From: Anaerobacillus isosaccharinicus
GTDB lineage: Bacteria > Bacillota > Bacilli > Bacillales > Anaerobacillaceae
Direction of reading: 5' to 3'
DNA: 64,000 nt
Assembly (NCBI RefSeq): GCF_001866075.3
Contig: NZ_CP063356.1
Coordinates: 1,664,164-1,728,163 of the forward strand
Shown: positions 1-64,000 of the stretch, in pieces
Numbering within the stretch: position 1 is the first letter of the stretch
Layout of the letters: the number at the start of each line of letters is the position of its first letter
The notes under the pieces: model-generated
Database searches by the model: none
What the model was told of the DNA's origin: nothing
What the model saw: only the letters and a program-made list of their open reading frames with translations
Program-made: the position numbers and the translations under genes

Positions 1-14
1 GCATCTTCGTAGCA

Positions 15-46
15 ATGCGACAAGCAAACGGAGTGGCGTAGGAGCA
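15..46 (+). repeat. Copy 1 of a 32-bp repeat
   Basis: This 32-base stretch matches positions 320-351 at 28 of 32 bases; both carry the core AGCAAACG and GGAGCA. The two copies lie just upstream of the two tRNA-proximal segments. The function is unknown; it resembles a dispersed intergenic repeat. Confidence 0.6.
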
Positions 47-59
47 AAGCACTGATATT

Positions 60-90
60 GCGGGTGTAGTTTAGTGGTAAAACCTCAGCC
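60..90 (+). pseudogene. tRNA-Gly 5' fragment
   Basis: These 31 bases are identical to the 5' acceptor strand, D arm and first half of the anticodon stem of the complete tRNA-Gly at 213-286. The sequence then diverges before the anticodon and has no T arm or 3' acceptor. It cannot make a tRNA and is best explained as a partial duplication or the scar of a recombination event in the tRNA cluster. Confidence 0.75.
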
Positions 91-212
91 ACGAGCGATG
101 CATCTTGAAATTACAACGAGTTGCCTCGACGGATTTACTTCTATGTGTTTCCTAGAAGAGGAAGAGGCATGATAGAAGGCGTATAATTTTAAAATAACTA
201 TATATAAAATCT

Positions 213-286
213 GCGGGTGTAGTTTAGTGGTAAAACCTCAGCCTTCCAAGCTGATGTTGTGAGTTCGATTCTCATCACCCGCTCCA
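213..286 (+). tRNA. tRNA-Gly(TCC)
   Basis: A 74-nt cloverleaf is visible: acceptor GCGGGTG pairs with CACCCGC, the T arm contains the GTTCGATT loop, the anticodon loop is CTTCCAAG giving TCC, and CCA is encoded at 284-286. It decodes GGA/GGG glycine codons. The 5' 31 bases are repeated at 60-90. Confidence 0.95.
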
Positions 287-319
287 TTTCTACAACGTTC
301 GGTAAGCTCTTAGGCAGAA

Positions 320-351
320 ATGCGATGAGCAAACGAAGTGGCGCAGGAGCA
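320..351 (+). repeat. Copy 2 of the 32-bp repeat
   Basis: This is the second copy of the repeat at 15-46, with four mismatches, lying between the tRNA-Gly and tRNA-Ala genes. Both copies are in direct orientation. Confidence 0.6.
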
Positions 352-407
352 CAATACCGAATAGAATATATAGACTCAATTTAGTTGAAATAATACTTCC
401 CAATCAT

Positions 408-483
408 GGGGCCTTAGCTCAGCTGGGAGAGCGCCTGCCTTGCACGCAGGAGGTCAGCGGTTCGATCCCGCTAGGCTCCACCA
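408..483 (+). tRNA. tRNA-Ala(TGC)
   Basis: A 76-nt tRNA: acceptor GGGGCCT pairs with AGGCTCC, the D arm contains AGCTGGGAGAGC, the anticodon loop is CTTGCACG giving TGC, the T loop is GTTCGATCC, and CCA is encoded at 481-483. It decodes GCN alanine codons. A strong intrinsic terminator follows at 501-530. Confidence 0.97.
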
Positions 484-500
484 ATTACATAATTCATATT

Positions 501-530
501 AAAAACCCTAGGATACTAGGGTTTTATTTT
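501..530 (+). terminator. Terminator after tRNA-Ala
   Basis: The stem AAACCCTAG / CTAGGGTTT with loop GATA is followed by a T-rich tract. It closes the tRNA transcription unit. Confidence 0.85.
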
Positions 531-636
531 GTTTATTTATAAATTCATTGCATATAAAGTCACTTAGTCATATTAGCTTCAAATTGATTTTAGGCTACTA
601 TTATAATATGGGTGTTAATGTGTTTTTAATGTCTGG

Positions 637-825
637 CTAGGCGGACGCTCTGCATGGTTCTTTTTTATATGTGTGATTGAACGTATTCAATAGCTTGTCC
701 AAATTTGTACTAGCCTCTACAACTACTTTAGAACATAAAGGGTTCTCATAAGCTAGTTTTATCATATGCTTTCGTGCAACTTCAATTTCCTTAAGCATAA
801 CTTCCTTTTTTAGGTCTCTCTTCAT
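637..825 (-). CDS. Spo0E-like aspartyl-phosphate phosphatase
   Basis: This 62-residue protein has the size and pattern of the Spo0E family: an N-terminal helix (ARKHMIKLAYE), a short loop, then a second helix with SxxLDKLLN, the family's conserved signature (usually SQELD). Members dephosphorylate Spo0A-P or other response regulators and restrain sporulation. The start is set by a strong AAAGGAGGG site just upstream (826-840 on the reverse strand). The IS at 848-2747 has inserted a few bases beyond that ribosome binding site, so any promoter once between this gene and sigW has been displaced. The match is by motif only; the exact member (YnzD, YisI or similar) is not determined. Confidence 0.72.
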   Translation of the reverse strand: MKRDLKKEVMLKEIEVARKHMIKLAYENPLCSKVVVEASTNLDKLLNTFNHTYKKEPCRASA

Positions 826-847
826 GATATTCCCTCCTTTAAGTTTA

Positions 848-2747
848 ATAGACTCTCGGCATTTGCCGAGCCTTGTGGCTCAAGGTTTTCTTGAACCAAT
901 TTATTTGTATCCCTCCTATTTCTAGGTGGGATTTTTACTTTAGTTTTCTTCTTCAATTGGAAATTAATTGTTGAAAAATATCATAAAAAAACTAAAAAAA
1001 CACTTGACTTTTTAGTGGAACCCCAATAATCGCCGAGGAGGAATTGACTTCCTAACAATACGGTGAAATGGGGGATTTAAATGAAACCTACGCTAATACC
1101 ACATATCTCATATCAAAACTTCGTTTTAGACCAACTAAATACTCATTACTCAGGCGGTATACTGACTCTCGTACGAAAAGATTGGACTATTATCTCAAAG
1201 TTATGGATCACGGATCTTTCTTTTACTACTACTTGGCTTCATGATTTATATTCAGTTAAAGGTCCTGAGCCACGTGATCCTGCTTCCATGCTTCGCTCTT
1301 ATCTTTTGTGTTTATTGACAAGTCCGACCCTGAGTATTACAGAATGGGTGAACCAACTCCATCGTGTTCCTCTTTACACGATCCTTAGCGGCTTTGAACC
1401 TGGGGATGTTCCAGGTGTCGGTACTTTTTATGACTTCTTCAGACGGCTATCAGGTTTTGAGAAGGCTAATGTAAAACCTTTTATTAAGCTCAAACGAAAA
1501 AAGAAGCAGAAGAAAAAACCGAAAAAGGGTGAAAAAGCAACTCCTAGAAACCCTGGTATTATTAGAAAATTAGTAGATCGTCATTTACGCCATGGTTCAA
1601 AACAAAAACAATTGCCGGGAGATCAATTATACGCGTTTTTTCAATCTCAATTTCTTGAGGTTTCAGCGAGATTGGGTTTGCTTGGAGATCCCCATTCCCT
1701 TGGTGTTGTTGGAGATGGGACACCTGTGGAAACAGCGAGTTACCCAAGAAGCAAACCTATTTGTGATTGTAGTGCCCAAGGACTAACGAATTGTACTCAT
1801 CCTCGTCGATATTCTCAACCTGACATCGACTCAGGTTGGGATAGTTCAAGGGAGAGGTACTTCAACGGATATCATCTCTACATGATATCCACTAGCGATA
1901 GCCGATTCGACTTACCGCTATATCCACGGCTACATCCTGCTTCCCGGCATGATTCAGTCAGCCTAGTGGTTAGCTCAATTGAATTTTCGCAACGGTACAC
2001 CTTGGGCACAATTGATAAAATCCTTCTCGATGCCGCACATGATGCAGAACCGATTTACGAATTACTGGACCATCATAATGTGGAACCGTTTATTGATCTT
2101 AATGTTCGAACAAAGAAAAACTTCAGTACGGAAAGTGATATTCAAATTTCTCCCATAGGCGTGCCTATTTGTCCAATCGGTAAGGAAATGAAACCCAACG
2201 GTTTTGACATATCTCAAAACCGCCAAAAGTGGCGTTGTCCACTAGCTTGCGGAACAAAAAATACATGTTCCACTCCGTGTTCTAAAGCGAAGTATGGCCG
2301 CACATTTCATACGTTTAAGCGAGATAATCTTCGTCTGTTCACTAAAACACCAAGATCTTCTGAAAAGTGGAAACTCATTTATAAACGAAGAACTTCAGTT
2401 GAACGTTCGAACAAAAGAGAAAAAGTCGATTATCACTTAGAAGCTGGGCGCCATCGCTCTACAAAAATGTGGTATGTCCGCCTATACTCAATCATGATGT
2501 GTCAACACATAGATGCTTGGTACAGTAGTCAGAAAGAGACTTTGAACATTCAGGAAATCATCTTTACTAAAAGCGCCTAGACAATTTTTAAAAAATAGAA
2601 TAACTGTAGGCTTATTTGGTGCATACTTTTTTGAAAACACTATGAAAACACTATGAAAACACATCATTTTACTGTCCTGTTAATGAATTTTCCAGTGAAT
2701 TTTTTACAAACTCTCGATAAACTCATCATTTATTCCGAGAGTCTATT
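848..2747 (+). mobile_element. Insertion sequence with 12-bp inverted ends and TTTA target duplication
   Basis: The ends are ATAGACTCTCGG at 848-859 and its exact reverse complement at 2736-2747. They are flanked by direct TTTA at 844-847 and 2748-2751. One DDE transposase (1081-2580) fills the element. Subterminal structure is visible: a CTCGGCATTTGCCGAG palindrome on the left, and an extra ACTCTCG copy plus an 11-bp tandem repeat (TGAAAACACTA, about three units, near 2632-2662) on the right. The family was not determined; the transposase resembles the IS1182/IS5-like DDE group. Confidence 0.8.
1081..2580 (+). CDS. DDE transposase of the 848-2747 IS
   Basis: A 499-residue transposase catalysing strand transfer of its own element. 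Likely catalytic residues are D in GDGTPVE (about residue 213), D in LDAAHDAEP (about residue 320) and E in RRTSVERSNKRE (about residue 443), the YREK-like block of IS4/IS5/IS1182-type enzymes. The N-terminal 140 residues are a DUF772-like helical domain (DPASMLRSYLL), followed by a lysine-rich linker and a cysteine-rich segment (CDCSAQGLTNCTH). The gene is intact and preceded by an ATG in the context GGGGGATTTAA. It lies between the Spo0E-like gene and sigW and is functionally unrelated to both. Confidence 0.85.
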   Translation: MKPTLIPHISYQNFVLDQLNTHYSGGILTLVRKDWTIISKLWITDLSFTTTWLHDLYSVKGPEPRDPASMLRSYLLCLLTSPTLSITEWVNQLHRVPLYTILSGFEPGDVPGVGTFYDFFRRLSGFEKANVKPFIKLKRKKKQKKKPKKGEKATPRNPGIIRKLVDRHLRHGSKQKQLPGDQLYAFFQSQFLEVSARLGLLGDPHSLGVVGDGTPVETASYPRSKPICDCSAQGLTNCTHPRRYSQPDIDSGWDSSRERYFNGYHLYMISTSDSRFDLPLYPRLHPASRHDSVSLVVSSIEFSQRYTLGTIDKILLDAAHDAEPIYELLDHHNVEPFIDLNVRTKKNFSTESDIQISPIGVPICPIGKEMKPNGFDISQNRQKWRCPLACGTKNTCSTPCSKAKYGRTFHTFKRDNLRLFTKTPRSSEKWKLIYKRRTSVERSNKREKVDYHLEAGRHRSTKMWYVRLYSIMMCQHIDAWYSSQKETLNIQEIIFTKSA

Positions 2748-2838
2748 TTAATAAATATATACCCTGGGAAAAAAAAGCAAAACCTATTTTTTCAAAATTG
2801 TGGAATTTTAATTTTAACATGATAAAATTAGATTTGTT

Positions 2839-2864
2839 TGAAACTTATTTGAGTGTTGTTCGTA
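2839..2864 (+). promoter_or_regulatory. SigW-dependent autoregulatory promoter
   Basis: TGAAAC at 2839-2844 and CGTA at 2861-2864 are separated by exactly 16 bases, the established consensus for sigma-W promoters in Bacillus. It lies 38 bp upstream of sigW, so the operon is autoregulated. Confidence 0.9.
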
Positions 2865-2901
2865 AATAAAGTAACCGCACAGAAGCGGAGGTATAGAAAG
2901 T

Positions 2902-3465
2902 ATGGATACATTAGTAAAGCGCCTAATTAAAGATGTAAAAAAAGGGGATCAGCAAGCATTTGGAGAACTGGTTGAGCTCTACAAGGACAAAGTGTATCAA
3001 ATTTCTTTTCGAATGGTTGGCAATGTTCATGAAGCCCAAGATATTGCTCAAGAAGCGTTTCTTAGAGCTTATATGAATATTGAGACTTATGATACGGAAC
3101 GAAAATTTTCCACTTGGTTATTTCGTATTGTAACTAACCTCTCTATTGATCGACTTCGAAAGAAAAAACCAGATTTTTACTTGGATCAAGAGATTGGTGG
3201 CACAGAAGGACTAACGTTATCATCTCAAATTGCAGCAACAGAAGAACTTCCTGAAGACTTAGTTATTACACATGAATTACAAGATTGGATTCAAGGAGAA
3301 ATATTGAAGTTGCCGACAAAATATCGTTCAGCTATTATTTTAAAGTATATAGAGGATCTATCGCTAAAAGAGATTAGCGAAGTATTGGATCTTCCAATTG
3401 CAACTGTGAAAACTAGAATTCACAGAGGTAGAGAAGCGTTGAGAAAACGATTAAGTAATGTATAA
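2902..3465 (+). CDS. sigW: RNA polymerase ECF sigma factor SigW
   Basis: This 187-residue ECF sigma factor directs the cell-envelope stress and antimicrobial-peptide regulon. Region 2 is visible near residues 20-90 (AQDIAQEAFLRAY, RKFSTWLFRIVTNLSIDRLRK) and region 4 near residues 125-180 (LPTKYRSAIILKYIEDLSLKEI, then the helix-turn-helix ATVKTRIHRGREALRKRL). The length matches B. subtilis SigW. A good GCGGAGG site precedes the ATG. The gene is followed 14 bp later by rsiW, its anti-sigma factor, and is driven by its own promoter at 2839-2864. Confidence 0.95.
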   Translation: MDTLVKRLIKDVKKGDQQAFGELVELYKDKVYQISFRMVGNVHEAQDIAQEAFLRAYMNIETYDTERKFSTWLFRIVTNLSIDRLRKKKPDFYLDQEIGGTEGLTLSSQIAATEELPEDLVITHELQDWIQGEILKLPTKYRSAIILKYIEDLSLKEISEVLDLPIATVKTRIHRGREALRKRLSNV

Positions 3466-3479
3466 AGGAGAGAGAGTCA

Positions 3480-4115
3480 ATGAACTGTGATAAAGAAGTA
3501 TTCTCCTTAATTCATAAGTATTTGGATGAAGAAATTACAGATCTTGAACGTAGGCAGTTAAATAATCATCTGGTAGAATGTGAAAATTGTCGAGCTCACA
3601 TGAGTCAATTAAAGAAGTCTATAGCCATAGTCCAAAGTACTTCTCATATTGAAGCTCCACCTAACTTTACCAATCTTGTCATAAGTCAATTACCACAACA
3701 AAAGTCTTCTGTAAACTGGAAGCGTTGGATGAAAAACCATCCAGTCCTTATTGCTGCATCGATTTTTTTCCTTTTTATGGCGACAAGTATGTTTTCAATC
3801 TGGATGGATACTGGAAAGGAGCTTTCAGTTTCTGGTCAAGCTAATTTAATTATTGATAAAGAAAGAAATGTTGTTGTTGTTCCAAAAGGAGAAGTTGTCC
3901 AAGGTGACCTTCTAATAAAAAATGGTAGTATTCAAGTAGATGGACAAGTAAATGGAAATATTACTGTTATTAATGGTCAAAAATATACCGCTTCAGCTGG
4001 TCAAGTAGTAGGCAATATTGAAGAGATTGATAAAGGGTTACAATGGGTATGGTATAGTATAAAATCATTCTTTTTTGAAGTAGTTAATATTTTTGATGAA
4101 CGTGAAAAAAAATAA
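3480..4115 (+). CDS. rsiW: Anti-sigma-W factor RsiW
   Basis: A 211-residue single-pass membrane anti-sigma factor. The cytoplasmic N-terminus has the zinc anti-sigma motif, here H..C..C in NHLVECENCRAH (about residues 30-42). A hydrophobic segment follows at about residues 88-108 (LIAASIFFLFMATSMFSIW), then an extracytoplasmic domain with a short beta-rich polymer-forming-like stretch (VVVPKGEVVQGDLLIKNGSI). In the known pathway it sequesters SigW until the proteases PrsW and RasP cut it under envelope stress. It is translationally linked to sigW and ended by the terminator at 4136-4177. Confidence 0.93.
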   Translation: MNCDKEVFSLIHKYLDEEITDLERRQLNNHLVECENCRAHMSQLKKSIAIVQSTSHIEAPPNFTNLVISQLPQQKSSVNWKRWMKNHPVLIAASIFFLFMATSMFSIWMDTGKELSVSGQANLIIDKERNVVVVPKGEVVQGDLLIKNGSIQVDGQVNGNITVINGQKYTASAGQVVGNIEEIDKGLQWVWYSIKSFFFEVVNIFDEREKK

Positions 4116-4135
4116 GAAAATATAGAGATAGTATG

Positions 4136-4177
4136 AAGTGTCACTCCCAAGAGAATATGGGAGTAGACACTTTTTTT
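4136..4177 (+). terminator. Terminator of sigW-rsiW
   Basis: An inverted repeat, AGTGTCACTCCCA paired with TGGGAGTAGACACT, is followed directly by a run of seven T. It separates the stress operon from cdaA. Confidence 0.9.
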
Positions 4178-4285
4178 AAAAGTGGTTAATACTACTGATA
4201 AATGGTCTTGCTGATATACTAACAATGATATGGTATAATTAAAAAGTTATAAACCTCGTAAAGGGAATCTTTGTTTGGAGGAAAA

Positions 4286-5110
4286 ATGATGCTGCCTGAA
4301 GATATTCAACTTCTTAACATATTAAGAATTGCAGTAGATATACTGCTAGTTACATTCGTTATATACAAACTAATTATGATTATCCGTGGTACGAGAGCAG
4401 TACAGTTATTAAAAGGGATCACGGTAATTCTAGCTGTATGGTTTTTAAGTGGACAATTAGGATTACATACATTGAGATGGATCATGTCTCAAGCTGTTAT
4501 ATATGGTTTATTAGCAATCATAATTATCTTTCAACCTGAGCTTCGTAGAGCATTAGAGCAATTGGGGCGAGGGAAATTTCTATCGCGGTCTAGTTCTATT
4601 GATGACATAGAAATGGAAAAGGTCATAGATGAGATAGTGAAAGCATCTATTTACATGGGAAAACGTCGTATCGGAGCGTTAATCTCAATTGAGCGAGAAA
4701 CAGGTATGAATGATTATATTGAAACAGGAATTGCTGTTAAAGGGAAATTAACGTCTGAATTACTAATTAACATTTTTATTCCAAATACACCACTACATGA
4801 TGGGGCGGTTATTATTAAAAACCATCAAATCATGGCTGCTGGTTGTTATCTACCTCTGTCTGAAGATCCATTCATTTCAAAAGAATTGGGAACTAGGCAT
4901 AGAGCTGCACTAGGTATAAGTGAGGTAACGGATAGTATAACGTTAGCTGTTTCAGAGGAAACAGGAAATATCTCTGTGACGAAAAATGGAGAGCTACACC
5001 GTCATTTAGATGAAGAAGCTTTAAGAGAGTTATTAAAACAAGAGCTTGTAACAAACTTGAAAACCAACTCTACTTCTCTTTGGCAGTGGGGAGGAAAGAA
5101 AAATGGATAA
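4286..5110 (+). CDS. cdaA: Diadenylate cyclase CdaA
   Basis: This is the membrane-bound enzyme that condenses two ATP into cyclic di-AMP, the essential second messenger for potassium and osmotic control. Three N-terminal membrane helices span about residues 10-85. The DAC domain follows with the diagnostic DGAVII motif (LHDGAVIIKNHQI) and GTRHRAALGISE. I place the start at the ATG at 4286, four bases after GGAGG (4277-4281), rather than at the in-frame TTG at 4271; the ATG at 4289 is also possible. The stop overlaps cdaR by 8 bp, and glmM follows, the conserved cdaA-cdaR-glmM cluster in which GlmM also restrains CdaA. Confidence 0.95.
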   Translation: MMLPEDIQLLNILRIAVDILLVTFVIYKLIMIIRGTRAVQLLKGITVILAVWFLSGQLGLHTLRWIMSQAVIYGLLAIIIIFQPELRRALEQLGRGKFLSRSSSIDDIEMEKVIDEIVKASIYMGKRRIGALISIERETGMNDYIETGIAVKGKLTSELLINIFIPNTPLHDGAVIIKNHQIMAAGCYLPLSEDPFISKELGTRHRAALGISEVTDSITLAVSEETGNISVTKNGELHRHLDEEALRELLKQELVTNLKTNSTSLWQWGGKKNG

Positions 5111-6377
5111 ATTGTATAACAACCCCTGGTTTGTAAAGGCCATTGCTTTTTTCATTGCAGTTATGCTTTTTGCAATTGTTAATTTTGACAATGCGGGGAA
5201 TCAACCTGGGGCATTGCCAACAATTACAAATGGGTCATATACTTTGGAGGAAGTTCCTTTAAACGTTTATTATAATGAGGAAGAATACGCGATTACAGAA
5301 ATGGTTGAGCATGTTCAAGTTAATTTACGAGGACCTCAAAATGTTCTTACTTTATTACAAATTGCCAGGCCAGCCTATGATGTATTTATTGATTTACGGA
5401 ATTTGGAAACGGGGACACATAATGTAAATGTACAACATCGAAATTTTCCAAATGAGTTAACCGTCAATATTGTTCCACAAACAGTTGAGGTCACAATTGA
5501 GGAAAAAAGGACGATATCAATTCCTGTTGATATAGAACTTTTAAACAAAAGAGCAATAAAAGATGGATACACACTGGGTACACCAATTGTAAATCCGATA
5601 AATGTTGAAATTACAGCAGCTGAGAGCATAATCCAACAAGTTGGCTTTGCTAAAGGGTTTGTTGATGTTGAAGGTTTTGATGATAGCATTGAGAAAAGTG
5701 TTCCGGTAAAGGTATATGATCAGCAAGGGAACGAACTTCATATTGATGTTAATCCTACAGTGGTAGACGTGAAAATACCAATTTCGAGTCCGAATAAAGA
5801 TGTTCCTTTGAAAATAAATCGAATTGGGGAACTACCAGAAGGTTTAAGTATAAAAACCATTTATGCAGATCCAAAAGAAGTTACGGTATTTGGACCAAGG
5901 AACGTTATTAATAGCATTGACTTCATTGAAGGTATTGAGGTTGACCTATCAACAATCACTGAGAATACAATTCTTGAGTATGAAGTCCCTTTACCACCTG
6001 GGGTTGAAAAAGTTATTCCGGATATCGTCAGAGTTGTTATTGAAGTAGAGGCAGAACAAGCGATAGAAATAGATAATATTCCATTAGAGGTAATTGGATT
6101 AGCGGAACAAAAGGAAGTGGCGTTTGCTTTACCTGAGCAAGAGATAATTACCCTTATTGTAAAAGGTACGACAGCCACTATCCAACGTTTGCGTCAAGAG
6201 GATTTAAAAGTTTATATAGAAGTGAGCCAATTACCGGTAGGAGAGCATGTAGTACCGCTCCAAATTACTGGACCTCAAAATGTGAGGTACAAGAAGCCGT
6301 TCGAGGATGTTAGGGTAATTATTTCTGAAGTCTTGAGTGCCGAGGAAGAAGAGAGTAGTACTGAAGCCAACGATTAA
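5103..6377 (+). CDS. cdaR: CdaA regulator CdaR (YbbR-domain protein)
   Basis: A 424-residue extracytoplasmic regulator of CdaA. An N-terminal membrane anchor (about residues 10-27, AIAFFIAVMLFAIVNF) is followed by four YbbR-type beta repeats, recognisable by recurring VNLRGPQNVL, VEITAAESII, VTVFGPRNVI and VPLQITGPQNVRY segments. The tail is acidic (EEEESSTEAND). The 8-bp overlap with cdaA implies coupled translation. In known systems CdaR binds CdaA through the membrane and tunes c-di-AMP output. Confidence 0.93.
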   Translation: MDKLYNNPWFVKAIAFFIAVMLFAIVNFDNAGNQPGALPTITNGSYTLEEVPLNVYYNEEEYAITEMVEHVQVNLRGPQNVLTLLQIARPAYDVFIDLRNLETGTHNVNVQHRNFPNELTVNIVPQTVEVTIEEKRTISIPVDIELLNKRAIKDGYTLGTPIVNPINVEITAAESIIQQVGFAKGFVDVEGFDDSIEKSVPVKVYDQQGNELHIDVNPTVVDVKIPISSPNKDVPLKINRIGELPEGLSIKTIYADPKEVTVFGPRNVINSIDFIEGIEVDLSTITENTILEYEVPLPPGVEKVIPDIVRVVIEVEAEQAIEIDNIPLEVIGLAEQKEVAFALPEQEIITLIVKGTTATIQRLRQEDLKVYIEVSQLPVGEHVVPLQITGPQNVRYKKPFEDVRVIISEVLSAEEEESSTEAND

Positions 6378-6428
6378 ACTACGTAAAATTGGATAATAAT
6401 TGCATGTAAATCTAAGGAGAGATATGAA

Positions 6429-7775
6429 ATGGGAAAATATTTTGGAACTGATGGAGTCAGGGGAGTTGCTAATACTGAACTGACACCAGAGTTAGCATTT
6501 AAGCTTGGAAGGTTTGGTGGTTACGTTTTAACGAAAAATACAGAAAAACCAAAAGTGTTAATCGGACGTGACACTCGAATTTCTGGCCATATGCTAGAAG
6601 GAGCTTTAGTTGCTGGACTTCTTTCCATAGGTGCAGAAGTCATGCGCTTAGGAGTAATCTCAACACCAGGAGTTGCTTATCTAACAAAGGTTTTAAGTGC
6701 CCATGCAGGGGTGATGATATCAGCTTCACACAACCCTGTTGAAGACAATGGAATTAAGTTTTTTGGTCCAGATGGCTTTAAGCTATTAGACCATCAAGAA
6801 GAGGAAATTGAGAAACTCTTGGATAAAGCGGAAGATGAATTACCTCGTCCGGTCGGAGCAAATGTAGGGCAATTAAACGATTACTTCGAGGGTGGCCAAA
6901 AGTATTTACAGTTTTTAAAACAAACGGTCGAAGAAGATTTTACAGGTATTCATATTGCTTTAGACTGTGCAAATGGAGCCGCATCTTCTATAGCGCCACA
7001 TCTTTTTGCAGATTTAGAAGCAGATATCTCAACGATTGGAACGAACCCAAATGGAGTGAACATTAATGATGGTGTAGGTTCGACCCACCCTGAGAAGTTA
7101 GCACAGTTTGTACTTGACAGAAAAGCAGATATTGGATTAGCTTTTGATGGTGATGCAGACCGTTTGATTGCTGTAGATGAAAACGGTGCGATTGTTGATG
7201 GCGACCAAATCATGTATATATGTGCAAAGTACTTTAAAGAGCAGGGAAGATTAAAGCACCAGACAGTTGTATCAACAGTGATGAGTAATCTAGGCTTTTA
7301 TAAAGCGATTGAAGAAGCTGGTATTGATGCCAGACAAACAGCTGTGGGAGATCGCTATGTAATGGAAGAAATGCGAAAAGGCGGTTATAACCTAGGTGGT
7401 GAGCAATCAGGTCACATTATCTTCCTGGACTTTAATACGACAGGTGATGGCTTGTTATCAGCGTTGCAATTAGTAAATATTATGAAGGTAACGAAAAAGC
7501 CTTTATCTGAGCTCGCTTCAGGTATGAAAATTTTTCCGCAAAAGCTTGTAAATATTCGAGTTCAAGATAAGCAAGCATTATTAACTAACGAGGCTATTAG
7601 TGAAATAATTCGCCATGTAGAAGACGCGATGGGGGGAGAAGGTCGCATTCTTGTGCGCCCATCAGGTACGGAACCTTTAGTTCGTGTTATGGCTGAAGCT
7701 CCAACTCAAGAGCTATGCGATCAATATGTACAGGAAATCGTTGATGTAGTTAAGAAAGAACTAGGTACGGAATAA
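6429..7775 (+). CDS. glmM: Phosphoglucosamine mutase GlmM
   Basis: It converts glucosamine-6-phosphate to glucosamine-1-phosphate, the step after GlmS in UDP-GlcNAc and peptidoglycan synthesis. The 448 residues match the family. Visible motifs are the substrate entry GTDGVRG (residues 6-12), the active serine loop ISASHNP (about residue 97-103), the metal loop DGDADR (about 240-245), the sugar loop GGEQSGH and the phosphate loop [11 protein letters not shown] near the C-terminus. A GGAGAG site precedes the ATG. A strong terminator (7808-7850) separates it from glmS, which has its own promoter. Confidence 0.97.
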
Positions 7776-7807
7776 AGAGTTTTGGTACGACTACTCTTTA
7801 TCATGAT

Positions 7808-7850
7808 ATATGCACGGTAAGCACAAAATAAGTGCTCCGTGCATATTTTT
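7808..7850 (+). terminator. Terminator of glmM
   Basis: The stem TATGCACGG...AAGCAC pairs with GTGCTCCGTGCATA around an AAAATAA loop and is followed by TTTTTG. Confidence 0.92.
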
Positions 7851-7906
7851 GTATTATAGCATTTTGTTAATTAGGTGCTATGAACGAATATGGGTTAAAA
7901 CGGCAA

Positions 7907-7936
7907 TTGACGTCATTTGTAAGAATGTAGTATGAT
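7907..7936 (+). promoter_or_regulatory. SigA-type promoter of glmS
   Basis: TTGACG (7907-7912) and TATGAT (7931-7936) are spaced 18 bp apart and lie about 50 bp before the ribozyme core, giving a long glmS leader. Confidence 0.7.
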
Positions 7937-7985
7937 TAATCTTGATTTTGAAATGGAAAGGAGGACCGGACAACATATATTGGAA

Positions 7986-8130
7986 AAGCGCCTGAACTAT
8001 TCGAACGGGAAAAAGAATAGTTGACGAGGAAGAGGTTAATCGAAGAAATCGGCGGATGCCTCTCGGTTGCTACACCACAACCGCAAACTTTAGTAGAAAA
8101 ACAAAAAGGTGACTTTTTGAACAAAGACTA
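7986..8130 (+). ncRNA. glmS ribozyme-riboswitch
   Basis: The leader of glmS carries the conserved self-cleaving ribozyme: the cleavage-site core AAGCGCC (cut expected just before the G at 7988), then GACGAGGAAGAGGTTAATCG, CGGCGGATGCCTC, the CGGTTG...CAACCG hairpin and the late AAAGGTGAC. These blocks match the B. subtilis glmS ribozyme in order. Glucosamine-6-phosphate binding triggers cleavage and mRNA decay, giving feedback control of the enzyme's product. The 3' limit is approximate. Confidence 0.95.
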
Positions 8131-8253
8131 AAGTATTGGTGCTCTACGAAAGATTATTACGTAAAGAGTGGGGCAAGGATGCCCCAATAAAGCTACACAA
8201 AAATGTGTAGGCTTATTAGCATTGCTTGCCCCCATATAGGGAGGAAGTTAATT

Positions 8254-10056
8254 ATGTGCGGAATCGTTGGATATGTAGGAAATCAAGATGCTAAAGAAAT
8301 ATTACTAAAAGGATTAGAGAAGTTAGAATATAGAGGTTATGATTCAGCTGGAATTGCGATTGTGAACGAAGACGGAGTTCAACTTTTTAAAGAAAAAGGC
8401 CGTATTGCACAACTACGTGAGGTTGTTGATGAGAATAAAACGGGAACAGTTGGGATTGGTCACACACGTTGGGCTACTCACGGTGCGCCAAGTCGTGTTA
8501 ATGCCCATCCACATCAAAGTACATCACATCGTTTTACAATTGTTCACAACGGTGTTATTGAAAATTATGAAGAAATACAAAAAGACTATTTACAGGATGT
8601 TACATTTATTAGTGAAACAGATACAGAAGTAATCGTTCAACTTATCGAGCGTTCTATGGATGAAGGAAACAATGTTGAGAGAGCATTTCGACAAACTCTT
8701 TCATTATTAAAAGGTTCTTATGCTATCGCTTTACTAGATGAAACAGATCCTGAAAAAATTTATGTAGGAAAAAATAAAAGTCCGTTATTAGTTGGTCTTG
8801 GAGACGGTGTAAATGTTGTTGCTAGTGATGCAATGGCGATGTTAAACGTTACAAATGAATTTGTTGAACTTATGGATCAAGAAATTGTCATTGTTACTCG
8901 TGAGGCTGTTACAATAAAAAACTTAGCAGGAGTTACAGTCAATAGAGATTCTTATATCGCTGAGCTTGATGCAAGCGATATTGAAAAAGGGACGTATCCG
9001 CATTATATGCTAAAGGAAATTGATGAGCAGCCACTCGTTATTCGTAACATTATCTCTAAGTATCAAGATGAGAACGGTGAAGTTACGTTAGCAGAAGATA
9101 TTCGTAATGCAATGAAAGCAGCAGATCGTATTTACATTATTGCAGCTGGAACTAGCTACCACGCAGGTCTAGTTGGTAAACAACTCATTGAAACAGTTGC
9201 GAAAAAACCAGTTGAAACGCATATTGCTAGTGAGTTTCTGTACAATATGCCTTTAGTTTCAGAAAAACCACTCTTTATTTTTATATCACAAAGCGGTGAA
9301 ACAGCAGATAGCCGTGGTGTTTTAGTAAATGTGAAAAAATTAGGTTATCCAGCATTAACGATTACAAACGTGCCGGGATCAACGTTGTCACGTGAAGCTG
9401 ATTTTACACTGCATACTTTTGCTGGACCTGAAATTGCCGTAGCTTCTACAAAAGCATACACAGCGCAAATGGCTGTTTTATCATTACTTGCTGTCGATGC
9501 CGCGAAGGCACAAGAGATTGAACTGGATTTTGATCCGATCAAAGAACTTAGTATCGTTGCTACGGTAATGGAAGCATTGTGTGATCAAAAAGATGCTTTA
9601 GAAAAAATCTCTCGAGACTTTTTAAATGTTACTCGTAATTGTTTCTTTATTGGTCGTGCATCAGATTACTATGTTGGTTTAGAAGGTGCATTAAAGTTAA
9701 AGGAAATCTCTTATATTCAAGCAGAAGGTTTTGCGGGTGGGGAGTTAAAGCACGGTACAATTGCATTAATTGAGGAAGGTACACCAGTTATTGCCTTAGC
9801 AACACAAAAGCATGTAAACCTAAGCATTCGTGGAAACGTAAAAGAAGTGGCTGCTCGTGGTGCAAACCCTTGTATCATTAGTTTAGAAGGCTTAAACTCT
9901 GAAAACGACCAATTTGTTATCCCTAAAGTACACGAATATTTAACACCACTTGTAGCTGTAATTCCATTACAATTAATTGCTTATTATGCTTCTCTTCATA
10001 GAGGTTGTGACGTTGATAAGCCAAGGAATTTAGCGAAAAGTGTTACGGTAGAATAG
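8254..10056 (+). CDS. glmS: Glutamine-fructose-6-phosphate aminotransferase GlmS
   Basis: It makes glucosamine-6-phosphate from fructose-6-phosphate and glutamine, the entry step to amino-sugar and cell-wall synthesis. The mature N-terminal cysteine nucleophile sits in MCGIVGYVG, which fixes the start at the ATG at 8254, behind GGGAGG; an upstream in-frame GTG at 8203 is not needed. The glutaminase domain covers about residues 1-240, followed by two SIS sugar-isomerase domains ([20 protein letters not shown]) and the C-terminal [13 protein letters not shown]. Those last codons form the recognition site for TnsD-type proteins, and a Tn7-like transposon begins 22 bp past the stop. Confidence 0.98.
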
Positions 10057-10078
10057 ATATAATTCAAAAAGAGATGGC

Positions 10079-10170
10079 TGTTGTAGCTTTATAATAAAGT
10101 TCGATAATTAATAATAAAGTTTGATAGTTTTTAAAAAAGATTGATAATTTATAATAAAGATTGATAAAAA
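10079..10170 (+). repeat. Tn7-like right end: terminus plus four phased TnsB-type repeats
   Basis: After TGTTGTAGCTTT come four directly adjacent 20-bp units: 10091-10110, 10111-10130, 10131-10150 and 10151-10170. They share the pattern (A/T)TAA(T/A)AAAG(T/A)T(T/C)GATA. Tn7's right end likewise has four tightly packed TnsB sites. The same motif in opposite orientation marks the left ends near 32045-32141 and 38787-38936. Confidence 0.9.
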
Positions 10171-10209
10171 TAACCTCTTGGGATATTATGTCCTTAAGAG
10201 GTTATTTTT
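10166..10209. terminator. Inverted repeat between right end and tnsA, probable bidirectional terminator
   Basis: AAAAATAACCTCTT pairs perfectly with AAGAGGTTATTTTT around a 16-base loop, with A/T runs on both sides. It lies between glmS and tnsA. No terminator is visible between the glmS stop and the transposon end, so this hairpin inside the transposon probably ends the glmS transcript. Confidence 0.75.
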
Positions 10210-10250
10210 AATTTTCTGACACTTTAAAAGTGCATCTGGAGGTAAAAATA

Positions 10251-11090
10251 GTGGCTAAACGTAGCAGAACTAATGCTGTAGAAAAGAGACTTAATGACGG
10301 CCGGGGTCTAGGAATAGGTATAGATTATAAACCATGGCTTAAAATTCAAGATGTATCATCGCAAGGTAGGTCGACAAGGCTAAAAGGCATTAAGGTACCG
10401 CGCCAGTTTGAGTTTCTATCAGATTTGGAACGAAACTACTTTTATTTATTGGAATATTCCGACTATGTAGTAGATATACGTGAGCAGTATCCACTACTCC
10501 CTATTGAAGAAACATTATTAATTGCAGAAGAATTAGGTATTACTCATCCTAGAGATCCGAAAACGAAAGAACCTATTGTAATGACAACTGACTTTGTGTC
10601 GACTAAGCAAGTAAATGGAAAGCAAATAAACTACGCACGAACAGTTAAACCAAAAAGTGATTTAGCAGATAAGCGTGTACTTGAAAAGTTTGAGATAGAA
10701 CGTGCTTATTGGGAGCTACGAGAGATAGACTGGGGAATCGTAACGGAAGAAGAAATTGATAAAACAATGGCTCTTAATATAGGCTTCGTGCATTCATATA
10801 AAGAACTTAGTCATTTCGAAGGATTTGAATATATCACTGAAGATCAGTTAGAAGATTTAAGCGTTGTCTACGTTTCTAGAATGCTACAAGTTACAAATTC
10901 GATTCGGGAGATTTCGCAACAGTTTGAACGTGACTTTGATTTAATTTCTGGAAGTGGCATCAGCATTTTTAAGTATTTGATTATTAATAAAGTTATCGAC
11001 GTTAATCTATTAGAAAAGTTAGATGTAAATCAAATTATTTCAATTCAAACAATTAGAAAGGACTTTTCAGAGAAGGTGAGAGCAATATGA
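10251..11090 (+). CDS. tnsA: Tn7-like transposition protein TnsA (5'-end endonuclease)
   Basis: TnsA makes the 5' cuts that turn Tn7 transposition into cut-and-paste. The PD-(D/E)XK-like core is visible: E in FLSDLERNYFY (about residue 60), D in VMTTDFV (about 117) and K in TVKPKSDL (about 137), followed by the C-terminal winged-helix TnsA_C region. The start is the GTG at 10251, eight bases after GGAGG (10239-10243); the in-frame GTG at 10230 would lie upstream of that site. The stop overlaps the tnsB start (ATGA), so translation is coupled. The length of about 279 residues is close to Tn7 TnsA (273). Confidence 0.93.
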   Translation: MAKRSRTNAVEKRLNDGRGLGIGIDYKPWLKIQDVSSQGRSTRLKGIKVPRQFEFLSDLERNYFYLLEYSDYVVDIREQYPLLPIEETLLIAEELGITHPRDPKTKEPIVMTTDFVSTKQVNGKQINYARTVKPKSDLADKRVLEKFEIERAYWELREIDWGIVTEEEIDKTMALNIGFVHSYKELSHFEGFEYITEDQLEDLSVVYVSRMLQVTNSIREISQQFERDFDLISGSGISIFKYLIINKVIDVNLLEKLDVNQIISIQTIRKDFSEKVRAI

Positions 11091-13249
11091 TTTTTATTAA
11101 TCAAGTATATCAATATATCAATAAAGAAGAGAAAAATCGGATACGAATTATCGATATAGACGAACCGATTGTTTATTATGTAGAACTTCATGGAGATACA
11201 GCAATGCCTAAAAGATTTGCACTTGCTAACTTGGAAGCAGAAATACAGGGACAAGTCTTGCTTTCAATCCCTGATCCATATGCAAAAAGTTATTCGGATA
11301 AGGATTTAACATCGAAACAGATTGAAAAGAGAGATGCGGACTGGCAAGTTGTGAATGATTACTGGGAAGTAAACAAACATCAATTGCTAGAAAAAAAAAC
11401 ACGTGAAAATATATTTATAGAAATAGCAGACAAAACAAATATAAGTAAGTTGAAAATCAAACGCATCTTTACTCGCTTTTGGCAGCGTGGCTTAAATAAG
11501 AATGCACTTCTTCCAGACTATATGCACTCTGGTGGAAAAGGAAAAGAAAGGGACCTTTCAAATTCAAAAGTTGGACGACCTCGGAAATTTAACTTAGCAG
11601 ATGATGGACAACAAGGTATCAATTTTACTGATGAAGTTAAAAAGCAATTTGCTTATGTAATTAAGAAGTACTATCGTCAAAAAAATCAAATTACATTAGC
11701 TGAAACATACGATTATCTATTAAGAGAATTTTATTCAGATAAGTATCAAGAAAATAACGAAGTAAAATTTAACGTTTGGGATGCTTCCAGGGTTCCTACT
11801 TACAATCAATTTTATTATTGGTTCAAGAAGTATGAAGATCCACAATTGGATATTGTTATGAGAAAGAGTTCAAAGGAATACGACTTAAAACATCGTCCAA
11901 TCCTAAACAATTCTACAAATGAAACAGATGGTCCTGGGACTCGTTTTCAAATTGATGCCACAATCGCTGATATTTATTTAATTAGCTCATTTGACCGGAC
12001 ATTAATTATAGGTCGTCCAATTGTCTATGCAGTCATTGATGTCTACTCTCGTTTAATTACAGGGATCTATGTTGGTTTGGAAGGACCTTCTTGGATAGGT
12101 GCTATGATGGCACTAGATAATATGATGATAAACAAAGTTGAGTATTGCAGCCAATTTGGAATTCCAATTGAAGATGGACAATGGCCAGCTAGGCATTTAC
12201 CAGAAATAATCATTGCAGATCGCGGAGAGTTTGAAGGATATTCAGTAGAAAATTTAATCAATAACCTAAACATTAAAATTGAGAACACATCTGCTTATAG
12301 AGGAGATTTAAAAGGGATCGTGGAGCGTCAATTTCGAACAATTAACGGTAAGGTTAAACGTAAAACGCCTGGTGCGATTCAAAAAGAATTCCGTGAACGA
12401 GGAGATCGTGATTATCGTTTAGATGCGACCTTGAACTTACAAGAGTTCACAAAAGTTGTTATTCATCTTGTGTTAAACCATAACGAAAAAATTATCGATA
12501 AGTATCCACTTGAAAAAGGAATGATTACTAGCGGATTAACTGCAACGCCAATTAATCTTTGGAACTGGGGTATCGCAAATAAGAAAGGTCACTTACAAAC
12601 TATAACAAATAGAAGTGTATTTAGGTTAAACGTATTACCTAAAGGAAATGCAAGGATTACAAGGGCTGGTCTTAAATTTAAAAACCTGTTCTATGGCTCA
12701 GAAAAAGCAATGACAGAACAATGGTATGTAAAAAATAAAAATACAAGCATTGAGATTGTTTATGATCCACGAGACATGAATCAAATCTATATCCCGCATG
12801 TAGATGGCAGAAATTTCGATTCGTGTTACTTACTTAGCACTAGCGAACAATATAAAGGTGATACGTTAGAAGAAATTCAGTTCTATCAGGAGATGTTGCA
12901 AGAACTTAAAGCGAAACAAGTATCTGAACAACGTGAGAATGCTATAAATGCAGATGTCGCTATCGAAGAAATTGTGAAGTTGGCAATGAAGGAAAAGAAA
13001 AAAGTTGAACAACGACACATTAATAAATCTGAAAAGTTAAAAAACATTCGTGTGAATAGACAGGCTGAAAAAACGATAAATAGAGAAATTGAAAAATTTG
13101 ATTTAAATCCAACTGTTCCATCTGAAAAAGCTGATGTGATTGACTTTGGTACGAAAGAAAAATTGAATGAGAAACCAGCTCAGACAAACAATTCACGCCT
13201 GTTTGAAAAATTGAGAAAGAAAAGAGATGAGGAATTTGAAAGAGAATGA
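11087..13249 (+). CDS. tnsB: Tn7-like transposase TnsB
   Basis: TnsB binds the end repeats and makes the 3' cuts and joins. The 720 residues carry an N-terminal DNA-binding region and a Mu/retroviral integrase-type DDE core: D in RFQIDATIADIYL (about residue 291), D in IIADRGEFEG (about 379) and E in GIVERQFRTINGK (about 412). A Mu-type C-terminal beta domain and a long charged, coiled-coil-like tail (residues about 640-720) follow, the region expected to contact TnsC. The overlaps with tnsA (4 bp) and tnsC (23 bp) show a compact operon. Confidence 0.95.
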   Translation: MIFINQVYQYINKEEKNRIRIIDIDEPIVYYVELHGDTAMPKRFALANLEAEIQGQVLLSIPDPYAKSYSDKDLTSKQIEKRDADWQVVNDYWEVNKHQLLEKKTRENIFIEIADKTNISKLKIKRIFTRFWQRGLNKNALLPDYMHSGGKGKERDLSNSKVGRPRKFNLADDGQQGINFTDEVKKQFAYVIKKYYRQKNQITLAETYDYLLREFYSDKYQENNEVKFNVWDASRVPTYNQFYYWFKKYEDPQLDIVMRKSSKEYDLKHRPILNNSTNETDGPGTRFQIDATIADIYLISSFDRTLIIGRPIVYAVIDVYSRLITGIYVGLEGPSWIGAMMALDNMMINKVEYCSQFGIPIEDGQWPARHLPEIIIADRGEFEGYSVENLINNLNIKIENTSAYRGDLKGIVERQFRTINGKVKRKTPGAIQKEFRERGDRDYRLDATLNLQEFTKVVIHLVLNHNEKIIDKYPLEKGMITSGLTATPINLWNWGIANKKGHLQTITNRSVFRLNVLPKGNARITRAGLKFKNLFYGSEKAMTEQWYVKNKNTSIEIVYDPRDMNQIYIPHVDGRNFDSCYLLSTSEQYKGDTLEEIQFYQEMLQELKAKQVSEQRENAINADVAIEEIVKLAMKEKKKVEQRHINKSEKLKNIRVNRQAEKTINREIEKFDLNPTVPSEKADVIDFGTKEKLNEKPAQTNNSRLFEKLRKKRDEEFERE

Positions 13250-14921
13250 AAGTATTGTAGTCCTCAAAGGTGATTTTGAAACTGCACAATATAAATCTCA
13301 GTCACTTTCTGAATACCAACATAATCCTTTTATAGAGGCACTTCCTCCGATTTTTGATGAGGATGATGTGATGGAACGGTTTATGGTAACACCGCGGATT
13401 ACAAAGCAAGATAAAGAGCTGGAACCTAATATTCGTTACCATACCTTAAAGCGAGTAAAAAACTTCATTCAGCCTTTGCCAATTCATTTTTTGGTTGAGC
13501 GCAGATTGTCTACGCTTATTAGGCGAGGTTACTTAGCAAGAAATCCATTAGATAAAACATTTCTTGAACGTATCCGTGTATTGAATGAGCTTCAGTCAGA
13601 AGAGGAAAGTTCAATCAAAAGTATTGATGAGAGACTCAATCATATTCGTTCAACGGCAGATAGCTTATCTATTATTGGTATTTCTGGTATTGGTAAAACA
13701 ACAGCGATTGAACGACTCCTGCTCTTGTATCCGCAAGTTATTAATCATCAAGAATATAATAGTCAGTCCTTTAATCGCACGCAAATTGTATGGTTGAAAA
13801 TAGATTGTCCATACGATGGAAACCTTTCGACGTTATGTAAAAGCTTTTTTAAAGCAATCGATGGATTACTAGGTACTCGTTATCTTGAGAAATTTGGATA
13901 TTTAAACCGTGTGACATCTACTATGCTTTTGCATATGACATCGTTAGCAAGCATGTATGGCATTGGCGTTTTAGTCATTGATGAGATCCAGCACTTACTA
14001 CATTCTAAAAATGATCAAGAAGAAATGCTAAACTTCTTTGTCACACTGTCTAATACAGTTGGTATCCCAACGGTCCTAATCGGTACTTCCAAAGCGCAAA
14101 AGCTATTTAAAGGGAATTTTAGACAAGCAAGACGAGCGGCAAGTGATGGGTCAATTATTTGGGATCGCATGGCTGAGGACAGTGAGGAATGGCAGTTCTT
14201 TTTAGAAACACTATGGGAATTGCAGTGCTTAAAAACACGTTCTGATCTCACTGAGGAAGTAAAAGAGGCATTTTATTATGAATGCCAAGGGATTACAGCC
14301 GTTGCTGTAAACTTGTTTATTTTAGCGCAGGAACGAGCGTTATTTGATGAAGATAATCCGAATGAAATCATCACTAAGCAAGTTCTAAAAAAGACCGCTA
14401 AAGAAGATATGCAAACGATTCAACCAATGATGAAAGCGATTCGTACTAACAATTTTGCTGACATGATGAAATATGAAGATATCATGATTAACTTAGATGA
14501 AGTGATGCTGAATCATAGAAGAAATACAGAAATTACAGGTCGTATTCAAGAAGCGTTTAAGGAAAGACAGAATACGATTGATTTCAAACGTCAAAATACA
14601 GTAGAAAGTTTAGTTGTGGAATTATGTTCACTAGGCATTTTCGATGTCTTAAAAGAGGCAGCTATTAAGAAGTTAGTTCAAGGAATTGTTGAAAGGCAAC
14701 CGTTGGAGACTGATTATAATATTCTAAAAGCTGAAGCTCTCCAAGAGGCACTTACATTGAATCAGCAGGAGAAGGAACAAAGAAATAAACCGAGAGCTAA
14801 AATCGTAGATGTATTGCCATTATTAACATTTAGACAAAAGGCATTGGACAAGCAAAAGCACCCGTATGAATTGTTGAAAGCAAGTGGATACATTAAAAAT
14901 CCATTGGAGGAATTCTATTAG
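13227..14921 (+). CDS. tnsC: Tn7-like AAA+ regulator TnsC
   Basis: TnsC is the ATP-dependent adaptor linking a target-site protein (TnsD or TnsE) to TnsAB, and the mediator of target immunity. Walker A is GISGIGKTTAIE (about residues 152-163) and Walker B is VLVIDEIQHL (about 249-258), followed by sensor motif IGTSKA. The 564 residues resemble Tn7 TnsC (555). The start overlaps the tnsB 3' end by 23 bp with GAAAAGAGATGAGG around the ATG. A separate strand-transfer activator is not needed, as tnsD and tnsE follow directly. Confidence 0.94.
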   Translation: MRNLKENESIVVLKGDFETAQYKSQSLSEYQHNPFIEALPPIFDEDDVMERFMVTPRITKQDKELEPNIRYHTLKRVKNFIQPLPIHFLVERRLSTLIRRGYLARNPLDKTFLERIRVLNELQSEEESSIKSIDERLNHIRSTADSLSIIGISGIGKTTAIERLLLLYPQVINHQEYNSQSFNRTQIVWLKIDCPYDGNLSTLCKSFFKAIDGLLGTRYLEKFGYLNRVTSTMLLHMTSLASMYGIGVLVIDEIQHLLHSKNDQEEMLNFFVTLSNTVGIPTVLIGTSKAQKLFKGNFRQARRAASDGSIIWDRMAEDSEEWQFFLETLWELQCLKTRSDLTEEVKEAFYYECQGITAVAVNLFILAQERALFDEDNPNEIITKQVLKKTAKEDMQTIQPMMKAIRTNNFADMMKYEDIMINLDEVMLNHRRNTEITGRIQEAFKERQNTIDFKRQNTVESLVVELCSLGIFDVLKEAAIKKLVQGIVERQPLETDYNILKAEALQEALTLNQQEKEQRNKPRAKIVDVLPLLTFRQKALDKQKHPYELLKASGYIKNPLEEFY

Positions 14922-14933
14922 GAGGCGATTGAG

Positions 14934-16799
14934 ATGCTACCATTCTTTACAGAGCCATATCCAGATGAATTGATTTACTCAGCAATTGCACGTTATCACT
15001 TTTACAGTGGGAATCTTGACTGCAAAGATACGTTGGAAGAAGTATTTCAAAGTCGAACTGTAATACCAAGTTTAGAGATTGGTAGCCATTTTACTAACCT
15101 CGTTACTCAAATAGGTACAAACTATTCCGTAGAAAAATTAGTATCTGAACATACGATTTATCCTTACTATGCCCCACTTTTAACAAGTATGAGACAACAG
15201 CAAATTATGCAAGATGTTATAGGCGATGGAAAAGGGCTATATGCCAGGTTAGGTATGGTTGCAGGTGGTATCTGTAAAAAAGATGGACTCTATTATTGCT
15301 CACAATGTTCAAAAAACGATATTGAACGTTTTGGCGAACCCTATATTCATAGAGAGCATCAACTTCAAGGAATTAATTTATGTGCTCATCATTCTCTACA
15401 CCTAAAGAAATACCCAATCGATTTTACGATAAGTAGTAGAATTGAATTTATTCGATTTGAGCATAAAAAAATGGATTTATCTGTGTTACAAGGTGGACAG
15501 GAAAAGTATAGTGATCTTGAAGTACAGTTAGCACGGATGGCATATAAGTTCTTAAAGGTGAATATTAGCAAGTTCTCAAGAGAAAAAATCGTTAATAAAT
15601 ATCGTGCATTACTTCGTGAAAGAGGCTATATCACGACCGCAAATCATGTGAGACAACAGGATTTGCACAAAGATTTTTTAAAAAAGATACCTAATGATTT
15701 TCTGGAAACGTACGATTCGTTTTTGGATATAGATGATGAATATAACTGGTTGAAAGTATTGACTAGGAATATAAAGCGTCATGTACATCCTATACGTCAC
15801 TTATATTTTCTTTGTTTTTTAGAACAAGACATTGAACGTTTTCTTGAGGAAGTAACGGAAGATCAAGGACCTTTCGGAACTGGACCGTGGCCTTGTTTAA
15901 ATAAAGCTGCTAATCACTATAAACGACCGGTGATTAAAAAGGTAACTGTTACAAGAGATTATAAATCCAAGGCTCCTATTGGTACGTTTGAATGTACATG
16001 TGGTTTTGTTTACGCGAGGAAAGGTCCTGATCAGTTTGCTAACGATCTATATCATATCGGCCGAATCAAAGTTTTTGGTAACGTATGGAAAGCTAAATTA
16101 ATAGAATTAGAGGCGGAACAAACATATAGCATAAGAGCATTAGCAAAAATGTTGGGTGTGGATTCTAAAACAATAAAGAAGTATTTGCAATCAGAGGAGG
16201 ATAAATCTAAATCTAGTATGGATAGCACTTCACAATTAGAACTACCCCGACAAATCGTTTTGAATGGTATAAACTCACATCCTGATCATTCACGAACAGC
16301 TATTCGCAAGCTGTTTCCTAAGGAATACATGTATCTTTATCGTTACGATAAAGAATGGTTATTAGAACGACTGCCGAATAAAAAAGCTCCAGTTCAGTCA
16401 AAGGGAAAGATAGATTGGTACGTTCGAGATCTAGAGTATATGAATAAAATGAAAGCGCTTCATAATGAACTGATATCTTTAGAGAAGCCTGTTCGTATTA
16501 CAAAATCGCTAATCGGAAAACGTCTTGGAATAGTAGCTAACTTAGAAAATCATCTTGATAAACTGTCTCTGACTGCGACCTATCTAAATAAAATATGTGA
16601 GTCGGTGCAAGCCTTTCAGATTAGGAGATGCTGTAAGATAATTAATCGAATGATTAAAAATGAAGAACCGGTATTGTTGTGGAAAGTACAGAGATTAGGT
16701 GGCGTGAAATCCCATCATTTTCATGAAATTAAATCGATATTGGAATCATATTTATGTCAAAGACAGGAAGTGGATTGCCATGACCAAACAACAAGTTAA
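14934..16799 (+). CDS. tnsD: TnsD/TniQ-family attTn7 targeting protein
   Basis: This protein recognises the 3' end of glmS and directs insertion just downstream. The N-terminal TniQ domain (PFFTEPYPDELIYSAIARYH) is followed by a zinc cluster, CSQC...HREHQLQGINLCAHH (about residues 122-153), a second cysteine pair in GTFECTCGFVYARKG (about 350-365) and C-terminal helix-turn-helix-like segments (YSIRALAKMLGVDSKTIKKYL). At 621 residues it is longer than Tn7 TnsD (508). A clear AGGAGG precedes the ATG. Its presence beside an element actually sitting at attTn7 supports the assignment. Confidence 0.92.
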   Translation: MLPFFTEPYPDELIYSAIARYHFYSGNLDCKDTLEEVFQSRTVIPSLEIGSHFTNLVTQIGTNYSVEKLVSEHTIYPYYAPLLTSMRQQQIMQDVIGDGKGLYARLGMVAGGICKKDGLYYCSQCSKNDIERFGEPYIHREHQLQGINLCAHHSLHLKKYPIDFTISSRIEFIRFEHKKMDLSVLQGGQEKYSDLEVQLARMAYKFLKVNISKFSREKIVNKYRALLRERGYITTANHVRQQDLHKDFLKKIPNDFLETYDSFLDIDDEYNWLKVLTRNIKRHVHPIRHLYFLCFLEQDIERFLEEVTEDQGPFGTGPWPCLNKAANHYKRPVIKKVTVTRDYKSKAPIGTFECTCGFVYARKGPDQFANDLYHIGRIKVFGNVWKAKLIELEAEQTYSIRALAKMLGVDSKTIKKYLQSEEDKSKSSMDSTSQLELPRQIVLNGINSHPDHSRTAIRKLFPKEYMYLYRYDKEWLLERLPNKKAPVQSKGKIDWYVRDLEYMNKMKALHNELISLEKPVRITKSLIGKRLGIVANLENHLDKLSLTATYLNKICESVQAFQIRRCCKIINRMIKNEEPVLLWKVQRLGGVKSHHFHEIKSILESYLCQRQEVDCHDQTTS

Positions 16800-18315
16800 A
16801 ATCGCATGGCCTTATGATAAAGGTGAGAAAGCTAAACTAATTTGGATTGGGGAACCATTTCCAAAAGACAACAAAGCGATGATTTATGCTTATTTTCGTG
16901 CAGGTGGGCGCACAGAAAAAGTGCTGATGGATTGGGGGACATTGCCTTGTCTGGCTATTCAACACTACTACACAGATGGAATTATGACTGCTAGTCAGGC
17001 TCCGGAAGGCATAAGTGAAATAGATATAACCATCTATCCTAATGATGTAAAATATTATGAAAGGTCTTGGACTATTCAAGGTAGTACTGATTTTGCAATG
17101 TCTCGAAGTTTTGTATTTTCTTACAACGGCAAAAACGTAATAATGCCAGTTATAGAGGTTGTTCGTAGTATTCTTGCTCCAAACGGCTTCTTGCTATACC
17201 GATTGCTTGAGTCTAACTCATTTCCCTTATATTTTGTCGAAACCAATACTCCTCAGCAAATACATCTTAGCTTTTCTTCACGTTATGAAAAGAAGTATAC
17301 ACAAAAACAGTTTGTGTACCAATTAGCGTGGTTGTTATCAAACAGAGATGTACGGTCGGCTTTTGAAAATATAGCGTTCACTTGGCTTCAAGAGCAGTCA
17401 ATAAAGTTTGAATGGAATTTTACTCAGCCAATTACAGTATCTATGAGAGCAAAAGAGATAAAAAATACCCTAACAGTTTTAGAAATCATAAGTGTGAAGA
17501 ATAAAAAGATTCCATATAAGTCAATTTCAATTTCACATCCAGAAATACGCGATCAGGAGAAATCGAATGATCCTAAAAAGTACACGTATCGTCATCTTAG
17601 TAAAGGTCAAGGAGAAGACGGATTTACTCTTGATGAAGAAGTAGACGGCGCAACAGAAGACTTTGACCTTGTTCAAATGAACCAATTACAACACGAGTAT
17701 TCATCTACTCCGAAAATTGAACGAATTAAAGGTAAACCAACAAAGCAAAGGACGAACGAAGATGAAAACACGAAAAAATATTTTATTGATGATGATTCAA
17801 TTCGTTCAACTGCGGACAGTGGAGGCCAGCAATTAGCACGAGGTTTGGAGCATCAAATGCTTGATGAAGTTCGGGCACAAGGTGAGTTGCAAGATTTTAT
17901 TAATGTACTAAAACTGATGGAGCAGTATCCCAGAATAGGCACAATACAAGTAATTATGGATGTGTTGCCAGATGGTCATGGAGAACGTAGATTTACGAAA
18001 TTGAGTGATAATGTCACTAAACGGCGTTATGTAATTGCTGAAGTGTATTTGGGGAATGGAAAACAATTTAACGTTATAGAAATTGAACGGGAAAATCGTT
18101 CCTTGTCGATGTTAATCTTATCATCATCTGCAATCCATGATTGGAAACCTATTTATGATCGACTACTTGTAAATCTTGTGAATGATAGTGGTACATGGAC
18201 AAGTAAGTCATTGAAGAATATTGAAAATCAAGGCATTACAGTAATGAAAGCTAAACACAGCTCTAAAGGCGTTCAGCATAGGGCAGAGGTTTTATTGAAT
18301 AAATTAGTTTACTAG
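16780..18315 (+). CDS. tnsE: TnsE-like targeting protein
   Basis: In Tn7, TnsE directs transposition to conjugating plasmids and lagging-strand DNA through the sliding clamp. I assign this 511-residue protein by position (fifth gene of tnsABCDE), by length (Tn7 TnsE is 538) and by its C-terminal half (DFINVLKLMEQYP, RRYVIAEVYLGNGKQFNVIE, MLILSSSAIHDWKPIYDRLL), which has the look of the TnsE C-terminal domain. The start is the ATG at 16780 behind AGGAAG; it overlaps tnsD by 20 bp. The nearby plasmid-derived sequence fits plasmid targeting. Confidence 0.85.
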   Translation: MTKQQVKIAWPYDKGEKAKLIWIGEPFPKDNKAMIYAYFRAGGRTEKVLMDWGTLPCLAIQHYYTDGIMTASQAPEGISEIDITIYPNDVKYYERSWTIQGSTDFAMSRSFVFSYNGKNVIMPVIEVVRSILAPNGFLLYRLLESNSFPLYFVETNTPQQIHLSFSSRYEKKYTQKQFVYQLAWLLSNRDVRSAFENIAFTWLQEQSIKFEWNFTQPITVSMRAKEIKNTLTVLEIISVKNKKIPYKSISISHPEIRDQEKSNDPKKYTYRHLSKGQGEDGFTLDEEVDGATEDFDLVQMNQLQHEYSSTPKIERIKGKPTKQRTNEDENTKKYFIDDDSIRSTADSGGQQLARGLEHQMLDEVRAQGELQDFINVLKLMEQYPRIGTIQVIMDVLPDGHGERRFTKLSDNVTKRRYVIAEVYLGNGKQFNVIEIERENRSLSMLILSSSAIHDWKPIYDRLLVNLVNDSGTWTSKSLKNIENQGITVMKAKHSSKGVQHRAEVLLNKLVY

Positions 18316-18325
18316 ATATTACTAG

Positions 18326-20152
18326 GGTAGTGTCAAAAGTTCTATGAAAACTAAAGGCTGATGACACTTTCTACCAATTAAACTGGTGGTAGCTCCCGCC
18401 ATCGCTCTTGACAAACACGCCAATGGTTTAGCGAGAGGTTTAACAAGGGCGAAGAGGACAAAAGAAGGCATAGCTAAATAAGCCCTTGGTATTTCCATTT
18501 TAAACCATTGGCAAGTTCGGTTTGTCAAGAGTACGCTCCGCCGATGGCTAGAAAGGGCTCAGTTAAACAAAAGTTAGGCAGTTTGCTTACTTATCCAGTC
18601 CTGGGCAAGACCAATAAGAGTTGTCCATCTAGCTGGCATGTTTGGAAGCTTTTCTAGCTCAGGAAGTGTTACTGGTACTTTTCCTTCCAATGCTGAATGT
18701 GGTCTTAGAAAGTTAAAGTAAGCAACGAACAAGGTCACAAAAGAAACAGAACCATGTTCTGACCCGAAACCATGAGTGGATCGATAGTTTCCTTTAAAGG
18801 TACGATTTAGCCGCTCGATAATTTGTTTGAGAGGTCGATATTCTTTTGACACCTCGTCTTCGTTCGTTAAGCCAATTACCTGAATGACCTCAAACGGGAT
18901 TTGGTGCTGGGCATAAAAGTGTTGTGCTAATAAGTAAATGGGATTGCCATCGACAACGAAAGTTAGGTTTTCTGGGATTTTCCTAAGCTTTAACAACACT
19001 TCGTCTATCGCTTTAATAGCTGTAGCTGTGTCTCGGTTAGGTGACACAGGATAAGAGAGAATGACTTTCTTTACGGCATCAAAAAAGAAAAATAGGTAAT
19101 GCCAACGGCCATTCACACGGATGTACGTTTCGTCACCGCAGAATTGATCTGAAAGCTCATAAGGATAGTGATCAATATACGGTTTCAACCACAAGGCCAC
19201 ACTATTTTCGTAATTTAAAATGCTTTGATGAGAGATTGAAACACCATGTACGTCTTTCATCAGCGCTGCTGTTTTACGGGCTGAAAGTCCATAATTGACG
19301 TGATAAGTCAAAATCAGTCCAAGCGTATGTGGAGACACATAAATTCTTGATAGATCAACTCTCGGTCTCTTTGGTGAATGCTTCGCTAATGGTTGAAAAT
19401 CAATGTGAAACTGGCGGTAAATATAGCGAAGTTTAAAGGCTTGAGGATCTTCTTTGAACCGATTTTTCTCTTTTTGAGTCATCGCATTACGTTTCTGTTG
19501 GTAATAAGAACAAGCGTCGTTTTTACACTTGTACACATGGAAGTCTTTTCTTTCTTTCACTTTTTCGAGTGTTTTTGAACAGTGAGGGCATTTCAGGATT
19601 GCTTCCTTGAGATAACGATTTTTCTCACTGAAAAGGCACGAACACACCTTACATTGATATTGTCCTTTCGCTCCATTGTTCGCATATAAATACTCAGCTG
19701 GAGCACCACACGTAGGACATTTCATTGATGAAGGAACGGGTGTTGAATTCGACCGTCTTTGTACTGGTTTGAGAGGTTTACCTTTAGACTCAAGATGCTC
19801 GGTTAATAAAACTTGAAAATCTAGTTTTTTTGGAACTTCAATGATCGGTAGATCATCAACTTGAAGCTTGCGATAAGGTTTATTAACTGGAGCCTCAGTC
19901 GGTTTATCAAACATGCTCTTCCCGATTAAAAGGGTAAGGAGCGTTCGAATTACTTGTTCTTGGTAGTTTATAAAGGTAAGTAAATAGGTTATAATTTGAG
20001 GTAACAACTTGTCACTTTCCTTTCTTTTGGGATGTTGGGTGTGTGGTAACCTCAATTATCTACAAAATTCAGGGGGTGGCAAGTTTTTTGCTTATAAAGC
20101 CCTTTAAACTAGGATTTAATAGCCTATTTCTATATAAAGTTTTGACAATACG
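18326..20152 (-). mobile_element. IS6-like element with 8-bp target duplication, between tnsE and Shedu
   Basis: Flanking direct repeats ATTACTAG occur at 18318-18325 and 20153-20160. The ends GGTAGTGTCAAAAG and (reverse complement of the right end) CGTATTGTCAAAAC are imperfect inverted repeats. An 8-bp duplication is characteristic of IS6-family elements. Inside, the 3' side holds a long imperfect inverted repeat (arms about 18398-18430 and 18501-18547) of unknown role. Removing the element and one duplication leaves tnsE and the Shedu gene only 25 bp apart. Confidence 0.88.
18574..20007 (-). CDS. IS6/IS240-like DDE transposase with N-terminal zinc fingers
   Basis: The DDE core is visible: D in FCGDETYIRVNGRWHYLFF, D in FVVDGNPIYL and E in QIIERLNRTFKGNYR, the arrangement of IS6/IS240 transposases. 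An unusual N-terminal extension has three CxxC knuckles (CPTC, CKVC, CPHC) plus CKNDAC, likely zinc-binding DNA-recognition modules. I place the start at the TTG at 20007, preceded by AAAGGAAAG; an upstream TTG at 20055 lacks a ribosome binding site. The gene appears intact. Confidence 0.85.
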   Translation of the reverse strand: MLPQIITYLLTFINYQEQVIRTLLTLLIGKSMFDKPTEAPVNKPYRKLQVDDLPIIEVPKKLDFQVLLTEHLESKGKPLKPVQRRSNSTPVPSSMKCPTCGAPAEYLYANNGAKGQYQCKVCSCLFSEKNRYLKEAILKCPHCSKTLEKVKERKDFHVYKCKNDACSYYQQKRNAMTQKEKNRFKEDPQAFKLRYIYRQFHIDFQPLAKHSPKRPRVDLSRIYVSPHTLGLILTYHVNYGLSARKTAALMKDVHGVSISHQSILNYENSVALWLKPYIDHYPYELSDQFCGDETYIRVNGRWHYLFFFFDAVKKVILSYPVSPNRDTATAIKAIDEVLLKLRKIPENLTFVVDGNPIYLLAQHFYAQHQIPFEVIQVIGLTNEDEVSKEYRPLKQIIERLNRTFKGNYRSTHGFGSEHGSVSFVTLFVAYFNFLRPHSALEGKVPVTLPELEKLPNMPARWTTLIGLAQDWISKQTA

Positions 20153-20175
20153 ATTACTAGGTAGGAGATGAAATT

Positions 20176-20979
20176 ATGAAACTTTATGAAAGAGATTATT
20201 CTAAATTGAATGAGGAAGAAATTATCGAGTGGAATCGTGTAAAAGAATCTGAAAAGAAAGGGACTCTATTTGGGAGAATAAATAAATTCAGAGAATACCC
20301 CAAGGCAGCAAGACATTATTCAACACTTTTCCCTAACAATTATTTAGATATTCAAGAATTAAAAGATGAAAACTACATTAGAGGAGTTGCTAATGAATTT
20401 TTAAATAAACTTGAAGAACCAAACATAAATGAACAGCAAATTCTAGATTTCATTAATAATAACCAACACTATGTAATAATAGCTTCCATATTCAAGCTTT
20501 ATAATTTTGGACATCATGATGCTTATCTATTTAAAGAGTTCCCCCTAGGTACTTCCTATAGAGTTGATTATCTTCTGGTTGGAAAAGGATCAGGTGGATA
20601 TGAATTCATTTTTATAGAGTTAGAAAAATCTAATAAAAGAATTTTTATAAAAAGTGGTGATCTAGGTGACACATTCAACAAAGGCCTACGCCAAATATCT
20701 AGTTGGAAAAGATGGTGTGAAAATCACTTTTTAAGTTTGCGAGAAACTTTTGATAAATGTAGAAGCAAACATCAAGATCTACCAGCTGAATTTATATCTA
20801 GTGATTCTACTAGACGTCACTATGTCGTTGTCGCTGGCCGAAGAACAGATTTCGAAAAAAATAAAGAAACTACATATGCAGTAAGGCGCGAAAAGAAAAG
20901 AGATGAAGCAATTGAACTATTACACTATGATAATTTATATGATTTCACTTTAAAAATTAGCGGTAATAATTCTTATTGA
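20176..20979 (+). CDS. Shedu-type defence nuclease (SduA-like)
   Basis: The C-terminal half matches the Shedu/DUF4263 nuclease core, a PD-(D/E)XK-type fold: RVDYLLVGK supplies the D, FIFIELEKSNKRIF supplies E-x-(E)K, and a conserved GLRQISSWKRWCE helix follows. The family protects against phages as a single-gene system by DNA cleavage. The N-terminal 100 residues are a helical sensor-like region. The ATG at 20176 follows GGTAGGAG. The gene is co-directional with tnsABCDE and, without the IS6 element, lies 25 bp from tnsE, so it was probably expressed with the transposition operon. The assignment is by motif and could be a Shedu-related orphan. Confidence 0.8.
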   Translation: MKLYERDYSKLNEEEIIEWNRVKESEKKGTLFGRINKFREYPKAARHYSTLFPNNYLDIQELKDENYIRGVANEFLNKLEEPNINEQQILDFINNNQHYVIIASIFKLYNFGHHDAYLFKEFPLGTSYRVDYLLVGKGSGGYEFIFIELEKSNKRIFIKSGDLGDTFNKGLRQISSWKRWCENHFLSLRETFDKCRSKHQDLPAEFISSDSTRRHYVVVAGRRTDFEKNKETTYAVRREKKRDEAIELLHYDNLYDFTLKISGNNSY

Positions 20980-21232
20980 TGCCTGTGTAAGGCTGCTGAA
21001 ATGTGATGTAATAAACAATAGAATAATTTAAATTAAGCAAACGACAACATTTTTTCCTTTGATTTATGAGAACTATTTGTATGATCAGAATACTGGATAA
21101 TTGCTGGGCAAGTTCTAACGTTGAAAAGATGATTTAAAAAGGTTATGCAACAAGTGTGTTTAAATTAAAATTGAGTATATCAGAAAAATTATCATTAATT
21201 AATGTATATAGTAATCTAAAACTGGGCCGCAA
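20980..21232. other. AT-rich gap between Shedu and the IS21 left end
   Basis: I see no open reading frame with a ribosome binding site, no terminator hairpin of note and no repeats matching the transposon ends in this interval. Confidence 0.5.
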
Positions 21233-21305
21233 TCGCAACAGAAAATTCCCCCACTGATATAATAAACCCACAGGATTAATTTACAAATCATGTGGGGAGT
21301 TGAAA

Positions 21306-22898
21306 GTGGTGATTGATTTGATTAACAAGCAAGAAATTTTACTCATGTATTTTAGGGAGGGGAAATCACAAAGATCTATAGCTAGAGAGGTTGGAGTCGA
21401 TAGGAAGACTGTCAGTAGTTATATTAAAGATTACGAAAGTAAACTAGAGAAATTGATTGAACAACATGGTTCAGTAGAAAAGGGGGAACTTATTCAAAGT
21501 ATAGTAGAGAAACCTAAATACCAATGTCTTAACCGAACGAAAAGAGTGTTAACCGAAGAAATTGAAGAAAGAATTCACTATTTTCTACGAGAAAATGAAT
21601 TGAAACGCCAAAGGGGGTTACATAAACAAACCAAAAAGATTATTGATATTCATGAAGCGTTGGATCAAGAAGGCCATAACGTTAGTTATACTACTGTAAG
21701 AAATAAGGTTAATGAAATAGCAAGAAAGGCAAAAGAAGCTTATATCAAAGGTTCATACAATCCAGGTGGTGTATGTGAATTCGACTGGGGAGAAGTAAAG
21801 GTTGTTATAAATGGTAAACGAAGAACCTTACAGTTGGCAGTATTTACTTCAGCTTTTGGAAATTATCGTATGGCCTATTTATTTACAAAGCAAAAAACAG
21901 AATGCTTTCAAGAAGCACATGCTTTATTTTTTGATCATGTTGGCGGAGTGTTTCAATCGATGGTTTATGACAATATGAAAGTAGCTGTAAAGAAGTTTGT
22001 AGGAACTGAGAAAGAACCAACAGAAGCTTTATTAAAACTATCAATCTATTATATGTTTCAATTTCGCTTCTGTAATGTTCAAAGCGGGAATGAAAAAGGA
22101 CACGTGGAACGGAGTGTTGAAGTAATCCGCCGGAAAGCTTTCGCTTTTAGAGATACATTCGAAACTCTAGAGGAAGCCAATCAATACTTATTGGAGGTAT
22201 GCCATAAGCTAAACAGAAAACAAGTAAAGCAAAAGGAAAATAAAACGGCTGAGGAACTATTGAACATTGAAAAGAAAAGCCTTTTACCAATACGCCCTAC
22301 ATTTGACGCGGCAAGAATTAATCATTTACGTGTAGATAAATATTCAACGGTTATGATAGATCAAAGCCGTTATTCAGTACCGGATCACCTAGTTGGAGAA
22401 ATGGTTAAAGTAAAAGTTTATTCTACAAAAATTCAATGCTTCTATCAGGAGGAGAATGTGGCAGAGCACCACCGGTTGACTGGGTGTCATGAGTGGAGCC
22501 TTCAGCTTGAACATTATGTAAGAACATTAAAGAAAAAGCCTGGTGCATTAGCTGATAGCGCAGCATTACAACAGGCAACTAAAAAAATTAAAAACATTTA
22601 TGATAATTATTATACCAATAATCCCAGAGATTTTGTAGATCTAATTCAATTCATTAAAGATGGAACAAACCTTGACCAGATCGAACAAAGTATAAATGAG
22701 TTAAGAAAGATAAATACTCTGCACGTGACTACAGATAAGATTAAAGTCCTTTGTGAGAAGAAGCAGGAACTACTACACCATTTGCCTCTCTTATCTAAGG
22801 AAAGTCTGGACATACAGCATTATGCCGAAGAAAATTTACGAAAATATGATGAACTATTTCAAACACAAAGGATTGGAAATAAGGAGGCAATTGCATGA
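21306..22898 (+). CDS. istA: IS21-family transposase IstA
   Basis: This is the DDE transposase subunit of IS21 elements. An N-terminal helix-turn-helix (GKSQRSIAREVGVDRKTVSS) is followed by an integrase core: D in VCEFDWGEVKVVING, D in MVYDNMKVAVKKF and E in NEKGHVERSVEVIRRKAF, then a C-terminal domain. The likely start is the GTG at 21306 or 21309, six to nine bases after GGGGAG; a TTG at 21300 is too close to that site. The stop overlaps istB by 4 bp (ATGA), the usual IS21 coupling. The gene is intact, but its ATPase partner is not. Confidence 0.88.
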   Translation: MVIDLINKQEILLMYFREGKSQRSIAREVGVDRKTVSSYIKDYESKLEKLIEQHGSVEKGELIQSIVEKPKYQCLNRTKRVLTEEIEERIHYFLRENELKRQRGLHKQTKKIIDIHEALDQEGHNVSYTTVRNKVNEIARKAKEAYIKGSYNPGGVCEFDWGEVKVVINGKRRTLQLAVFTSAFGNYRMAYLFTKQKTECFQEAHALFFDHVGGVFQSMVYDNMKVAVKKFVGTEKEPTEALLKLSIYYMFQFRFCNVQSGNEKGHVERSVEVIRRKAFAFRDTFETLEEANQYLLEVCHKLNRKQVKQKENKTAEELLNIEKKSLLPIRPTFDAARINHLRVDKYSTVMIDQSRYSVPDHLVGEMVKVKVYSTKIQCFYQEENVAEHHRLTGCHEWSLQLEHYVRTLKKKPGALADSAALQQATKKIKNIYDNYYTNNPRDFVDLIQFIKDGTNLDQIEQSINELRKINTLHVTTDKIKVLCEKKQELLHHLPLLSKESLDIQHYAEENLRKYDELFQTQRIGNKEAIA

Positions 22899-23244
22899 GT
22901 CAGAAAAAATCGGTGTGGTCCGAAAAAGTTATTGAATTTAGTATGGAATTGAAGTTACCTTCGGTACGTAAGTACCTTGATGAGCACGTAAAAGAGGCCG
23001 TTCAAAAGGATGCGAGTTACGAAGAATTTTTGGCGCTTTTACTACAGAGAGAATCCGACACACGGCATGAAGCAGCTCAATATAATCGAATTCGCCGTGC
23101 AGAGTTTCCGTATAAGAAGCACCTTGAAGACTTACGAGTAGAAGAACTTCCTCCAGATGCACAAAAAAAATACAAGATTTTAAAAACACTAGATTTTATT
23201 AAAGAAGGTAAAAATATTATTCTAGCAGGTAGCCCAGGAACCGG
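22895..23244 (+). pseudogene. istB: istB 5' part, cut in the Walker A codons
   Basis: This is the N-terminal 117 residues of the IS21 ATPase helper: the helical N-domain (SVWSEKVIEFSMELKLPSVRKYL) through the start of the P-loop (IILAGSPGTG). The reading frame then runs into the RIT element and stops at 23341. The continuation (GKTHMSLGLG) resumes at 26720. Joining 23244 to 26720 regenerates GSPGTGKTH in frame, so this is one gene split by insertion. Confidence 0.92.
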
Positions 23245-23270
23245 AAATTATCGCAAGTTTTTGTTTATGG
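23242..23270 (+). repeat. RIT element left inverted repeat
   Basis: This 29-bp sequence is exactly the reverse complement of 26670-26698. Just inside it, TTATGGAAAG repeats half of the palindrome found outside the right copy. Confidence 0.93.
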
Positions 23271-23345
23271 AAAGATATTCTTTAACAAGTAGAAGATTAG
23301 TACTCTGTCCTCGAATATCTTGCCATAATATTTCAACTTAAATTT

Positions 23346-24368
23346 TCATCTACAAAAATTCCGTAGCCAATTCAATAGATCCTTATCCTCATCCCAAACA
23401 GGAATATCCTGTGTAACAACCTCCATATACGCAGCTTCTAATACTTTTCTTTTCGTTTCTGTATTTGCCCTTAAATAAACTTCCGTTGTACTGACATTTA
23501 CATGTCCCAATAAATCTCTTATATAAATCAAGTTTACTCCTGCCTCTAGTAAATGCATTGCTTTCGTATGCCTAACTAAATGAGGATGAAGATTATCACA
23601 GTATAAAACTTCTGGATGAGATTTCTTAGCCAGGTTTAAATACTTTTCTAAAATATATGTTATACCTGGTCTTGTGAACGGCTTCTTATTACTGTTATAA
23701 AACAAAGGATGACCTTGCTTCCCGTTATCTAATAGTCGATTTTCCTTTAAATAACTTTCTATAATATTACGAGTTCTTTCCATAATAGGAACACTTCTTC
23801 TTTTGTTACCTTTACCTGTTAAAGTAATTGTTGCTGGTTTCGAAAGTCTTACGTCCTGAATTTTCAAATCAATTAATTCTTGTACACGTGCTCCAGTATC
23901 ATAAAGAGTTGCCATTATCGTTAAATCACGGCGCCCTCTTATTTTGCTAGTATCTGGTTGTTCCAATATAAACTTCAGGGATTCCTGAGAAAGAAATTGA
24001 ACCGACTTTTTTTCTCTCTTTTTAAAGGGAATTCCCAATACTTTTTGACACTCAAACATAATTTCAGGATGTTCAGACTGGGTATAACGGAAAAAGCTAT
24101 GGATAGCTGCTAGCCTCTGGTTACGGGTGTTTACGCCAACCATTCTTGTTTTTTCAAGCCAATTAAGAAAAGCTTTTATTGTTTCTACTTTTAAAATTTC
24201 AAAATTAAGAAATTCAGGTTTAATTTTTAATTCCAAATCACAAAACGTAAGTATTTGTTTAAACGTATCACGATAGGACTTTATTGTATTAGTACTCACA
24301 TTACGTTGACTCGGAAGATAGTCTGATAAAAATCGAGTGAGCGTTCTAGCAAAATTAGTCTGCTTCAT
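23346..24368 (-). CDS. Tyrosine recombinase, third of the RIT trio
   Basis: A phage-integrase-fold recombinase. It has an N-terminal SAM-like core-binding domain (about residues 1-100) and a catalytic domain with the first arginine in YDTGARVQELIDL, HxxR in HPHLVRHTKAMHLL, a later histidine in LLGHVNVSTTEVY and the nucleophilic tyrosine in that same segment. The ATG at 24368 follows GGAGGT and overlaps the preceding recombinase by 14 bp. It resembles Tn554 TnpB/RitC-type proteins. All catalytic residues are present, so it should be active. Confidence 0.88.
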   Translation of the reverse strand: MKQTNFARTLTRFLSDYLPSQRNVSTNTIKSYRDTFKQILTFCDLELKIKPEFLNFEILKVETIKAFLNWLEKTRMVGVNTRNQRLAAIHSFFRYTQSEHPEIMFECQKVLGIPFKKREKKSVQFLSQESLKFILEQPDTSKIRGRRDLTIMATLYDTGARVQELIDLKIQDVRLSKPATITLTGKGNKRRSVPIMERTRNIIESYLKENRLLDNGKQGHPLFYNSNKKPFTRPGITYILEKYLNLAKKSHPEVLYCDNLHPHLVRHTKAMHLLEAGVNLIYIRDLLGHVNVSTTEVYLRANTETKRKVLEAAYMEVVTQDIPVWDEDKDLLNWLRNFCR

Positions 24369-25338
24369 CAAACAATACCTCCGGTATTATAGATGAAGAG
24401 TTCCGTTCCACAGTAGCTAAAATATTTGGATATAAATCTCCAGTAAGCCTTAAATAATGCTGTGTTCCCCTTAAGTCAACATGTCCCAAAAATGTCGATA
24501 GATAAGGCAGAAGGCTTGTGAGATCTTCGCCATTTAAAACCCATTTCTTTAAACAATGGACAGAATATGAATGACGTATATCATGCAATCTTGGACCTCT
24601 CCCGCTATGGGAAATTCCGGCTTTCCAAAGGATATCTCTAAACAGTTTGTATATCGTGCTTTCCTTATAACGTCCGCCATACGGTGATGCAAATAAAAAT
24701 GTATCATCAGCGTTAAATTGATGGATTTTATCAATAAACAGACGGCAACGTTCTGTTAGGGTTTCAGCCATCGGTACAATCCGTTCTTTTCCGAATTTTG
24801 TATCTCTAATAAATAAAGATCCTTGATCCAAGTCGACATCACAAAGTGTTAAATTTAGTGCTTCTGAAATCCGAAGGCCACACCCATATAATATACGAAG
24901 CAAAAGGGAGAGTATCAAATGTCTGTTGGGTGATACAGAGGATACGTTCAAACTGTCGCATACAGTAAAAATACCTTTTAGTTCTATTTCCGTAAATATA
25001 TATGGGATATAGGAATATCTGTAAATTACTATGGCCGCTGGTGGAAAAATATATGCCTCGTGCCCAAGACGAACCATATATTTTGCGAGACCACGCACTA
25101 TTGAGATCCTTCCATTTCTAGTACTGGCAGTCTCATTGGGCCTTTTTTCTGTCCAAAGTAATACTAGTTCTTTTGGAAGTTTTAATTCCGCTAATCGTTC
25201 CTTGTTAGCTAAAGTGTCAAATTGCCTTAATAGAGACGAACCTTTTGTGTAGTTATAACCAACAGCCTTCTTTTCCTCAATAAACCCGTAAATTAGATCA
25301 CCGAGAATACTGTTAAAAACAACGTTTTTCTTACTCAT
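24355..25338 (-). CDS. Tyrosine recombinase, second of the RIT trio
   Basis: Integrase-fold recombinase with R in LYGCGLRISEALNL, HxxR in LHDIRHSYSVHCL, H in FLGHVDLRGTQHYL and the tyrosine nucleophile in the same stretch. The start is the ATG at 25338 behind AGAGGGGG; longer in-frame starts lie inside the upstream recombinase. It overlaps the first recombinase gene by 8 bp and the third by 14 bp, so the three are translated as one unit. In known trios all three proteins act together at the element ends. Confidence 0.88.
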   Translation of the reverse strand: MSKKNVVFNSILGDLIYGFIEEKKAVGYNYTKGSSLLRQFDTLANKERLAELKLPKELVLLWTEKRPNETASTRNGRISIVRGLAKYMVRLGHEAYIFPPAAIVIYRYSYIPYIFTEIELKGIFTVCDSLNVSSVSPNRHLILSLLLRILYGCGLRISEALNLTLCDVDLDQGSLFIRDTKFGKERIVPMAETLTERCRLFIDKIHQFNADDTFLFASPYGGRYKESTIYKLFRDILWKAGISHSGRGPRLHDIRHSYSVHCLKKWVLNGEDLTSLLPYLSTFLGHVDLRGTQHYLRLTGDLYPNILATVERNSSSIIPEVLFDEAD

Positions 25339-26572
25339 TTTCAAATACCCCCTCTGGATCAATTGCACATTTTCTTAATCCTTCAATCCCTGTTTGAAGG
25401 TAGATACTTGTAGACTTAGAAGTTAAATGTCCAAGAATTTCAGAGATTACGGGTAATGGTGTTCCCTGTTCCAGTAAAGTACTCGCAAGAGTATGCCTAA
25501 GCGAATGTAAACCTTGCCTTTTTCCTTTTGGAATAGTAATACCAGAAAGTCTAGTATATTTCGTAATAATATTATGAAGATTAGCATCTTTACCAAATTC
25601 CTCATAAGGGGCATTCATTCGCAAAAATACAAAAGGAGAATTACTACTGGGGCGAGCATTTTTAAGATAGTCAATCAATGCCCAGCCTATATCATGCAGA
25701 ATTGGATACGTTACTGTATTTTTCGTTTTACTCTGTTTTATTTCAATGGTTTTTGACTGCCACTTTAATTCCGATAATCTAAGGGATTTGATATCTCCAA
25801 CTCTTATACCTAGCTTGGAAACAAGAAGAAGGATAGCATAGTCCCTCTTTCCAGTTGGGTTTCCTCTATCAATACCTTCTAGCATACGTTTGACATCCTC
25901 TTTATTCCAGACAGAAGGGACTGATGGATAATAATATTTGGTCTGTTTTGGAACTTTTAAGGACATATCTTCAGCAGTATATTCATTCAAATAGAGAAAC
26001 CTTAAATAAACTCTAAGTGTTGTTAATATGGATGAAATACTTTTTTCATGGTGTGGATAAATTGTTATTACATAATCAGATATTATCGCCGCAGTAATAC
26101 TGTTTGAGCTCTGAACTTTCCGGTTGTTAAGATAATCTATAAAAAAGAACAACCGTTGCATACGCGTACGTAAGCCTCTTTTAGAATACTCGTTATTTTC
26201 GCATTCGACTTCATAGGCAATGAGTTCTTTTTCAAACTGTGGTGGCTTTACATACCCTGGTTTTTTTACCATCCTTCGGATGATCACACCATGGAGTTGA
26301 TAATCACCCAAAATCCTTATTCTTCTAATAGGGTTTTTTAGTCCTTTAGGCATTGCTTCCTTATAATAATTGACTGTGCAGTTATACTTTTCTTTTAAAA
26401 ATTCCCTTCCAAACTCTTCCGAAAAATGGAGCTCACCTTTTGCATTTGCATAGGCAACCACTCTCTTGTAAAAAGCCCGAAATCCACAAAGAGTATTGTA
26501 GGCATAATTTAGCCTTTCGAGCTCTGATAATACTTTACTAACTAGTTCCTCAATGGTTAATTTTGTTTCCAT
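25331..26572 (-). CDS. Tyrosine recombinase, first of the RIT trio
   Basis: This is the promoter-proximal and longest of the trio. R lies in LLVSKLGIRVGDIKSLRL, HxxR in LHSLRHTLASTLLEQG, H in ILGHLTSKSTSIYLQ and the catalytic Y in that segment. An extended N-terminal region (about 150 residues) precedes the core. The ATG at 26572 is five bases from AGGAGGT, a better start than the in-frame ATG at 26602. It begins about 100 bp inside the right inverted repeat, so its promoter must lie in or next to that repeat. Confidence 0.88.
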   Translation of the reverse strand: METKLTIEELVSKVLSELERLNYAYNTLCGFRAFYKRVVAYANAKGELHFSEEFGREFLKEKYNCTVNYYKEAMPKGLKNPIRRIRILGDYQLHGVIIRRMVKKPGYVKPPQFEKELIAYEVECENNEYSKRGLRTRMQRLFFFIDYLNNRKVQSSNSITAAIISDYVITIYPHHEKSISSILTTLRVYLRFLYLNEYTAEDMSLKVPKQTKYYYPSVPSVWNKEDVKRMLEGIDRGNPTGKRDYAILLLVSKLGIRVGDIKSLRLSELKWQSKTIEIKQSKTKNTVTYPILHDIGWALIDYLKNARPSSNSPFVFLRMNAPYEEFGKDANLHNIITKYTRLSGITIPKGKRQGLHSLRHTLASTLLEQGTPLPVISEILGHLTSKSTSIYLQTGIEGLRKCAIDPEGVFENE

Positions 26573-26669
26573 ATGACACCTCCTGGATTGAATACAATCC
26601 ATTGTGGGTGTTATGGAAAGAAATAAACATATTTTTCAATTTAAATAGGAAATATACACTTATTTCTTG

Positions 26670-26698
26670 CCATAAACAAAAACTTGCGATAATTTCCG
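26670..26698 (-). repeat. RIT element right inverted repeat with adjacent palindrome
   Basis: This is the reverse complement of 23242-23270 over 29 bp with no mismatch. It is followed directly by the perfect palindrome TTATGGAAAGCTTTCCATAA at 26699-26718, which may be the strand-exchange or recombinase-binding site. Confidence 0.93.
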
Positions 26699-26719
26699 TT
26701 ATGGAAAGCTTTCCATAAG

Positions 26720-27148
26720 GGGAAAACCCACATGTCTTTGGGGTTAGGGATAAAAGCTTGTATGGAAGGATATAAAGTGTGGTTTACTACAGTTCCATTA
26801 TTGATTAATAGAATAAAAGAAGCTAAAGCGGAAAGATCTTTAAGGGCTTTCCAAAATCGCTTTGAAAAATATGACCTCGTGATCGCTGATGAAATGGGAT
26901 ATATTTCTTTTGATAAAGAAGGAGCTGAACTTCTCTTTACCCATTTATCCTTAAGAGCTGGTCAAAAATCAACGATTATCACTACAAATCTTTCTTTCGA
27001 GCGCTGGGGAGAAATCTTTCAAGACCCAGTTATGACAGCAGCTATGATTGATCGATTAACCCACCAAGCTTATATCGTTAATATGAATGGAAATTCGTAT
27101 CGAATGAAAGAAACACAGCAATGGTTAGAGCAACAGAAACTAGTGTAA
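26720..27148 (+). pseudogene. istB: istB 3' part
   Basis: This continues IstB from the Walker A lysine onward: GKTHMSLGLGIKAC, then Walker B in YDLVIADEMGYISFDKEGAE (about residue 47 of this part), the sensor IITTNLSFERWGE, and the arginine/box DRLTHQAYIVNMNG. The only in-frame start is an internal ATG at 26732, so it cannot give a functional P-loop protein unless the RIT element is excised. Confidence 0.92.
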
Positions 27149-27175
27149 ATATAATAAATTAGGAGATTAAGAAAA

Positions 27176-27514
27176 ATGAATATGACAATTTCAGAAGCTG
27201 CAAAAATACTAAGTTCAGAATATGGTATGGAGTCCAATGGTATACGTGTTGATGAAGCCATGGTAGAAAAATGGGTCCTAGAGGGCCTAATAAAGGCAAG
27301 TACATCAGAAAGTTCTATTACCATTAATGAGAATGATCTACATTTCTTTGTGGAGGCATCTAAATCGGAAGGAACTCCTTATGAGATCGGAATTAGTGAT
27401 CAAGTTAAAATAGAGCGCTTATTTGGTGAGATTAGAAATCTAAAAAAGGAGAATGAAAAATTAAAAGAAGAAAACCGAGATTATGCTTTAAAGTTAGGGA
27501 TTGAATTATTTTAA
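27176..27514 (+). CDS. Small helix-turn-helix/coiled-coil protein, third gene of the IS21 element
   Basis: This 112-residue protein lies 27 bp after istB and inside the inferred right end of the IS21 element, behind TTAGGAG. The N-terminal 60 residues read like an excisionase/MerR-type helix-turn-helix (MTISEAAKILSSEYG, VEKWVLEGLIKA). The last 30 residues form a heptad-rich coiled coil (LFGEIRNLKKENEKLKEENRDY). No function is known to me; it may regulate istAB or act in end binding. The second IS21 element also has a third small gene (44102-44308), but the two are unrelated in sequence. Confidence 0.6.
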   Translation: MNMTISEAAKILSSEYGMESNGIRVDEAMVEKWVLEGLIKASTSESSITINENDLHFFVEASKSEGTPYEIGISDQVKIERLFGEIRNLKKENEKLKEENRDYALKLGIELF

Positions 27515-27595
27515 AATTCATCAGTCCCCTACCATAAATGTAAAAATTAGGTGGGGGACTTTTCAATTAACATTTGGGGGAATTTTGAGTTGACA

Positions 27596-28172
27596 AATAC
27601 AAATTAAATAGAAAGTGGTTATATAATACACAATTTTGGAAAATTAAAGGTTTTTTGTCAACTTGTGCCGAATTCTTTAAATATGTCTTCTAATTTAATT
27701 GGTAGCCGCGATTATTTCAAAATTGAGTATAAAAAAATAAAGAGTTTTTGGTGAACAGTTCTTTCCAATTCAACTTAAACTGTTCATCGCAATTATTAGA
27801 GAAAATGATATAGGGAATTAGACCAAAAGAAGTTCTCTGTATTGCTTGGCCTACTCTGATATGCGAATCTACACTAGAATTAATTAACAAGTTTAACGTG
27901 ACCATTTATTATACCGAAGAAGAACTAACTCAAATTGAACCGCTATAATTTTTTTTAACTTGCTACTGAAAAATGGAATTCTTTAAAAAGGTTTATTTCA
28001 AATTATTACTAGAAAAACATAGAGCCGAAAAATTAGCATTTAATGCAATAAATTTTTTAACCTTGAGATAAGGCAAAAGAGATTTTGAATATAGAGCAAA
28101 TATTCTGTTTAAGAAAATTCGAGTAATATATAAATTTTTATACGCTTAACTTAACATAGAAAGGGATTTTTT
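27596..28172. other. Gene-free AT-rich stretch before gajA
   Basis: No convincing gene is present. Several short coding-like stretches without starts (for example around 27890-27945) suggest decayed sequence. GTTGACAAA at about 27589 and TTTTTGTCAAC at about 27655 form an inverted pair just outside the IS21 end. The gajA promoter must lie here, but I cannot single it out. Confidence 0.4.
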
Positions 28173-30194
28173 ATGAAACTAACTAAGTTAATTTTAAATA
28201 ATTATCGTAGCTTTGGGCCGAATGATACAATCATTAATATTTCTGATTTAACTGCGTTTATAGGCCATAACAGTTCAGGAAAAACGGCAGTATTAAGTGC
28301 ACTTCAAAAGTTATTTGGAGATTCTAAAATAATTTCATCTGATTTTTATATCCCTTTGGATAAGAAATCAGATGAAAGTGTAGATAATCATTTTTACATA
28401 GAAGCTTATTTTGAATTTTTTGATGATGACGGTGAAGTGGCAGAAGAAGATGACTATGGAATAGCTCATTATTTTGAAAACTTTATAGTAGAGCACCCAG
28501 GTGGCAATCCATATATCGTTATACGTTTAGATGCTAGTTTTAAAAAAGGAAGTTCTCCTGAAGGAATAATAGATTATAAGTATCATTATGTTGTCAACAA
28601 AGGAGAAGATGGGCTTAAACCAATTTCTGCTCATGATAGAGATAAAATAAAAGTTATCTATATTCCGGCAGTAAGAAATCCTTCAGAGCAACTAAAAAAT
28701 GCTACAGGAACAATATTGTGGAGAATCTTAAAGCAAATTAATTGGAAACAATTAGATAAAGAAAAAATTAACGAAAAGATAGAAGAATTAGACAAAGAAG
28801 TTGCTAAACAATCTGGGGTTGCTATTGTTAAGAAAATTGTTTCATCTCAATGGAAAAATTATCATAATGACTCTAGGTATAATGAAGCTAATATTAAATT
28901 TGGAAGTAGCGATTTAGATGTTATTTTAAAAAAATTAGAAGTAGAATTTTCGCCTTCGCATACGGAGAAAGCTTTTAAAGTAGATGATTTAGGAGACGGT
29001 TTAAAATCTCTTTTTTATCTAACTCTAATAGATTCTCTTTTAGAATTAGAAAATGAGGCAATAAAAGAGATAAAAATTCAAGTAAATGTAGACGAAAGAG
29101 TATTAAATATTGATCCACCAGCTTTAACACTTATTTTAGTTGAAGAGCCAGAAAATCATGTTAGTCCTCATTTATTAGGGAAAGTAATAAAGAATTTAAA
29201 AAATATACGTAGTAGAAATAATTCTCAAGTTTTGATTACTTCTCATAGCCCATCGATTATTAAACGTATAGATCCAAAGGAGGTTCGCCATTTAAGAATT
29301 GATAATGGTAAAACAATTATTAAAGAAATAGTGTTACCTGAAAAGCAAGATGAGGCATATAAATATGTAAAAGAGGCAATAAAAGCTTATCCCGAATTAT
29401 ATTTTTCTTCATTAGTAGTTTTGGGAGAAGGAGATAGTGAAGAAATTTTAATACCTAGATTTTTAAGATTATATATAGATGATTTAGATACATTAGGAAT
29501 ATCAGTAGTTCCTCTAGGTGGACGCCATGTTAATCATTTTTGGAAATTATTGAATCAACTAGATATACCTTTTATTACTTTATTAGATTTAGATAAAGAA
29601 AGAGAAGGTGGAGGATGGGGAAGAATTAAATATTCTATAAAACAGCTTATTGAAAATGGAACTGACAAAAATGAAGTACTTTTACTAGCAGACAATTCAA
29701 TTTTAGAAGATAGTAGATTAGAGGAAATGCATACATGGGAAGATTATAAGTATATTAATGGATGGAGAAGAAGGTTAGAAGTTTATAATGTATATTTTTC
29801 TAGTCCCTTAGATATTGATTTTCTAATGATTAGAAAATTTTTAGATTATTATTTAATGACCTTAGAAAAAAATGAAGGACCTCTAATTAAGATTAATGAG
29901 CATGACAAACAAAAAAGAATTCATGAATTAACTGATGAAGAAAAACAGACAATAGCCTACCAAGAACGTATTGAAGGTGATGTTAAGCGAGCATTGAAAG
30001 AAAAAGGTGGTGAAGGACATACATATTCTAAAGAACAGAAAGAATCGATGATATGGTACAGTTACTTCTTTTTAACTCGAGGAAAGCCAGTAACACATTT
30101 GCAGGCATTGAACTATATTACAGATGAAAATTTAAAAGTAAATGTTCCAAAAGTGTTTACCAGAATAGCTGAAAAAGTGAAGCTACTTTTATAA
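28173..30194 (+). CDS. gajA: Gabija-like GajA: OLD-family ATPase/TOPRIM nuclease
   Basis: An N-terminal ABC-type ATPase domain has Walker A in GHNSSGKTAVLSALQ (about residues 31-45) and Walker B in LILVEEPENHVSP (about 320-332). A C-terminal TOPRIM domain carries E in VVLGEGDSEEILIPRF (about 415) and DxD in ITLLDLDKEREGG (about 470). GajA nicks DNA and is unleashed when phage replication depletes nucleotides. At 673 residues it is longer than the described B. cereus GajA (578), with an extended C-terminus. It lies 8 bp upstream of the helicase gene gajB, the two-gene Gabija layout. The ATG follows AGAAAGGG. Confidence 0.82.
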   Translation: MKLTKLILNNYRSFGPNDTIINISDLTAFIGHNSSGKTAVLSALQKLFGDSKIISSDFYIPLDKKSDESVDNHFYIEAYFEFFDDDGEVAEEDDYGIAHYFENFIVEHPGGNPYIVIRLDASFKKGSSPEGIIDYKYHYVVNKGEDGLKPISAHDRDKIKVIYIPAVRNPSEQLKNATGTILWRILKQINWKQLDKEKINEKIEELDKEVAKQSGVAIVKKIVSSQWKNYHNDSRYNEANIKFGSSDLDVILKKLEVEFSPSHTEKAFKVDDLGDGLKSLFYLTLIDSLLELENEAIKEIKIQVNVDERVLNIDPPALTLILVEEPENHVSPHLLGKVIKNLKNIRSRNNSQVLITSHSPSIIKRIDPKEVRHLRIDNGKTIIKEIVLPEKQDEAYKYVKEAIKAYPELYFSSLVVLGEGDSEEILIPRFLRLYIDDLDTLGISVVPLGGRHVNHFWKLLNQLDIPFITLLDLDKEREGGGWGRIKYSIKQLIENGTDKNEVLLLADNSILEDSRLEEMHTWEDYKYINGWRRRLEVYNVYFSSPLDIDFLMIRKFLDYYLMTLEKNEGPLIKINEHDKQKRIHELTDEEKQTIAYQERIEGDVKRALKEKGGEGHTYSKEQKESMIWYSYFFLTRGKPVTHLQALNYITDENLKVNVPKVFTRIAEKVKLLL

Positions 30195-30202
30195 ATAGAG
30201 GA

Positions 30203-32044
30203 ATGAATTATATGGTGATTTCAATTGATGCATGGAAACCAAGTGATGGACTAGTTCTGGAAACGACAGCATTAAAGTCAATCAGAGATTTAAAAAATTC
30301 TCTAGTTACTGCAGGACCTGGAGCAGGTAAAACTGAACTCTTAGCACAGAAAGCATGTTTTTTATTAGAGACCAATAGTTGTGTTAATCCTAAAAAAATT
30401 TTGGCGATAAGTTTTAAAAAAGATGCAGCAGCCAACTTAAAAGATAGGGTGAAGATGCGAATATCTAATAATTTAGAAACAAGATTTATATCTCAAACGT
30501 ATGATTCTTTTTCTAAGGGGGTATTAGATAGATTTTTATATGCACTTCCTGAAGAATATAGACCAGTTGAGGATTATGTTGTTGCTACAAATGACAATGA
30601 ATTTGTTAAAGCCTTTGGTGAATGCGGAATTAATCTTTCAAACAGAAAACTGAAAAACATTTATATAAATAATTTAACTAATTCTAAGCTTCCGAATAGC
30701 TTAGAATTATACGATTTTGTCTGGAAAAAATTATTGCAGGGCGATGTTAATATTAAACCAACTTTAAATTTTTCAATGATTACGCTTTTAGCAATTTATA
30801 TTTTAGAAACTAATCCGATGATTTTAAAATCTCTAAGGACAACATATTCACATATTTTTCTAGATGAATTTCAAGATACGACGTATTTACAATATGAAAT
30901 AATAAAAACATGTTTTGGAGGTGCGAAAACCTCTCTAACAGCTGTGGGAGATAATCGGCAAAGAATAATGTTATGGGCTGGAGCAAAGCACGATGTATTT
31001 AAGTGTTATAAAAGGGATTTCAATTCACAAGAATATACATTAATTATGAATCATAGGTCGGCTCCAAGATTATTAGAAATACAAAAAATAGTTAATAATT
31101 ATTTACAAGATGAACCATTCACGCCTCTTCCTAATCCTAGATGGTCTGAGGACGAGGGGTCCGCAGAAATATGGTATTCTTCAGATTCAACTATAGAATC
31201 TGAACATATCGCTAAAAGAATAAGCGATTTAATAAATCAACATCAAGTTCCGTTTAGAGATATCTGTATTATAGTAAAGCAAAGCGTACAGCAATATAGT
31301 AATGAAATTATAGAAACATTAGAAAAATTTAATATTCAAGCTAGGAATGAAACTAAATTTCAAGATTTACTAAAAGAAGATATAGTGTTACTTATTATTA
31401 ATACACTTAGATCAGCTTTGAATGCTAGAGATAGCGACGCATGGTTATTTATATGGAATTCTCAAATTTTCTTTGAAGGTAAAAACGGAACAAAGAATCA
31501 GCTTATAGTTGATAATATGAGAAAACAATTGAAAGGTTTTTTAAGGTATATAAAAAATAAATTAGATTTGATTACTGATAAAGAAGAATTGAGTTCTTTG
31601 TTTATTGATATAATAGCCTTTTATGATATTAATAAAATAAAAAAATACTATCCTCAATATTCACAAGGTCAATATATTAATAAATTAAGAGAAGATTTAA
31701 CAGAGTATATGTATGTATACTTTGAAAAAAGTAATGATTGGATATTAGCTATTAATTCATTCGAAGGTATTCATTCAATTCCAATAATGACTATCCATAA
31801 GTGTAAGGGGCTAGAATTTGAAGCGGTATTTTTCGTAGGATTTGACGATAATGCGTTTTGGAGTTTTTCTAATCAAGAAGATGAAGATACGTGCACATTT
31901 TTTGTGGGACTTTCCCGTTCTAAACGATATTTATATTTTACATTTTCAGAGAAGCGTTTCGGTAGAAACTGTAATAATTTTAAGATTTCAATATTATATC
32001 AGATGCTACATGAATCTGGCGTTGTTGAGGAAAAATATTACTAA
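30203..32044 (+). CDS. gajB: Gabija-like GajB: UvrD/PcrA-type helicase
   Basis: Superfamily 1A helicase motifs are present in order: motif I AGPGAGKTELLAQKA (about residue 38), motif II FLDEFQDTTYLQ (about 225), motif III TAVGDNRQRI, motif IV-like NHRSAPRLLEIQ, motif V TIHKCKGLEFEAVFF (about 530) and motif VI VGLSRSKRYLYF. In Gabija the helicase pairs with GajA to sense and cut phage DNA. At 613 residues it exceeds the described GajB (494). The start is either the ATG at 30203 or the one at 30212 (better spacing from AGAGG). The gene ends exactly where the first transposon left end begins. Confidence 0.8.
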   Translation: MNYMVISIDAWKPSDGLVLETTALKSIRDLKNSLVTAGPGAGKTELLAQKACFLLETNSCVNPKKILAISFKKDAAANLKDRVKMRISNNLETRFISQTYDSFSKGVLDRFLYALPEEYRPVEDYVVATNDNEFVKAFGECGINLSNRKLKNIYINNLTNSKLPNSLELYDFVWKKLLQGDVNIKPTLNFSMITLLAIYILETNPMILKSLRTTYSHIFLDEFQDTTYLQYEIIKTCFGGAKTSLTAVGDNRQRIMLWAGAKHDVFKCYKRDFNSQEYTLIMNHRSAPRLLEIQKIVNNYLQDEPFTPLPNPRWSEDEGSAEIWYSSDSTIESEHIAKRISDLINQHQVPFRDICIIVKQSVQQYSNEIIETLEKFNIQARNETKFQDLLKEDIVLLIINTLRSALNARDSDAWLFIWNSQIFFEGKNGTKNQLIVDNMRKQLKGFLRYIKNKLDLITDKEELSSLFIDIIAFYDINKIKKYYPQYSQGQYINKLREDLTEYMYVYFEKSNDWILAINSFEGIHSIPIMTIHKCKGLEFEAVFFVGFDDNAFWSFSNQEDEDTCTFFVGLSRSKRYLYFTFSEKRFGRNCNNFKISILYQMLHESGVVEEKYY

Positions 32045-32141
32045 TTTTAATCAATCTTTTTTCAAAATGAATGGTTTTCTTCCTAATTATAAAATCATCG
32101 TTAGCGGTAGCCTTTTAATCAAACCTTATTCCAAACCAACA
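32045..32141 (-). repeat. Tn7-like left end A (two TnsB-type sites and CCAACA terminus)
   Basis: Sites TTTTAATCAATCTTTTTTCA (32045-32064) and TTTTAATCAAACCTTATTCC (32113-32132) match the reverse complement of the right-end repeats. The terminus AAACCAACA ends at 32141. The whole 97-bp block aligns with the end-proximal part of left end B (38842-38936), including the GGTGGTTTTC-like middle and nearly identical site-to-terminus spacing (96 and 95 bp). It starts one base after the gajB stop. Confidence 0.82.
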
Positions 32142-32166
32142 GCATATTTATTGTGGAATAAGTTAA

Positions 32167-32331
32167 AATAAATTAAGAGAGAAATATTATTTTGAATTAT
32201 CAGATATTAACTTCCGGATATTTGGTGAATATTTTAAAAAATGGATTGCAAAATTTCTTAAATATAACAACGCAGATTTAAGAGTATTTGAAAAAACAAT
32301 CGACCGTATAGAACAAATGTTCTATAATTGA
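32167..32331 (+). pseudogene. Possible 3' remnant of an unrecognised gene
   Basis: An open frame of about 54 codons without a start codon runs to a TGA at 32329-32331 just beyond left end A. It has a protein-like composition (FRIFGEYFKKWIAKFL, DLRVFEKTIDRIEQMF). It could be the tail of a gene truncated by the transposon end or chance. I recognise no family. Confidence 0.3.
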
Positions 32332-32364
32332 ATTAACAAATACTCTTGTAGGAGGAATGGGCAA

Positions 32365-34377
32365 ATGAATAAAAATATAGATCTAAATGATAACAATTTA
32401 GACTTTTTAGATAAAGAAGACTTATTAAAGATACTTAAAAATATGGTGAATGGAGGGGTATCTCTAAGCTTTTACGGAAAGCGAACAGCAGAAGAGATTT
32501 ATAAAAAGGTAAGACCAAGAGTAACTCGTGTTAATAGAAAATTATGTGTAGGAACTGAAGAACAGCAGGCTAAAAATATAATTCTTGAAGGCGAAAATCT
32601 TCAAGGTATGGTCACATTGTATAAATATAGAGAACAAGTAGATTTAATTCTTACAGATCCACCGTATAATACTGGGCATTATTTCCGTTATAACGATAAG
32701 TGGGATAGTGATCCAAATGACCCGGATCTAGGAACTTTAGTTTCTGAAGATGATGGCTCTAAACATACAAAGTGGATGAAAGCGATGATGCCACGCCTTC
32801 ATATGATGTGGAAAATGCTTAAACCAACCGGTGTTATTGCCATATGTATTGATGATAATGAACTATTTCACTTAGGAATGATGATGAATGAAGTATTTGG
32901 TGAGGAAAATAGAATAGGGATTATTAACTGGCAAAAGTCTTATGCTCCTAAAAGTGATAGCAAACATATGTCTACTGGTACAGAATATGTGCTGGTATAT
33001 GCAAAGGATAAATCATTAGCCAAGACAGGACTTCTACCAAGGGGTGATACTACTAATTCAAAGTATAAGAATCCAGATAAGGATCCTGAAGGACTTTGGA
33101 GAAATGATAATGCTACTGTAGCAACAGTGGTTGAGAAAGATATATATGCAATTCAATCACCTTTTACAGGAGCGTTACATTACCCTGGAGCGAGAGCTTG
33201 GTCCTTCCCAAAGAAAACAATGAAAGAATGGTTAGAGCAATGGGGCTCAAAATATATTGAGAAGTCTATTGAAGATGGTCGTGTTAGTGCTTTAGTAATT
33301 AAAGATGCCCCTATTCCAACTATTCCTTTAGATAGAAATTTAGAGAATAATCCGGTAGTTGAAAGTGAAGATGTATTTCATTCACCAGTTATCCAATTAT
33401 CAAGGGAAGCAGCAAATAATATCATGCAAAATAATGTGTGGCCAACACTATTTTTTCCTAATAATGGATATGGTAGACCTGCAATCAAAAGATACTTAAA
33501 AAATGTTAAAAGGGGGAAAGTCCCTTTAACATATTGGGGCGATGACAATTATGATACCCCCTTTGAACTGGGAACTCAATCCTGGAATTATGAAGAATCT
33601 GGGCATAGCCAGACCGGTATCAATGAGCTCGATGAAATAGTAGGGAAGGGACATAAGTTTCAAACTGTAAAACCTTTAAAGTTAATGAAAAAAATTATTC
33701 AACTTTGGTGTTCTTCTGATGGGTTGGTACTTGATCCTTATGCTGGTTCAGGAACAACTGGACATGCAGTGTTGGAATTAAACCAAGAAACTGAGGCGAA
33801 AAGGAAATTTATTCTAATTGAACAAGGCAATTCTGAAAAAGGTGACAAATATGCTAGAAGTTTAACCCAAGAAAGAATCCGTAGAGTAATAACTGGTGAG
33901 CGTCCTGATCAGAATGGAGTTCTTGTACAAAAACATAAATCAATTAATAGTGGTTTTGAATTTAGAATTCTTACAAAACAGATTGATGCAAGCACGGTAC
34001 TTACAATGAAAAAAGATGAATTAGTAGATTTGGTAATTACATCCCATTGGGAAAATGAAAGAAGATCTAGTTCTAATTTGATAAGAATAGAAAATTCTAA
34101 GTGTCGCTACTTGGTAGGGAAAAATGATGACAACGAAGGTTATTTTATTATTTGGAATGGTGATGACCAAGTAGGACAATTGGATTTAGAAACATACGGG
34201 ACTATTATTGAAGAAGCTAAGAGAGAGAAATTAAATGGTCCATATCATGTTTATGCAAGGTATGAAGTTTTTCAATCAAATAGTGTTAAGTTTTACAAAA
34301 TACCAGATAAAATTTTAGCTCATTTAGGATTAAATGAAAATAGTGATCCCTATAATGAGACTGAAGGCGAGGAGTAA
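32365..34377 (+). CDS. mod: Type III restriction-modification methyltransferase (Mod)
   Basis: This is an adenine-N6 methyltransferase of the beta class: the catalytic DPPYNTG motif (about residue 97) precedes the SAM-binding FxGxG-type motif LDPYAGSGTTGHAVLEL (about 455-471). A target-recognition region lies between and after them. Mod both modifies DNA and reads the asymmetric site for the Res subunit. The start is supported by AGGAGG 8 bases upstream. res follows 3 bp later with the same orientation. At 670 residues it is within the usual Mod range. The recognition sequence cannot be predicted from this reading. Confidence 0.92.
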   Translation: MNKNIDLNDNNLDFLDKEDLLKILKNMVNGGVSLSFYGKRTAEEIYKKVRPRVTRVNRKLCVGTEEQQAKNIILEGENLQGMVTLYKYREQVDLILTDPPYNTGHYFRYNDKWDSDPNDPDLGTLVSEDDGSKHTKWMKAMMPRLHMMWKMLKPTGVIAICIDDNELFHLGMMMNEVFGEENRIGIINWQKSYAPKSDSKHMSTGTEYVLVYAKDKSLAKTGLLPRGDTTNSKYKNPDKDPEGLWRNDNATVATVVEKDIYAIQSPFTGALHYPGARAWSFPKKTMKEWLEQWGSKYIEKSIEDGRVSALVIKDAPIPTIPLDRNLENNPVVESEDVFHSPVIQLSREAANNIMQNNVWPTLFFPNNGYGRPAIKRYLKNVKRGKVPLTYWGDDNYDTPFELGTQSWNYEESGHSQTGINELDEIVGKGHKFQTVKPLKLMKKIIQLWCSSDGLVLDPYAGSGTTGHAVLELNQETEAKRKFILIEQGNSEKGDKYARSLTQERIRRVITGERPDQNGVLVQKHKSINSGFEFRILTKQIDASTVLTMKKDELVDLVITSHWENERRSSSNLIRIENSKCRYLVGKNDDNEGYFIIWNGDDQVGQLDLETYGTIIEEAKREKLNGPYHVYARYEVFQSNSVKFYKIPDKILAHLGLNENSDPYNETEGEE

Positions 34378-34380
34378 AAA

Positions 34381-36684
34381 TTGAATCTTTTACCGTTTCA
34401 GATAGAGGCATCGACTAAAATTGCAAATAGATTTGTTGAATATATGGTGGACCCACTTACAGTTACTAGAACTAAAATAGTACCATTTTATCAAAACCTT
34501 ACTTCAATTACAGGGAGTGGAAAAACGTTAATTCTCGCAGATGCAATCGAACAAATAAGATGTCTACTTCCAGTGGAACCAATAGTACTTTGGCTTTCGA
34601 AAGGAAAAGTCGTTGTTTGGCAAACCTATACCAATTTATCATCAGGTAAGTATTCAAATTTACTTGGGGGCTTCAATGTCAAACCGCTCCTTGATGCCAA
34701 TAAGAGAGACATAGAGTCACTAGATTCCGGCTTACTTTTAGTAGCCACTGTAGGTAAATTTAATCAAAAAGATAAAGAACAAGGAGATAGAAAAATTTTC
34801 AGGGTGCAATTAGACAGTGCTGATGATTCTTTATGGAATCTATTAAAAGAGCGTCAGAATGCAAAAGGTATTAAAAGACCGTTGGTAATAATATACGATG
34901 AAGGGCATAATCTTTCTGATCAGCAAACTAATCTTTTGTTGGAACTAAATCCAGATGCTTTAATTGCAGCTAGCGCAACAATGAAAGTACCCCAGTCTCT
35001 ATCAAATACTATTGATAGACTTACGGTGGATAAAGGTTGGAAAGATGAAGACTTCTATACTAGTGTAAAAAGTTCAAGTGTTGTTGAATCAGGGTTGATA
35101 AAACAAAATTTGTTATTGGGAGGATATTTAACACCAATGGAAATGGCCATAGATGACATGGTGTCAAATATTGAAAAGGTTGAGCAACAGTGTCAAAAAC
35201 TTAATCTGAGGTTTAGACCAAAAGCAATTTATGTTACTAATACCAATGTTATATCTGGTACAGAAAAAGATGACATTAAACAACCTTTTGATGATAGGAA
35301 AGCTAGGCCTATTGTAATATGGAAATATCTTGTTGAGTACAAAGGGGTTAATCCTTCTGATATAGCCGTGTATTGCAATTTGAAGTTCGATAAAAAATTC
35401 CCTTTGCCAGAAAATTTTCATCTTTTTTCAGGTGGTGATTCGGACTATGATGATTTTATGTCTGGAAATTTTACTCATATCATATTTAACCAAACATTAC
35501 AGGAGGGGTGGGACGATCCTTCAGTTTACTTTGCCTATATTGATAAAGATATGGGGTCACAAATACAAGTTACTCAGATTATTGGAAGAGTATTAAGACA
35601 ACCTGGAGCGACTCATTACGCATCTGAAGAGTTAAATACTGCCCATTTTTTTATAAGGGCAGATGAAAAAAATACATTTGAAGAAGTATTACGAGAAGTA
35701 AAGGAAAAGATCACCGCAGATTCTCCTGAGATCAATCTTACTTACTATAAAAAAGGTACTAGTCAGGATAATCCGATTATTAAGCCTAAATGGAAACTAC
35801 ATGTTCCTGAAATATCAATTAACTCGCAATATGCCCAAAAGCCAATAAAAGAAATAACGGATAGAATACAAGATTTCAGATATGATACTGTTAATACAGT
35901 TGGCAAAGGTGGGCGAATTCAGGTTCTACAATCTATCGGCGCAGATAATGACAATCAAGAGGAATGGGTTGAAGTTGATCATAGTAACCGTGTATCTGCA
36001 AGATGGGTATTTATAAGAGAAGCCCAAAAAACATATGGAAAAGCTGTAAATCTATGTGATATTGAAGATCCGAAGCTAGATGCATTAGTAGAGTTTAGCA
36101 GCAATGCGGCAGAGCATCTAAGAGAATTAGCAAATAAGGTTGTTAAGACATATATTGATCATTCTAGTGTAATGCAAAATAACTACAATTTACTAGAAGT
36201 ATCTTCTATTCCAATAAACCAAGGCGAAATGATAAGATATAGAAACTCAGTGCATGAAGGATATAGTGGTCTAAATAATTTAGAAAAAACATTCGCTAAA
36301 GCTATAGATAACAGTGGGTTAAAGTGGCTTAGAAATCAATCCAGGGGTTATTTTGAAATACCACTGCTTGATTTAGCAGGAAATAATAATTTTAATCCGG
36401 ATTTTATTGTGTGGAGTGAAAAATCAATAATTGCTATAGATACAAAAGGAGATCATTTGATTTCTCAAGATTCAGCTACTAAACTTTTTCATCTTGACTC
36501 GATTGGACCTGGAAAACCAGTTAAGATTCGCCTTGTAACTGTAGGAGAATGGGATGATGAAAGAACTAAACGTGGTAAGCAAGGATACACTGTATGGGTA
36601 TTAAAGAATGGTAAGATAAGGCCGATATGGTGCAAAGATGTTGAAAGCGCAGTTTCCATTTGTGTAGAGAGTGAATTTTATTAA
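34381..36684 (+). CDS. res: Type III restriction endonuclease subunit (Res)
   Basis: This is the ATP-dependent translocase/nuclease partner of Mod. Superfamily 2 motifs: Walker A SITGSGKTLILADAI (about residue 47), DEGHN box VIIYDEGHNLSD (about 172), SAT in IAASATMKVP, and motif VI QIIGRVLRQPGA (about 402). A C-terminal PD-(D/E)XK nuclease is visible as NPDFIVWSEKSIIAIDTKGD (about 673-692). The start is a TTG at 34381, three bases after the mod stop and preceded by GAGGAG. All motifs are present, so the type III system appears intact. Confidence 0.92.
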   Translation: MNLLPFQIEASTKIANRFVEYMVDPLTVTRTKIVPFYQNLTSITGSGKTLILADAIEQIRCLLPVEPIVLWLSKGKVVVWQTYTNLSSGKYSNLLGGFNVKPLLDANKRDIESLDSGLLLVATVGKFNQKDKEQGDRKIFRVQLDSADDSLWNLLKERQNAKGIKRPLVIIYDEGHNLSDQQTNLLLELNPDALIAASATMKVPQSLSNTIDRLTVDKGWKDEDFYTSVKSSSVVESGLIKQNLLLGGYLTPMEMAIDDMVSNIEKVEQQCQKLNLRFRPKAIYVTNTNVISGTEKDDIKQPFDDRKARPIVIWKYLVEYKGVNPSDIAVYCNLKFDKKFPLPENFHLFSGGDSDYDDFMSGNFTHIIFNQTLQEGWDDPSVYFAYIDKDMGSQIQVTQIIGRVLRQPGATHYASEELNTAHFFIRADEKNTFEEVLREVKEKITADSPEINLTYYKKGTSQDNPIIKPKWKLHVPEISINSQYAQKPIKEITDRIQDFRYDTVNTVGKGGRIQVLQSIGADNDNQEEWVEVDHSNRVSARWVFIREAQKTYGKAVNLCDIEDPKLDALVEFSSNAAEHLRELANKVVKTYIDHSSVMQNNYNLLEVSSIPINQGEMIRYRNSVHEGYSGLNNLEKTFAKAIDNSGLKWLRNQSRGYFEIPLLDLAGNNNFNPDFIVWSEKSIIAIDTKGDHLISQDSATKLFHLDSIGPGKPVKIRLVTVGEWDDERTKRGKQGYTVWVLKNGKIRPIWCKDVESAVSICVESEFY

Positions 36685-36915
36685 TTATAAGTGTTGATAT
36701 GATTAATTTGAACAGAACAGTTTGTCAATTAACAGCTTCAAGACTTCTACATAGGAATATTTGGTTATGAAAGCCCAGTCGATTATAAACGTGAACACCT
36801 TAAAAAATTTTTCTAGTTTATTGTTGACAATCCAGGATAACGAATAAATATGTAATTAATATTGTTATAATATGCGATTGGTTTAATTACAAATTGTAAA
36901 TTGGTGGTGGAACTT

Positions 36916-38735
36916 GTGAAATTAAAATCTATAAAATTACGTAATTTTAGAGGCTATAAAGCCCCGATAAGTGTAGAATTTGAAGAATTAACAGCTTTCA
37001 TAGGGAAAAATGATGCCGGTAAATCTACAATTTTAGAAGCTTTAGAAATATTCTTTAATAATTCAATGATTGTATGTGAAAAAGAGGATTTAAGTGTGGA
37101 TGCTGAGGATGAATTTATTGAGATTTCGTGTGTATTCTCAGATCTCCCACAAAAAATTACTCTGGATACATCTTCAGAAACTACTCTAAAAGCTGAATAT
37201 CTTTTAAATGCACATAACGATTTAGAAATAAAAAAGGTTTATAAAGCCACTGCAGCAAAACCAAAACCCAGTATTTATATTGTTTGCAATCACCCTAATA
37301 TTGAACCTTATAATAATTTATTAACTTTGAAAAGAACGGATTTAAAGAAATTAGTTGGGGAGTTAGGTATCGATAGTAGTAAGTATAATGCCAATAATAA
37401 TGCAAGTCTGAGAAGCGCAATTTGGCAGAATGCCAGCGAGTTAAATTTGCAATTAACGGAATTACTAGTTGATAAAGAAGACTCTAAAAAAGTTTACGAA
37501 TCCTTGGACAGATTCCTACCGATTTATTCGTTGTTTCAATCTGATCGACCGAGCAAGGATAATGATAAAGAAGTAACAGATCCGATGGGATTAGCAATTC
37601 AAGAAGCATTAAAAGAACTAAATAGTGAAATCGATAAAATAAAAAAAGAAGTAAGAAATAAGGCTATAGAAACAGCTAATCGTACACTGGGAAAATTGAA
37701 GGAAATGGATAATGAACTGGCTTCTACATTAACACCAGAATTTAAATCTGAACCTAAATTTGATTCGCTGTTTAAATTAACTATTCAGTCAGATGATGGA
37801 ATATCAATAAATAAACGAGGAAGTGGTGTAAGAAGGCTAATCCTTTTAAATTTCTTTAGAGAGAAGTCGAAAGGAAACTTCAAGAAAGTTCATCTCAAAA
37901 TGTAATCTATGCCTTTGAGGAACCAGAAACATCCCAACATCCAAAGCATCAAGAAATGCTGATAAATTCATTCTTGCAATTAGCATATAATACTAATTCT
38001 CAAGTTGTACTAACAACCCATACTCCTGCTTTAGCTGGTTTATTACCATTAGAGAGTTTAAGATTTGTTACGAAAGAAGACGGTAAGAGGATCATTAAAT
38101 TCAATGAAGAAAGCGTGTATGAAGAGATTGCTGATACATTAGGGTTATTGCCAGAGCCAATTAATAATAAAACAAAGGCATTATTATTATTAGAAGGTCA
38201 AGGAGATGTGGTGTTTATACGTCATTTATGTGAGAAGCTTAAAGAAGGGGATGCAATTCCTATAACGCTTCAAGAAAGCGGATTTGCATTTATTCCTACA
38301 GGTGGTTGTGGGAATTTGAAAGCTTGGAAAACATTAAAATTAGCTGAACAATTTAATGTACCATGGTGTGTACTTTTAGATTCAGATTTGCCTACACCTG
38401 AGGCTCAAAAAAATAAAGACACAGTAAGTAATTTAAGAAAACAAGGAATTAAGGCATATTTGACTAGAAAAAGAGAACCAGAGAATTATTTACACTTGGG
38501 TTGTTTTGATTTTTCTTTTACAATTAACGATTATGATGATGCAAAAGTAATAATTAATCAACAAACAGGTGTAGCAAAAGTAAAGGTATTAGAATATTTT
38601 TGGCCTAAAATGTCATTTGAACAAATTAGAGAAATGGAAGGCTTTAGAGATGATGATGGTGAGACAAAATACGAATTCACAGAGATGATATTAGATTTTC
38701 TATCTTTAGTCCGTTCACCAGTACCAGTAAATTAA
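36916..38735 (+). pseudogene. OLD-family ATPase/TOPRIM nuclease, frameshifted
   Basis: The first part (to 37905) has ABC-ATPase Walker A in FIGKNDAGKSTILEALE. The second part (from about 37868) has Walker B in VIYAFEEPETSQHP, a TOPRIM E in LLLEGQGDVVFIRHL and DxD in VLLDSDLPTPEA. The two lie in different frames. Reading E-K, then skipping to ERKLQESSSQNVIYAFEEPE, restores continuity, so a single-base deletion near 37868 is likely; it is not in a homopolymer. The start is the GTG at 36916 behind GGTGGTGG. Intact length would be about 607 residues. No helicase partner is adjacent, unlike Gabija. Confidence 0.82.
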
Positions 38736-38786
38736 ATTTTCTTTAGAAACAACTTCGCTTTCAGTACATAAAGAGATAGAATGATT

Positions 38787-38936
38787 TTTTAATCAATCTT
38801 TTTTATAAAATTAAATCTATATCAAAACAAAACCCCACTCATTTTGATCAATCTTTTTTTCAAAACGGGTGGTTTTCCTTATTATAAAAATAACGTTTTC
38901 AGTAATCTTTTAATCAAACTTTAATCAAAACCAACA
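38787..38936 (-). repeat. Tn7-like left end B (three TnsB-type sites and CCAACA terminus)
   Basis: Three spaced sites match the reverse complement of the right-end repeats: TTTTAATCAATCTTTTTTAT (38787-38806), TTTTGATCAATCTTTTTTTC (38842-38861) and TTTTAATCAAACTTTAATCA (908-927 of the 38 kb line). The terminus CCAACA ends at 38936; its reverse complement TGTTG equals the right-end terminus. Three separated sites is the established layout of Tn7's left end. Confidence 0.85.
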
Positions 38937-39235
38937 TTTCAAGAACAGACTTACACCGAATTTTAATGAATTGGCAAGGTGAATTCACAATTACAAAGTT
39001 GCATATGGGTATTGCTTCAATTGAAATGAGTTATTCCTTCTATGATGTAGATTTAATTAACAGTGAAAAATTGATAGAAGATATTGAAAAGATATATGAT
39101 CAACCTTTTAAGATAGAATATAATCCAATGAAAAAAATAGCTAAATTTTCATTTAAAGTTGAAAGTGAAAACATTAATCATTTTATGAGATTTAAGAATT
39201 TAATAGTAAATATTGACCGAAAAGCAGTAATTTAG
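38937..39235 (+). pseudogene. 3' part of an unrecognised gene abutting left end B
   Basis: An 89-residue frame begins at an ATG at 38966, but there is no ribosome binding site and the same frame stays open upstream through ISRTDLHRIL right up to and into the transposon end. I therefore read it as the 3' part of a gene cut by the transposon. Visible features are mixed alpha/beta (IEMSYSFYDVDL, KIAKFSFKVESENI), with no recognisable family. Its missing 5' part would mark the other junction of the insertion. Confidence 0.5.
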
Positions 39236-39292
39236 TACAATAATCATTGACAAATAACTGCTGATAAAACTATGTTTTTTTATAAAAATACT

Positions 39293-39332
39293 AAAAGTCT
39301 TTCTGTTTTCTACAAAACGGAAGGGCTTTTTT
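39293..39332 (+). terminator. Terminator before 39364
   Basis: AAAAGTCTTTCTGTTTT pairs with AAAACGGAAGGGCTTTT, followed by TT. It ends transcription coming from the truncated gene or the transposon. Confidence 0.8.
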
Positions 39333-39363
39333 GTGTTTTATTTAGAAAGGAGGAAGCTAAATA

Positions 39364-39690
39364 ATGAATAGCGTTAATAGCTTTGATACTAAAGATATTC
39401 AGAAGCTAGTTGAATTATGGAAAGGAAATGTAAAATTCAGTAGAAAAGAAAACAAGATTGTTCAAGTTGAACTATCGAAACGTTATAAGATGAATGTTGG
39501 TGATAAGGAAAGTTCTTTTATCTTAGAAAAAGTAATCACCGGATACAATTTCTTGAAAGTGGAAGGAAGTAAAGAGAGGTTATGCGTTACAGCCACTGTA
39601 AAACCAGTTTCTATGAATGACTTCGAAAATTATTGTTTAAAACTACAAGAAATAGATAGTTATGTTGAAAGTGAGAATAATAATGAATAA
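39364..39690 (+). CDS. Unrecognised small protein
   Basis: A 108-residue soluble protein behind a strong AAAGGAGG. It is rich in lysine and glutamate with alternating beta segments (NKIVQVELSKRYKM, SFILEKVITGYNFLKVEGS, RLCVTATVKPVSM) and a helical tail. No family is recognised. It overlaps the CPBP protease gene by 8 bp, so the two are translationally coupled and may work together. Confidence 0.75.
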   Translation: MNSVNSFDTKDIQKLVELWKGNVKFSRKENKIVQVELSKRYKMNVGDKESSFILEKVITGYNFLKVEGSKERLCVTATVKPVSMNDFENYCLKLQEIDSYVESENNNE

Positions 39691-40312
39691 AAAAAATATA
39701 AGTTATATTTCTATTCCTCTACTATACTTACTAACTGTAACGTTATTAATATTCCACTGGCCAAAGTATTTCATTAATTCAATTACTTTAGAAGTTTTAG
39801 GGGATTGGATATTAGGTATCTATTTAATTTGTTTCATTATCGCAATTGCGTTATTTAAATTTATTGCTGATACTAATAATACAGTACTAATAAAGGTAAC
39901 ATGGGGCATTATTGGGTTTGTATTATCATTATTTACTTTCTACCTTTATGGGGTGTTTTTATATTCAATAAATTATCAAGCAGCACATAATACAAGTTTA
40001 ACATTCGTTGATCTTATAGAGTTTAATCGTTACTTATTAGTTATACCTTTGCTACTTGCTCCGATCTTTGAAGAAATCGTCTTCAGAAGAATAGCAGTAA
40101 ACTTCTTAGAAAATAAAACAAAAAGAGTTTGGTTATCTGCAAGTATTAGCGCTTTGCTATTTTTATTAGTACATTGGCAAGGTTTCGAATCGCTTGTATA
40201 TTTATTTATTGGTCTAATTTTGGTATGGGTTTATAAAAAAGGTGGTTTAATTTCATCAATTATCACTCATATAACGTTAAATATTATAATGTATTTTATT
40301 ATTTTTATTTAA
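39683..40312 (+). CDS. CPBP-family intramembrane metalloprotease
   Basis: A multi-pass membrane protein (about six helices) with the CPBP/Abi signature: EEIVFRR (about residue 130), a second motif in LLFLLVHWQGFESLVYLFIG with the catalytic histidine, and SSIITHITLNI near the C-terminus. The family includes prenyl-protease-like enzymes linked to bacteriocin self-immunity and protein maturation. The start is the ATG at 39683 overlapping the preceding gene; an earlier in-frame start lies within that gene. The substrate is unknown. No bacteriocin precursor is obvious next to it. Confidence 0.85.
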   Translation: MNKKNISYISIPLLYLLTVTLLIFHWPKYFINSITLEVLGDWILGIYLICFIIAIALFKFIADTNNTVLIKVTWGIIGFVLSLFTFYLYGVFLYSINYQAAHNTSLTFVDLIEFNRYLLVIPLLLAPIFEEIVFRRIAVNFLENKTKRVWLSASISALLFLLVHWQGFESLVYLFIGLILVWVYKKGGLISSIITHITLNIIMYFIIFI

Positions 40313-40318
40313 TTAGTG

Positions 40319-40347
40319 TTGTAAATACTAATTAAATGAGATATAAT
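40319..40347 (+). promoter_or_regulatory. Promoter of the CAP-domain gene, shared motif copy 1
   Basis: TTGTAA (40319-40324) and TATAAT (40342-40347) are 17 bp apart. The spacer TACTAATTAAATGAG is also found in the promoter at 62099-62127, so spacer sequence as well as core elements is conserved between two distant genes. Confidence 0.75.
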
Positions 40348-40388
40348 TAAAATAGATAAAATAATTAGTAACAGAAAGGGTGTTAATT

Positions 40389-41638
40389 ATGATTAAACGA
40401 GCATTTATGTTTACTTTAGTACTGTTGTTAGTGTTTACATCAAACTTAGGAGGGGTACTAGCTGGAAGTACGGTTAATCCGTATCAAAATAAGAAACTTC
40501 AAGAATTAACAAGTGGTCAAGAAGAAACATTAATTCAGCTAAACGAGATCAGAAATTCTCTAGGTATTCAAACATTAACTTTAAATGATCTATTAAACAA
40601 AACTGCTCAATCACATTCAAATTACCAATATGAGTTAAATCAAAACACAGGACATGTACAACCGTTCCACAATAGTTTCTTTACTGGAACTTCATTTTAT
40701 GACCGTTTTAACTATTATGGTTATGCAGGGGTAAAAGGTGGCGAAGTAATTGCACCTATTAATATTAATCTGTCTGATAGTCTTGAAAAATTAATTGATG
40801 CACCTTATCACCGTATGGGTATATTAAATCCTAATCATACGGAATTAGGGGTAGGTTTTAATCGTGTAGATGGTGTCCGTTCTGCCTTAGTAATGACTAT
40901 GGGAGCAAATGAAACATATTTAGATAGTACTGTAGTGAAATATCCATATAACAATCAACAAAACGTAAAAATTAGTTGGTTTAATAATGAAAGACCTAAC
41001 CCACTTGAAAGTATTGGTTTAAATCGAGTACATGTAGGCTATCCAATTACATTAAGTTTTGGTGATGCAAACCTAGAAGAATTGATAACAAATCATGCTA
41101 GTTTAAGAGATAGTGGAGGTATTGAGGTTGATAGCTACATTGTTAAATCAACAAATGAAACTACGTTTAAACGTCACGTAATGATTATTCCTAAAACAGA
41201 ATTAAAATCAAACGAAACCTACACTGTAAATGTTGTAGGAGAAAGAAAACTATTTGATGGTCCAAGAGAGCCAGTTAATGAAACATGGTCATTTACAACA
41301 GCAAGACAATTAGAACTTTCTCAAATAGGAATTAGAAATGATCTGAACATGTTTACATTTAGTGTAAATGCTGGTGATTTAAGAAATTTGAATTTTAATG
41401 TTTTCAGAAACGGTCAATTATTCCATTCGTACCGTACTATCAATGAAAGAACATCTCAATTCCGTTCAAATAGAATTGTAGCAGGAGAATATGAAGTAAG
41501 AGTGGATAGTCCGTATTTCTCTAATATCGGTATTCAGAACATTGAAGTAATCGAAGAAAATGGAGTATTGAATATAAAGAATAAGCAACAGAATGACACT
41601 AATCCTAGTCCTGCTGAACCAATTCAACCAACCGAGCC
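40389..41638 (+). pseudogene. CAP-domain secreted protein, 5' part (IS21-interrupted)
   Basis: A signal peptide (IKRAFMFTLVLLLVFTSNLGGVLA) precedes a CAP/SCP domain (about residues 45-180: LIQLNEIRNSLGIQTL, AQSHSNYQYELNQNTGH, ELGVGFNRVDG). Ig-like and SbsA-like beta segments follow, up to a TEP-rich linker. The gene is interrupted by the IS21 element at codon level in QPTEP. Deleting 41639-44474 (element plus one duplication) rejoins it in frame with 44475-44862 as QPTEPEEPTPTEPIDE, giving about 547 residues. The start is the ATG at 40389 behind AGAAAGGG. CAP proteins are secreted; the function here is unknown. Confidence 0.88.
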
Positions 41639-41797
41639 TGATTACAGCCAACGAAATGTACCATCAGTGACATAGTTCTTACCATCGAATGACAAAGAAT
41701 GTACCAGTAAATGCCACGCTGTTTACCAGTTTGCCTTTTGTATAATTAGTGAGCACACCTTCGAGTGTGCCATTTTTTATATAGGAGGTATTTTTGT

Positions 41798-43348
41798 ATG
41801 ATTCATTATCGAAAGATATTGGAATTGCACGATGAGGGGATCAGTCTTAGGGGCATTGCCGCCAGTACAGGTCACTCTCGCCAAAAAATAACAGAGGTTA
41901 TTTCCCTAGCCGAAAAGAAAGGATTAGATTGTCCATTAGAGGAAGAAATGACGGATAAGTGGATTGAGGAATTTCTTTTTCCAGAGAAGAGCTTGGAGGC
42001 TTCTGGTCGAAAACCATTGAACTTTGACTATATTCATGAAGAGTTGGCCAAACCTAATGTGACACTTTCGCTTCTGCATCATGAGTATGAAGCTGAATGT
42101 CGAGCCAGTCAAAAAATACCGTACTCATACCGTAGTTTTTTGCGGCACTATAGCAGGTACGCTGACAAGTACAAAGCTACATTGCGTATTCGCAGAAAAC
42201 CAGGTGAAATAATGGAAGTTGACTGGGCAGGTTCCACATCTTTTATCATTGATAGAGATACTGGGGAGAAGGTTAAAGCCTATATTTTCGTTGCGACTTT
42301 GCCTTGTAGTCAATTCTCTTATGCGGAAGCAAGCTTATCAATGGATTCACAGTCATGGATTAATGCTCACAATAGTGCGTATAAGTATTTTGGAGGATCT
42401 ACACAAATTGTTGTACCGGATAACCTAAAAACGAGTGTAACAAAACATACCACACGTGAATTGATTTTGAATCCTACCTACAGAGAAATGGCAGAATACT
42501 ATAATACAGTCGTTATGCCTGCACGTGTTCGTACTCCGAAAGATAAAGCAAGTGTTGAAGGTTCCGTTGGTGTTATCTCTACATGGATTATAGCAGCATT
42601 AAGAAATACACATTGCTTTAGTATTGATGAATTGAACGAGGAAGTTTGGAAGAAATTAGATGAATTCAATCGCCGTCCCTTTACTCGAAAAAAAGGCTCT
42701 CGATTGTCAGCATTTGAAGAAGAGGAGAAATTTGCGCTTTCTCCTCTTCCAATCGCACATTTTAAAATGTCTGAATGGAAAAAAACAAAAGTACGCCCTG
42801 ACTATCATCTTTCTATCGAGAGCATGTTTTATTCTGTGCCGTACGAATATATTAATCGAGAAGTCGAGGTGAAACTTTCCGATAACCTCGTTGAAATCTT
42901 TTTTAATCATATGCGTGTGGCATCACATAAACGACTATACGGGAAGTTTGGACAATCTTCCACCCTTCGTGACCACATGCCTGATAATCATAAGTTATAC
43001 GTGGATCAAACGCCAGAAACTGCAATAGAATGGGCTGAAAGTATTGGTGCATCAACCTTAAGCGTTATTCGCTATCTTTTAGATACTTCGCAAAATGAAA
43101 AACAAGCGTTACAGTCTATATTTTCTTTGAAAAAGTCTGAGCGTAATTACACAAAATATGAGATTGAGCGTGCTTGCAAAATGGTAGTTTCTATGACTAA
43201 AAGACCTACGGTCAAAAGTATTCAAACGATCTTAAAGAACAACAAAAAAAGTGATGCCGAACAAGAATTGAAACGTCAAACAGATATTAGCAAAAATAAT
43301 TATGGCTTCACACGTGGAGCTTCTTACTATGGAGGAACGGATAAATGA
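41798..43348 (+). CDS. istA: IS21-family transposase IstA (second element)
   Basis: It has an N-terminal helix-turn-helix (GISLRGIAASTGHSRQKITE) and an integrase core: D in IMEVDWAGSTSFI (about residue 136), D in IVVPDNLKTSVTK (about 197) and E in KDKASVEGSVGV (about 237), then a C-terminal beta domain. The ATG at 41798 follows AGGAGGT. The leader carries the hairpin GCACACC TTCG AGTGTGC (about 41752-41770). It overlaps istB by 4 bp. It is the transposase for the element inserted in the CAP-domain gene. Confidence 0.93.
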   Translation: MIHYRKILELHDEGISLRGIAASTGHSRQKITEVISLAEKKGLDCPLEEEMTDKWIEEFLFPEKSLEASGRKPLNFDYIHEELAKPNVTLSLLHHEYEAECRASQKIPYSYRSFLRHYSRYADKYKATLRIRRKPGEIMEVDWAGSTSFIIDRDTGEKVKAYIFVATLPCSQFSYAEASLSMDSQSWINAHNSAYKYFGGSTQIVVPDNLKTSVTKHTTRELILNPTYREMAEYYNTVVMPARVRTPKDKASVEGSVGVISTWIIAALRNTHCFSIDELNEEVWKKLDEFNRRPFTRKKGSRLSAFEEEEKFALSPLPIAHFKMSEWKKTKVRPDYHLSIESMFYSVPYEYINREVEVKLSDNLVEIFFNHMRVASHKRLYGKFGQSSTLRDHMPDNHKLYVDQTPETAIEWAESIGASTLSVIRYLLDTSQNEKQALQSIFSLKKSERNYTKYEIERACKMVVSMTKRPTVKSIQTILKNNKKSDAEQELKRQTDISKNNYGFTRGASYYGGTDK

Positions 43349-44094
43349 TGAATGAGCAGACATTAACCAAACTACACGAATTGAAATTAAGTGGAATGGC
43401 GGAAGCCTATAAGGAACAATCAACTAATAAAGAGTTTCAAAAGTTGAGTTTCGAAGAACGCTTTAGTTTACTTGTCGATTTAGAACATTCCCGTCGTAAG
43501 AGTAATAAGCTTCAACGCTTGATCAATACAGCCACTTTTTTAAACTCAAATGCTTGTATCGAAGATATGGAATATCACGAAGACCGAAGATTAGATAAAA
43601 ATTTGATATTAAAACTGGCCAGCGGTACCTATATCCATGACAGTCACAATATCATATTGAAAGGACCTACTGGTTCGGGAAAAACATTTTTAGCAACTGC
43701 CTTTGGAGTATCTGCTTGTCGACAATTCTATAATGTTAAATACATTCGCTTACCGGAATTATTAGATGAACTGTCTCTCGCAAAATTAGCTGCAGATGGA
43801 AGCTATCGAAAATTGATTAAAAAGTATACGAAAGTAGATCTACTCATCCTTGATGAATGGTTACTAACAGATTTATCAACGAATGAAGCAGCAATTCTAT
43901 TAGAAATCACAGAATCTCGTCATAAGATAGCTTCGACTATTTTCTGTTCACAAATTGACCCTAGTGGTTGGCATATAAAATTGGGGAATGAAACAATTGC
44001 GGAGGCTATTCTAGATCGTATTATCCATGATTCATATCAAATTCTAATAGACGGAGAAGTATCTATGCGTGAGCGTCATGGATTAGGTAGCTAA
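43345..44094 (+). CDS. istB: IS21 helper ATPase IstB (second element)
   Basis: A AAA+ ATPase that assembles on DNA and recruits IstA. Walker A is GPTGSGKTFLATAFG (about residue 112) and Walker B is VDLLILDEWLLTD (about 167), followed by sensor-1 FCSQIDPSGW and the C-terminal ILDRIIHDSYQI. The 249 residues match intact family members, in contrast to the split copy at 22895/26720. Confidence 0.94.
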   Translation: MMNEQTLTKLHELKLSGMAEAYKEQSTNKEFQKLSFEERFSLLVDLEHSRRKSNKLQRLINTATFLNSNACIEDMEYHEDRRLDKNLILKLASGTYIHDSHNIILKGPTGSGKTFLATAFGVSACRQFYNVKYIRLPELLDELSLAKLAADGSYRKLIKKYTKVDLLILDEWLLTDLSTNEAAILLEITESRHKIASTIFCSQIDPSGWHIKLGNETIAEAILDRIIHDSYQILIDGEVSMRERHGLGS

Positions 44095-44101
44095 GTTTAA
44101 T

Positions 44102-44308
44102 ATGGCCACTTTAACGAGAAAGGAACTACGTAAATTAGAAGAGTACTATTATTGGAGTGGTTACAATGACTGGTATCCATTTCCTAAAGAACTAAAAGGA
44201 AAGCTTTTGAGTGTTTATGGAAAGGAGCCTTTACCTTATACCTGGACCGAACATGATATTTGGGAGGGTTCCAGAAAGATGATCATGGAGTACTTCAAAA
44301 ACAAATAA
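44102..44308 (+). CDS. Small third gene of the second IS21 element
   Basis: A 68-residue protein lying 7 bp after istB and inside the IS ends, so part of the element. It is rich in aromatic residues (EEYYYWSGYNDWYPF) and basic. It has no recognised family. A terminator follows at 44327-44373. It may be an accessory or a decayed passenger. Confidence 0.6.
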   Translation: MATLTRKELRKLEEYYYWSGYNDWYPFPKELKGKLLSVYGKEPLPYTWTEHDIWEGSRKMIMEYFKNK

Positions 44309-44326
44309 ACTAATTGAACACAAAAG

Positions 44327-44373
44327 AAAAGTCCTACAAGATTATAAAACTATTAATCTGTAGGACTTTTTTA
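44327..44373 (+). terminator. Terminator inside the IS21 right end
   Basis: AAAAGTCCTACA pairs with TGTAGGACTTTT around a 20-base AT-rich loop and is followed by T residues. Confidence 0.88.
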
Positions 44374-44474
44374 TTCAATGGTAAATACACTGGCGTTACA
44401 TGGTAAAATCCTTGGCATTCGGTGGTAAAAAACATGGCGAGGGTGGTAAATTCGAGTGGCTGTAATCACGAGCC

Positions 44475-44862
44475 AGAAGAACCAACACCAACAGAGCCGA
44501 TTGACGAAGTAGATGAAGAATTACCAGTGAACGATAAATATCCTAATGATTTAAGTGAATTCAGATCATTACCATTTAATCATAATATCGGTGAAAGAAC
44601 ACCTATATCTATTTCTTTTTCTACTGCTTTAGATATGAGTACAGTAAATGAATATTCATTCTATGTTTTTGACGAGGACCAAAATGAAATTGAGTTAACC
44701 TTATCTCAATCTAATGGTGGAAGAACAGTTACTATGCAACCAAAAGAAAGATATGAGAACGGAAAGACATACACTATATTCATTGATAAGAATATGTTAA
44801 GAGCAGCAAATGGTGGAAGAATTAGCACATCATTAATGATCACCTTTACTAGTAATTATTAA
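44475..44862 (+). pseudogene. CAP-domain secreted protein, 3' part
   Basis: This is the C-terminal 128 codons of the gene interrupted by the IS21 element. It holds a TEP-rich linker, then an Ig-like Big_5/SbsA-type domain (ERTPISISFSTALDMSTVNEY, KTYTIFIDKNML). Its natural frame continues from 41638 after removal of the element. The frame also extends into the IS (from about 44422), so a short chimeric product without a signal peptide is conceivable but unlikely to matter. Confidence 0.88.
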
Positions 44863-44863
44863 G

Positions 44864-44900
44864 AATAAAACAGTCTATCTACAAGATAGGCTGTTTTATT
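44864..44900 (+). terminator. Terminator of the CAP-domain gene
   Basis: AATAAAACAGTCTATCT pairs with AGATAGGCTGTTTTATT around a 3-base loop; it is bidirectional in appearance. Confidence 0.88.
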
Positions 44901-44925
44901 TGCATTAAAAATTATTAAAAAGTAG

Positions 44926-45231
44926 GTGATTAAGATTTGGAATAGCACAATTTTAATCTTAGCATTACTTTTCTTGCTAACGGTTATTGTCATTCTAGGT
45001 TATAAAGACAATTTTAATTTTATAAATCGAACTACTTCAAATGTAACAATAAATGAGGAAAATACGAATGGTAATATAATTCATGCAGGGTTAGGATTAG
45101 CGCTAGAAGAAAATTCACCTTTTATAACAACGGAAACTAAAACAGATATTTCAAGGTACATAATTGTTATAGCATTAGGAATTTTCGTAATCGTTATTAC
45201 TCTTATCAAGAGTTTACGAAGGGCTTTCTAA
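44926..45231 (+). CDS. Small two-helix membrane protein
   Basis: A 101-residue protein with an N-terminal hydrophobic helix (STILILALLFLLTVIVILGY), a polar stretch of about 45 residues and a second helix (IIVIALGIFVIVITLI) with basic residues at its C-terminus. It starts at a GTG at 44926 with a weak site overlapping AGTAGG. No family is recognised. A strong hairpin terminator follows, so it is a monocistronic unit just before the sortase gene. Confidence 0.65.
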   Translation: MIKIWNSTILILALLFLLTVIVILGYKDNFNFINRTTSNVTINEENTNGNIIHAGLGLALEENSPFITTETKTDISRYIIVIALGIFVIVITLIKSLRRAF

Positions 45232-45280
45232 TTCTTTTTAATGGTAACTAGATTTCTTTATATATGGCTAAAATAAAGAA

Positions 45281-45321
45281 TTTTTATAGTTAAGGGGGCA
45301 AATACCCCTTTAACTATAAAA
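45281..45321. terminator. Strong hairpin after 45231
   Basis: TTTTTATAGTTAAGGGG pairs with CCCCTTTAACTATAAAAA around an eight-base loop, with A/T ends on both sides. Confidence 0.88.
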
Positions 45322-45376
45322 ACACGTTTTAATGGCAAATACATAGCTTTAAACACTATTTTTATAGGTTACAAAT

Positions 45377-45424
45377 AAGAGCTTTTAAATGTGCTAAAAA
45401 TTACTTTTTGGTACATTTAAGGGC
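45377..45424 (+). promoter_or_regulatory. Inverted repeat in the sortase leader
   Basis: AGCTTTTAAATGTGC and GTACATTTAAGGGCT form imperfect arms about 40 bases before the sortase start. It could be a terminator-like attenuator, as T residues follow (CTGTTTTTATG). Confidence 0.45.
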
Positions 45425-45464
45425 TGTTTTTATGCCACTTTTAAAAGTAGGTAAGGAGGTATTC

Positions 45465-46289
45465 ATGAGGAATATTGGGATCAGTGTTTTACTAGCTGGT
45501 GGAGTAATTTTTATAGGAATTGATTTGCTATTTATAGACAATAACTCACCACAACAAGAAAGTTTATTTACAACAAAAGTAGCAGCAACTTCAAACGAAT
45601 TTGAAGATGATACTTTATGGGATGAAGATACTGGCGATATTGAGAAAAAAAGTATTCAAGTAACTCTTAATCCAGTGTCTGAAAAAAGTAATACCATAAT
45701 AAAACTGCCTAGTCGCAAAAGTTTAGAGAAAAAAGAAGAAGCTCAAGTAATGAAGAAAGACAAGGATCAACAAATTGAAGTGTTATCTATAACTGAAATT
45801 AATTCTGAAGTTGAGGACCAAACAGATAAAAAATCATCTGCTGTTTTTAATCAGAAAAAAGAGCCAGTTAAATTAATTTTTCCAAACAAAGGAGTGGAAG
45901 CTCCAATTAGACCAGTCGGTTTGAATAAAAAAGGTGAGATGGATGTTATAGATGATGCGATTAACGTTGGTTGGTACAGATACGGTAGAACTCCTGGGGG
46001 AAATGGAAATGCTTTACTTTCTAGTCATCGTGATTATAAAGGGAAAGCGGGACCACTATCTAAATTAGAAACTCTCAACTTGGGTGATGAACTAATCATA
46101 TATTACGACGATGGTAGCAGTCATAAATTCATTCTTGAAAGCAAAGAAAGGTATCCAAAGGATTTTGTACCAACCAGTGTAATGAAGATAGATGACATAC
46201 CAAGAACGACATTAATTACATGTACTGGAGAGATTGTAAATCGTGAATATCAAGATAGATTGATAGCAGTATTTAAAATGACTAATTAA
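45465..46289 (+). CDS. Class F-like sortase
   Basis: This membrane-anchored transpeptidase cleaves LPXTG-type motifs and links proteins to the cell wall. An N-terminal signal-anchor helix (about residues 1-22) is followed by a charged linker to about residue 150. The sortase barrel has RPVGLNKKGEMDV, GWYRYGRTPGGNGNALLSSHRDY (catalytic H), TTLITCTG (catalytic C) and DRLIAVF (catalytic R), the class F pattern. The ATG at 45465 sits six bases after AAGGAGG; the earlier in-frame start has no site. The next gene encodes a likely substrate. Confidence 0.87.
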   Translation: MRNIGISVLLAGGVIFIGIDLLFIDNNSPQQESLFTTKVAATSNEFEDDTLWDEDTGDIEKKSIQVTLNPVSEKSNTIIKLPSRKSLEKKEEAQVMKKDKDQQIEVLSITEINSEVEDQTDKKSSAVFNQKKEPVKLIFPNKGVEAPIRPVGLNKKGEMDVIDDAINVGWYRYGRTPGGNGNALLSSHRDYKGKAGPLSKLETLNLGDELIIYYDDGSSHKFILESKERYPKDFVPTSVMKIDDIPRTTLITCTGEIVNREYQDRLIAVFKMTN

Positions 46290-46419
46290 AACGTCATTTA
46301 AATATATATTGTTACTCCTATAAAACTATAAAGAGAGGTGATGCTATGATTTAGTTTATCCAAAAACTCAAAGCTATATCATAGATTTAAAGTATAAAAA
46401 TGAAACTTGGAGGAATAAA

Positions 46420-47181
46420 ATGTTACTAAACAAAATGAAATTTTCAATACTAATTATTGCAATAATGATGTTAGCTCTATTTCCTACTGTTGGTTTAGCA
46501 GATAAAACTAATAAAGATGCCAATAGCAATATTGACTTTGTTCTAAATGTAAACAACATACCTTTTAAACCATATAGTTACGACAAAAGCATGTATACGT
46601 ATGACTTCAAAGAAATTAAAGTAGAGAAGAAAGATGTAATTGTAGAATTAATAGCAAGTGTTAAAACTGGAGCAATTAAAAAAGTTGAGTTAATTCCAAC
46701 TGAAGAAAGAAAAGATTTATACCTTAATGTTAATGGTAATAAAGTATCTTTTATCATGGATAAAAACGCAAAATTATACCTATTAGCAAAAATCACATAC
46801 ACTACAGAATTAGGTGGTAAAGAGGAAACAGAAAACTTCTTTATTGATGTACCATTCCTTCATCAAGCACCGCAAGCAACTGCGACAATACAATCAGTTG
46901 TAGAAGAAAAAGAATTATCAAAAGAGGAAGTAGCAGCTATAGAAGAAGCTCAAAAGAAAATTCTAAATACAGATAAGAAAGAAGAAGCGAAAGCCGAAAC
47001 TGAAACTACTTCAACGACTGAGGAAGAAAAGGACAAGGAAAATCCCGCTGTACCTAAAACTGGTGATGGTTCTTTAGGTGGAACTCTAGGCCTATCAGGT
47101 AGCGTGTATGTAGGAACGGCTTTATTATTTGCTATTGCCGGATTATATCTTTTTGAAAGGCCTTCATTACGTAGGTCATAA
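46420..47181 (+). CDS. LPXTG-type cell-wall-anchored protein
   Basis: A signal peptide (KMKFSILIIAIMMLALFPTVGLA) is followed by one beta-rich domain of about 120 residues (NIDFVLNVNNIPFKPYSYDKS to FFIDVPFL) that could be NEAT-like, a charged glutamate/lysine/threonine stalk, and a C-terminal sorting signal: VPKTGDGS, hydrophobic helix (VYVGTALLFAIAGLYLF) and basic tail (ERPSLRRS). VPKTG is a permissive LPXTG variant. It is the obvious substrate of the adjacent sortase. The ligand is unknown; the NEAT comparison is weak. A terminator follows. Confidence 0.85.
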   Translation: MLLNKMKFSILIIAIMMLALFPTVGLADKTNKDANSNIDFVLNVNNIPFKPYSYDKSMYTYDFKEIKVEKKDVIVELIASVKTGAIKKVELIPTEERKDLYLNVNGNKVSFIMDKNAKLYLLAKITYTTELGGKEETENFFIDVPFLHQAPQATATIQSVVEEKELSKEEVAAIEEAQKKILNTDKKEEAKAETETTSTTEEEKDKENPAVPKTGDGSLGGTLGLSGSVYVGTALLFAIAGLYLFERPSLRRS

Positions 47182-47194
47182 ATACATTTTAATA

Positions 47195-47231
47195 AAGAAA
47201 GCTAGGTCAATCCAATGACTTAGCTTTCTTT
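47195..47231 (+). terminator. Terminator of the LPXTG gene
   Basis: AAAGAAAGCTAGGTCA pairs with TGACTTAGCTTTCTT, followed by TATTT. Confidence 0.88.
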
Positions 47232-47256
47232 ATTTAAAATACCGAGGGGGATGAAG

Positions 47257-47937
47257 ATGGAAGATACTAAGATAATGGATGATTTTTGGGCTGAAAGCGA
47301 TGAAGTTGGATTACCTTTTAAACGTAAAGAATATTTACAACTTTCTTTTTCAGAAAACGAATATGAAAGAATGATAGATCTGGTAGAAAAGCAAAAAGAA
47401 AGGTTATTTCAAGACTACTTTAATGCATTAGAAATTCGAAATAATCTTGTTAGTAAGTTAGGTGGTGTTGTTTCATCAAGAGTTGGAAAAGAAGATGATC
47501 CAGTTAAGTCAGATGTAAAAGTTGAAATGTACAACGAGAAAATTATGGTTATACGGTTTAACCATTTACTCCCATTTTATAGTTCGGAAAAAAGTAAGGT
47601 AGGCTACTCGCAAATACTAAAAAAACATTACAGTCCAACTATTTCAAATGCTATTGTTTCTGAAAATCCGAACTTTAAACTTAAAAAAGCATTTGTAGCA
47701 ATTGTGCAATACTTCCCACGAAACATGATTAGAGATCTTGATAATCAGTTTAAGCGATTTATCTTTAATGCTTTAAGAAGTAGTCTAGTAGTTAAAGACG
47801 ATTCGTTCCATTATCTACAATACATGGATATAGGATTAGTTGATAACAGTATTGGCAATGAAACAGGACGAACAGAAGTCTATGTAACAGAGTGGGAAAA
47901 CATGGATCAAGTGTTAAGGATATTGCCCAATAAGTAA
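47257..47937 (+). CDS. RusA-like Holliday-junction resolvase candidate
   Basis: A 226-residue protein whose C-terminal half matches the RusA pattern: a hydrophobic strand (KKAFVAIVQYFP), then RDLDNQFKRFIFNAL with the acidic DxDN pair and lysine, SSLVVKDDSFHYLQYMDIG with the second DD, and TEVYVTEW. RusA-type enzymes cut branched DNA and are common on phages and plasmids. The N-terminal half is unrecognised. I prefer the ATG at 47257, six bases after GAGGGGG, over the ATG at 47251. The assignment is by motif spacing only. Confidence 0.6.
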   Translation: MEDTKIMDDFWAESDEVGLPFKRKEYLQLSFSENEYERMIDLVEKQKERLFQDYFNALEIRNNLVSKLGGVVSSRVGKEDDPVKSDVKVEMYNEKIMVIRFNHLLPFYSSEKSKVGYSQILKKHYSPTISNAIVSENPNFKLKKAFVAIVQYFPRNMIRDLDNQFKRFIFNALRSSLVVKDDSFHYLQYMDIGLVDNSIGNETGRTEVYVTEWENMDQVLRILPNK

Positions 47938-47960
47938 GTAAATATTTTTTTGAATAAAAG

Positions 47961-48099
47961 TGTTTATATCATCAAAACAAACTAAAAAAACAGCTTAAAA
48001 AACCCTCAAAACAGAGGGGGTTGATAACACTGGTGTTTTGATGATCAAAACAAAATTTTTCAATGCTCAAAACAATCCATTGTTTTGATGATATAAACA
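47961..48099. repeat. Symmetrical cluster of 19-bp operator-like sites
   Basis: TGTTTATATCATCAAAACA (47961-47979) is the exact reverse complement of TGTTTTGATGATATAAACA (48081-48099). Between them lies the near-perfect palindrome TGTTTTGATGATCAAAACA (48034-48052), and TCAAAACAA TCCA TTGTTTTGA (48067-48088) overlaps the third site. This looks like a binding array for a dimeric regulator, a replication iteron set or a centromere. Confidence 0.8.
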
Positions 48100-48651
48100 A
48101 AAAATATATAGGTGAAATTTCTTTTAAAATAAAGAAAAAAGACATTCTTCTATTTCTGAAAATAGGAAAGCTTTTATTTTGAAAAAATGTTTAGAAAAAG
48201 GGGGAAATATAGGAGAGGCTTTCCTTTAGGGAAGATGAAAGCCTCTCCTATATGGTCTTATGGGTGAGTGAAAAATAAAGTTAATAACTATGTATTATTC
48301 GGTGATAGGAGATAGCGCAAATAAGTTGTAACAGTTTACTTTAGTGGCTATAACAGTTCAAGTATGGGGGATGGAGGGAACAGTTAAAATTTAGTTGATG
48401 GCAGCTATATGAAACTTGAAATAAATAAAAGGATAAAGAGGGAAAGGTGATCATTTAAAGTGGTAATGAGAATGTAAGAGTGAAATGGAGAAAAGATATA
48501 AAAAAGAAGATGAAATTAACACGAATAAAAATCGAGGTTACTAACTTTAATGTACGTGTTTAAAAGCAGATACTTGGTATAAAATCCTTGAAGGAAAATG
48601 AATATTTCCTTCAAGGATTTTGTTATCCAAACAAAATTAGGAGGTTTCTAA
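48100..48651. other. Gene-free interval with two perfect 17-bp stem-loops
   Basis: No coding frame is convincing. Stem 1: ATATAGGAGAGGCTTTC (48207-48223) with GAAAGCCTCTCCTATAT (48237-48253), 13-base loop, no T run. Stem 2: AAAATCCTTGAAGGAAA (48581-48597) with TTTCCTTCAAGGATTTT (48605-48621), 7-base loop, ending 30 bases before the next gene. The interval could encode a structured RNA ending at stem 2 or contain single-strand origin structure. Confidence 0.55.
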
Positions 48652-49725
48652 ATGGACAAAAGAATTAAAAGAGAAGTGGTGACGTTGGATATACTGGAGG
48701 ACGTGTACCATTTTAGAGCGCTGACAACAGATCAGATTAGGTATTTATATTACCCTGATAAGAAGAATTACACTGAGCAAAAGGTGAAGAATTTAAGGGA
48801 TAGAGGGTTGCTAGATAGTCTACGATATGAAAGAAAAGCCTGTTATGTCATTACTACAAAGGGCATAAGACAATTAGAGAAAAACGGTAGATTAACAAAG
48901 TCTAGGTTAGCAAAAGATAATAGACCTGATCCATCAGAATTATGGAGGATCATACAAGCTAATGATGTGTTTGTGTATCTATCTCCTTTTGGTTTTAAGG
49001 TTACAGAAGTGCGAGAGTGGAAAGCTAGATATAGGATGAACCGAAACAGTTGGGTGGCAGCAGGAGTAACGACGAGTGATGTTAAAAAAGATTACTCGGT
49101 TTACATTATGCCTAAAAATATATCAGAGAAAGAGATTTCACACATACGAGGGGAGATCAAAGAAGCTACAACGATAGGTAGATATATCTTTATCTTTAAG
49201 AGCCTTACTTCATATTCTGTGTTCTTGCAAAACATCAGTAATGTAGAACGAGGAAAGTTAGAAATTATGATGATTAGTGAATTGCACTTGAGAAAAGTTC
49301 TTCCTTTGTTCAGTGGTGAGCAAAGTTACATTGATTTTTATAGTAAATATGGAGAGGTGCTAGTAAATGATAACCCAAGCTCTATGACCAATTTTGCTGA
49401 ATACATCTTACGAACAGAGGATGGGGAGGAATACTATATTTGTAACTATCTATTCCAAGATGCAACGGTTTTAGAACGTGTTAAAGGGTGTCAAAATGCT
49501 GATAGGAAGGTAGCGGTATTCACGTTTCAAACTGGCCATAGAGAAGCGGTTAAAATGATTAGTGAAAACTCACCATATATTAAGTTTTTTATCGTTGATC
49601 CAAATGAAATGCCAGGATTTACAGAGCTTAACAGTAGGCTAACAGAAATAAAAGAACAAATAGAAGAAAGAAACGAAAAGAGAAGATTAGCTTATAGAGG
49701 TCAAAGAAAGCCTAAAGCTACCTAG
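48652..49725 (+). CDS. Replic_Relax (replication-relaxation) family protein
   Basis: The N-terminal winged helix (RIKREVVTLDILEDVYHFRAL, TTDQIRYLYY, VKNLRDRGLLDSLRYERKACYVITTKGIRQLE) is characteristic of the Replic_Relax family found on Gram-positive plasmids and conjugative elements. A nuclease-like alpha/beta region follows (KVTEVREWKARYRM, KKDYSVYIMPKNIS), then a second domain and a basic tail (EKRRLAYRGQRKPKAT). Family members are linked to plasmid replication or transfer, but the mechanism is unclear. The ATG follows TAGGAGG. It sits behind 700 bp of structured non-coding DNA. Confidence 0.75.
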   Translation: MDKRIKREVVTLDILEDVYHFRALTTDQIRYLYYPDKKNYTEQKVKNLRDRGLLDSLRYERKACYVITTKGIRQLEKNGRLTKSRLAKDNRPDPSELWRIIQANDVFVYLSPFGFKVTEVREWKARYRMNRNSWVAAGVTTSDVKKDYSVYIMPKNISEKEISHIRGEIKEATTIGRYIFIFKSLTSYSVFLQNISNVERGKLEIMMISELHLRKVLPLFSGEQSYIDFYSKYGEVLVNDNPSSMTNFAEYILRTEDGEEYYICNYLFQDATVLERVKGCQNADRKVAVFTFQTGHREAVKMISENSPYIKFFIVDPNEMPGFTELNSRLTEIKEQIEERNEKRRLAYRGQRKPKAT

Positions 49726-49934
49726 ATTGTGAAACAATCACATAGTTAGTCTTAGTTTAATCAGTTGAGTAGATACTTAGACTGATAGATGTAAACGGGC
49801 ACATTATTCCGGACTCCCATTTTCACTTTAATCCAGGAGAAAATCTGAAATAATGTGCTATTTTTTTCACTTTATTTCGGTATATGCAAATTTCCTTTCA
49901 AAATATACCGGCTTTTTTCGGAAAAAAGAAGCCT

Positions 49935-50192
49935 CTATAAAGAGGCATCGATGCGAATATAATCCTGTAGTATTAGCCGTATTTTGTAAACCTCATAAGT
50001 ATGCAGGACAAACCTTACCTCCTGATCTAGAGTTACGAACCAATCAAAATCCTTTTCTAAATAAGCATGAAAATGCCTGTTCTTAATCCGAAGTTCAAAC
50101 GTGTAACCTTGTTCTATCCAGTAAGGTTGCTGCCCAATCCATACTCGCCATTCCCCCTGATGGTGGTCAAATACTAGTATCCCGCGTTTCAC
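49935..50192 (-). CDS. Small DUF5372-like protein of the transposon
   Basis: An 85-residue protein, the last gene of the transposon operon, overlapping the ATPase gene by 4 bp. It is aromatic and beta-rich (GEWRVWIGQQPYWIEQGYTFELRI, FHAYLEKDFDWFVTL). I associate it with the DUF5372 proteins that accompany this transposase/ATPase pair, from memory and with moderate certainty. The role is unknown; an end-binding or target-choice accessory is possible. Confidence 0.65.
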   Translation of the reverse strand: MKRGILVFDHHQGEWRVWIGQQPYWIEQGYTFELRIKNRHFHAYLEKDFDWFVTLDQEVRFVLHTYEVYKIRLILQDYIRIDASL

Positions 50193-50992
50193 GATAATCC
50201 ATTTTCCTCAATAGCTAATCTGACGATTTCCTCATCTATCTGTTCTTTCTTTAATTGAGACCCAAATAATAAACTGTTAATGGTTAATTTATTTATAACC
50301 CTTGGACAACCTTGAGAGCGTGTGGCAATTGCTTCTATAGCGGTTTCCGTAAAAATGGGCATTTTTGCTCCAGCTAACTTCATATGGTGATTTATATAGT
50401 CTGATACTTCCTCTTTAGATAATGACTGGATCTCGTACTTCATAATCATTCTCTGTGAGAGTGGGCGATTATGGTTTAGTGCTAATCTAGTTTTTAAGTG
50501 AGGTAACCCAGCTAAAATTAGGATAAATGGATTGGTTGAATCCATTTGAAAGTTAAATAATAGCGCTATATCCTGCAAAAACGCATCCTTTGCCATATGC
50601 ATTTCATCCAAAATGAAAACAGGGGTAATCTTGCGTTCCACTGACATGCGCTCAATCCCTTGTTGAATTTGCCTGAATAGATCGACTTTACGGAACTTCG
50701 GTTCCTCTCCTAATCCATAGGCTAATCCTCGATAAAAATCCATAACACCGCCCGTTGAAAGAGGGAAATAGACTACATGATATAAAGACGGGTTTAATGA
50801 TTCCTTAAAGGACCGTAAGGTAAAGGTTTTTCCTGCACCAGGATCGCCAATTAGAAGGCCCATTCCCTTTGATTTCTGTAGATAATTTAATGCTTGTAAA
50901 GCACCTTGGTAATCAGGAGAAAGATATGCCTCCGAAGGTCGTATATCCTTTGAGAATGGTACTCGTGCTAGGGAGTAAAATGATTTATACAT
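50189..50992 (-). CDS. ExeA/TniB-like AAA ATPase of the transposon
   Basis: Walker A is GLLIGDPGAGKTFTLRSF (about residue 47) and Walker B is TPVFILDEMHMAKDAFLQ (about 127), followed by sensor ILAGLPHLKTRL and arginine-finger region RPLSQRMIMKYEIQSL. The opening FYSLARVPFSKDIRPSEAYL is typical of ExeA/TniB-type transposition ATPases, which act like TnsC in target selection. The gene overlaps the transposase gene by 8 bp. All motifs are intact. Confidence 0.9.
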   Translation of the reverse strand: MYKSFYSLARVPFSKDIRPSEAYLSPDYQGALQALNYLQKSKGMGLLIGDPGAGKTFTLRSFKESLNPSLYHVVYFPLSTGGVMDFYRGLAYGLGEEPKFRKVDLFRQIQQGIERMSVERKITPVFILDEMHMAKDAFLQDIALLFNFQMDSTNPFILILAGLPHLKTRLALNHNRPLSQRMIMKYEIQSLSKEEVSDYINHHMKLAGAKMPIFTETAIEAIATRSQGCPRVINKLTINSLLFGSQLKKEQIDEEIVRLAIEENGLS

Positions 50993-52247
50993 GATCTTGT
51001 TCTCCCTTCACATCAGCCGATTGAGTCAATGCAAATGGGGAGCGAATTCGTTTGACATGTGCATTATCCTTCATAGATACAGGTATGGCTTTAGCTACTT
51101 CTTTGTTTTCTTCAAAGACATAGATCCCATTTTCGTCAAATCTCACATCGATAGATTGACCAATAAAGCAGGATGGGACCTCATAGAGTTTTTTATCTAT
51201 TGAAATTGTGCCATCAGGTTTCACTTTTCGCTGTTCTCGTTTCAAGAAAATCGTCTCTAGTATAGACAAATCCTCTAGAAATGTTATATCCTTTAGTTGA
51301 GATTCAAATACCTCAAGCGGTGTTTTATTGTCTAATGAGGCATGAGCTCTTCTATGATAATCCCTTTCTAACCAGTTCCAGAACCGTTCGTTTAACTCCT
51401 CTAGGGAGTGTACTGGGTCGGTTTGTAATAACGGATAAAATCGTGTTTGAATCGTTTTAAACAGCCTTTCTACCTTACCTTTCGCACGTGGATCATAAGG
51501 TTGGGTATGGGCCAGTGTAATTCCCAGCTGGGCACAGGCGTATTGAAGCGTTTCAGATCTATAAATCTTGCCGTTGTCCGCATAAAGGATAGTTGGCTTT
51601 CCTCTCCGAATTAAAGCTTCCTTCGTGACCACTCTTAACCCATCAAATTTCTCCGAAGAGAAAAATTGTGCATATGGAACTAGCCTTGAACAATCATCTA
51701 TATAGGCTATTAAAAATGTCTTTGTCTTTTTTCCATTGATTGGTACATATGGCCCATGTGACAGATCAGCTTGCCACAACACATTCACCTTATCGTGAGC
51801 GAAACGTTTTCTTTCCGGTATGGCCAACATTTGTTTCCCAATAAGGTTGTGTTTTTTTAATAATCGAATTATAGTAGAGTAAGATATTTGGGTTTTTTGT
51901 ATCTCTCCTCGTTCGATTAGTTGTTCGTAGAAAACACTAACTGGCATATGGGGAGTTTTTTTTCGTATTTCAAGAATTTGATCTTGGTCATCAGGGGATA
52001 GCCTGCGTGAGTTCCCGCGATCTATACGTTTCTTTGGTTTTAAAGCTTCAAAACCATTCCTTCGATAATTAAGAAGCCATTCTTTCATTGTTTTCTGCGC
52101 AATTTTCTTTTCACCATAATAAGGAATAGAATGAACTTTCCCTTCTAATCCCTTTAAGTATTCTTTCGAATCTACTTGCCCATTAAAGAGCGGGGCTATT
52201 AAGCCATATCGAAATAAAGCCACTTGTTCGCGTTCTTTTTCATTCAT
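50985..52247 (-). CDS. DDE transposase (TniA/IS481-like) of the transposon
   Basis: N-terminal helix-turn-helix domains (IAQKTMKEWLLNYRRNGFEAL, SRRLSPDDQDQILEIRKK) precede a retroviral integrase core: D in VLWQADLSHGPYVPI (about residue 165), D in TILYADNGKIYRSE (about 227) and E in RAKGKVERLFKTIQTRF (about 262). A Mu-type C-terminal domain follows (KVKPDGTISIDKKLYEVPSCF). It forms a two-component machinery with the downstream AAA ATPase. The length is 420 residues, and the ATG at 52247 follows AAGGAGGAAG. It appears intact. Confidence 0.9.
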   Translation of the reverse strand: MNEKEREQVALFRYGLIAPLFNGQVDSKEYLKGLEGKVHSIPYYGEKKIAQKTMKEWLLNYRRNGFEALKPKKRIDRGNSRRLSPDDQDQILEIRKKTPHMPVSVFYEQLIERGEIQKTQISYSTIIRLLKKHNLIGKQMLAIPERKRFAHDKVNVLWQADLSHGPYVPINGKKTKTFLIAYIDDCSRLVPYAQFFSSEKFDGLRVVTKEALIRRGKPTILYADNGKIYRSETLQYACAQLGITLAHTQPYDPRAKGKVERLFKTIQTRFYPLLQTDPVHSLEELNERFWNWLERDYHRRAHASLDNKTPLEVFESQLKDITFLEDLSILETIFLKREQRKVKPDGTISIDKKLYEVPSCFIGQSIDVRFDENGIYVFEENKEVAKAIPVSMKDNAHVKRIRSPFALTQSADVKGEQDHV

Positions 52248-52380
52248 GGAATCTTCCTCCTTTTAATCGAAGGACGACCGGTCATCCATGGTTATAATTC
52301 TACTTTTTTTGCTATTTTGTGACTATGAAAAAGTTATGTGGGAATGAGATTATTTTTAAATTCACTCAAATATGATAGAA

Positions 52381-52911
52381 TTAATTTGCCATAAGGTATT
52401 TTGCTAAGTGACCCTGTGACCTTCGTAAGAAGGGTGATTCGCCAAAATCATGGATCATTTTCATATATTTTATGGCCTCTTTTTTTATATCCCCCGACTT
52501 TCCACTAATCTCCCCCAAACTAATAAAGAATGTATGAATCCAATTAATGCATTTTAAATATCGACAAAGATAAAATCTCAACAATTGACGGCTGCCATTT
52601 ACTCTCTTGTTTTGTAGAATCTGATTAACGCGATCCAATACGGTTTTGACGGTATGCTGGAAATACGGTATTAGAAAATCTGGTAGAATAGAAATATTCA
52701 CTTTGCACCCTAGACATCTAAGACGGCAAATGGGAATATATGATGTCTCTTCTTCAGTTATTCCATACCTCCAATAATACCCATTTCGATGTAGGTTCCC
52801 ATGAGCTAGACATTTACAATTAGGACATTCATCAAACAATGGAAAATCATTCTTCTTTCCTCTTTCCCCATACTCAACCAACCCAATTCCGAAGTCATGA
52901 ATTTTAATCAT
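52381..52911 (-). CDS. DUF6431-like zinc-finger protein of the transposon
   Basis: A 176-residue protein at the head of the transposon operon. It has two cysteine pairs, CPNCKCLAHGNLHRNGYYWR and CRLRCLGCKVNISILPDFLIPYF, which look like a zinc ribbon followed by helical DNA-binding segments. DUF6431 proteins often accompany this transposase type. The ATG at 52911 follows GGGGGAGG. Given its zinc-ribbon and position, a TniQ-like target-recognition role can be imagined, but that is speculation. Confidence 0.65.
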   Translation of the reverse strand: MIKIHDFGIGLVEYGERGKKNDFPLFDECPNCKCLAHGNLHRNGYYWRYGITEEETSYIPICRLRCLGCKVNISILPDFLIPYFQHTVKTVLDRVNQILQNKRVNGSRQLLRFYLCRYLKCINWIHTFFISLGEISGKSGDIKKEAIKYMKMIHDFGESPFLRRSQGHLAKYLMAN

Positions 52912-53232
52912 AAAAAAACCTCCCCCTCAATATGCAAAAAACTTAGCATATTATTTCAGGGAAGTGAATAGGCAATTCCGGAGGAATTTGAAAAATTCAA
53001 TAGACTTTTAGAAGATTTAATGTGCCCGTTAACATGATAGACCATGAAGATAAAACTCCTTTTTGTGAAATGATCACAAACTAATATCGGTGTTTTACGT
53101 AATTTTATGTTTAAATGGTCAATTAAAACAAAAAAGAATAATTTGTTATAATGGTAGAGGTTAGATACAACTTCTCTCATTGTGAATTATTCACAAACTG
53201 TAGGTTAAAAGCATCAAAAAACACCTTAAAAA

Positions 53233-53276
53233 ACCATTCTTGATATCAAGATTTTAAGAGTGATATCAAGAACGGT
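53233..53276. promoter_or_regulatory. 16-bp inverted repeat, likely operator or centromere
   Basis: ACCATTCTTGATATCA (53233-53248) and TGATATCAAGAACGGT (53261-53276) are inverted with one mismatch, 12-base spacer. TTCTTGATATCAAGA is itself palindromic. It lies 137 bp before the actin-like gene, where segregation operons keep their centromere and operator. Confidence 0.7.
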
Positions 53277-53355
53277 TAAACGGTCGTTAAAACCCTTGGT
53301 AGTAAAAGAAAAATTTACCTTTATTTTTGTAAATCAATGAGGTAAAATTAGGGTT

Positions 53356-53390
53356 GTAAATTGACGTTCGATTTACAGAAAAATAAATAT
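53356..53390 (+). promoter_or_regulatory. Probable promoter/operator of the actin-like segregation operon
   Basis: TTGACG at 53361-53366 lies within the inverted repeat GTAAAT...ATTTAC (53356-53376); an AT-rich -10-like TAAATAT follows. Additional TTTAC/GTAAA half-sites occur at about 53310-53345. Overlap of operator and -35 suggests autorepression by the ParR-like partner. Confidence 0.55.
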
Positions 53391-53412
53391 AAAAATCAGG
53401 AGGAAAATGCGA

Positions 53413-54582
53413 ATGAAAATCAAACGTTATAATGCGGATTTCGGAAACTCTACGTACATGAATTTAATTGATGGGTTTTACTTTGATATGGTGACGAATG
53501 TAGTAGAGATCAGTAAAGAAAAAGCAGAAGGATACTTTGTGGCTTCAGTAGAAAAAGCAGAAGAATTATATAATAGCTTACTAATCTCTACCGAGATTAC
53601 TGGTGAGGAAAAATACTTCTTAATTGGTGAAGCAGCAGAAAAAGAAGTTCTAGGAAATGGACATATTAAGAAGTTGCATGATAAAACAGAGTCGCCTATC
53701 CCTTACATGATGTTTCTTGGAGCTTGTGCCTATTACTATGAGCTTAAAAAAGCAGAGTATGAGATTGCTGAAGAAAATAAAATGACAATAGAGTACTTTT
53801 CAACAATGTTGCCGATTTGGTTATTAGTGAAAGCGAATAAATTTAGTGAAATGCAAGAGAAGATGGCGAAGCGTTTCTTAGGTACACATCAATTCAAAGT
53901 ACATACTCCTGGTATGGCTAAAGAATTCACAGTGGAAGTTCTTCAAAGTAAGTGCCGAATTGAGGGGGAAGTTGCTCGTTGGGCGATCAAGAAAACATTT
54001 TCTCTTGAAGATAATCCAGAAGCTGATCAATTTAAGAGTCACGATACGGTGTTAGTTGACTTAGGTGGCGGTACGGTAGATTTATCATTGTTACCAGCAG
54101 GAATGCAAGCACCTAAGAATAGAGATGCTTTACAATATATCGAGGATATTCCGTATCTTCACCATTTGGAAAAGTTACGTAAAGATAAGTTAGTTGAGCA
54201 TTTTGATGATGTCCGCGAACTAGAAGCGTTCATCGTTAAAAATATTGGAAAATCTAAAATGGAACGTAAAGATGGAAATAGTGGAAAGTCGATTGATTTA
54301 AAAGAGCCAATTTTGAAATCTATGTATGAGTATGCGAAAGTACTTAATGCTAAGTTAGAAGATGCTTTTGATGCACCAAAAGATAAAGCGTATAAATATG
54401 CTTATATTGGTGGGGTTGCTCCAATCATTGAAGAAGCGATGGAAAAGGTAATTGAAGAAAAGTATAATCAGCAGATTTTTGAAGATAACCATGTGTTCCT
54501 TCAGAATGCAAGAAAGCTTAATCTGTATGGATTAGAGATTTTAAGTATTCAAGAAACCGAGAATACGAGTGTAACAGTTTAG
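53413..54582 (+). CDS. ParM/Alp7A-like plasmid-segregation actin
   Basis: An actin-fold ATPase of 389 residues that polymerises to push plasmid copies apart. The phosphate-1 motif is ADFGNSTYMNLIDG (residues 7-20), phosphate-2 is VLVDLGGGTVDLSLLP (about 216-231), and the adenosine motif is KYAYIGGVAPIIEEAM (about 333-348). It most resembles Alp7A/ParM proteins of Bacillus plasmids. The ATG at 53413 has good spacing from AGGAGG; the ATG at 53407 is too close. A small partner gene follows 39 bp downstream. A chromosomal locus would not need this system, which supports a plasmid origin. Confidence 0.86.
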   Translation: MKIKRYNADFGNSTYMNLIDGFYFDMVTNVVEISKEKAEGYFVASVEKAEELYNSLLISTEITGEEKYFLIGEAAEKEVLGNGHIKKLHDKTESPIPYMMFLGACAYYYELKKAEYEIAEENKMTIEYFSTMLPIWLLVKANKFSEMQEKMAKRFLGTHQFKVHTPGMAKEFTVEVLQSKCRIEGEVARWAIKKTFSLEDNPEADQFKSHDTVLVDLGGGTVDLSLLPAGMQAPKNRDALQYIEDIPYLHHLEKLRKDKLVEHFDDVRELEAFIVKNIGKSKMERKDGNSGKSIDLKEPILKSMYEYAKVLNAKLEDAFDAPKDKAYKYAYIGGVAPIIEEAMEKVIEEKYNQQIFEDNHVFLQNARKLNLYGLEILSIQETENTSVTV

Positions 54583-54621
54583 TAGTTGGAAAATTATTTT
54601 TTACAATAGGTGTGGTTATAA

Positions 54622-54999
54622 ATGGATAAACAACAATTTAATTTAAGAGGTAGCTCCATTGACGAGGAACTATATATCCATCTTAAACATTTGATCGTTG
54701 AGCATAAAACGTATAAAGAAACCATAGCCTATCTATTGCAAAAAGATAAGGATGATAAGCTAGGGTTAGAGCTTAATAGAATAAAAGACGAGATCAGAAA
54801 AGAGATTGCAGCAGAAATGAAAGAAGAACTCGGCTTATTAAAGCAATATATAGGCGAACAGTTCAGTAGACGTTCTTTTGCAACTGAAAGAGTTAAAAAG
54901 CAAGAGTTAGAAGAAGAAGCAAAACAAGAACAGATCTATGTACCTGACGAGTTGAAGGTAACTGGCAAGATCGAAGAAGAATTCAACCTAGATTTTTAA
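54622..54999 (+). CDS. ParR/Alp7R-like DNA-binding partner of the actin
   Basis: A 125-residue protein directly downstream of the actin-like gene. The N-terminal 45 residues fit a ribbon-helix-helix pattern (FNLRGSSIDEELYIHLKHLI, KETIAYLLQK). A coiled-coil centre (LELNRIKDEIRKEIAAEMKEEL) and an acidic tail follow. By position and shape it should bind the upstream centromere/operator and link it to the filament. The name Alp7R is by analogy only. A hairpin terminator follows at 55005-55032. Confidence 0.72.
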   Translation: MDKQQFNLRGSSIDEELYIHLKHLIVEHKTYKETIAYLLQKDKDDKLGLELNRIKDEIRKEIAAEMKEELGLLKQYIGEQFSRRSFATERVKKQELEEEAKQEQIYVPDELKVTGKIEEEFNLDF

Positions 55000-55004
55000 T
55001 AATA

Positions 55005-55032
55005 GAGGAGCTCCCATTAGTTGGGGGCTTCT
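55005..55032 (+). terminator. Terminator of the segregation operon
   Basis: GAGGAGCTCCCA pairs with TGGGGGCTTCTT. A close copy of this hairpin and its downstream GCTTCTTGTTATATAT occurs at 56492-56525. Confidence 0.75.
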
Positions 55033-55083
55033 TGTTATATATAACTAAAAATAAAAGATCATTTAAAGAAAGAAGGAAAATTT

Positions 55084-55632
55084 ATGAAAAAAATAGTTGA
55101 GCAGCAAATGTATCCAGTAACGTCAACTAAAACTTTAAAAGAATGGGGTTGTGATGAATTTATAGCAGAAAGTGTAAATTCTGCTATAAAAGAGAAGAAG
55201 AACATTCTTATTGTCGGTGATTTAGCATCAGGGAAAACAAAAATGATGAATGAATTAATTTCATTATCTAACCCTAACATGAAATATCAATTTTTCTATA
55301 ATTCAAGAGGGAACGAAAACCTTTTGGAGCAAGGCTATATCGTTGAAGAACGGAATAGGAGTAGGTTAATCGATTCGGTTGATACGTTATCTCAACCATG
55401 TAATATAAATGAAAGTGTAGACTTTGTAGTAATAGATGATGTATTTAGAGAAGAGCTAGTAACAATTATTAAGCAATTACATGATAATAAGAAAGAAGGT
55501 ACGATTGCAACTGCTTTTCTTAGAAGTGAAAGTGATTTAGAACTTATAGCTATACATCTAAAAAAACATTTTGACCTTATGATCTACTTAAATGGTTATA
55601 AAAACACACAGAGTATTACCTTTTTAAAGTAA
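55084..55632 (+). CDS. VirB11/CpaF-like P-loop ATPase
   Basis: A 182-residue P-loop protein: Walker A is ILIVGDLASGKTKMMNEL (about residue 40) and Walker B is VDFVVIDDVFREELV (about 117), followed by a histidine-box-like IKQLHDNKKEGTIATAFL. The order and spacing match the C-terminal ATPase domain of type II/IV secretion ATPases. It lacks the N-terminal domain and any secretion partners here, so it may be a stand-alone module or part of a larger transfer region beyond the window. The ATG follows AGAAGGAAAA. Confidence 0.65.
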   Translation: MKKIVEQQMYPVTSTKTLKEWGCDEFIAESVNSAIKEKKNILIVGDLASGKTKMMNELISLSNPNMKYQFFYNSRGNENLLEQGYIVEERNRSRLIDSVDTLSQPCNINESVDFVVIDDVFREELVTIIKQLHDNKKEGTIATAFLRSESDLELIAIHLKKHFDLMIYLNGYKNTQSITFLK

Positions 55633-55659
55633 GTTAATTGATTATAGTAACAATGTGTA

Positions 55660-55735
55660 CTAGAGGTGTAGGCAGGTCACTTAGTCTATGGTAGTACATC
55701 GTATAAAGATTACTCTAAAGGTGAATTTACTGGTG
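55660..55735 (+). pseudogene. Fragment duplicated from the gene at 57880
   Basis: This segment matches 58365-58448 closely. In frame it encodes HLVYGSTSYKDYSKGEFT, against HLVYGSTSYRDYSENEFT in the intact gene. It has no start and stops matching just before the ribosome binding site of the metalloprotease gene. It is a decayed paralogue or duplicated remnant. Confidence 0.75.
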
Positions 55736-55750
55736 TGGGGGAGGGTTTGT

Positions 55751-56461
55751 ATGGGTAAAAACGATTATGAGAAAATCGTAGCAAGAATTATTCAGGAAAA
55801 TATAAAACTACAAAAAAAGAACTCTCATGAAGATTTTCATTATATGTATAAAGTAATGATTAACTCTATTACTGGTGAATTAGTAGATAGGGTAATAATT
55901 GAACCGATGTTTCCTGAGTGCTCATTAAATCGACAGGCACATTGTTTAGCACATGAATTAGGCCACCATAATTTACATGTTAGGAGAAGTAAATGGAAAA
56001 ATCGATTTTTCTCCTGGGCAAATAAAACGTTACATTTAAAATTAATTGCTTTTCCTTTTGTAATTTATGATGAATATCAAGCATGGAAACTAGCTAAAGA
56101 TATTTGCAAAGAAGAAGATATAGACACTTCACTAATACATTATACGAAATTAAAAGGTGTAATGTCTTATTGGGAAAATTATAAAAATTTTCTTCTTACA
56201 AATATAAAACGGTTATTCTTAGCGTATTTTTGGTCAGTATTGATTGTCTTGTTCTTATATATGACAAATAAAGCTGAGATTAAGTTAGTTTCGATCTTAG
56301 GCCAGGTGCAAGAATTGTTTTATTTCGAAGGAGACAAAACGTTCTTGGTAAATATTCTATTCTTCACGATTATTTGTTTTTGGATAGGTAAATGGATACT
56401 CGGATTGGTGATTGAACCTAAAAAGGACATCGAATTACGGTGTAAGGACGATGATATGTAA
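55751..56461 (+). CDS. HExxH metalloprotease with two membrane helices
   Basis: An N-terminal soluble domain carries the zinc motif AHCLAHELGHHNLHV (HELGH, about residue 64), resembling ImmA/IrrE- or M78-type peptidases, with DEYQAWKLAKDIC supplying the downstream glutamate. Two transmembrane helices follow (LAYFWSVLIVLFLYMTN, ILFFTIICFWIGKWIL). The start is the ATG at 55751 behind GGGGGAGGG; the longer frame starting at 55688 runs through a duplicated gene fragment and is not believable. ImmA-like proteases cut repressors of mobile elements, but no partner repressor is visible here. Confidence 0.72.
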   Translation: MGKNDYEKIVARIIQENIKLQKKNSHEDFHYMYKVMINSITGELVDRVIIEPMFPECSLNRQAHCLAHELGHHNLHVRRSKWKNRFFSWANKTLHLKLIAFPFVIYDEYQAWKLAKDICKEEDIDTSLIHYTKLKGVMSYWENYKNFLLTNIKRLFLAYFWSVLIVLFLYMTNKAEIKLVSILGQVQELFYFEGDKTFLVNILFFTIICFWIGKWILGLVIEPKKDIELRCKDDDM

Positions 56462-56491
56462 AACAATATAGAGATTAATATTAAAGATAAA

Positions 56492-56525
56492 TGGAGCTTC
56501 CTTCAATGGGGGCTTCTTGTTATAT
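56492..56525 (+). terminator. Terminator-like hairpin, copy of 55005-55032
   Basis: GGAGCTTCCTTCAATGGGGG and the following GCTTCTTGTTATATAT closely resemble the hairpin after the segregation operon. Confidence 0.6.
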
Positions 56526-56849
56526 ATGGACTTATTTTTAAACGGTAATTTAAATGCAAAATTAAAAAATAGCAAACATGTAAGGTTTAATTCAAAGAAT
56601 TTTATGGAAGCAGCAGCTTAAATAAAGTTGTTTAAAAAACGGTACGGAAATGGTGTTAAAAATTGTTATTTTCGTCAAAAACCATATAAACCAAGGGCAA
56701 GGGGTTTGACGAGTGTTTTTACCCATCTTTAAATTAGAAAGTTTTCTAAAGGGTAAGATAGATAGACTAAAGAAATTTGAGTTGCCAGAATACGAGAAAA
56801 TTTAGTGTGAGGAATTTTCTCGTATTGGTATTATATATTAGGAGGATGG
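56526..56849. other. Gene-free stretch with a stem-loop before 56850
   Basis: No gene is visible. AATACGAGAAAATT (56790-56803) pairs perfectly with AATTTTCTCGTATT (56814-56827) around a 10-base loop, 12 bases before the next gene's GGAGG. It could be an attenuator or leader structure. Confidence 0.55.
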
Positions 56850-57266
56850 ATGATGTTAAAATTATTTAAAAGAAAAGAAGAAGATAAGATTAATGAGAAT
56901 ACATTAAAGCCTATAATAAAAAACGAACTGATAACTAACTTAGGTTTGGATAGACCTTTCTGGAATAATGAAATACCTAAAAAGGAAATAATTGAAAAAG
57001 CGGATAAAATGTATGAGTCGTTAGAGTTGAAAAAATTGCACCATTGCGGAATTAAGGTCGAAGAATATTTTTTAACATCAAGGCAGATGCATAAAATGGA
57101 AATATCGTTACTGTATGCTGTTGATGGGGAAATCAATAAAGCCTTCCATGAATTAGCGGACTTTATTTTAAATTACAGGGATGGAATAGATGAACCTATT
57201 TCCAATTTCGAAAGATTTTGTATTAAACAAATGTTAGAATGTATTTTCTATGTGAATAAGGAATAA
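56850..57266 (+). CDS. Unrecognised 138-residue protein
   Basis: A soluble, mostly helical protein behind AGGAGG (ATG at 56850 or 56853). Segments include MLKLFKRKEEDKIN, DRPFWNNEIPKKEIIEKADKMYESLEL and KAFHELADFILNYRDGIDEP. No family is recognised. A hairpin overlaps its leader and a terminator (57328-57354) follows, so it is expressed alone. Confidence 0.7.
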   Translation: MMLKLFKRKEEDKINENTLKPIIKNELITNLGLDRPFWNNEIPKKEIIEKADKMYESLELKKLHHCGIKVEEYFLTSRQMHKMEISLLYAVDGEINKAFHELADFILNYRDGIDEPISNFERFCIKQMLECIFYVNKE

Positions 57267-57327
57267 AAAAACCCAATTCTATCGGCTGTTATCAGAGGAA
57301 ATTACACCTATATTAAAATAAAAAGTG

Positions 57328-57354
57328 AAACTCCCACTCTAATTGGGAGTTTCT
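57328..57354 (+). terminator. Terminator of 56850-57266
   Basis: AAACTCCCA pairs with TGGGAGTTT around CTCTAAT, followed by CTTT. Confidence 0.82.
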
Positions 57355-57415
57355 TTAAATTAGCAGAAAGTAAGATGAATATAAAAAAATAAAGTTGCTA
57401 AAAAGGGGGATGTAT

Positions 57416-57619
57416 ATGAGACGTGGAGGACAACCAAATATGATAGGTTTTATGCCATTTGCATTAATAATGATTGTAACATTATACAAACTTAAGTCTC
57501 AAAGTGAATTTAGTGACTTTATATATCTTGATAAAGGTTTAGTAATACTTACAGTACTACTAATAGTATCTTTTTGTTTTGGGTCATATGTAGCAATAAG
57601 ATACCAAATAACATGTTAA
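57416..57619 (+). CDS. Small two-helix membrane protein
   Basis: A 67-residue protein with two hydrophobic segments (MIGFMPFALIMIVTLYKL and GLVILTVLLIVSFCFGSYVAI) joined by a short acidic loop. The start is the ATG at 57416, spaced seven bases from AAGGGGG. No family is recognised. It is followed by another tiny membrane gene, and both could be membrane peptides of the plasmid-like element. Confidence 0.6.
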   Translation: MRRGGQPNMIGFMPFALIMIVTLYKLKSQSEFSDFIYLDKGLVILTVLLIVSFCFGSYVAIRYQITC

Positions 57620-57699
57620 ACAATATCGAGAAGTTTTCAAGTTAGTATAGTTTGGGATTAGTATAAAAGATTAAAACCCACTAAAAAGGAGGTATGCAT

Positions 57700-57795
57700 A
57701 TGAAACATGAACAAGCACCTTTCCCTGGGGTAGTGATGATACTTCTAGGAATAATAGCAGTATCAATTATCATATTAGATTGGCTCTTTAGATAA
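57700..57795 (+). CDS. 31-residue membrane peptide
   Basis: The frame MKHEQAPFPG is followed by a single hydrophobic helix (VVMILLGIIAVSIIILDWLF) and a final R. AAGGAGG lies seven bases upstream of the ATG, a strong site for so short a frame. Type I toxin peptides have this shape, but no antisense RNA could be identified; it is equally a small membrane accessory. Confidence 0.6.
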   Translation: MKHEQAPFPGVVMILLGIIAVSIIILDWLFR

Positions 57796-57879
57796 ACTTT
57801 AATTTTAATTGTAAGTAAGCTGGTAACAGTAGAATAATAGGTTATAATTGGTTAATTAAGTAAATTAGGGGGAATGGTT

Positions 57880-58497
57880 ATGTTATATACAATTTATGCA
57901 GATCGAATACTATCAAACGCTTGGGTGCTACAACAAGATGGTACATTTAAAGAAAAAGATAGAAATGACTTAGATCAAGAAAATGATTATGTGTTTTCAA
58001 GTGAAGAAGCAGCACAAGAATGGTTAAGTACAAAAGAAGAATTATTGGTAAATGGAAAAATGGTTGAAGTAGATAAATTAATCTATGGTCCCGAAGATAT
58101 ATCCTTTTATGTCCAAGCTCATCGATTAGAAAAACCAAAACAGGCATATCCAACGAAGGAAGAATTGGCTACTTTAATTTTGAATGGTAACGATAGCGAA
58201 CATAATTCTTTAGTTATTGATTTTGATGGTAAAGCTCATTTAATACCGCTAAAAGGTAGAATGCCAAATTCACTAACTGGTTACGCTGTCCGATTTGAAA
58301 CCTTTGGAGCAGAAAATGGCTATGTAGGAACAGAAAAAAGTTTAAATCATTTAGACCATACGTACCAGTGTTTACTAGAGGGATGGTTAGATCACTTAGT
58401 CTATGGTAGTACATCATATCGCGATTACTCTGAAAACGAATTTACTGTCGAAGAATTATTAAAGCAAATAGAAAATGAGATAAACAAATACAATTAA
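57880..58497 (+). CDS. Unrecognised plasmid-type protein, family with a local gene fragment
   Basis: A 205-residue soluble protein (MLYTIYADRILSNAWVLQQD). It has a central conserved-looking block (HNSLVIDFDGKAHLIPL, YAVRFETFGAENGYVG) and a C-terminal stretch HLVYGSTSYRDYSENEFTVEE repeated as a fragment at 55660-55735. The start is the ATG at 57880, seven bases after GGGGG; the ATG at 57874 is too close. No function is assigned. A terminator-like repeat (58520-58545) follows. Confidence 0.72.
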   Translation: MLYTIYADRILSNAWVLQQDGTFKEKDRNDLDQENDYVFSSEEAAQEWLSTKEELLVNGKMVEVDKLIYGPEDISFYVQAHRLEKPKQAYPTKEELATLILNGNDSEHNSLVIDFDGKAHLIPLKGRMPNSLTGYAVRFETFGAENGYVGTEKSLNHLDHTYQCLLEGWLDHLVYGSTSYRDYSENEFTVEELLKQIENEINKYN

Positions 58498-58568
58498 ATT
58501 TAAGTGAGCATTTAAAAGGGTGTGTAAGTAAAACGCCCTTTTTCTAATGCTTAAAAAGGAGAAGGTGC

Positions 58569-58814
58569 ATGTCTAATTATATTGGGATGGAAGTTATTGT
58601 CCTTTTAGAAGATGACAAACTTGTCGAAGGTGTCATTATTTCAAGTCATAAGAGCCATACAGATATTTGTTTAAGTAATGGTTCTGTCGTGTCAGATGAT
58701 CAAGGATTGTTTCGGTTAAAGGAAGATACAGCTGGATTAAGTAATAATCAAGTCATAGGTTTTATTAAAGGTGAAGCTATTTACTACAAAGGGATGGAAA
58801 TGATTAAATTTTAG
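58569..58814 (+). CDS. Small beta-rich protein upstream of the Mrr-like gene
   Basis: An 81-residue protein with an SH3/Sm-like strand pattern (MEVIVLLEDDKLVEGVIISSH, TDICLSNGSVV, QVIGFIKGEAIYYKG). GGAGAAGG precedes the ATG. It lies 11 bp upstream of the Mrr-like gene, so the two form an operon. No family is recognised. Confidence 0.7.
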   Translation: MSNYIGMEVIVLLEDDKLVEGVIISSHKSHTDICLSNGSVVSDDQGLFRLKEDTAGLSNNQVIGFIKGEAIYYKGMEMIKF

Positions 58815-58825
58815 GAGGTAAAAGA

Positions 58826-59530
58826 ATGGCGAGAAGAAAGAAAAGTGATCCTTTAGACCAATTATTAGGATTGTTAATAGTAGGCCCATTTTTAGTAGTG
58901 TTATATTATACGAAGTCATGGCAAATGGGATTAGCAGTTAGTGGGTTAATATTTGGCTTAATTTTAGGGTATCGCATATTAAGCTCAATGAAAGCAAAAG
59001 AAAGATTACGTATGTCCGGCATAAATCAAATTGATGAAATGGACGGTTTTCAATTCGAGTATTATTTAGACCAGTTATTTAAGAGTCATGGTTATAAATC
59101 AAAAGTAACGTCCTCTGTTGGAGATTATGGAGCAGATCTTATCGTTGAAAAAAATGGTCAAAAAATCGCGATACAAGCAAAACGATATTCTAAGCCAGTT
59201 GGAATAAAAGCAGTTCAAGAAATTGCAGCAGCTGTAAGTTATTATTCTGCAGATCAAGGTTGGGTGATTACCAACAATGGTTATACCAAACAAGCGGAAC
59301 AAATGGCAACTTCAACAAATGTAAAGCTAATCGCCAGGGATGAACTAGTGACGATGATGTTAAAGATGAACCCGAATGCTAATGTAATTGCAAAGCAGAC
59401 GTTAGAAACAGTAGAAGCAAAGAAGATCCGTTGCAAATGCGATAGTACAATGAGTGTAAAACAAGGGAAATATGGTCGATTTTATGGTTGTGACAGCTAT
59501 CCTCGCTGTACTAACATAAAAAAATTATAA
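58826..59530 (+). CDS. Membrane-anchored Mrr-like restriction endonuclease with topoisomerase-type zinc finger
   Basis: Two N-terminal membrane helices (about residues 10-48) are followed by an Mrr_cat domain: FQFEYYLDQLFKSHGYK, then D in SSVGDYGADLIVEKNG and QxK in KIAIQAKRYSKPVGIKAVQE, the PD-(D/E)XK variant of Mrr enzymes. The C-terminus is a C4 zinc ribbon (CKCDSTMSVKQGKYGRFYGC, CTNIKK) like that of topoisomerase I. Such proteins may degrade modified or foreign DNA near the membrane. The start follows TAGGAGG. The 3' end faces a convergent gene across a bidirectional terminator. Confidence 0.85.
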   Translation: MARRKKSDPLDQLLGLLIVGPFLVVLYYTKSWQMGLAVSGLIFGLILGYRILSSMKAKERLRMSGINQIDEMDGFQFEYYLDQLFKSHGYKSKVTSSVGDYGADLIVEKNGQKIAIQAKRYSKPVGIKAVQEIAAAVSYYSADQGWVITNNGYTKQAEQMATSTNVKLIARDELVTMMLKMNPNANVIAKQTLETVEAKKIRCKCDSTMSVKQGKYGRFYGCDSYPRCTNIKKL

Positions 59531-59554
59531 TCTGAAGTTAATTTCATTTTTTTT

Positions 59555-59595
59555 AGAATAAGAGAAAGCCAAAAAAATGTGGCTTTCTCTTATTC
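59555..59595. terminator. Bidirectional terminator
   Basis: GAATAAGAGAAAGCC pairs perfectly with GGCTTTCTCTTATTC around a 10-base loop, with T-rich flank upstream. It separates the convergent Mrr-like gene and the 59590-59835 gene, overlapping the latter's stop. Confidence 0.88.
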
Positions 59596-59835
59596 AGTAG
59601 TTAAGGCTAAGCGTAGAGGTTGTGTATCTTCAATCTCAATCTCGTTATCAACAAGAAAATTGTCAAAGGATTCAACCTCATATTTATTTAATTGATCAAT
59701 TAAGTAAATAACCTCTTGTTTAGCATATTTAACACCAATTTCATGCAAAGGGTCGTTCAAGTTCATTAAAATACTTATAAGATTTTGTTTTATTTCACAG
59801 TAATGTGTTAGTTCAAATAGATTAGATATTTCCAT
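59590..59835 (-). CDS. Unrecognised small helical protein
   Basis: An 81-residue acidic helical protein (MEISNLFELTHYCEIKQNLI, KQEVIYLIDQLNKYEVESF), the only reverse-strand non-transposon gene in the plasmid-like part. A strong AAAAGGAGG precedes the ATG at 59835. No family is recognised. Confidence 0.7.
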   Translation of the reverse strand: MEISNLFELTHYCEIKQNLISILMNLNDPLHEIGVKYAKQEVIYLIDQLNKYEVESFDNFLVDNEIEIEDTQPLRLALTTE

Positions 59836-59997
59836 CTTAAAAAACCTCCTTTTTAAGATTATTTCTATTTAGAACATTATTTAAACTAGTAAAAGAAAAA
59901 ATATATCTGTGAAAATAGAAATCAGCTGAATGAAATTTAAAAATAGTTTTAAAGAATTAAAGGCTTTTTAATTTGCGAAATAAGGGAGATATGAAAG

Positions 59998-60528
59998 ATG
60001 AAAAAGGTAATAGCGATTATAGTAGGTTTAATCATTTTAACTGGTTGTGATGTATTAGATAACTTTACCAAAGCAAACACCGTAGATGGTGAACAAGAAC
60101 ATGTAGCTCCACCATCTAATCCTAGTGACTTCTATGCTGATTTAGTAACAGAAATATTTGATGAATCTAACGACATTCTCAGTCAATTTAATAGCCTAAT
60201 TGATCGTTTATATGCAAGTACAGCAAGTGAAGCTCAATTTGCTCAAATAGTTAACGATATGCTACCAAGAAGTAATGATCTATTAAAAAAGTTAGATGAA
60301 GCTCTATATATAATTAATGACGATTTTTATGGGTTTCATAAAGACTTAATTACCCTAGTGAATTTCCAGCACCAGTTGTTATTGGAAGCTATCAAGAAAG
60401 CAAACAGTGAGAATGAACAATTAGACCTCAACAAATTAAGAAGCGATTATGTGAAAATTAAACAAGACCAAACGATCCTTATCCAAAAAATTAAATCAAT
60501 TCTTCAAAAACAAAGTGTGCAGCCATAA
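59998..60528 (+). CDS. Lipoprotein, DUF6376-like
   Basis: A lipoprotein signal peptide with lipobox LTGC (MKKVIAIIVGLIILTGC, lipidated C at residue 17) is followed by a helical domain of about 150 residues (YADLVTEIFDESNDILSQF, HKDLITLVNFQHQLLLEA). It resembles the small DUF6376 lipoproteins of Bacillus in shape; that is an impression. It is anchored outside the membrane. Another lipoprotein gene follows 14 bp later, so they are cotranscribed. Confidence 0.75.
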   Translation: MKKVIAIIVGLIILTGCDVLDNFTKANTVDGEQEHVAPPSNPSDFYADLVTEIFDESNDILSQFNSLIDRLYASTASEAQFAQIVNDMLPRSNDLLKKLDEALYIINDDFYGFHKDLITLVNFQHQLLLEAIKKANSENEQLDLNKLRSDYVKIKQDQTILIQKIKSILQKQSVQP

Positions 60529-60542
60529 GAAAGGAGAAGGAA

Positions 60543-61145
60543 ATGAAAAAGACAAAACAGTTGTTAATTCTAGTATTAGTACCACTACTATTAGTAGGGT
60601 GTGAACTAGGTGGTTTGTTTAAAAAAGATTACTGGAAAGCTGAACAAGTAGCTCAAGTCGTAATCAATGAAGATGGAACATGGGGGAGGGAAGATGAAGT
60701 AGAACAAGTTCAAGAAGAAAAGCAATCGGAAGAAAACATTGAACAAGACGTACTCTTATCTGTCGTGGAACGATATATAAATGGAATTGTAAACGAGGAC
60801 ATTAACTTATGGCTAACTTCAGTCTCAAATAAGCACATTGAAGAAGTGGTAAAAGAATATAAAGAAAATAGAATAGATGGAGATATAGGGGGAGATTTGG
60901 AAGAAGCAGCGTTAAACAATGAAATCGTTAAATTGCATATGAAAAAATTAAAACAAAAATACTTCTTAGATCAAGTTATCATAATGAAAGATCAGGTTTC
61001 GATGACCCAACAAGAGAAAGAAATTACATTAATTTTTAAGCGATCATTTATAGATAGTTACTACGAAAAATTTGTATTTTTAATTAATATAGTTAACAAT
61101 GAATGGCTAATTGATAAGTTTGAATATGTATTAGAAAAGAAATAA
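60543..61145 (+). CDS. Lipoprotein of unknown function
   Basis: Signal peptide MKKTKQLLILVLVPLLLVGC with lipidated C at residue 20, an acidic linker (EDEVEQVQEEKQSEENIEQD) and a folded C-terminal domain of about 120 residues (VVERYINGIVNEDINLWLTS, VSMTQQEKEITLIFKRSFID) reminiscent of NTF2-like lipoproteins such as those near conjugation genes. The function is unknown. It pairs with the preceding lipoprotein. Confidence 0.75.
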   Translation: MKKTKQLLILVLVPLLLVGCELGGLFKKDYWKAEQVAQVVINEDGTWGREDEVEQVQEEKQSEENIEQDVLLSVVERYINGIVNEDINLWLTSVSNKHIEEVVKEYKENRIDGDIGGDLEEAALNNEIVKLHMKKLKQKYFLDQVIIMKDQVSMTQQEKEITLIFKRSFIDSYYEKFVFLINIVNNEWLIDKFEYVLEKK

Positions 61146-61401
61146 AGAAATAGGGAAAAAGAATTAATTAGTTTTAATATACGTATATGGATATTGAAAA
61201 GAGATATTTAATTATTACAATCGAAAATGTATTGTTTTTAAGTGAATTAGGCTAAATTTGGTGTAGTAAGACAAGTTTCGACATAAGTTATACTTAACAG
61301 AGTGTTAAATACGACCACTCAAAGAAGGAAAAGATCGGCTGGGGAATTGCTCATTTGAGTAATGTTTTAATAATTTATTTATGCTTAAACCCTTGGTATT
61401 A
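61146..61401. other. Gene-free AT-rich interval
   Basis: I see no coding frame with a start signal and no notable repeat before the promoter at 61402. Confidence 0.45.
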
Positions 61402-61430
61402 TTGACTTCTTAGATTATTTAATGTATAAT
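61402..61430 (+). promoter_or_regulatory. SigA promoter of 61468
   Basis: TTGACT (61402-61407) and TATAAT (61425-61430) with 17-bp spacing, 38 bp before the start codon. Confidence 0.85.
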
Positions 61431-61467
61431 AAAAGCATAGTGAGATATTAAAACTGGTGGTGATGAA

Positions 61468-61983
61468 GTGATCCTTTTAAGTGATGTAATTAGCAAGATT
61501 GCGAATAAATGTATTAGTGACTATCGGTGTCAGGAGTTAAGAAAAGTAAAAAATGAACTTTTCCTTCGGTTGTTAGATGGGGAAGTAGCTTGCGTAAGTT
61601 TTGATAATGAAAAAGAAGGTTTTTCATGGTTTCTTACTCAAGTGAAACATAATCTTCATCTGACATTTTCATCAGATCATAGAACTGGTAGCGTATCGGC
61701 ATTTCAGCACCGAACTGTAATGACACCACAGGTAGTCGGGAATTCAGAAGACGTTTTATCTATCCTATTTTATATAGATCAAGATAAAGCGCTGACGATC
61801 ACTGAAGAACTAACAAAATTAGGTGTTACAAACTTACAACCAGTAGATATTGCCATGTATGTCAGAAAAAATGATAGCAAGCTTTTTAGTGAATTAAAAA
61901 CGAAAGTGATTGATGAATTTCTGAATAATCTTCAAAATGCGTTTGGTTCATACATCATCAATAGATATTACGATTTAAAGTAA
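61468..61983 (+). CDS. Unrecognised 171-residue protein
   Basis: A soluble protein starting at a GTG behind GGTGGTGATG. It has helical ends and a central beta stretch (EVACVSFDNEKEGFSWFLTQ, LHLTFSSDHRTGSVSAFQHR). Expression from the promoter at 61402 is clear. No family is recognised. A short GC-containing hairpin follows the stop (AAAGGGGCC TTCG GTCTCTTTTT, 61982-62004). Confidence 0.72.
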   Translation: MILLSDVISKIANKCISDYRCQELRKVKNELFLRLLDGEVACVSFDNEKEGFSWFLTQVKHNLHLTFSSDHRTGSVSAFQHRTVMTPQVVGNSEDVLSILFYIDQDKALTITEELTKLGVTNLQPVDIAMYVRKNDSKLFSELKTKVIDEFLNNLQNAFGSYIINRYYDLK

Positions 61984-62098
61984 AAGGGGCCTTCGGTCTC
62001 TTTTTATTTTTGTCTAATAGTTCTAGTTATTTAAACATTCATTTAACCATTATAAATGTAAATGGTTTATTTTTTTTGTAATAAAACCACATTAAACA

Positions 62099-62127
62099 TT
62101 GTTAATACTAATTAAATGAGTTATAAT
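62099..62127 (+). promoter_or_regulatory. Promoter of 62184, shared motif copy 2
   Basis: TTGTTA (62099-62104) and TATAAT (62122-62127), spacing 17 bp. The spacer TACTAATTAAATGAG equals that of the CAP-gene promoter at 40319-40347. Confidence 0.78.
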
Positions 62128-62183
62128 ATAAATATAAAGCAAGAGGGTGAAACCTTCTATTATTCTAAAAGGTGGGATATAGC

Positions 62184-62777
62184 ATGAGTACGATTTATAA
62201 GAGTAGAGAAATAACAGCATTTTTTCGTGATAAGCAGCTAAAGTTCGCGGTAGAAGATGCTATGACAAATAAGTTAGATAAGAGTATGTATAAGATCGCA
62301 CTAAAGTTTATTCCGCTGGACAAGGATAACAAGGCAAAAAAAGAAGAAATAATGGCTCATTACATGGACGTTTCAGAAGTGAAAAGACTTATCCACCATG
62401 TGTTAAACAAGCAGAATTTAACTGGTCTATATAATGCTAGTGAAAAAAAACAAGGTAATGATGTGCCTTGTTATAAGGATATGAAGGGTGGTCAAACAAG
62501 CGAAGGGATTAAATCAAGGATACTCACCTTTGTTGAAACAAATGGAGAATACTTCTTCCAGTTGTCGCTACATGATGGTAGAAAGTATGGTCAAGGTGCT
62601 GTCGTGCCAACTTCTGGACCAAAGAAGAAACTTTATATAAAACTTAGTGGTGCTGAATTAGAAACGTTAGCTATTGAATTAAGAGATTACATTCAGCAAA
62701 AGGAAGTAAGGCAATTCCACTTTTATCACTATACAGATATGATGCCAGTCCAAGATCAAGAAAGAAAAAATGCGTAA
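62184..62777 (+). CDS. Unrecognised 197-residue basic protein
   Basis: The start is the ATG at 62184 behind AAAGGTGGG. The N-terminal half is helical (SREITAFFRDKQLKFAVEDAM, SEVKRLIHHVLNKQ). The C-terminal half is beta-rich (RILTFVETNGEYFFQLSLHDG, GPKKKLYIKLSGAELETLA), a composition that could suit a nucleic-acid-binding fold. It shares its promoter motif with the CAP-domain gene 22 kb away. No family is recognised. Confidence 0.72.
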   Translation: MSTIYKSREITAFFRDKQLKFAVEDAMTNKLDKSMYKIALKFIPLDKDNKAKKEEIMAHYMDVSEVKRLIHHVLNKQNLTGLYNASEKKQGNDVPCYKDMKGGQTSEGIKSRILTFVETNGEYFFQLSLHDGRKYGQGAVVPTSGPKKKLYIKLSGAELETLAIELRDYIQQKEVRQFHFYHYTDMMPVQDQERKNA

Positions 62778-62805
62778 ATAGAGATCTCTTGAAGGAGTGA
62801 GTGAT

Positions 62806-62925
62806 ATGCAAATGTCTATGGAAGAAATGCTCATTGTGATTACTGGTATCCCAAAAGAAATGATAGAAAAGATGTCAGCCCATGAAATTGAAGATTTATA
62901 TAATGAACGTATTGTAAATAGATAA
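62806..62925 (+). CDS. 39-residue small protein
   Basis: MQMSMEEMLIVITGIPKEMI through NERIVNR, behind GAAGGAGTG with good spacing. It is helical and acidic. It lies 28 bp after the previous gene. It is short, but the ribosome binding site and codon pattern make it plausible. Confidence 0.5.
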   Translation: MQMSMEEMLIVITGIPKEMIEKMSAHEIEDLYNERIVNR

Positions 62926-62983
62926 AAAAACAAATGCTCATTTAAAAACTCAAAAGAATACTAGATAGAAAGGGTGTTAGCTA

Positions 62984-63133
62984 ATGGCAAAAAGTAGACA
63001 ATATGCCTATATAAAATGTCCTTATTGCAAAAAGGAGTATAAATCTAACATGGTAAATTGGCATGTTAGAAATAAGTGTAAGGAAAACTCAACTTCGGAA
63101 ATAAGTAAAACATACATGGTGAATAGATTGTAA
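62984..63133 (+). CDS. 49-residue zinc-finger protein
   Basis: A small basic protein with a single zinc knuckle: CPYCKKEY then HVRNKC (C-x2-C...H-x4-C), in YIKCPYCKKEYKSNMVNWHV. AGAAAGGG precedes the ATG. Such single-finger proteins are frequent on plasmids and phages; the target is unknown. Confidence 0.65.
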   Translation: MAKSRQYAYIKCPYCKKEYKSNMVNWHVRNKCKENSTSEISKTYMVNRL

Positions 63134-63172
63134 ATTGAGAAAAAATTTAAAAAAAGTTAGGTGGACATTTTT

Positions 63173-63568
63173 ATGAGAGAGAATATATTTTGCCCAATTT
63201 GCGATTACGATTACACACACATATTAGGTACAATTCAGTTTATAACTGATGAATATTGGGTTTCAGAAGTGTTGGTAAACCAAAAATATAGTATCCCTGT
63301 AAAATTTGAATATAATTTCAGATCACAAGGGAACATTCATATTCTGTTTAGGTGTGAACGAGGTCATTATTTTGTGGTAAGTTTCGATGGGTATAAAGGG
63401 ATTGTATTCGTCAATGAAAATACTTTGGTAAATGAATTACTCGGATATTTGAATGAAACAGCAGATGATAAATTCGGGTTCAAATTTTCAATAGATTTTA
63501 ATTTAGTTGGTAGAATAGAGACTTTTCTAGAAAATAAGGAATTTGAGCTAGCAAATAAAATGAAATAA
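63173..63568 (+). CDS. Unrecognised protein with a zinc-ribbon-like pattern
   Basis: A 131-residue protein. The ATG at 63173, nine bases after TTAGGTGG, is preferred over the GTG at 63161 that overlaps that site. FCPICDYDY near the N-terminus and FRCERGHYF about 60 residues later provide C, C, C and H ligands for one zinc. The remainder is mixed alpha/beta. No family is recognised. Confidence 0.68.
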   Translation: MRENIFCPICDYDYTHILGTIQFITDEYWVSEVLVNQKYSIPVKFEYNFRSQGNIHILFRCERGHYFVVSFDGYKGIVFVNENTLVNELLGYLNETADDKFGFKFSIDFNLVGRIETFLENKEFELANKMK

Positions 63569-63601
63569 GTTGCTATTTAAATAAAGAGAGGATACAAGCT
63601 T

Positions 63602-64000
63602 ATGAAAATTATATTAGATCATATGCTACGATTAGTTAATCCTCATACGGAGATTGCAGAATGGATAAAAAAACATTCAACATTTCTAAATCCTCAATAC
63701 TTTCAAGCTCAAAAATTAGGGTATTCCACTCATGGGATACCCTTTGAAATAAAGTTGTATCGTGAGGATGATAATGGATTAACTTTACCAAGAGGTATTT
63801 CGTTAGAATTAGCTTTACTAGTAAAAAAAACTGGATTTCCTTTTCTGTTAGAAGATAATCGCTTATTAAAGAGCCAAATAGATTATGGCTCTAAAGTACA
63901 ATTAAGAAATTATCAAGCAGCAGCAGTAGAAAAATTACTAAAGTATAAACAAGGTGGAATATCTGCGCCATGTGGTGCTGGAAAAACTGTTATATTACTT
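63602..64000 (+). CDS. Superfamily 2 helicase, N-terminal part (window edge)
   Basis: The first 133 codons of a larger gene cut by the window end. After an N-terminal accessory region (MKIILDHMLRLVNPHTEIAE, IPFEIKLYREDDNGLTLPRG) the Q-motif-like VQLRNYQAAAVEKLLKY and Walker A GGISAPCGAGKTVILL are visible, as in phage- and plasmid-encoded DEAD/DEAH helicases with a RecG/UvsW-like layout. GAGAGG precedes the ATG. Downstream motifs cannot be seen. Confidence 0.75.
   Translation, partial: MKIILDHMLRLVNPHTEIAEWIKKHSTFLNPQYFQAQKLGYSTHGIPFEIKLYREDDNGLTLPRGISLELALLVKKTGFPFLLEDNRLLKSQIDYGSKVQLRNYQAAAVEKLLKYKQGGISAPCGAGKTVILL

Follow-up and report, generated by a model that had tools for sequence, protein, structure and literature searches.

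A probable composite transposition that would have carried part of a plasmid into the glmS attachment site of Anaerobacillus isosaccharinicus

Results

The window, as we call the whole 64,000-nucleotide stretch analysed here, belongs to a genome assembled as one contig of 5.2 Mb (C1). It contains glmS (8203..10056, + strand), the 3' end of which is the Tn7 attachment site, attTn7. The right end that follows, RE1 (10082..10170, + strand), begins TGTAGCTTT... and carries four TnsB-like sites. We set its start at 10082, not 10079, because of its alignment to another right end and its spacing of 25 nt after the glmS stop, the fixed downstream position of a Tn7-like transposon; five other right ends that we measured begin at 25, 25, 25, 25 and 26 nt. 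The 5-bp flank is therefore GCTGT (10077..10081) and not ATGGC, as the initial annotation had it with a start 3 bp further out. The mismatch that it reported between this flank and those of the left ends in the window is nonetheless real.

The tnsA, tnsB, tnsC, tnsD and tnsE genes of this element, which we call element I, occupy 10230..18315 (+ strand) and are all open. Their products match the N- and C-terminal domains of TnsA, Mu-transpos_C, TniB/AAA, TnsD (7.9e-101) and TniQ, that is, the TnsA, TnsB and TnsC proteins and the TniQ/TnsD selector of a Tn7-like transposon, to which a 530 aa ORF with a TnsE_C match (9.9e-13) adds TnsE. A TnsE scan of the genome contigs matched six loci. An intact TnsA goes with cut-and-paste transposition. 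The cargo (18574..38735) comprises Shedu, an IS21, Gabija GajAB, a type III restriction-modification system and an AriA/OLD-like pair; the IS21 is interrupted by three tyrosine recombinases, which we take to be a 'Recombinase in trio'. Two left ends lie on the - strand. The inner one, left end A (32019..32141), is followed by GCATA, and left end B (38787..38936), the border between element I and plasmid DNA, by TTTCA, both as first annotated.

Beyond left end B, plasmid DNA fills the window from 38937 to 64000 and continues to C1:1813673, 110.6 kb in all. Its first gene (38937..39235, + strand) had been described as lacking its 5' end, and its product is indeed shorter at the N-terminus than its two homologs (G319:C39:61701 and G278:C11:51155), by 19 and 10 residues; the homology is weak (1e-05), but it is backed by the neighbouring genes. 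Plasmid-type genes include Replic_Relax (48652-49725) and an Alp7A-type actin gene (53407-54582), both already recognized in the initial annotation, which also listed a VirB11-like ATPase. For the latter we obtained no family match in any ORF scanned: of 32 window ORFs past left end B with 80 aa or more, the scan covered 28 in full and one further ORF in part. What holds of that account is the link between plasmid-derived DNA and the chromosome through a TnsE-encoding Tn7-like element.

The backbone of the arc is collinear with plasmid genes of relatives. One relative has a transfer block of 19 genes after its homolog of the truncated gene, and the block is present in four relatives. Here, none of that relative's 19 transfer-block ORFs was found, versus 30 of 51 ORFs from the neighbouring 1-62 kb of that relative's contig. 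A whole-genome search for the DUF87 ATPase of the block was likewise empty, a weak result as the search had no positive control. Absence of the block could also reflect an older or a later loss. Judged by these comparisons, the plasmid part appears to be an incomplete arc, whose start at left end B cuts into a gene and which is without the transfer block. The arc has a tyrosine recombinase gene (C1:1811456-1812631); we do not class it as an integrative and conjugative element, since Tn7-like ends form its borders and it lacks the transfer block. For the final small ORFs ahead of its far border, five related plasmids or contigs gave no convincing homologs. Nucleotide searches with three pieces of the arc (L007 and L008 left out) returned no near-identical plasmid; the matches listed were Tn3-type DNA for one piece and transposase-type pieces only for another, with nothing for the third. 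A scan of the genome contigs with the coupling protein returned no relative. A donor plasmid carrying both of the insertions proposed below was not found. A related plasmid contig (G030:C25) holds a tns-less Tn7-like segment with a decayed left end tip.

At the right edge of the plasmid DNA, where a full second transposon copy had been predicted, there is only a 269-bp, gene-less mini-element, RE2-LE2 (C1:1813674-1813942). It is preceded by ATGGA (C1:1813669-1813673), not by the TTTCA anticipated beside the next right end. Its longest identical run with the first transposon copy is at most 25 bases; it shares a 25-bp identical stretch with left end B, and its longest such stretch with RE1 is just 13 bases. 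A similar mini-element in G120 has, by eye, its own 5-bp duplication (TCTAA), and one in G078 has no matching flanks.

A second tns operon (C1:1814071-1821254) does follow, as had been expected, in a segment (C1:1813945-1821254) that begins with a right end, RE4. We interpret it as an independent element of greater age, which has a right end of its own past LE2 in the manner of serial attTn7 arrays, and its flanks do not fit the recombination by which it had been explained. LE2 and RE4 are 2 bp apart; five left-right junctions of serial arrays elsewhere measure 4, 5, 6, 5 and 3 bp. The flank inferred for RE4 is ATGGC, the 5 bp that had been forecast after a final left end; the flanks found are GCTGT at LE2 and GCAGA at LE3, the left end of a second mini-element, RE3-LE3 (C1:1832054-1834060). 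Chromosome does resume after this last left end, in agreement with the initial annotation: native sequence, beginning with the second arm of the glmS terminator, is found again from C1:1834061, which closes an insert of 159.8 kb, and in a congener 1.6 kb separates the chromosomal sequence past it from glmS. The same terminator is absent from 29 glmS loci of relatives besides its own. Because those loci carry other sequences, the empty attTn7 site is only inferred.

Left ends A, B and LE2 lie 22.1, 28.9 and 139.7 kb from RE1. Of the left ends, only LE2 shares its 5-bp flank: GCTGT recurs at C1:1813943-1813947, directly after the end of LE2 at C1:1813942, and RE1 and LE2 also have the terminal TGTAGCTTT in common. 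Left ends A and B and LE3 gave no match to the RE1 flank. Ends of Tn7-like elements read TGT...ACA, and when control elements were delimited by this rule their 5-bp flanks were identical in 7 of 7. By chance, a given flank pair would match with a probability of about 0.0015; for all 16 combinations of the four right with the four left ends the figure is 0.025. Because the control flanks match throughout, RE1 and LE2 most likely bound one transposition unit, with the 5-bp duplication of a Tn7-like element at the ends used. As read from its sequence, this unit most likely consists of the full transposon, 110.6 kb of plasmid and the mini-element. The duplication is at the outer ends (GCTGT/GCTGT) and not at the inner ones (TTTCA and ATGGA), the pattern of a composite transposon.

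Discussion

We propose that a single composite, or left-end-skipping, Tn7-like transposition brought the plasmid arc into attTn7, a reading to which we assign a probability of roughly 0.78. In the proposed sequence of events, a plasmid would have held the full transposon (RE1, tnsABCDE, cargo and left end B) at a TTTCA site and the 269-bp RE2-LE2 mini-element, in the same orientation, at an ATGGA site. The transposase would have bypassed left ends A and B and used RE1 together with the remote LE2, and TnsABC with TnsD would have moved the 139,698-bp span of transposon, plasmid arc and mini-element to attTn7. There GCTGT would have been duplicated, immediately ahead of a Tn7-like island that was older and had already undergone rearrangement. 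The sequence shows directly that the flanks of the end pair match, that the insertion is at the customary attTn7 position, that the plasmid arc is partial and that a second tns operon comes after it. We infer that both insertions resided on a free plasmid and that the mini-element was mobile in this host; the transposon presumably reached the plasmid through TnsE, and the older island probably lost an internal junction through deletion. Several points count against the proposal, among them the absence of a donor plasmid from our searches, the possible loss of the transfer block at another time, and the G078 mini-element with its unmatched flanks. The RE4 and LE3 flanks differ (inferred ATGGC versus GCAGA), which needs an additional deletion step; left end A is unaccounted for; and the lone 5-bp match would arise by chance in about 2.5% of cases over all 16 pairs.

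The mechanism originally put forward is homologous recombination of two transposon copies, one at attTn7 and one on a plasmid. It would have fused the whole plasmid with the chromosome, in one version by a crossover in the tnsC-tnsE block shared by the two operons. The layout invites this reading: plasmid DNA is flanked by two tns operons in direct orientation, whose identity in 300-base windows is 96-98% for tnsC and 88-96% for tnsD/tnsE, including identical runs of up to 119 bases, as opposed to 57-73% for tnsA/tnsB. We nevertheless consider it unlikely. The two plasmid junctions carry TTTCA and ATGGA, and TTTCA stands beside none of the later right ends found, whereas a recombinational cointegrate would show the same 5 bp at both junctions and full transposon copies on both sides. 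A crossover in tnsC would require each parental element to have had mismatched flanks (GCTGT/GCAGA and ACAGC/TTTCA), whereas the controls match uniformly. A whole plasmid should include the transfer block (0 of 19 ORFs, with earlier or later loss possible). The GCTGT shared by RE1 and LE2 is not predicted and, like the 2-bp LE2-RE4 spacing, would become a coincidence.

Less probable still is inside-out transposition, recombination of the mini-element with left end B or RE1 at short end repeats, or some other mechanism beside an existing mini-element. The 25-bp stretch common to left end B and the mini-element offers such a route a substrate, but short identical stretches recombine poorly, the RE1 route has only its 13-base run, and inside-out transposition or recombination at a single end repeat predicts equal 5 bp at the plasmid junctions. 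We rejected recombination between copies, inside-out transposition and end-repeat recombination in view of the differing junction flanks, the short shared stretches and the missing arc. A misassembly that fused an independent plasmid with the chromosome seems the most remote of these explanations: each join coincides precisely with a transposon end, the outer flanks agree, the two terminator arms fit together and the genome assembled as a single contig.

Integrases, insertion sequences or recombination are the usual explanations for the entry of large foreign blocks into chromosomes. Here, the duplication at the outer ends and the lack of part of the plasmid point instead to a site-specific transposase that used a spare end to move 110 kb of plasmid to a chromosomal position where insertion does no harm. 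Quite tentatively, and with more doubt than confidence, we suggest that Tn7-like elements may grow by left-end skipping, a strong right end pairing with ever farther left ends; that gene-less mini-elements on plasmids may act as portable capture ends; and that plasmid arcs may in this way reach a safe site at glmS by a general, RecA-independent plasmid-to-chromosome route. If general, such a process would account for oversized Tn7-like islands and for plasmid genes beside glmS.

With Tn7 and Tn7-like transposons at attTn7 the unit shares the tnsABCDE order, TGT...ACA ends with arrays of TnsB-like sites, the 5-bp duplication, the position about 25 nt past glmS and defence cargo. It differs in that its cargo includes a plasmid arc and in that the bounding left end comes from a separate, gene-less mini-element 111 kb past the transposon's own left end. 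At 139.7 kb it is close to the longest Tn7-like element in the survey of Benler et al. 2021 (medians 14-29 kb, maximum 140 kb; PMC8649781). As in composite transposons bounded by insertion sequences, the outer ends of two elements would have mobilised the intervening DNA, leaving a duplication at the outer ends only; here, however, a Tn7-like element is combined with a mini-element, and TnsD would have directed delivery to a specific site. Plasmids of the NZ_CP034542 and pAZOBL1 kind have the same collinear genes (Replic_Relax, topoisomerase, TraG-like coupling protein, S1, SSB, DUF6744, MoxR-type ATPase and VWA), of which only an arc, lacking the transfer block, is present here and within the chromosome. 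Serial islands such as BCEGI-1 of Bacillus cereus ATCC 10987 likewise have two tns sets after glmS, in that case tnsABCD; the portion of its description that we drew on (PMC2359905) mentions neither a plasmid arc nor a pairing of outer ends. Two left ends also occur at single loci in G362 and G226.

The insert at attTn7 and its ends

The genome is one contig (C1) of 5,227,144 bases, of which we inspected the window (window coordinate = C1 coordinate − 1,664,163) with 20 kb upstream and 140 kb downstream. The sequence at C1:1834193-1835111 sits about 1.6 kb past the glmS match in the congener G001, and later parts of the same flank lie about 18 kb past the glmS match in another congener, G003. 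In our genome, AAAGAGATGGC stands before the first right end and GCCATCTCTTT after the last left end; the two together resemble the paired arms of a hairpin, that of the glmS terminator. Because of the congener flank and the terminator arms at both borders, we place C1:1674245-1834060 (159,816 bases) as an insert at attTn7.

Four right ends (RE) and four left ends (LE) were located in this insert by scanning for TnsB-like sites and aligning the ends; they are given here with their 5-bp flanks. RE1 starts at C1:1674245 (GCTGT), three bases later than initially annotated, followed by LE A, ending at C1:1696304 (GCATA), and LE B, ending at C1:1703099 (TTTCA). Further on are RE2 (start C1:1813674, ATGGA), LE2 (end C1:1813942, GCTGT), RE4 (start C1:1813945), RE3 (start C1:1832054, CTGAT) and LE3 (end C1:1834060, GCAGA). 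One gene-less mini-element is present twice, as RE2-LE2 and as RE3-LE3 (91% and 90% identity in two aligned pieces), the latter copy broken by a DDE transposase gene; no third near-complete copy was seen in the same search, in which 40 of 78 candidate places were scored. LE A (window 32019-32141) lies 6.8 kb inside LE B with no right end seen in between, and is possibly the trace of an earlier round of end skipping.

Flank matches and the order of arrival

Among the 16 right/left combinations, RE1-LE2 is the sole flank match. RE1 starts 25 nt past the glmS stop, a distance also found in three other genomes (G123, G019 and G312); 2 of 29 other glmS loci have a pattern-recognised right end, at distances of 25 and 26. 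As the right-hand GCTGT copy overlaps the TGT tip of RE4, AGATGGC directly preceded RE4 before the insertion, and the 139,698-bp RE1-LE2 span was thus the most recent to arrive, landing ahead of an older island. The flanks of that older island are mismatched (ATGGC before RE4 versus GCAGA after LE3), from which we infer that two or more insertions came earlier, with a deletion between them. In the presumed empty site, GCAGA would fit at positions 21-25, where GCTGT also lies.

The mini-element search of 397 genomes of the order gave matches in 128 at E<=0.001, most of the matches listed being one end only. From this list we chose controls by eye and non-exhaustively: seven right/left pairs, each within a single contig, four left-right junctions, and two mini-elements. 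In each of the seven pairs the two 5-bp flanks are the same, as confirmed by script (GGAAG, ACTAC, CTGGA, TATGG, AATTG, GCTGA, GCTTT). Read by eye, left-to-right spacing is 4, 5, 6 and 5 bases at the four junctions and 3 bases at a fifth, in G078; a further junction in G189, with a degraded right end, was left out of the count. The mini-element of G120 (G120:C2:119900-120400), gene-less and roughly 290 bp, has a duplication of its own, with TCTAA read by eye at both sides, making it a MITE-like element with Tn7-type ends. The mini-element of G078 (G078:C34:97900-98400) lies directly behind another left end (3-bp gap) with unmatched flanks (CATCT versus AAAAA), and is possibly a further case of outer-end use. 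More than one left end close to one right end is also seen in G226:C6 and at G362:C1:871282-874930, where TGTTC flanks two left ends and CCGTT the right end.

A plasmid arc lacking its transfer block

Between LE B and RE2 lies the plasmid arc (C1:1703100-1813673, 110,574 bp), with genes for Replic_Relax, an Alp7A-type actin, topoisomerase, a TraG-like coupling protein, ERF, DUF6744, MoxR, VWA and a large helicase. For the most part it is collinear with the circular Brevibacillus marinus plasmid NZ_CP034542, with B. laterosporus pAZOBL1, and with G319:C39, G278:C11 and G030:C25, which are contigs rather than established plasmids. Few genomes of the order have the coupling protein (9 of 397 at E<=1e-40, our own included). 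Within the arc, C1:1732327-1742603 holds two Tn3-type transposases in succession, the first of 984 aa and the second accompanied by a P-type metal ATPase; part of the latter stretch has 95% identity to a Bacillus licheniformis plasmid. At G030:C25:15881-23930, a tns-less segment, its right end Tn7-like and its left end decayed, is inserted in the same plasmid backbone.

The first gene past LE B is a homolog of G319:C39:61701 (1e-05), its N-terminus 19 residues short against G319 and 10 against G278, and the second matches the next G319 gene (4e-17). On the other side of G319:C39:61701 lies a transfer/secretion block of 19 ORFs (100 aa or longer), all 19 shared with G278 (which has one further gene between) and none matched in our arc, whereas our arc does share 30 of the 51 ORFs found at 1-62 kb of that contig. 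In the 85-123 kb part, 6 of 28 ORFs, three or more of them insertion-sequence or recombinase genes, are matched in our arc. The B. laterosporus block comprises 24 ORFs; 20 have matches in B. marinus, 15 in G319 and none in our arc. The block's DUF87 ATPase found no match in our whole genome, in a search that had no positive control and is weak as evidence; in a local search its similarity to the homologs in G278 and B. laterosporus is strong. The secretion ATPase has one weak match outside the arc (C1:5214292, 1.5e-7), probably a chromosomal relative. Because the transfer block is absent and the first gene past LE B is shortened, the plasmid appears to be present only as an arc, as would be expected from two separate bounding insertions. 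The block could also have been lost at an earlier or later time.

Proposed mechanism

The initial annotation proposed a plasmid fused to the chromosome by homologous recombination between two transposon copies. The join itself holds, with the arc bounded by Tn7-like ends inside the attTn7 insert, and we instead favour composite transposition of the arc into attTn7 (probability roughly 0.78) because of the 5-bp match with its clean control, the location usual for attTn7 insertions, and the missing arc of the plasmid. The two tns operons are mosaics, so recombination between such elements did happen at some time: compared in 300-base windows, their identity is 57-73% in tnsA/tnsB, then switches sharply near the tnsB/tnsC border, at about window 13,075, reaching 96-98% in tnsC and 88-96% in tnsD/tnsE, the longest identical run being 119 bases. 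The second operon (C1:1814071-1821254) lacks about 870 bp across tnsD/tnsE. It is nonetheless improbable that recombination made the plasmid-chromosome junction, as RE4 and this operon sit on the far side of LE2 and a crossover would not give these flanks. As direct repeats, the two operons could let RecA excise about 140 kb.

With intact TnsA, a Tn7 reaction is expected to be cut-and-paste. According to a review (PMC11406308), a Tn7 element with two right ends is functional and one with two left ends is not, a difference that makes the right end special; it is plausible that one right end can pair with any of several left ends. Benler et al. (PMC8649781) note that insertion inside or beside another element may give multiple left and right ends, and the longest element they found is 140 kb. 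Two tnsABCD sets are described in a Bacillus cereus island after glmS (PMC2359905). A literature search, judged mostly from its listings and with subscription literature mostly outside its scope, showed no account of Tn7-like elements moving a plasmid arc through pairing of their outer ends. No donor plasmid was found; a Bacillus cytotoxicus plasmid described in PMC8725734, which is without about half of its relatives' content, secretion region included, and has a Tn7-like element bordering the gap, might be what a donor looks like.

Cargo of element I

The RE1-LE B transposon carries dense defence cargo at window 20176-38735: Shedu, Gabija GajA/GajB, type III restriction-modification and an AriA/OLD-like and TOPRIM pair. 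In an IS21 element at window 21300-27148, three tyrosine recombinase genes in a row, on the opposite strand, divide istB into two parts (22895-23341 and 26732-27148), an arrangement that resembles a 'recombinase in trio' insertion.
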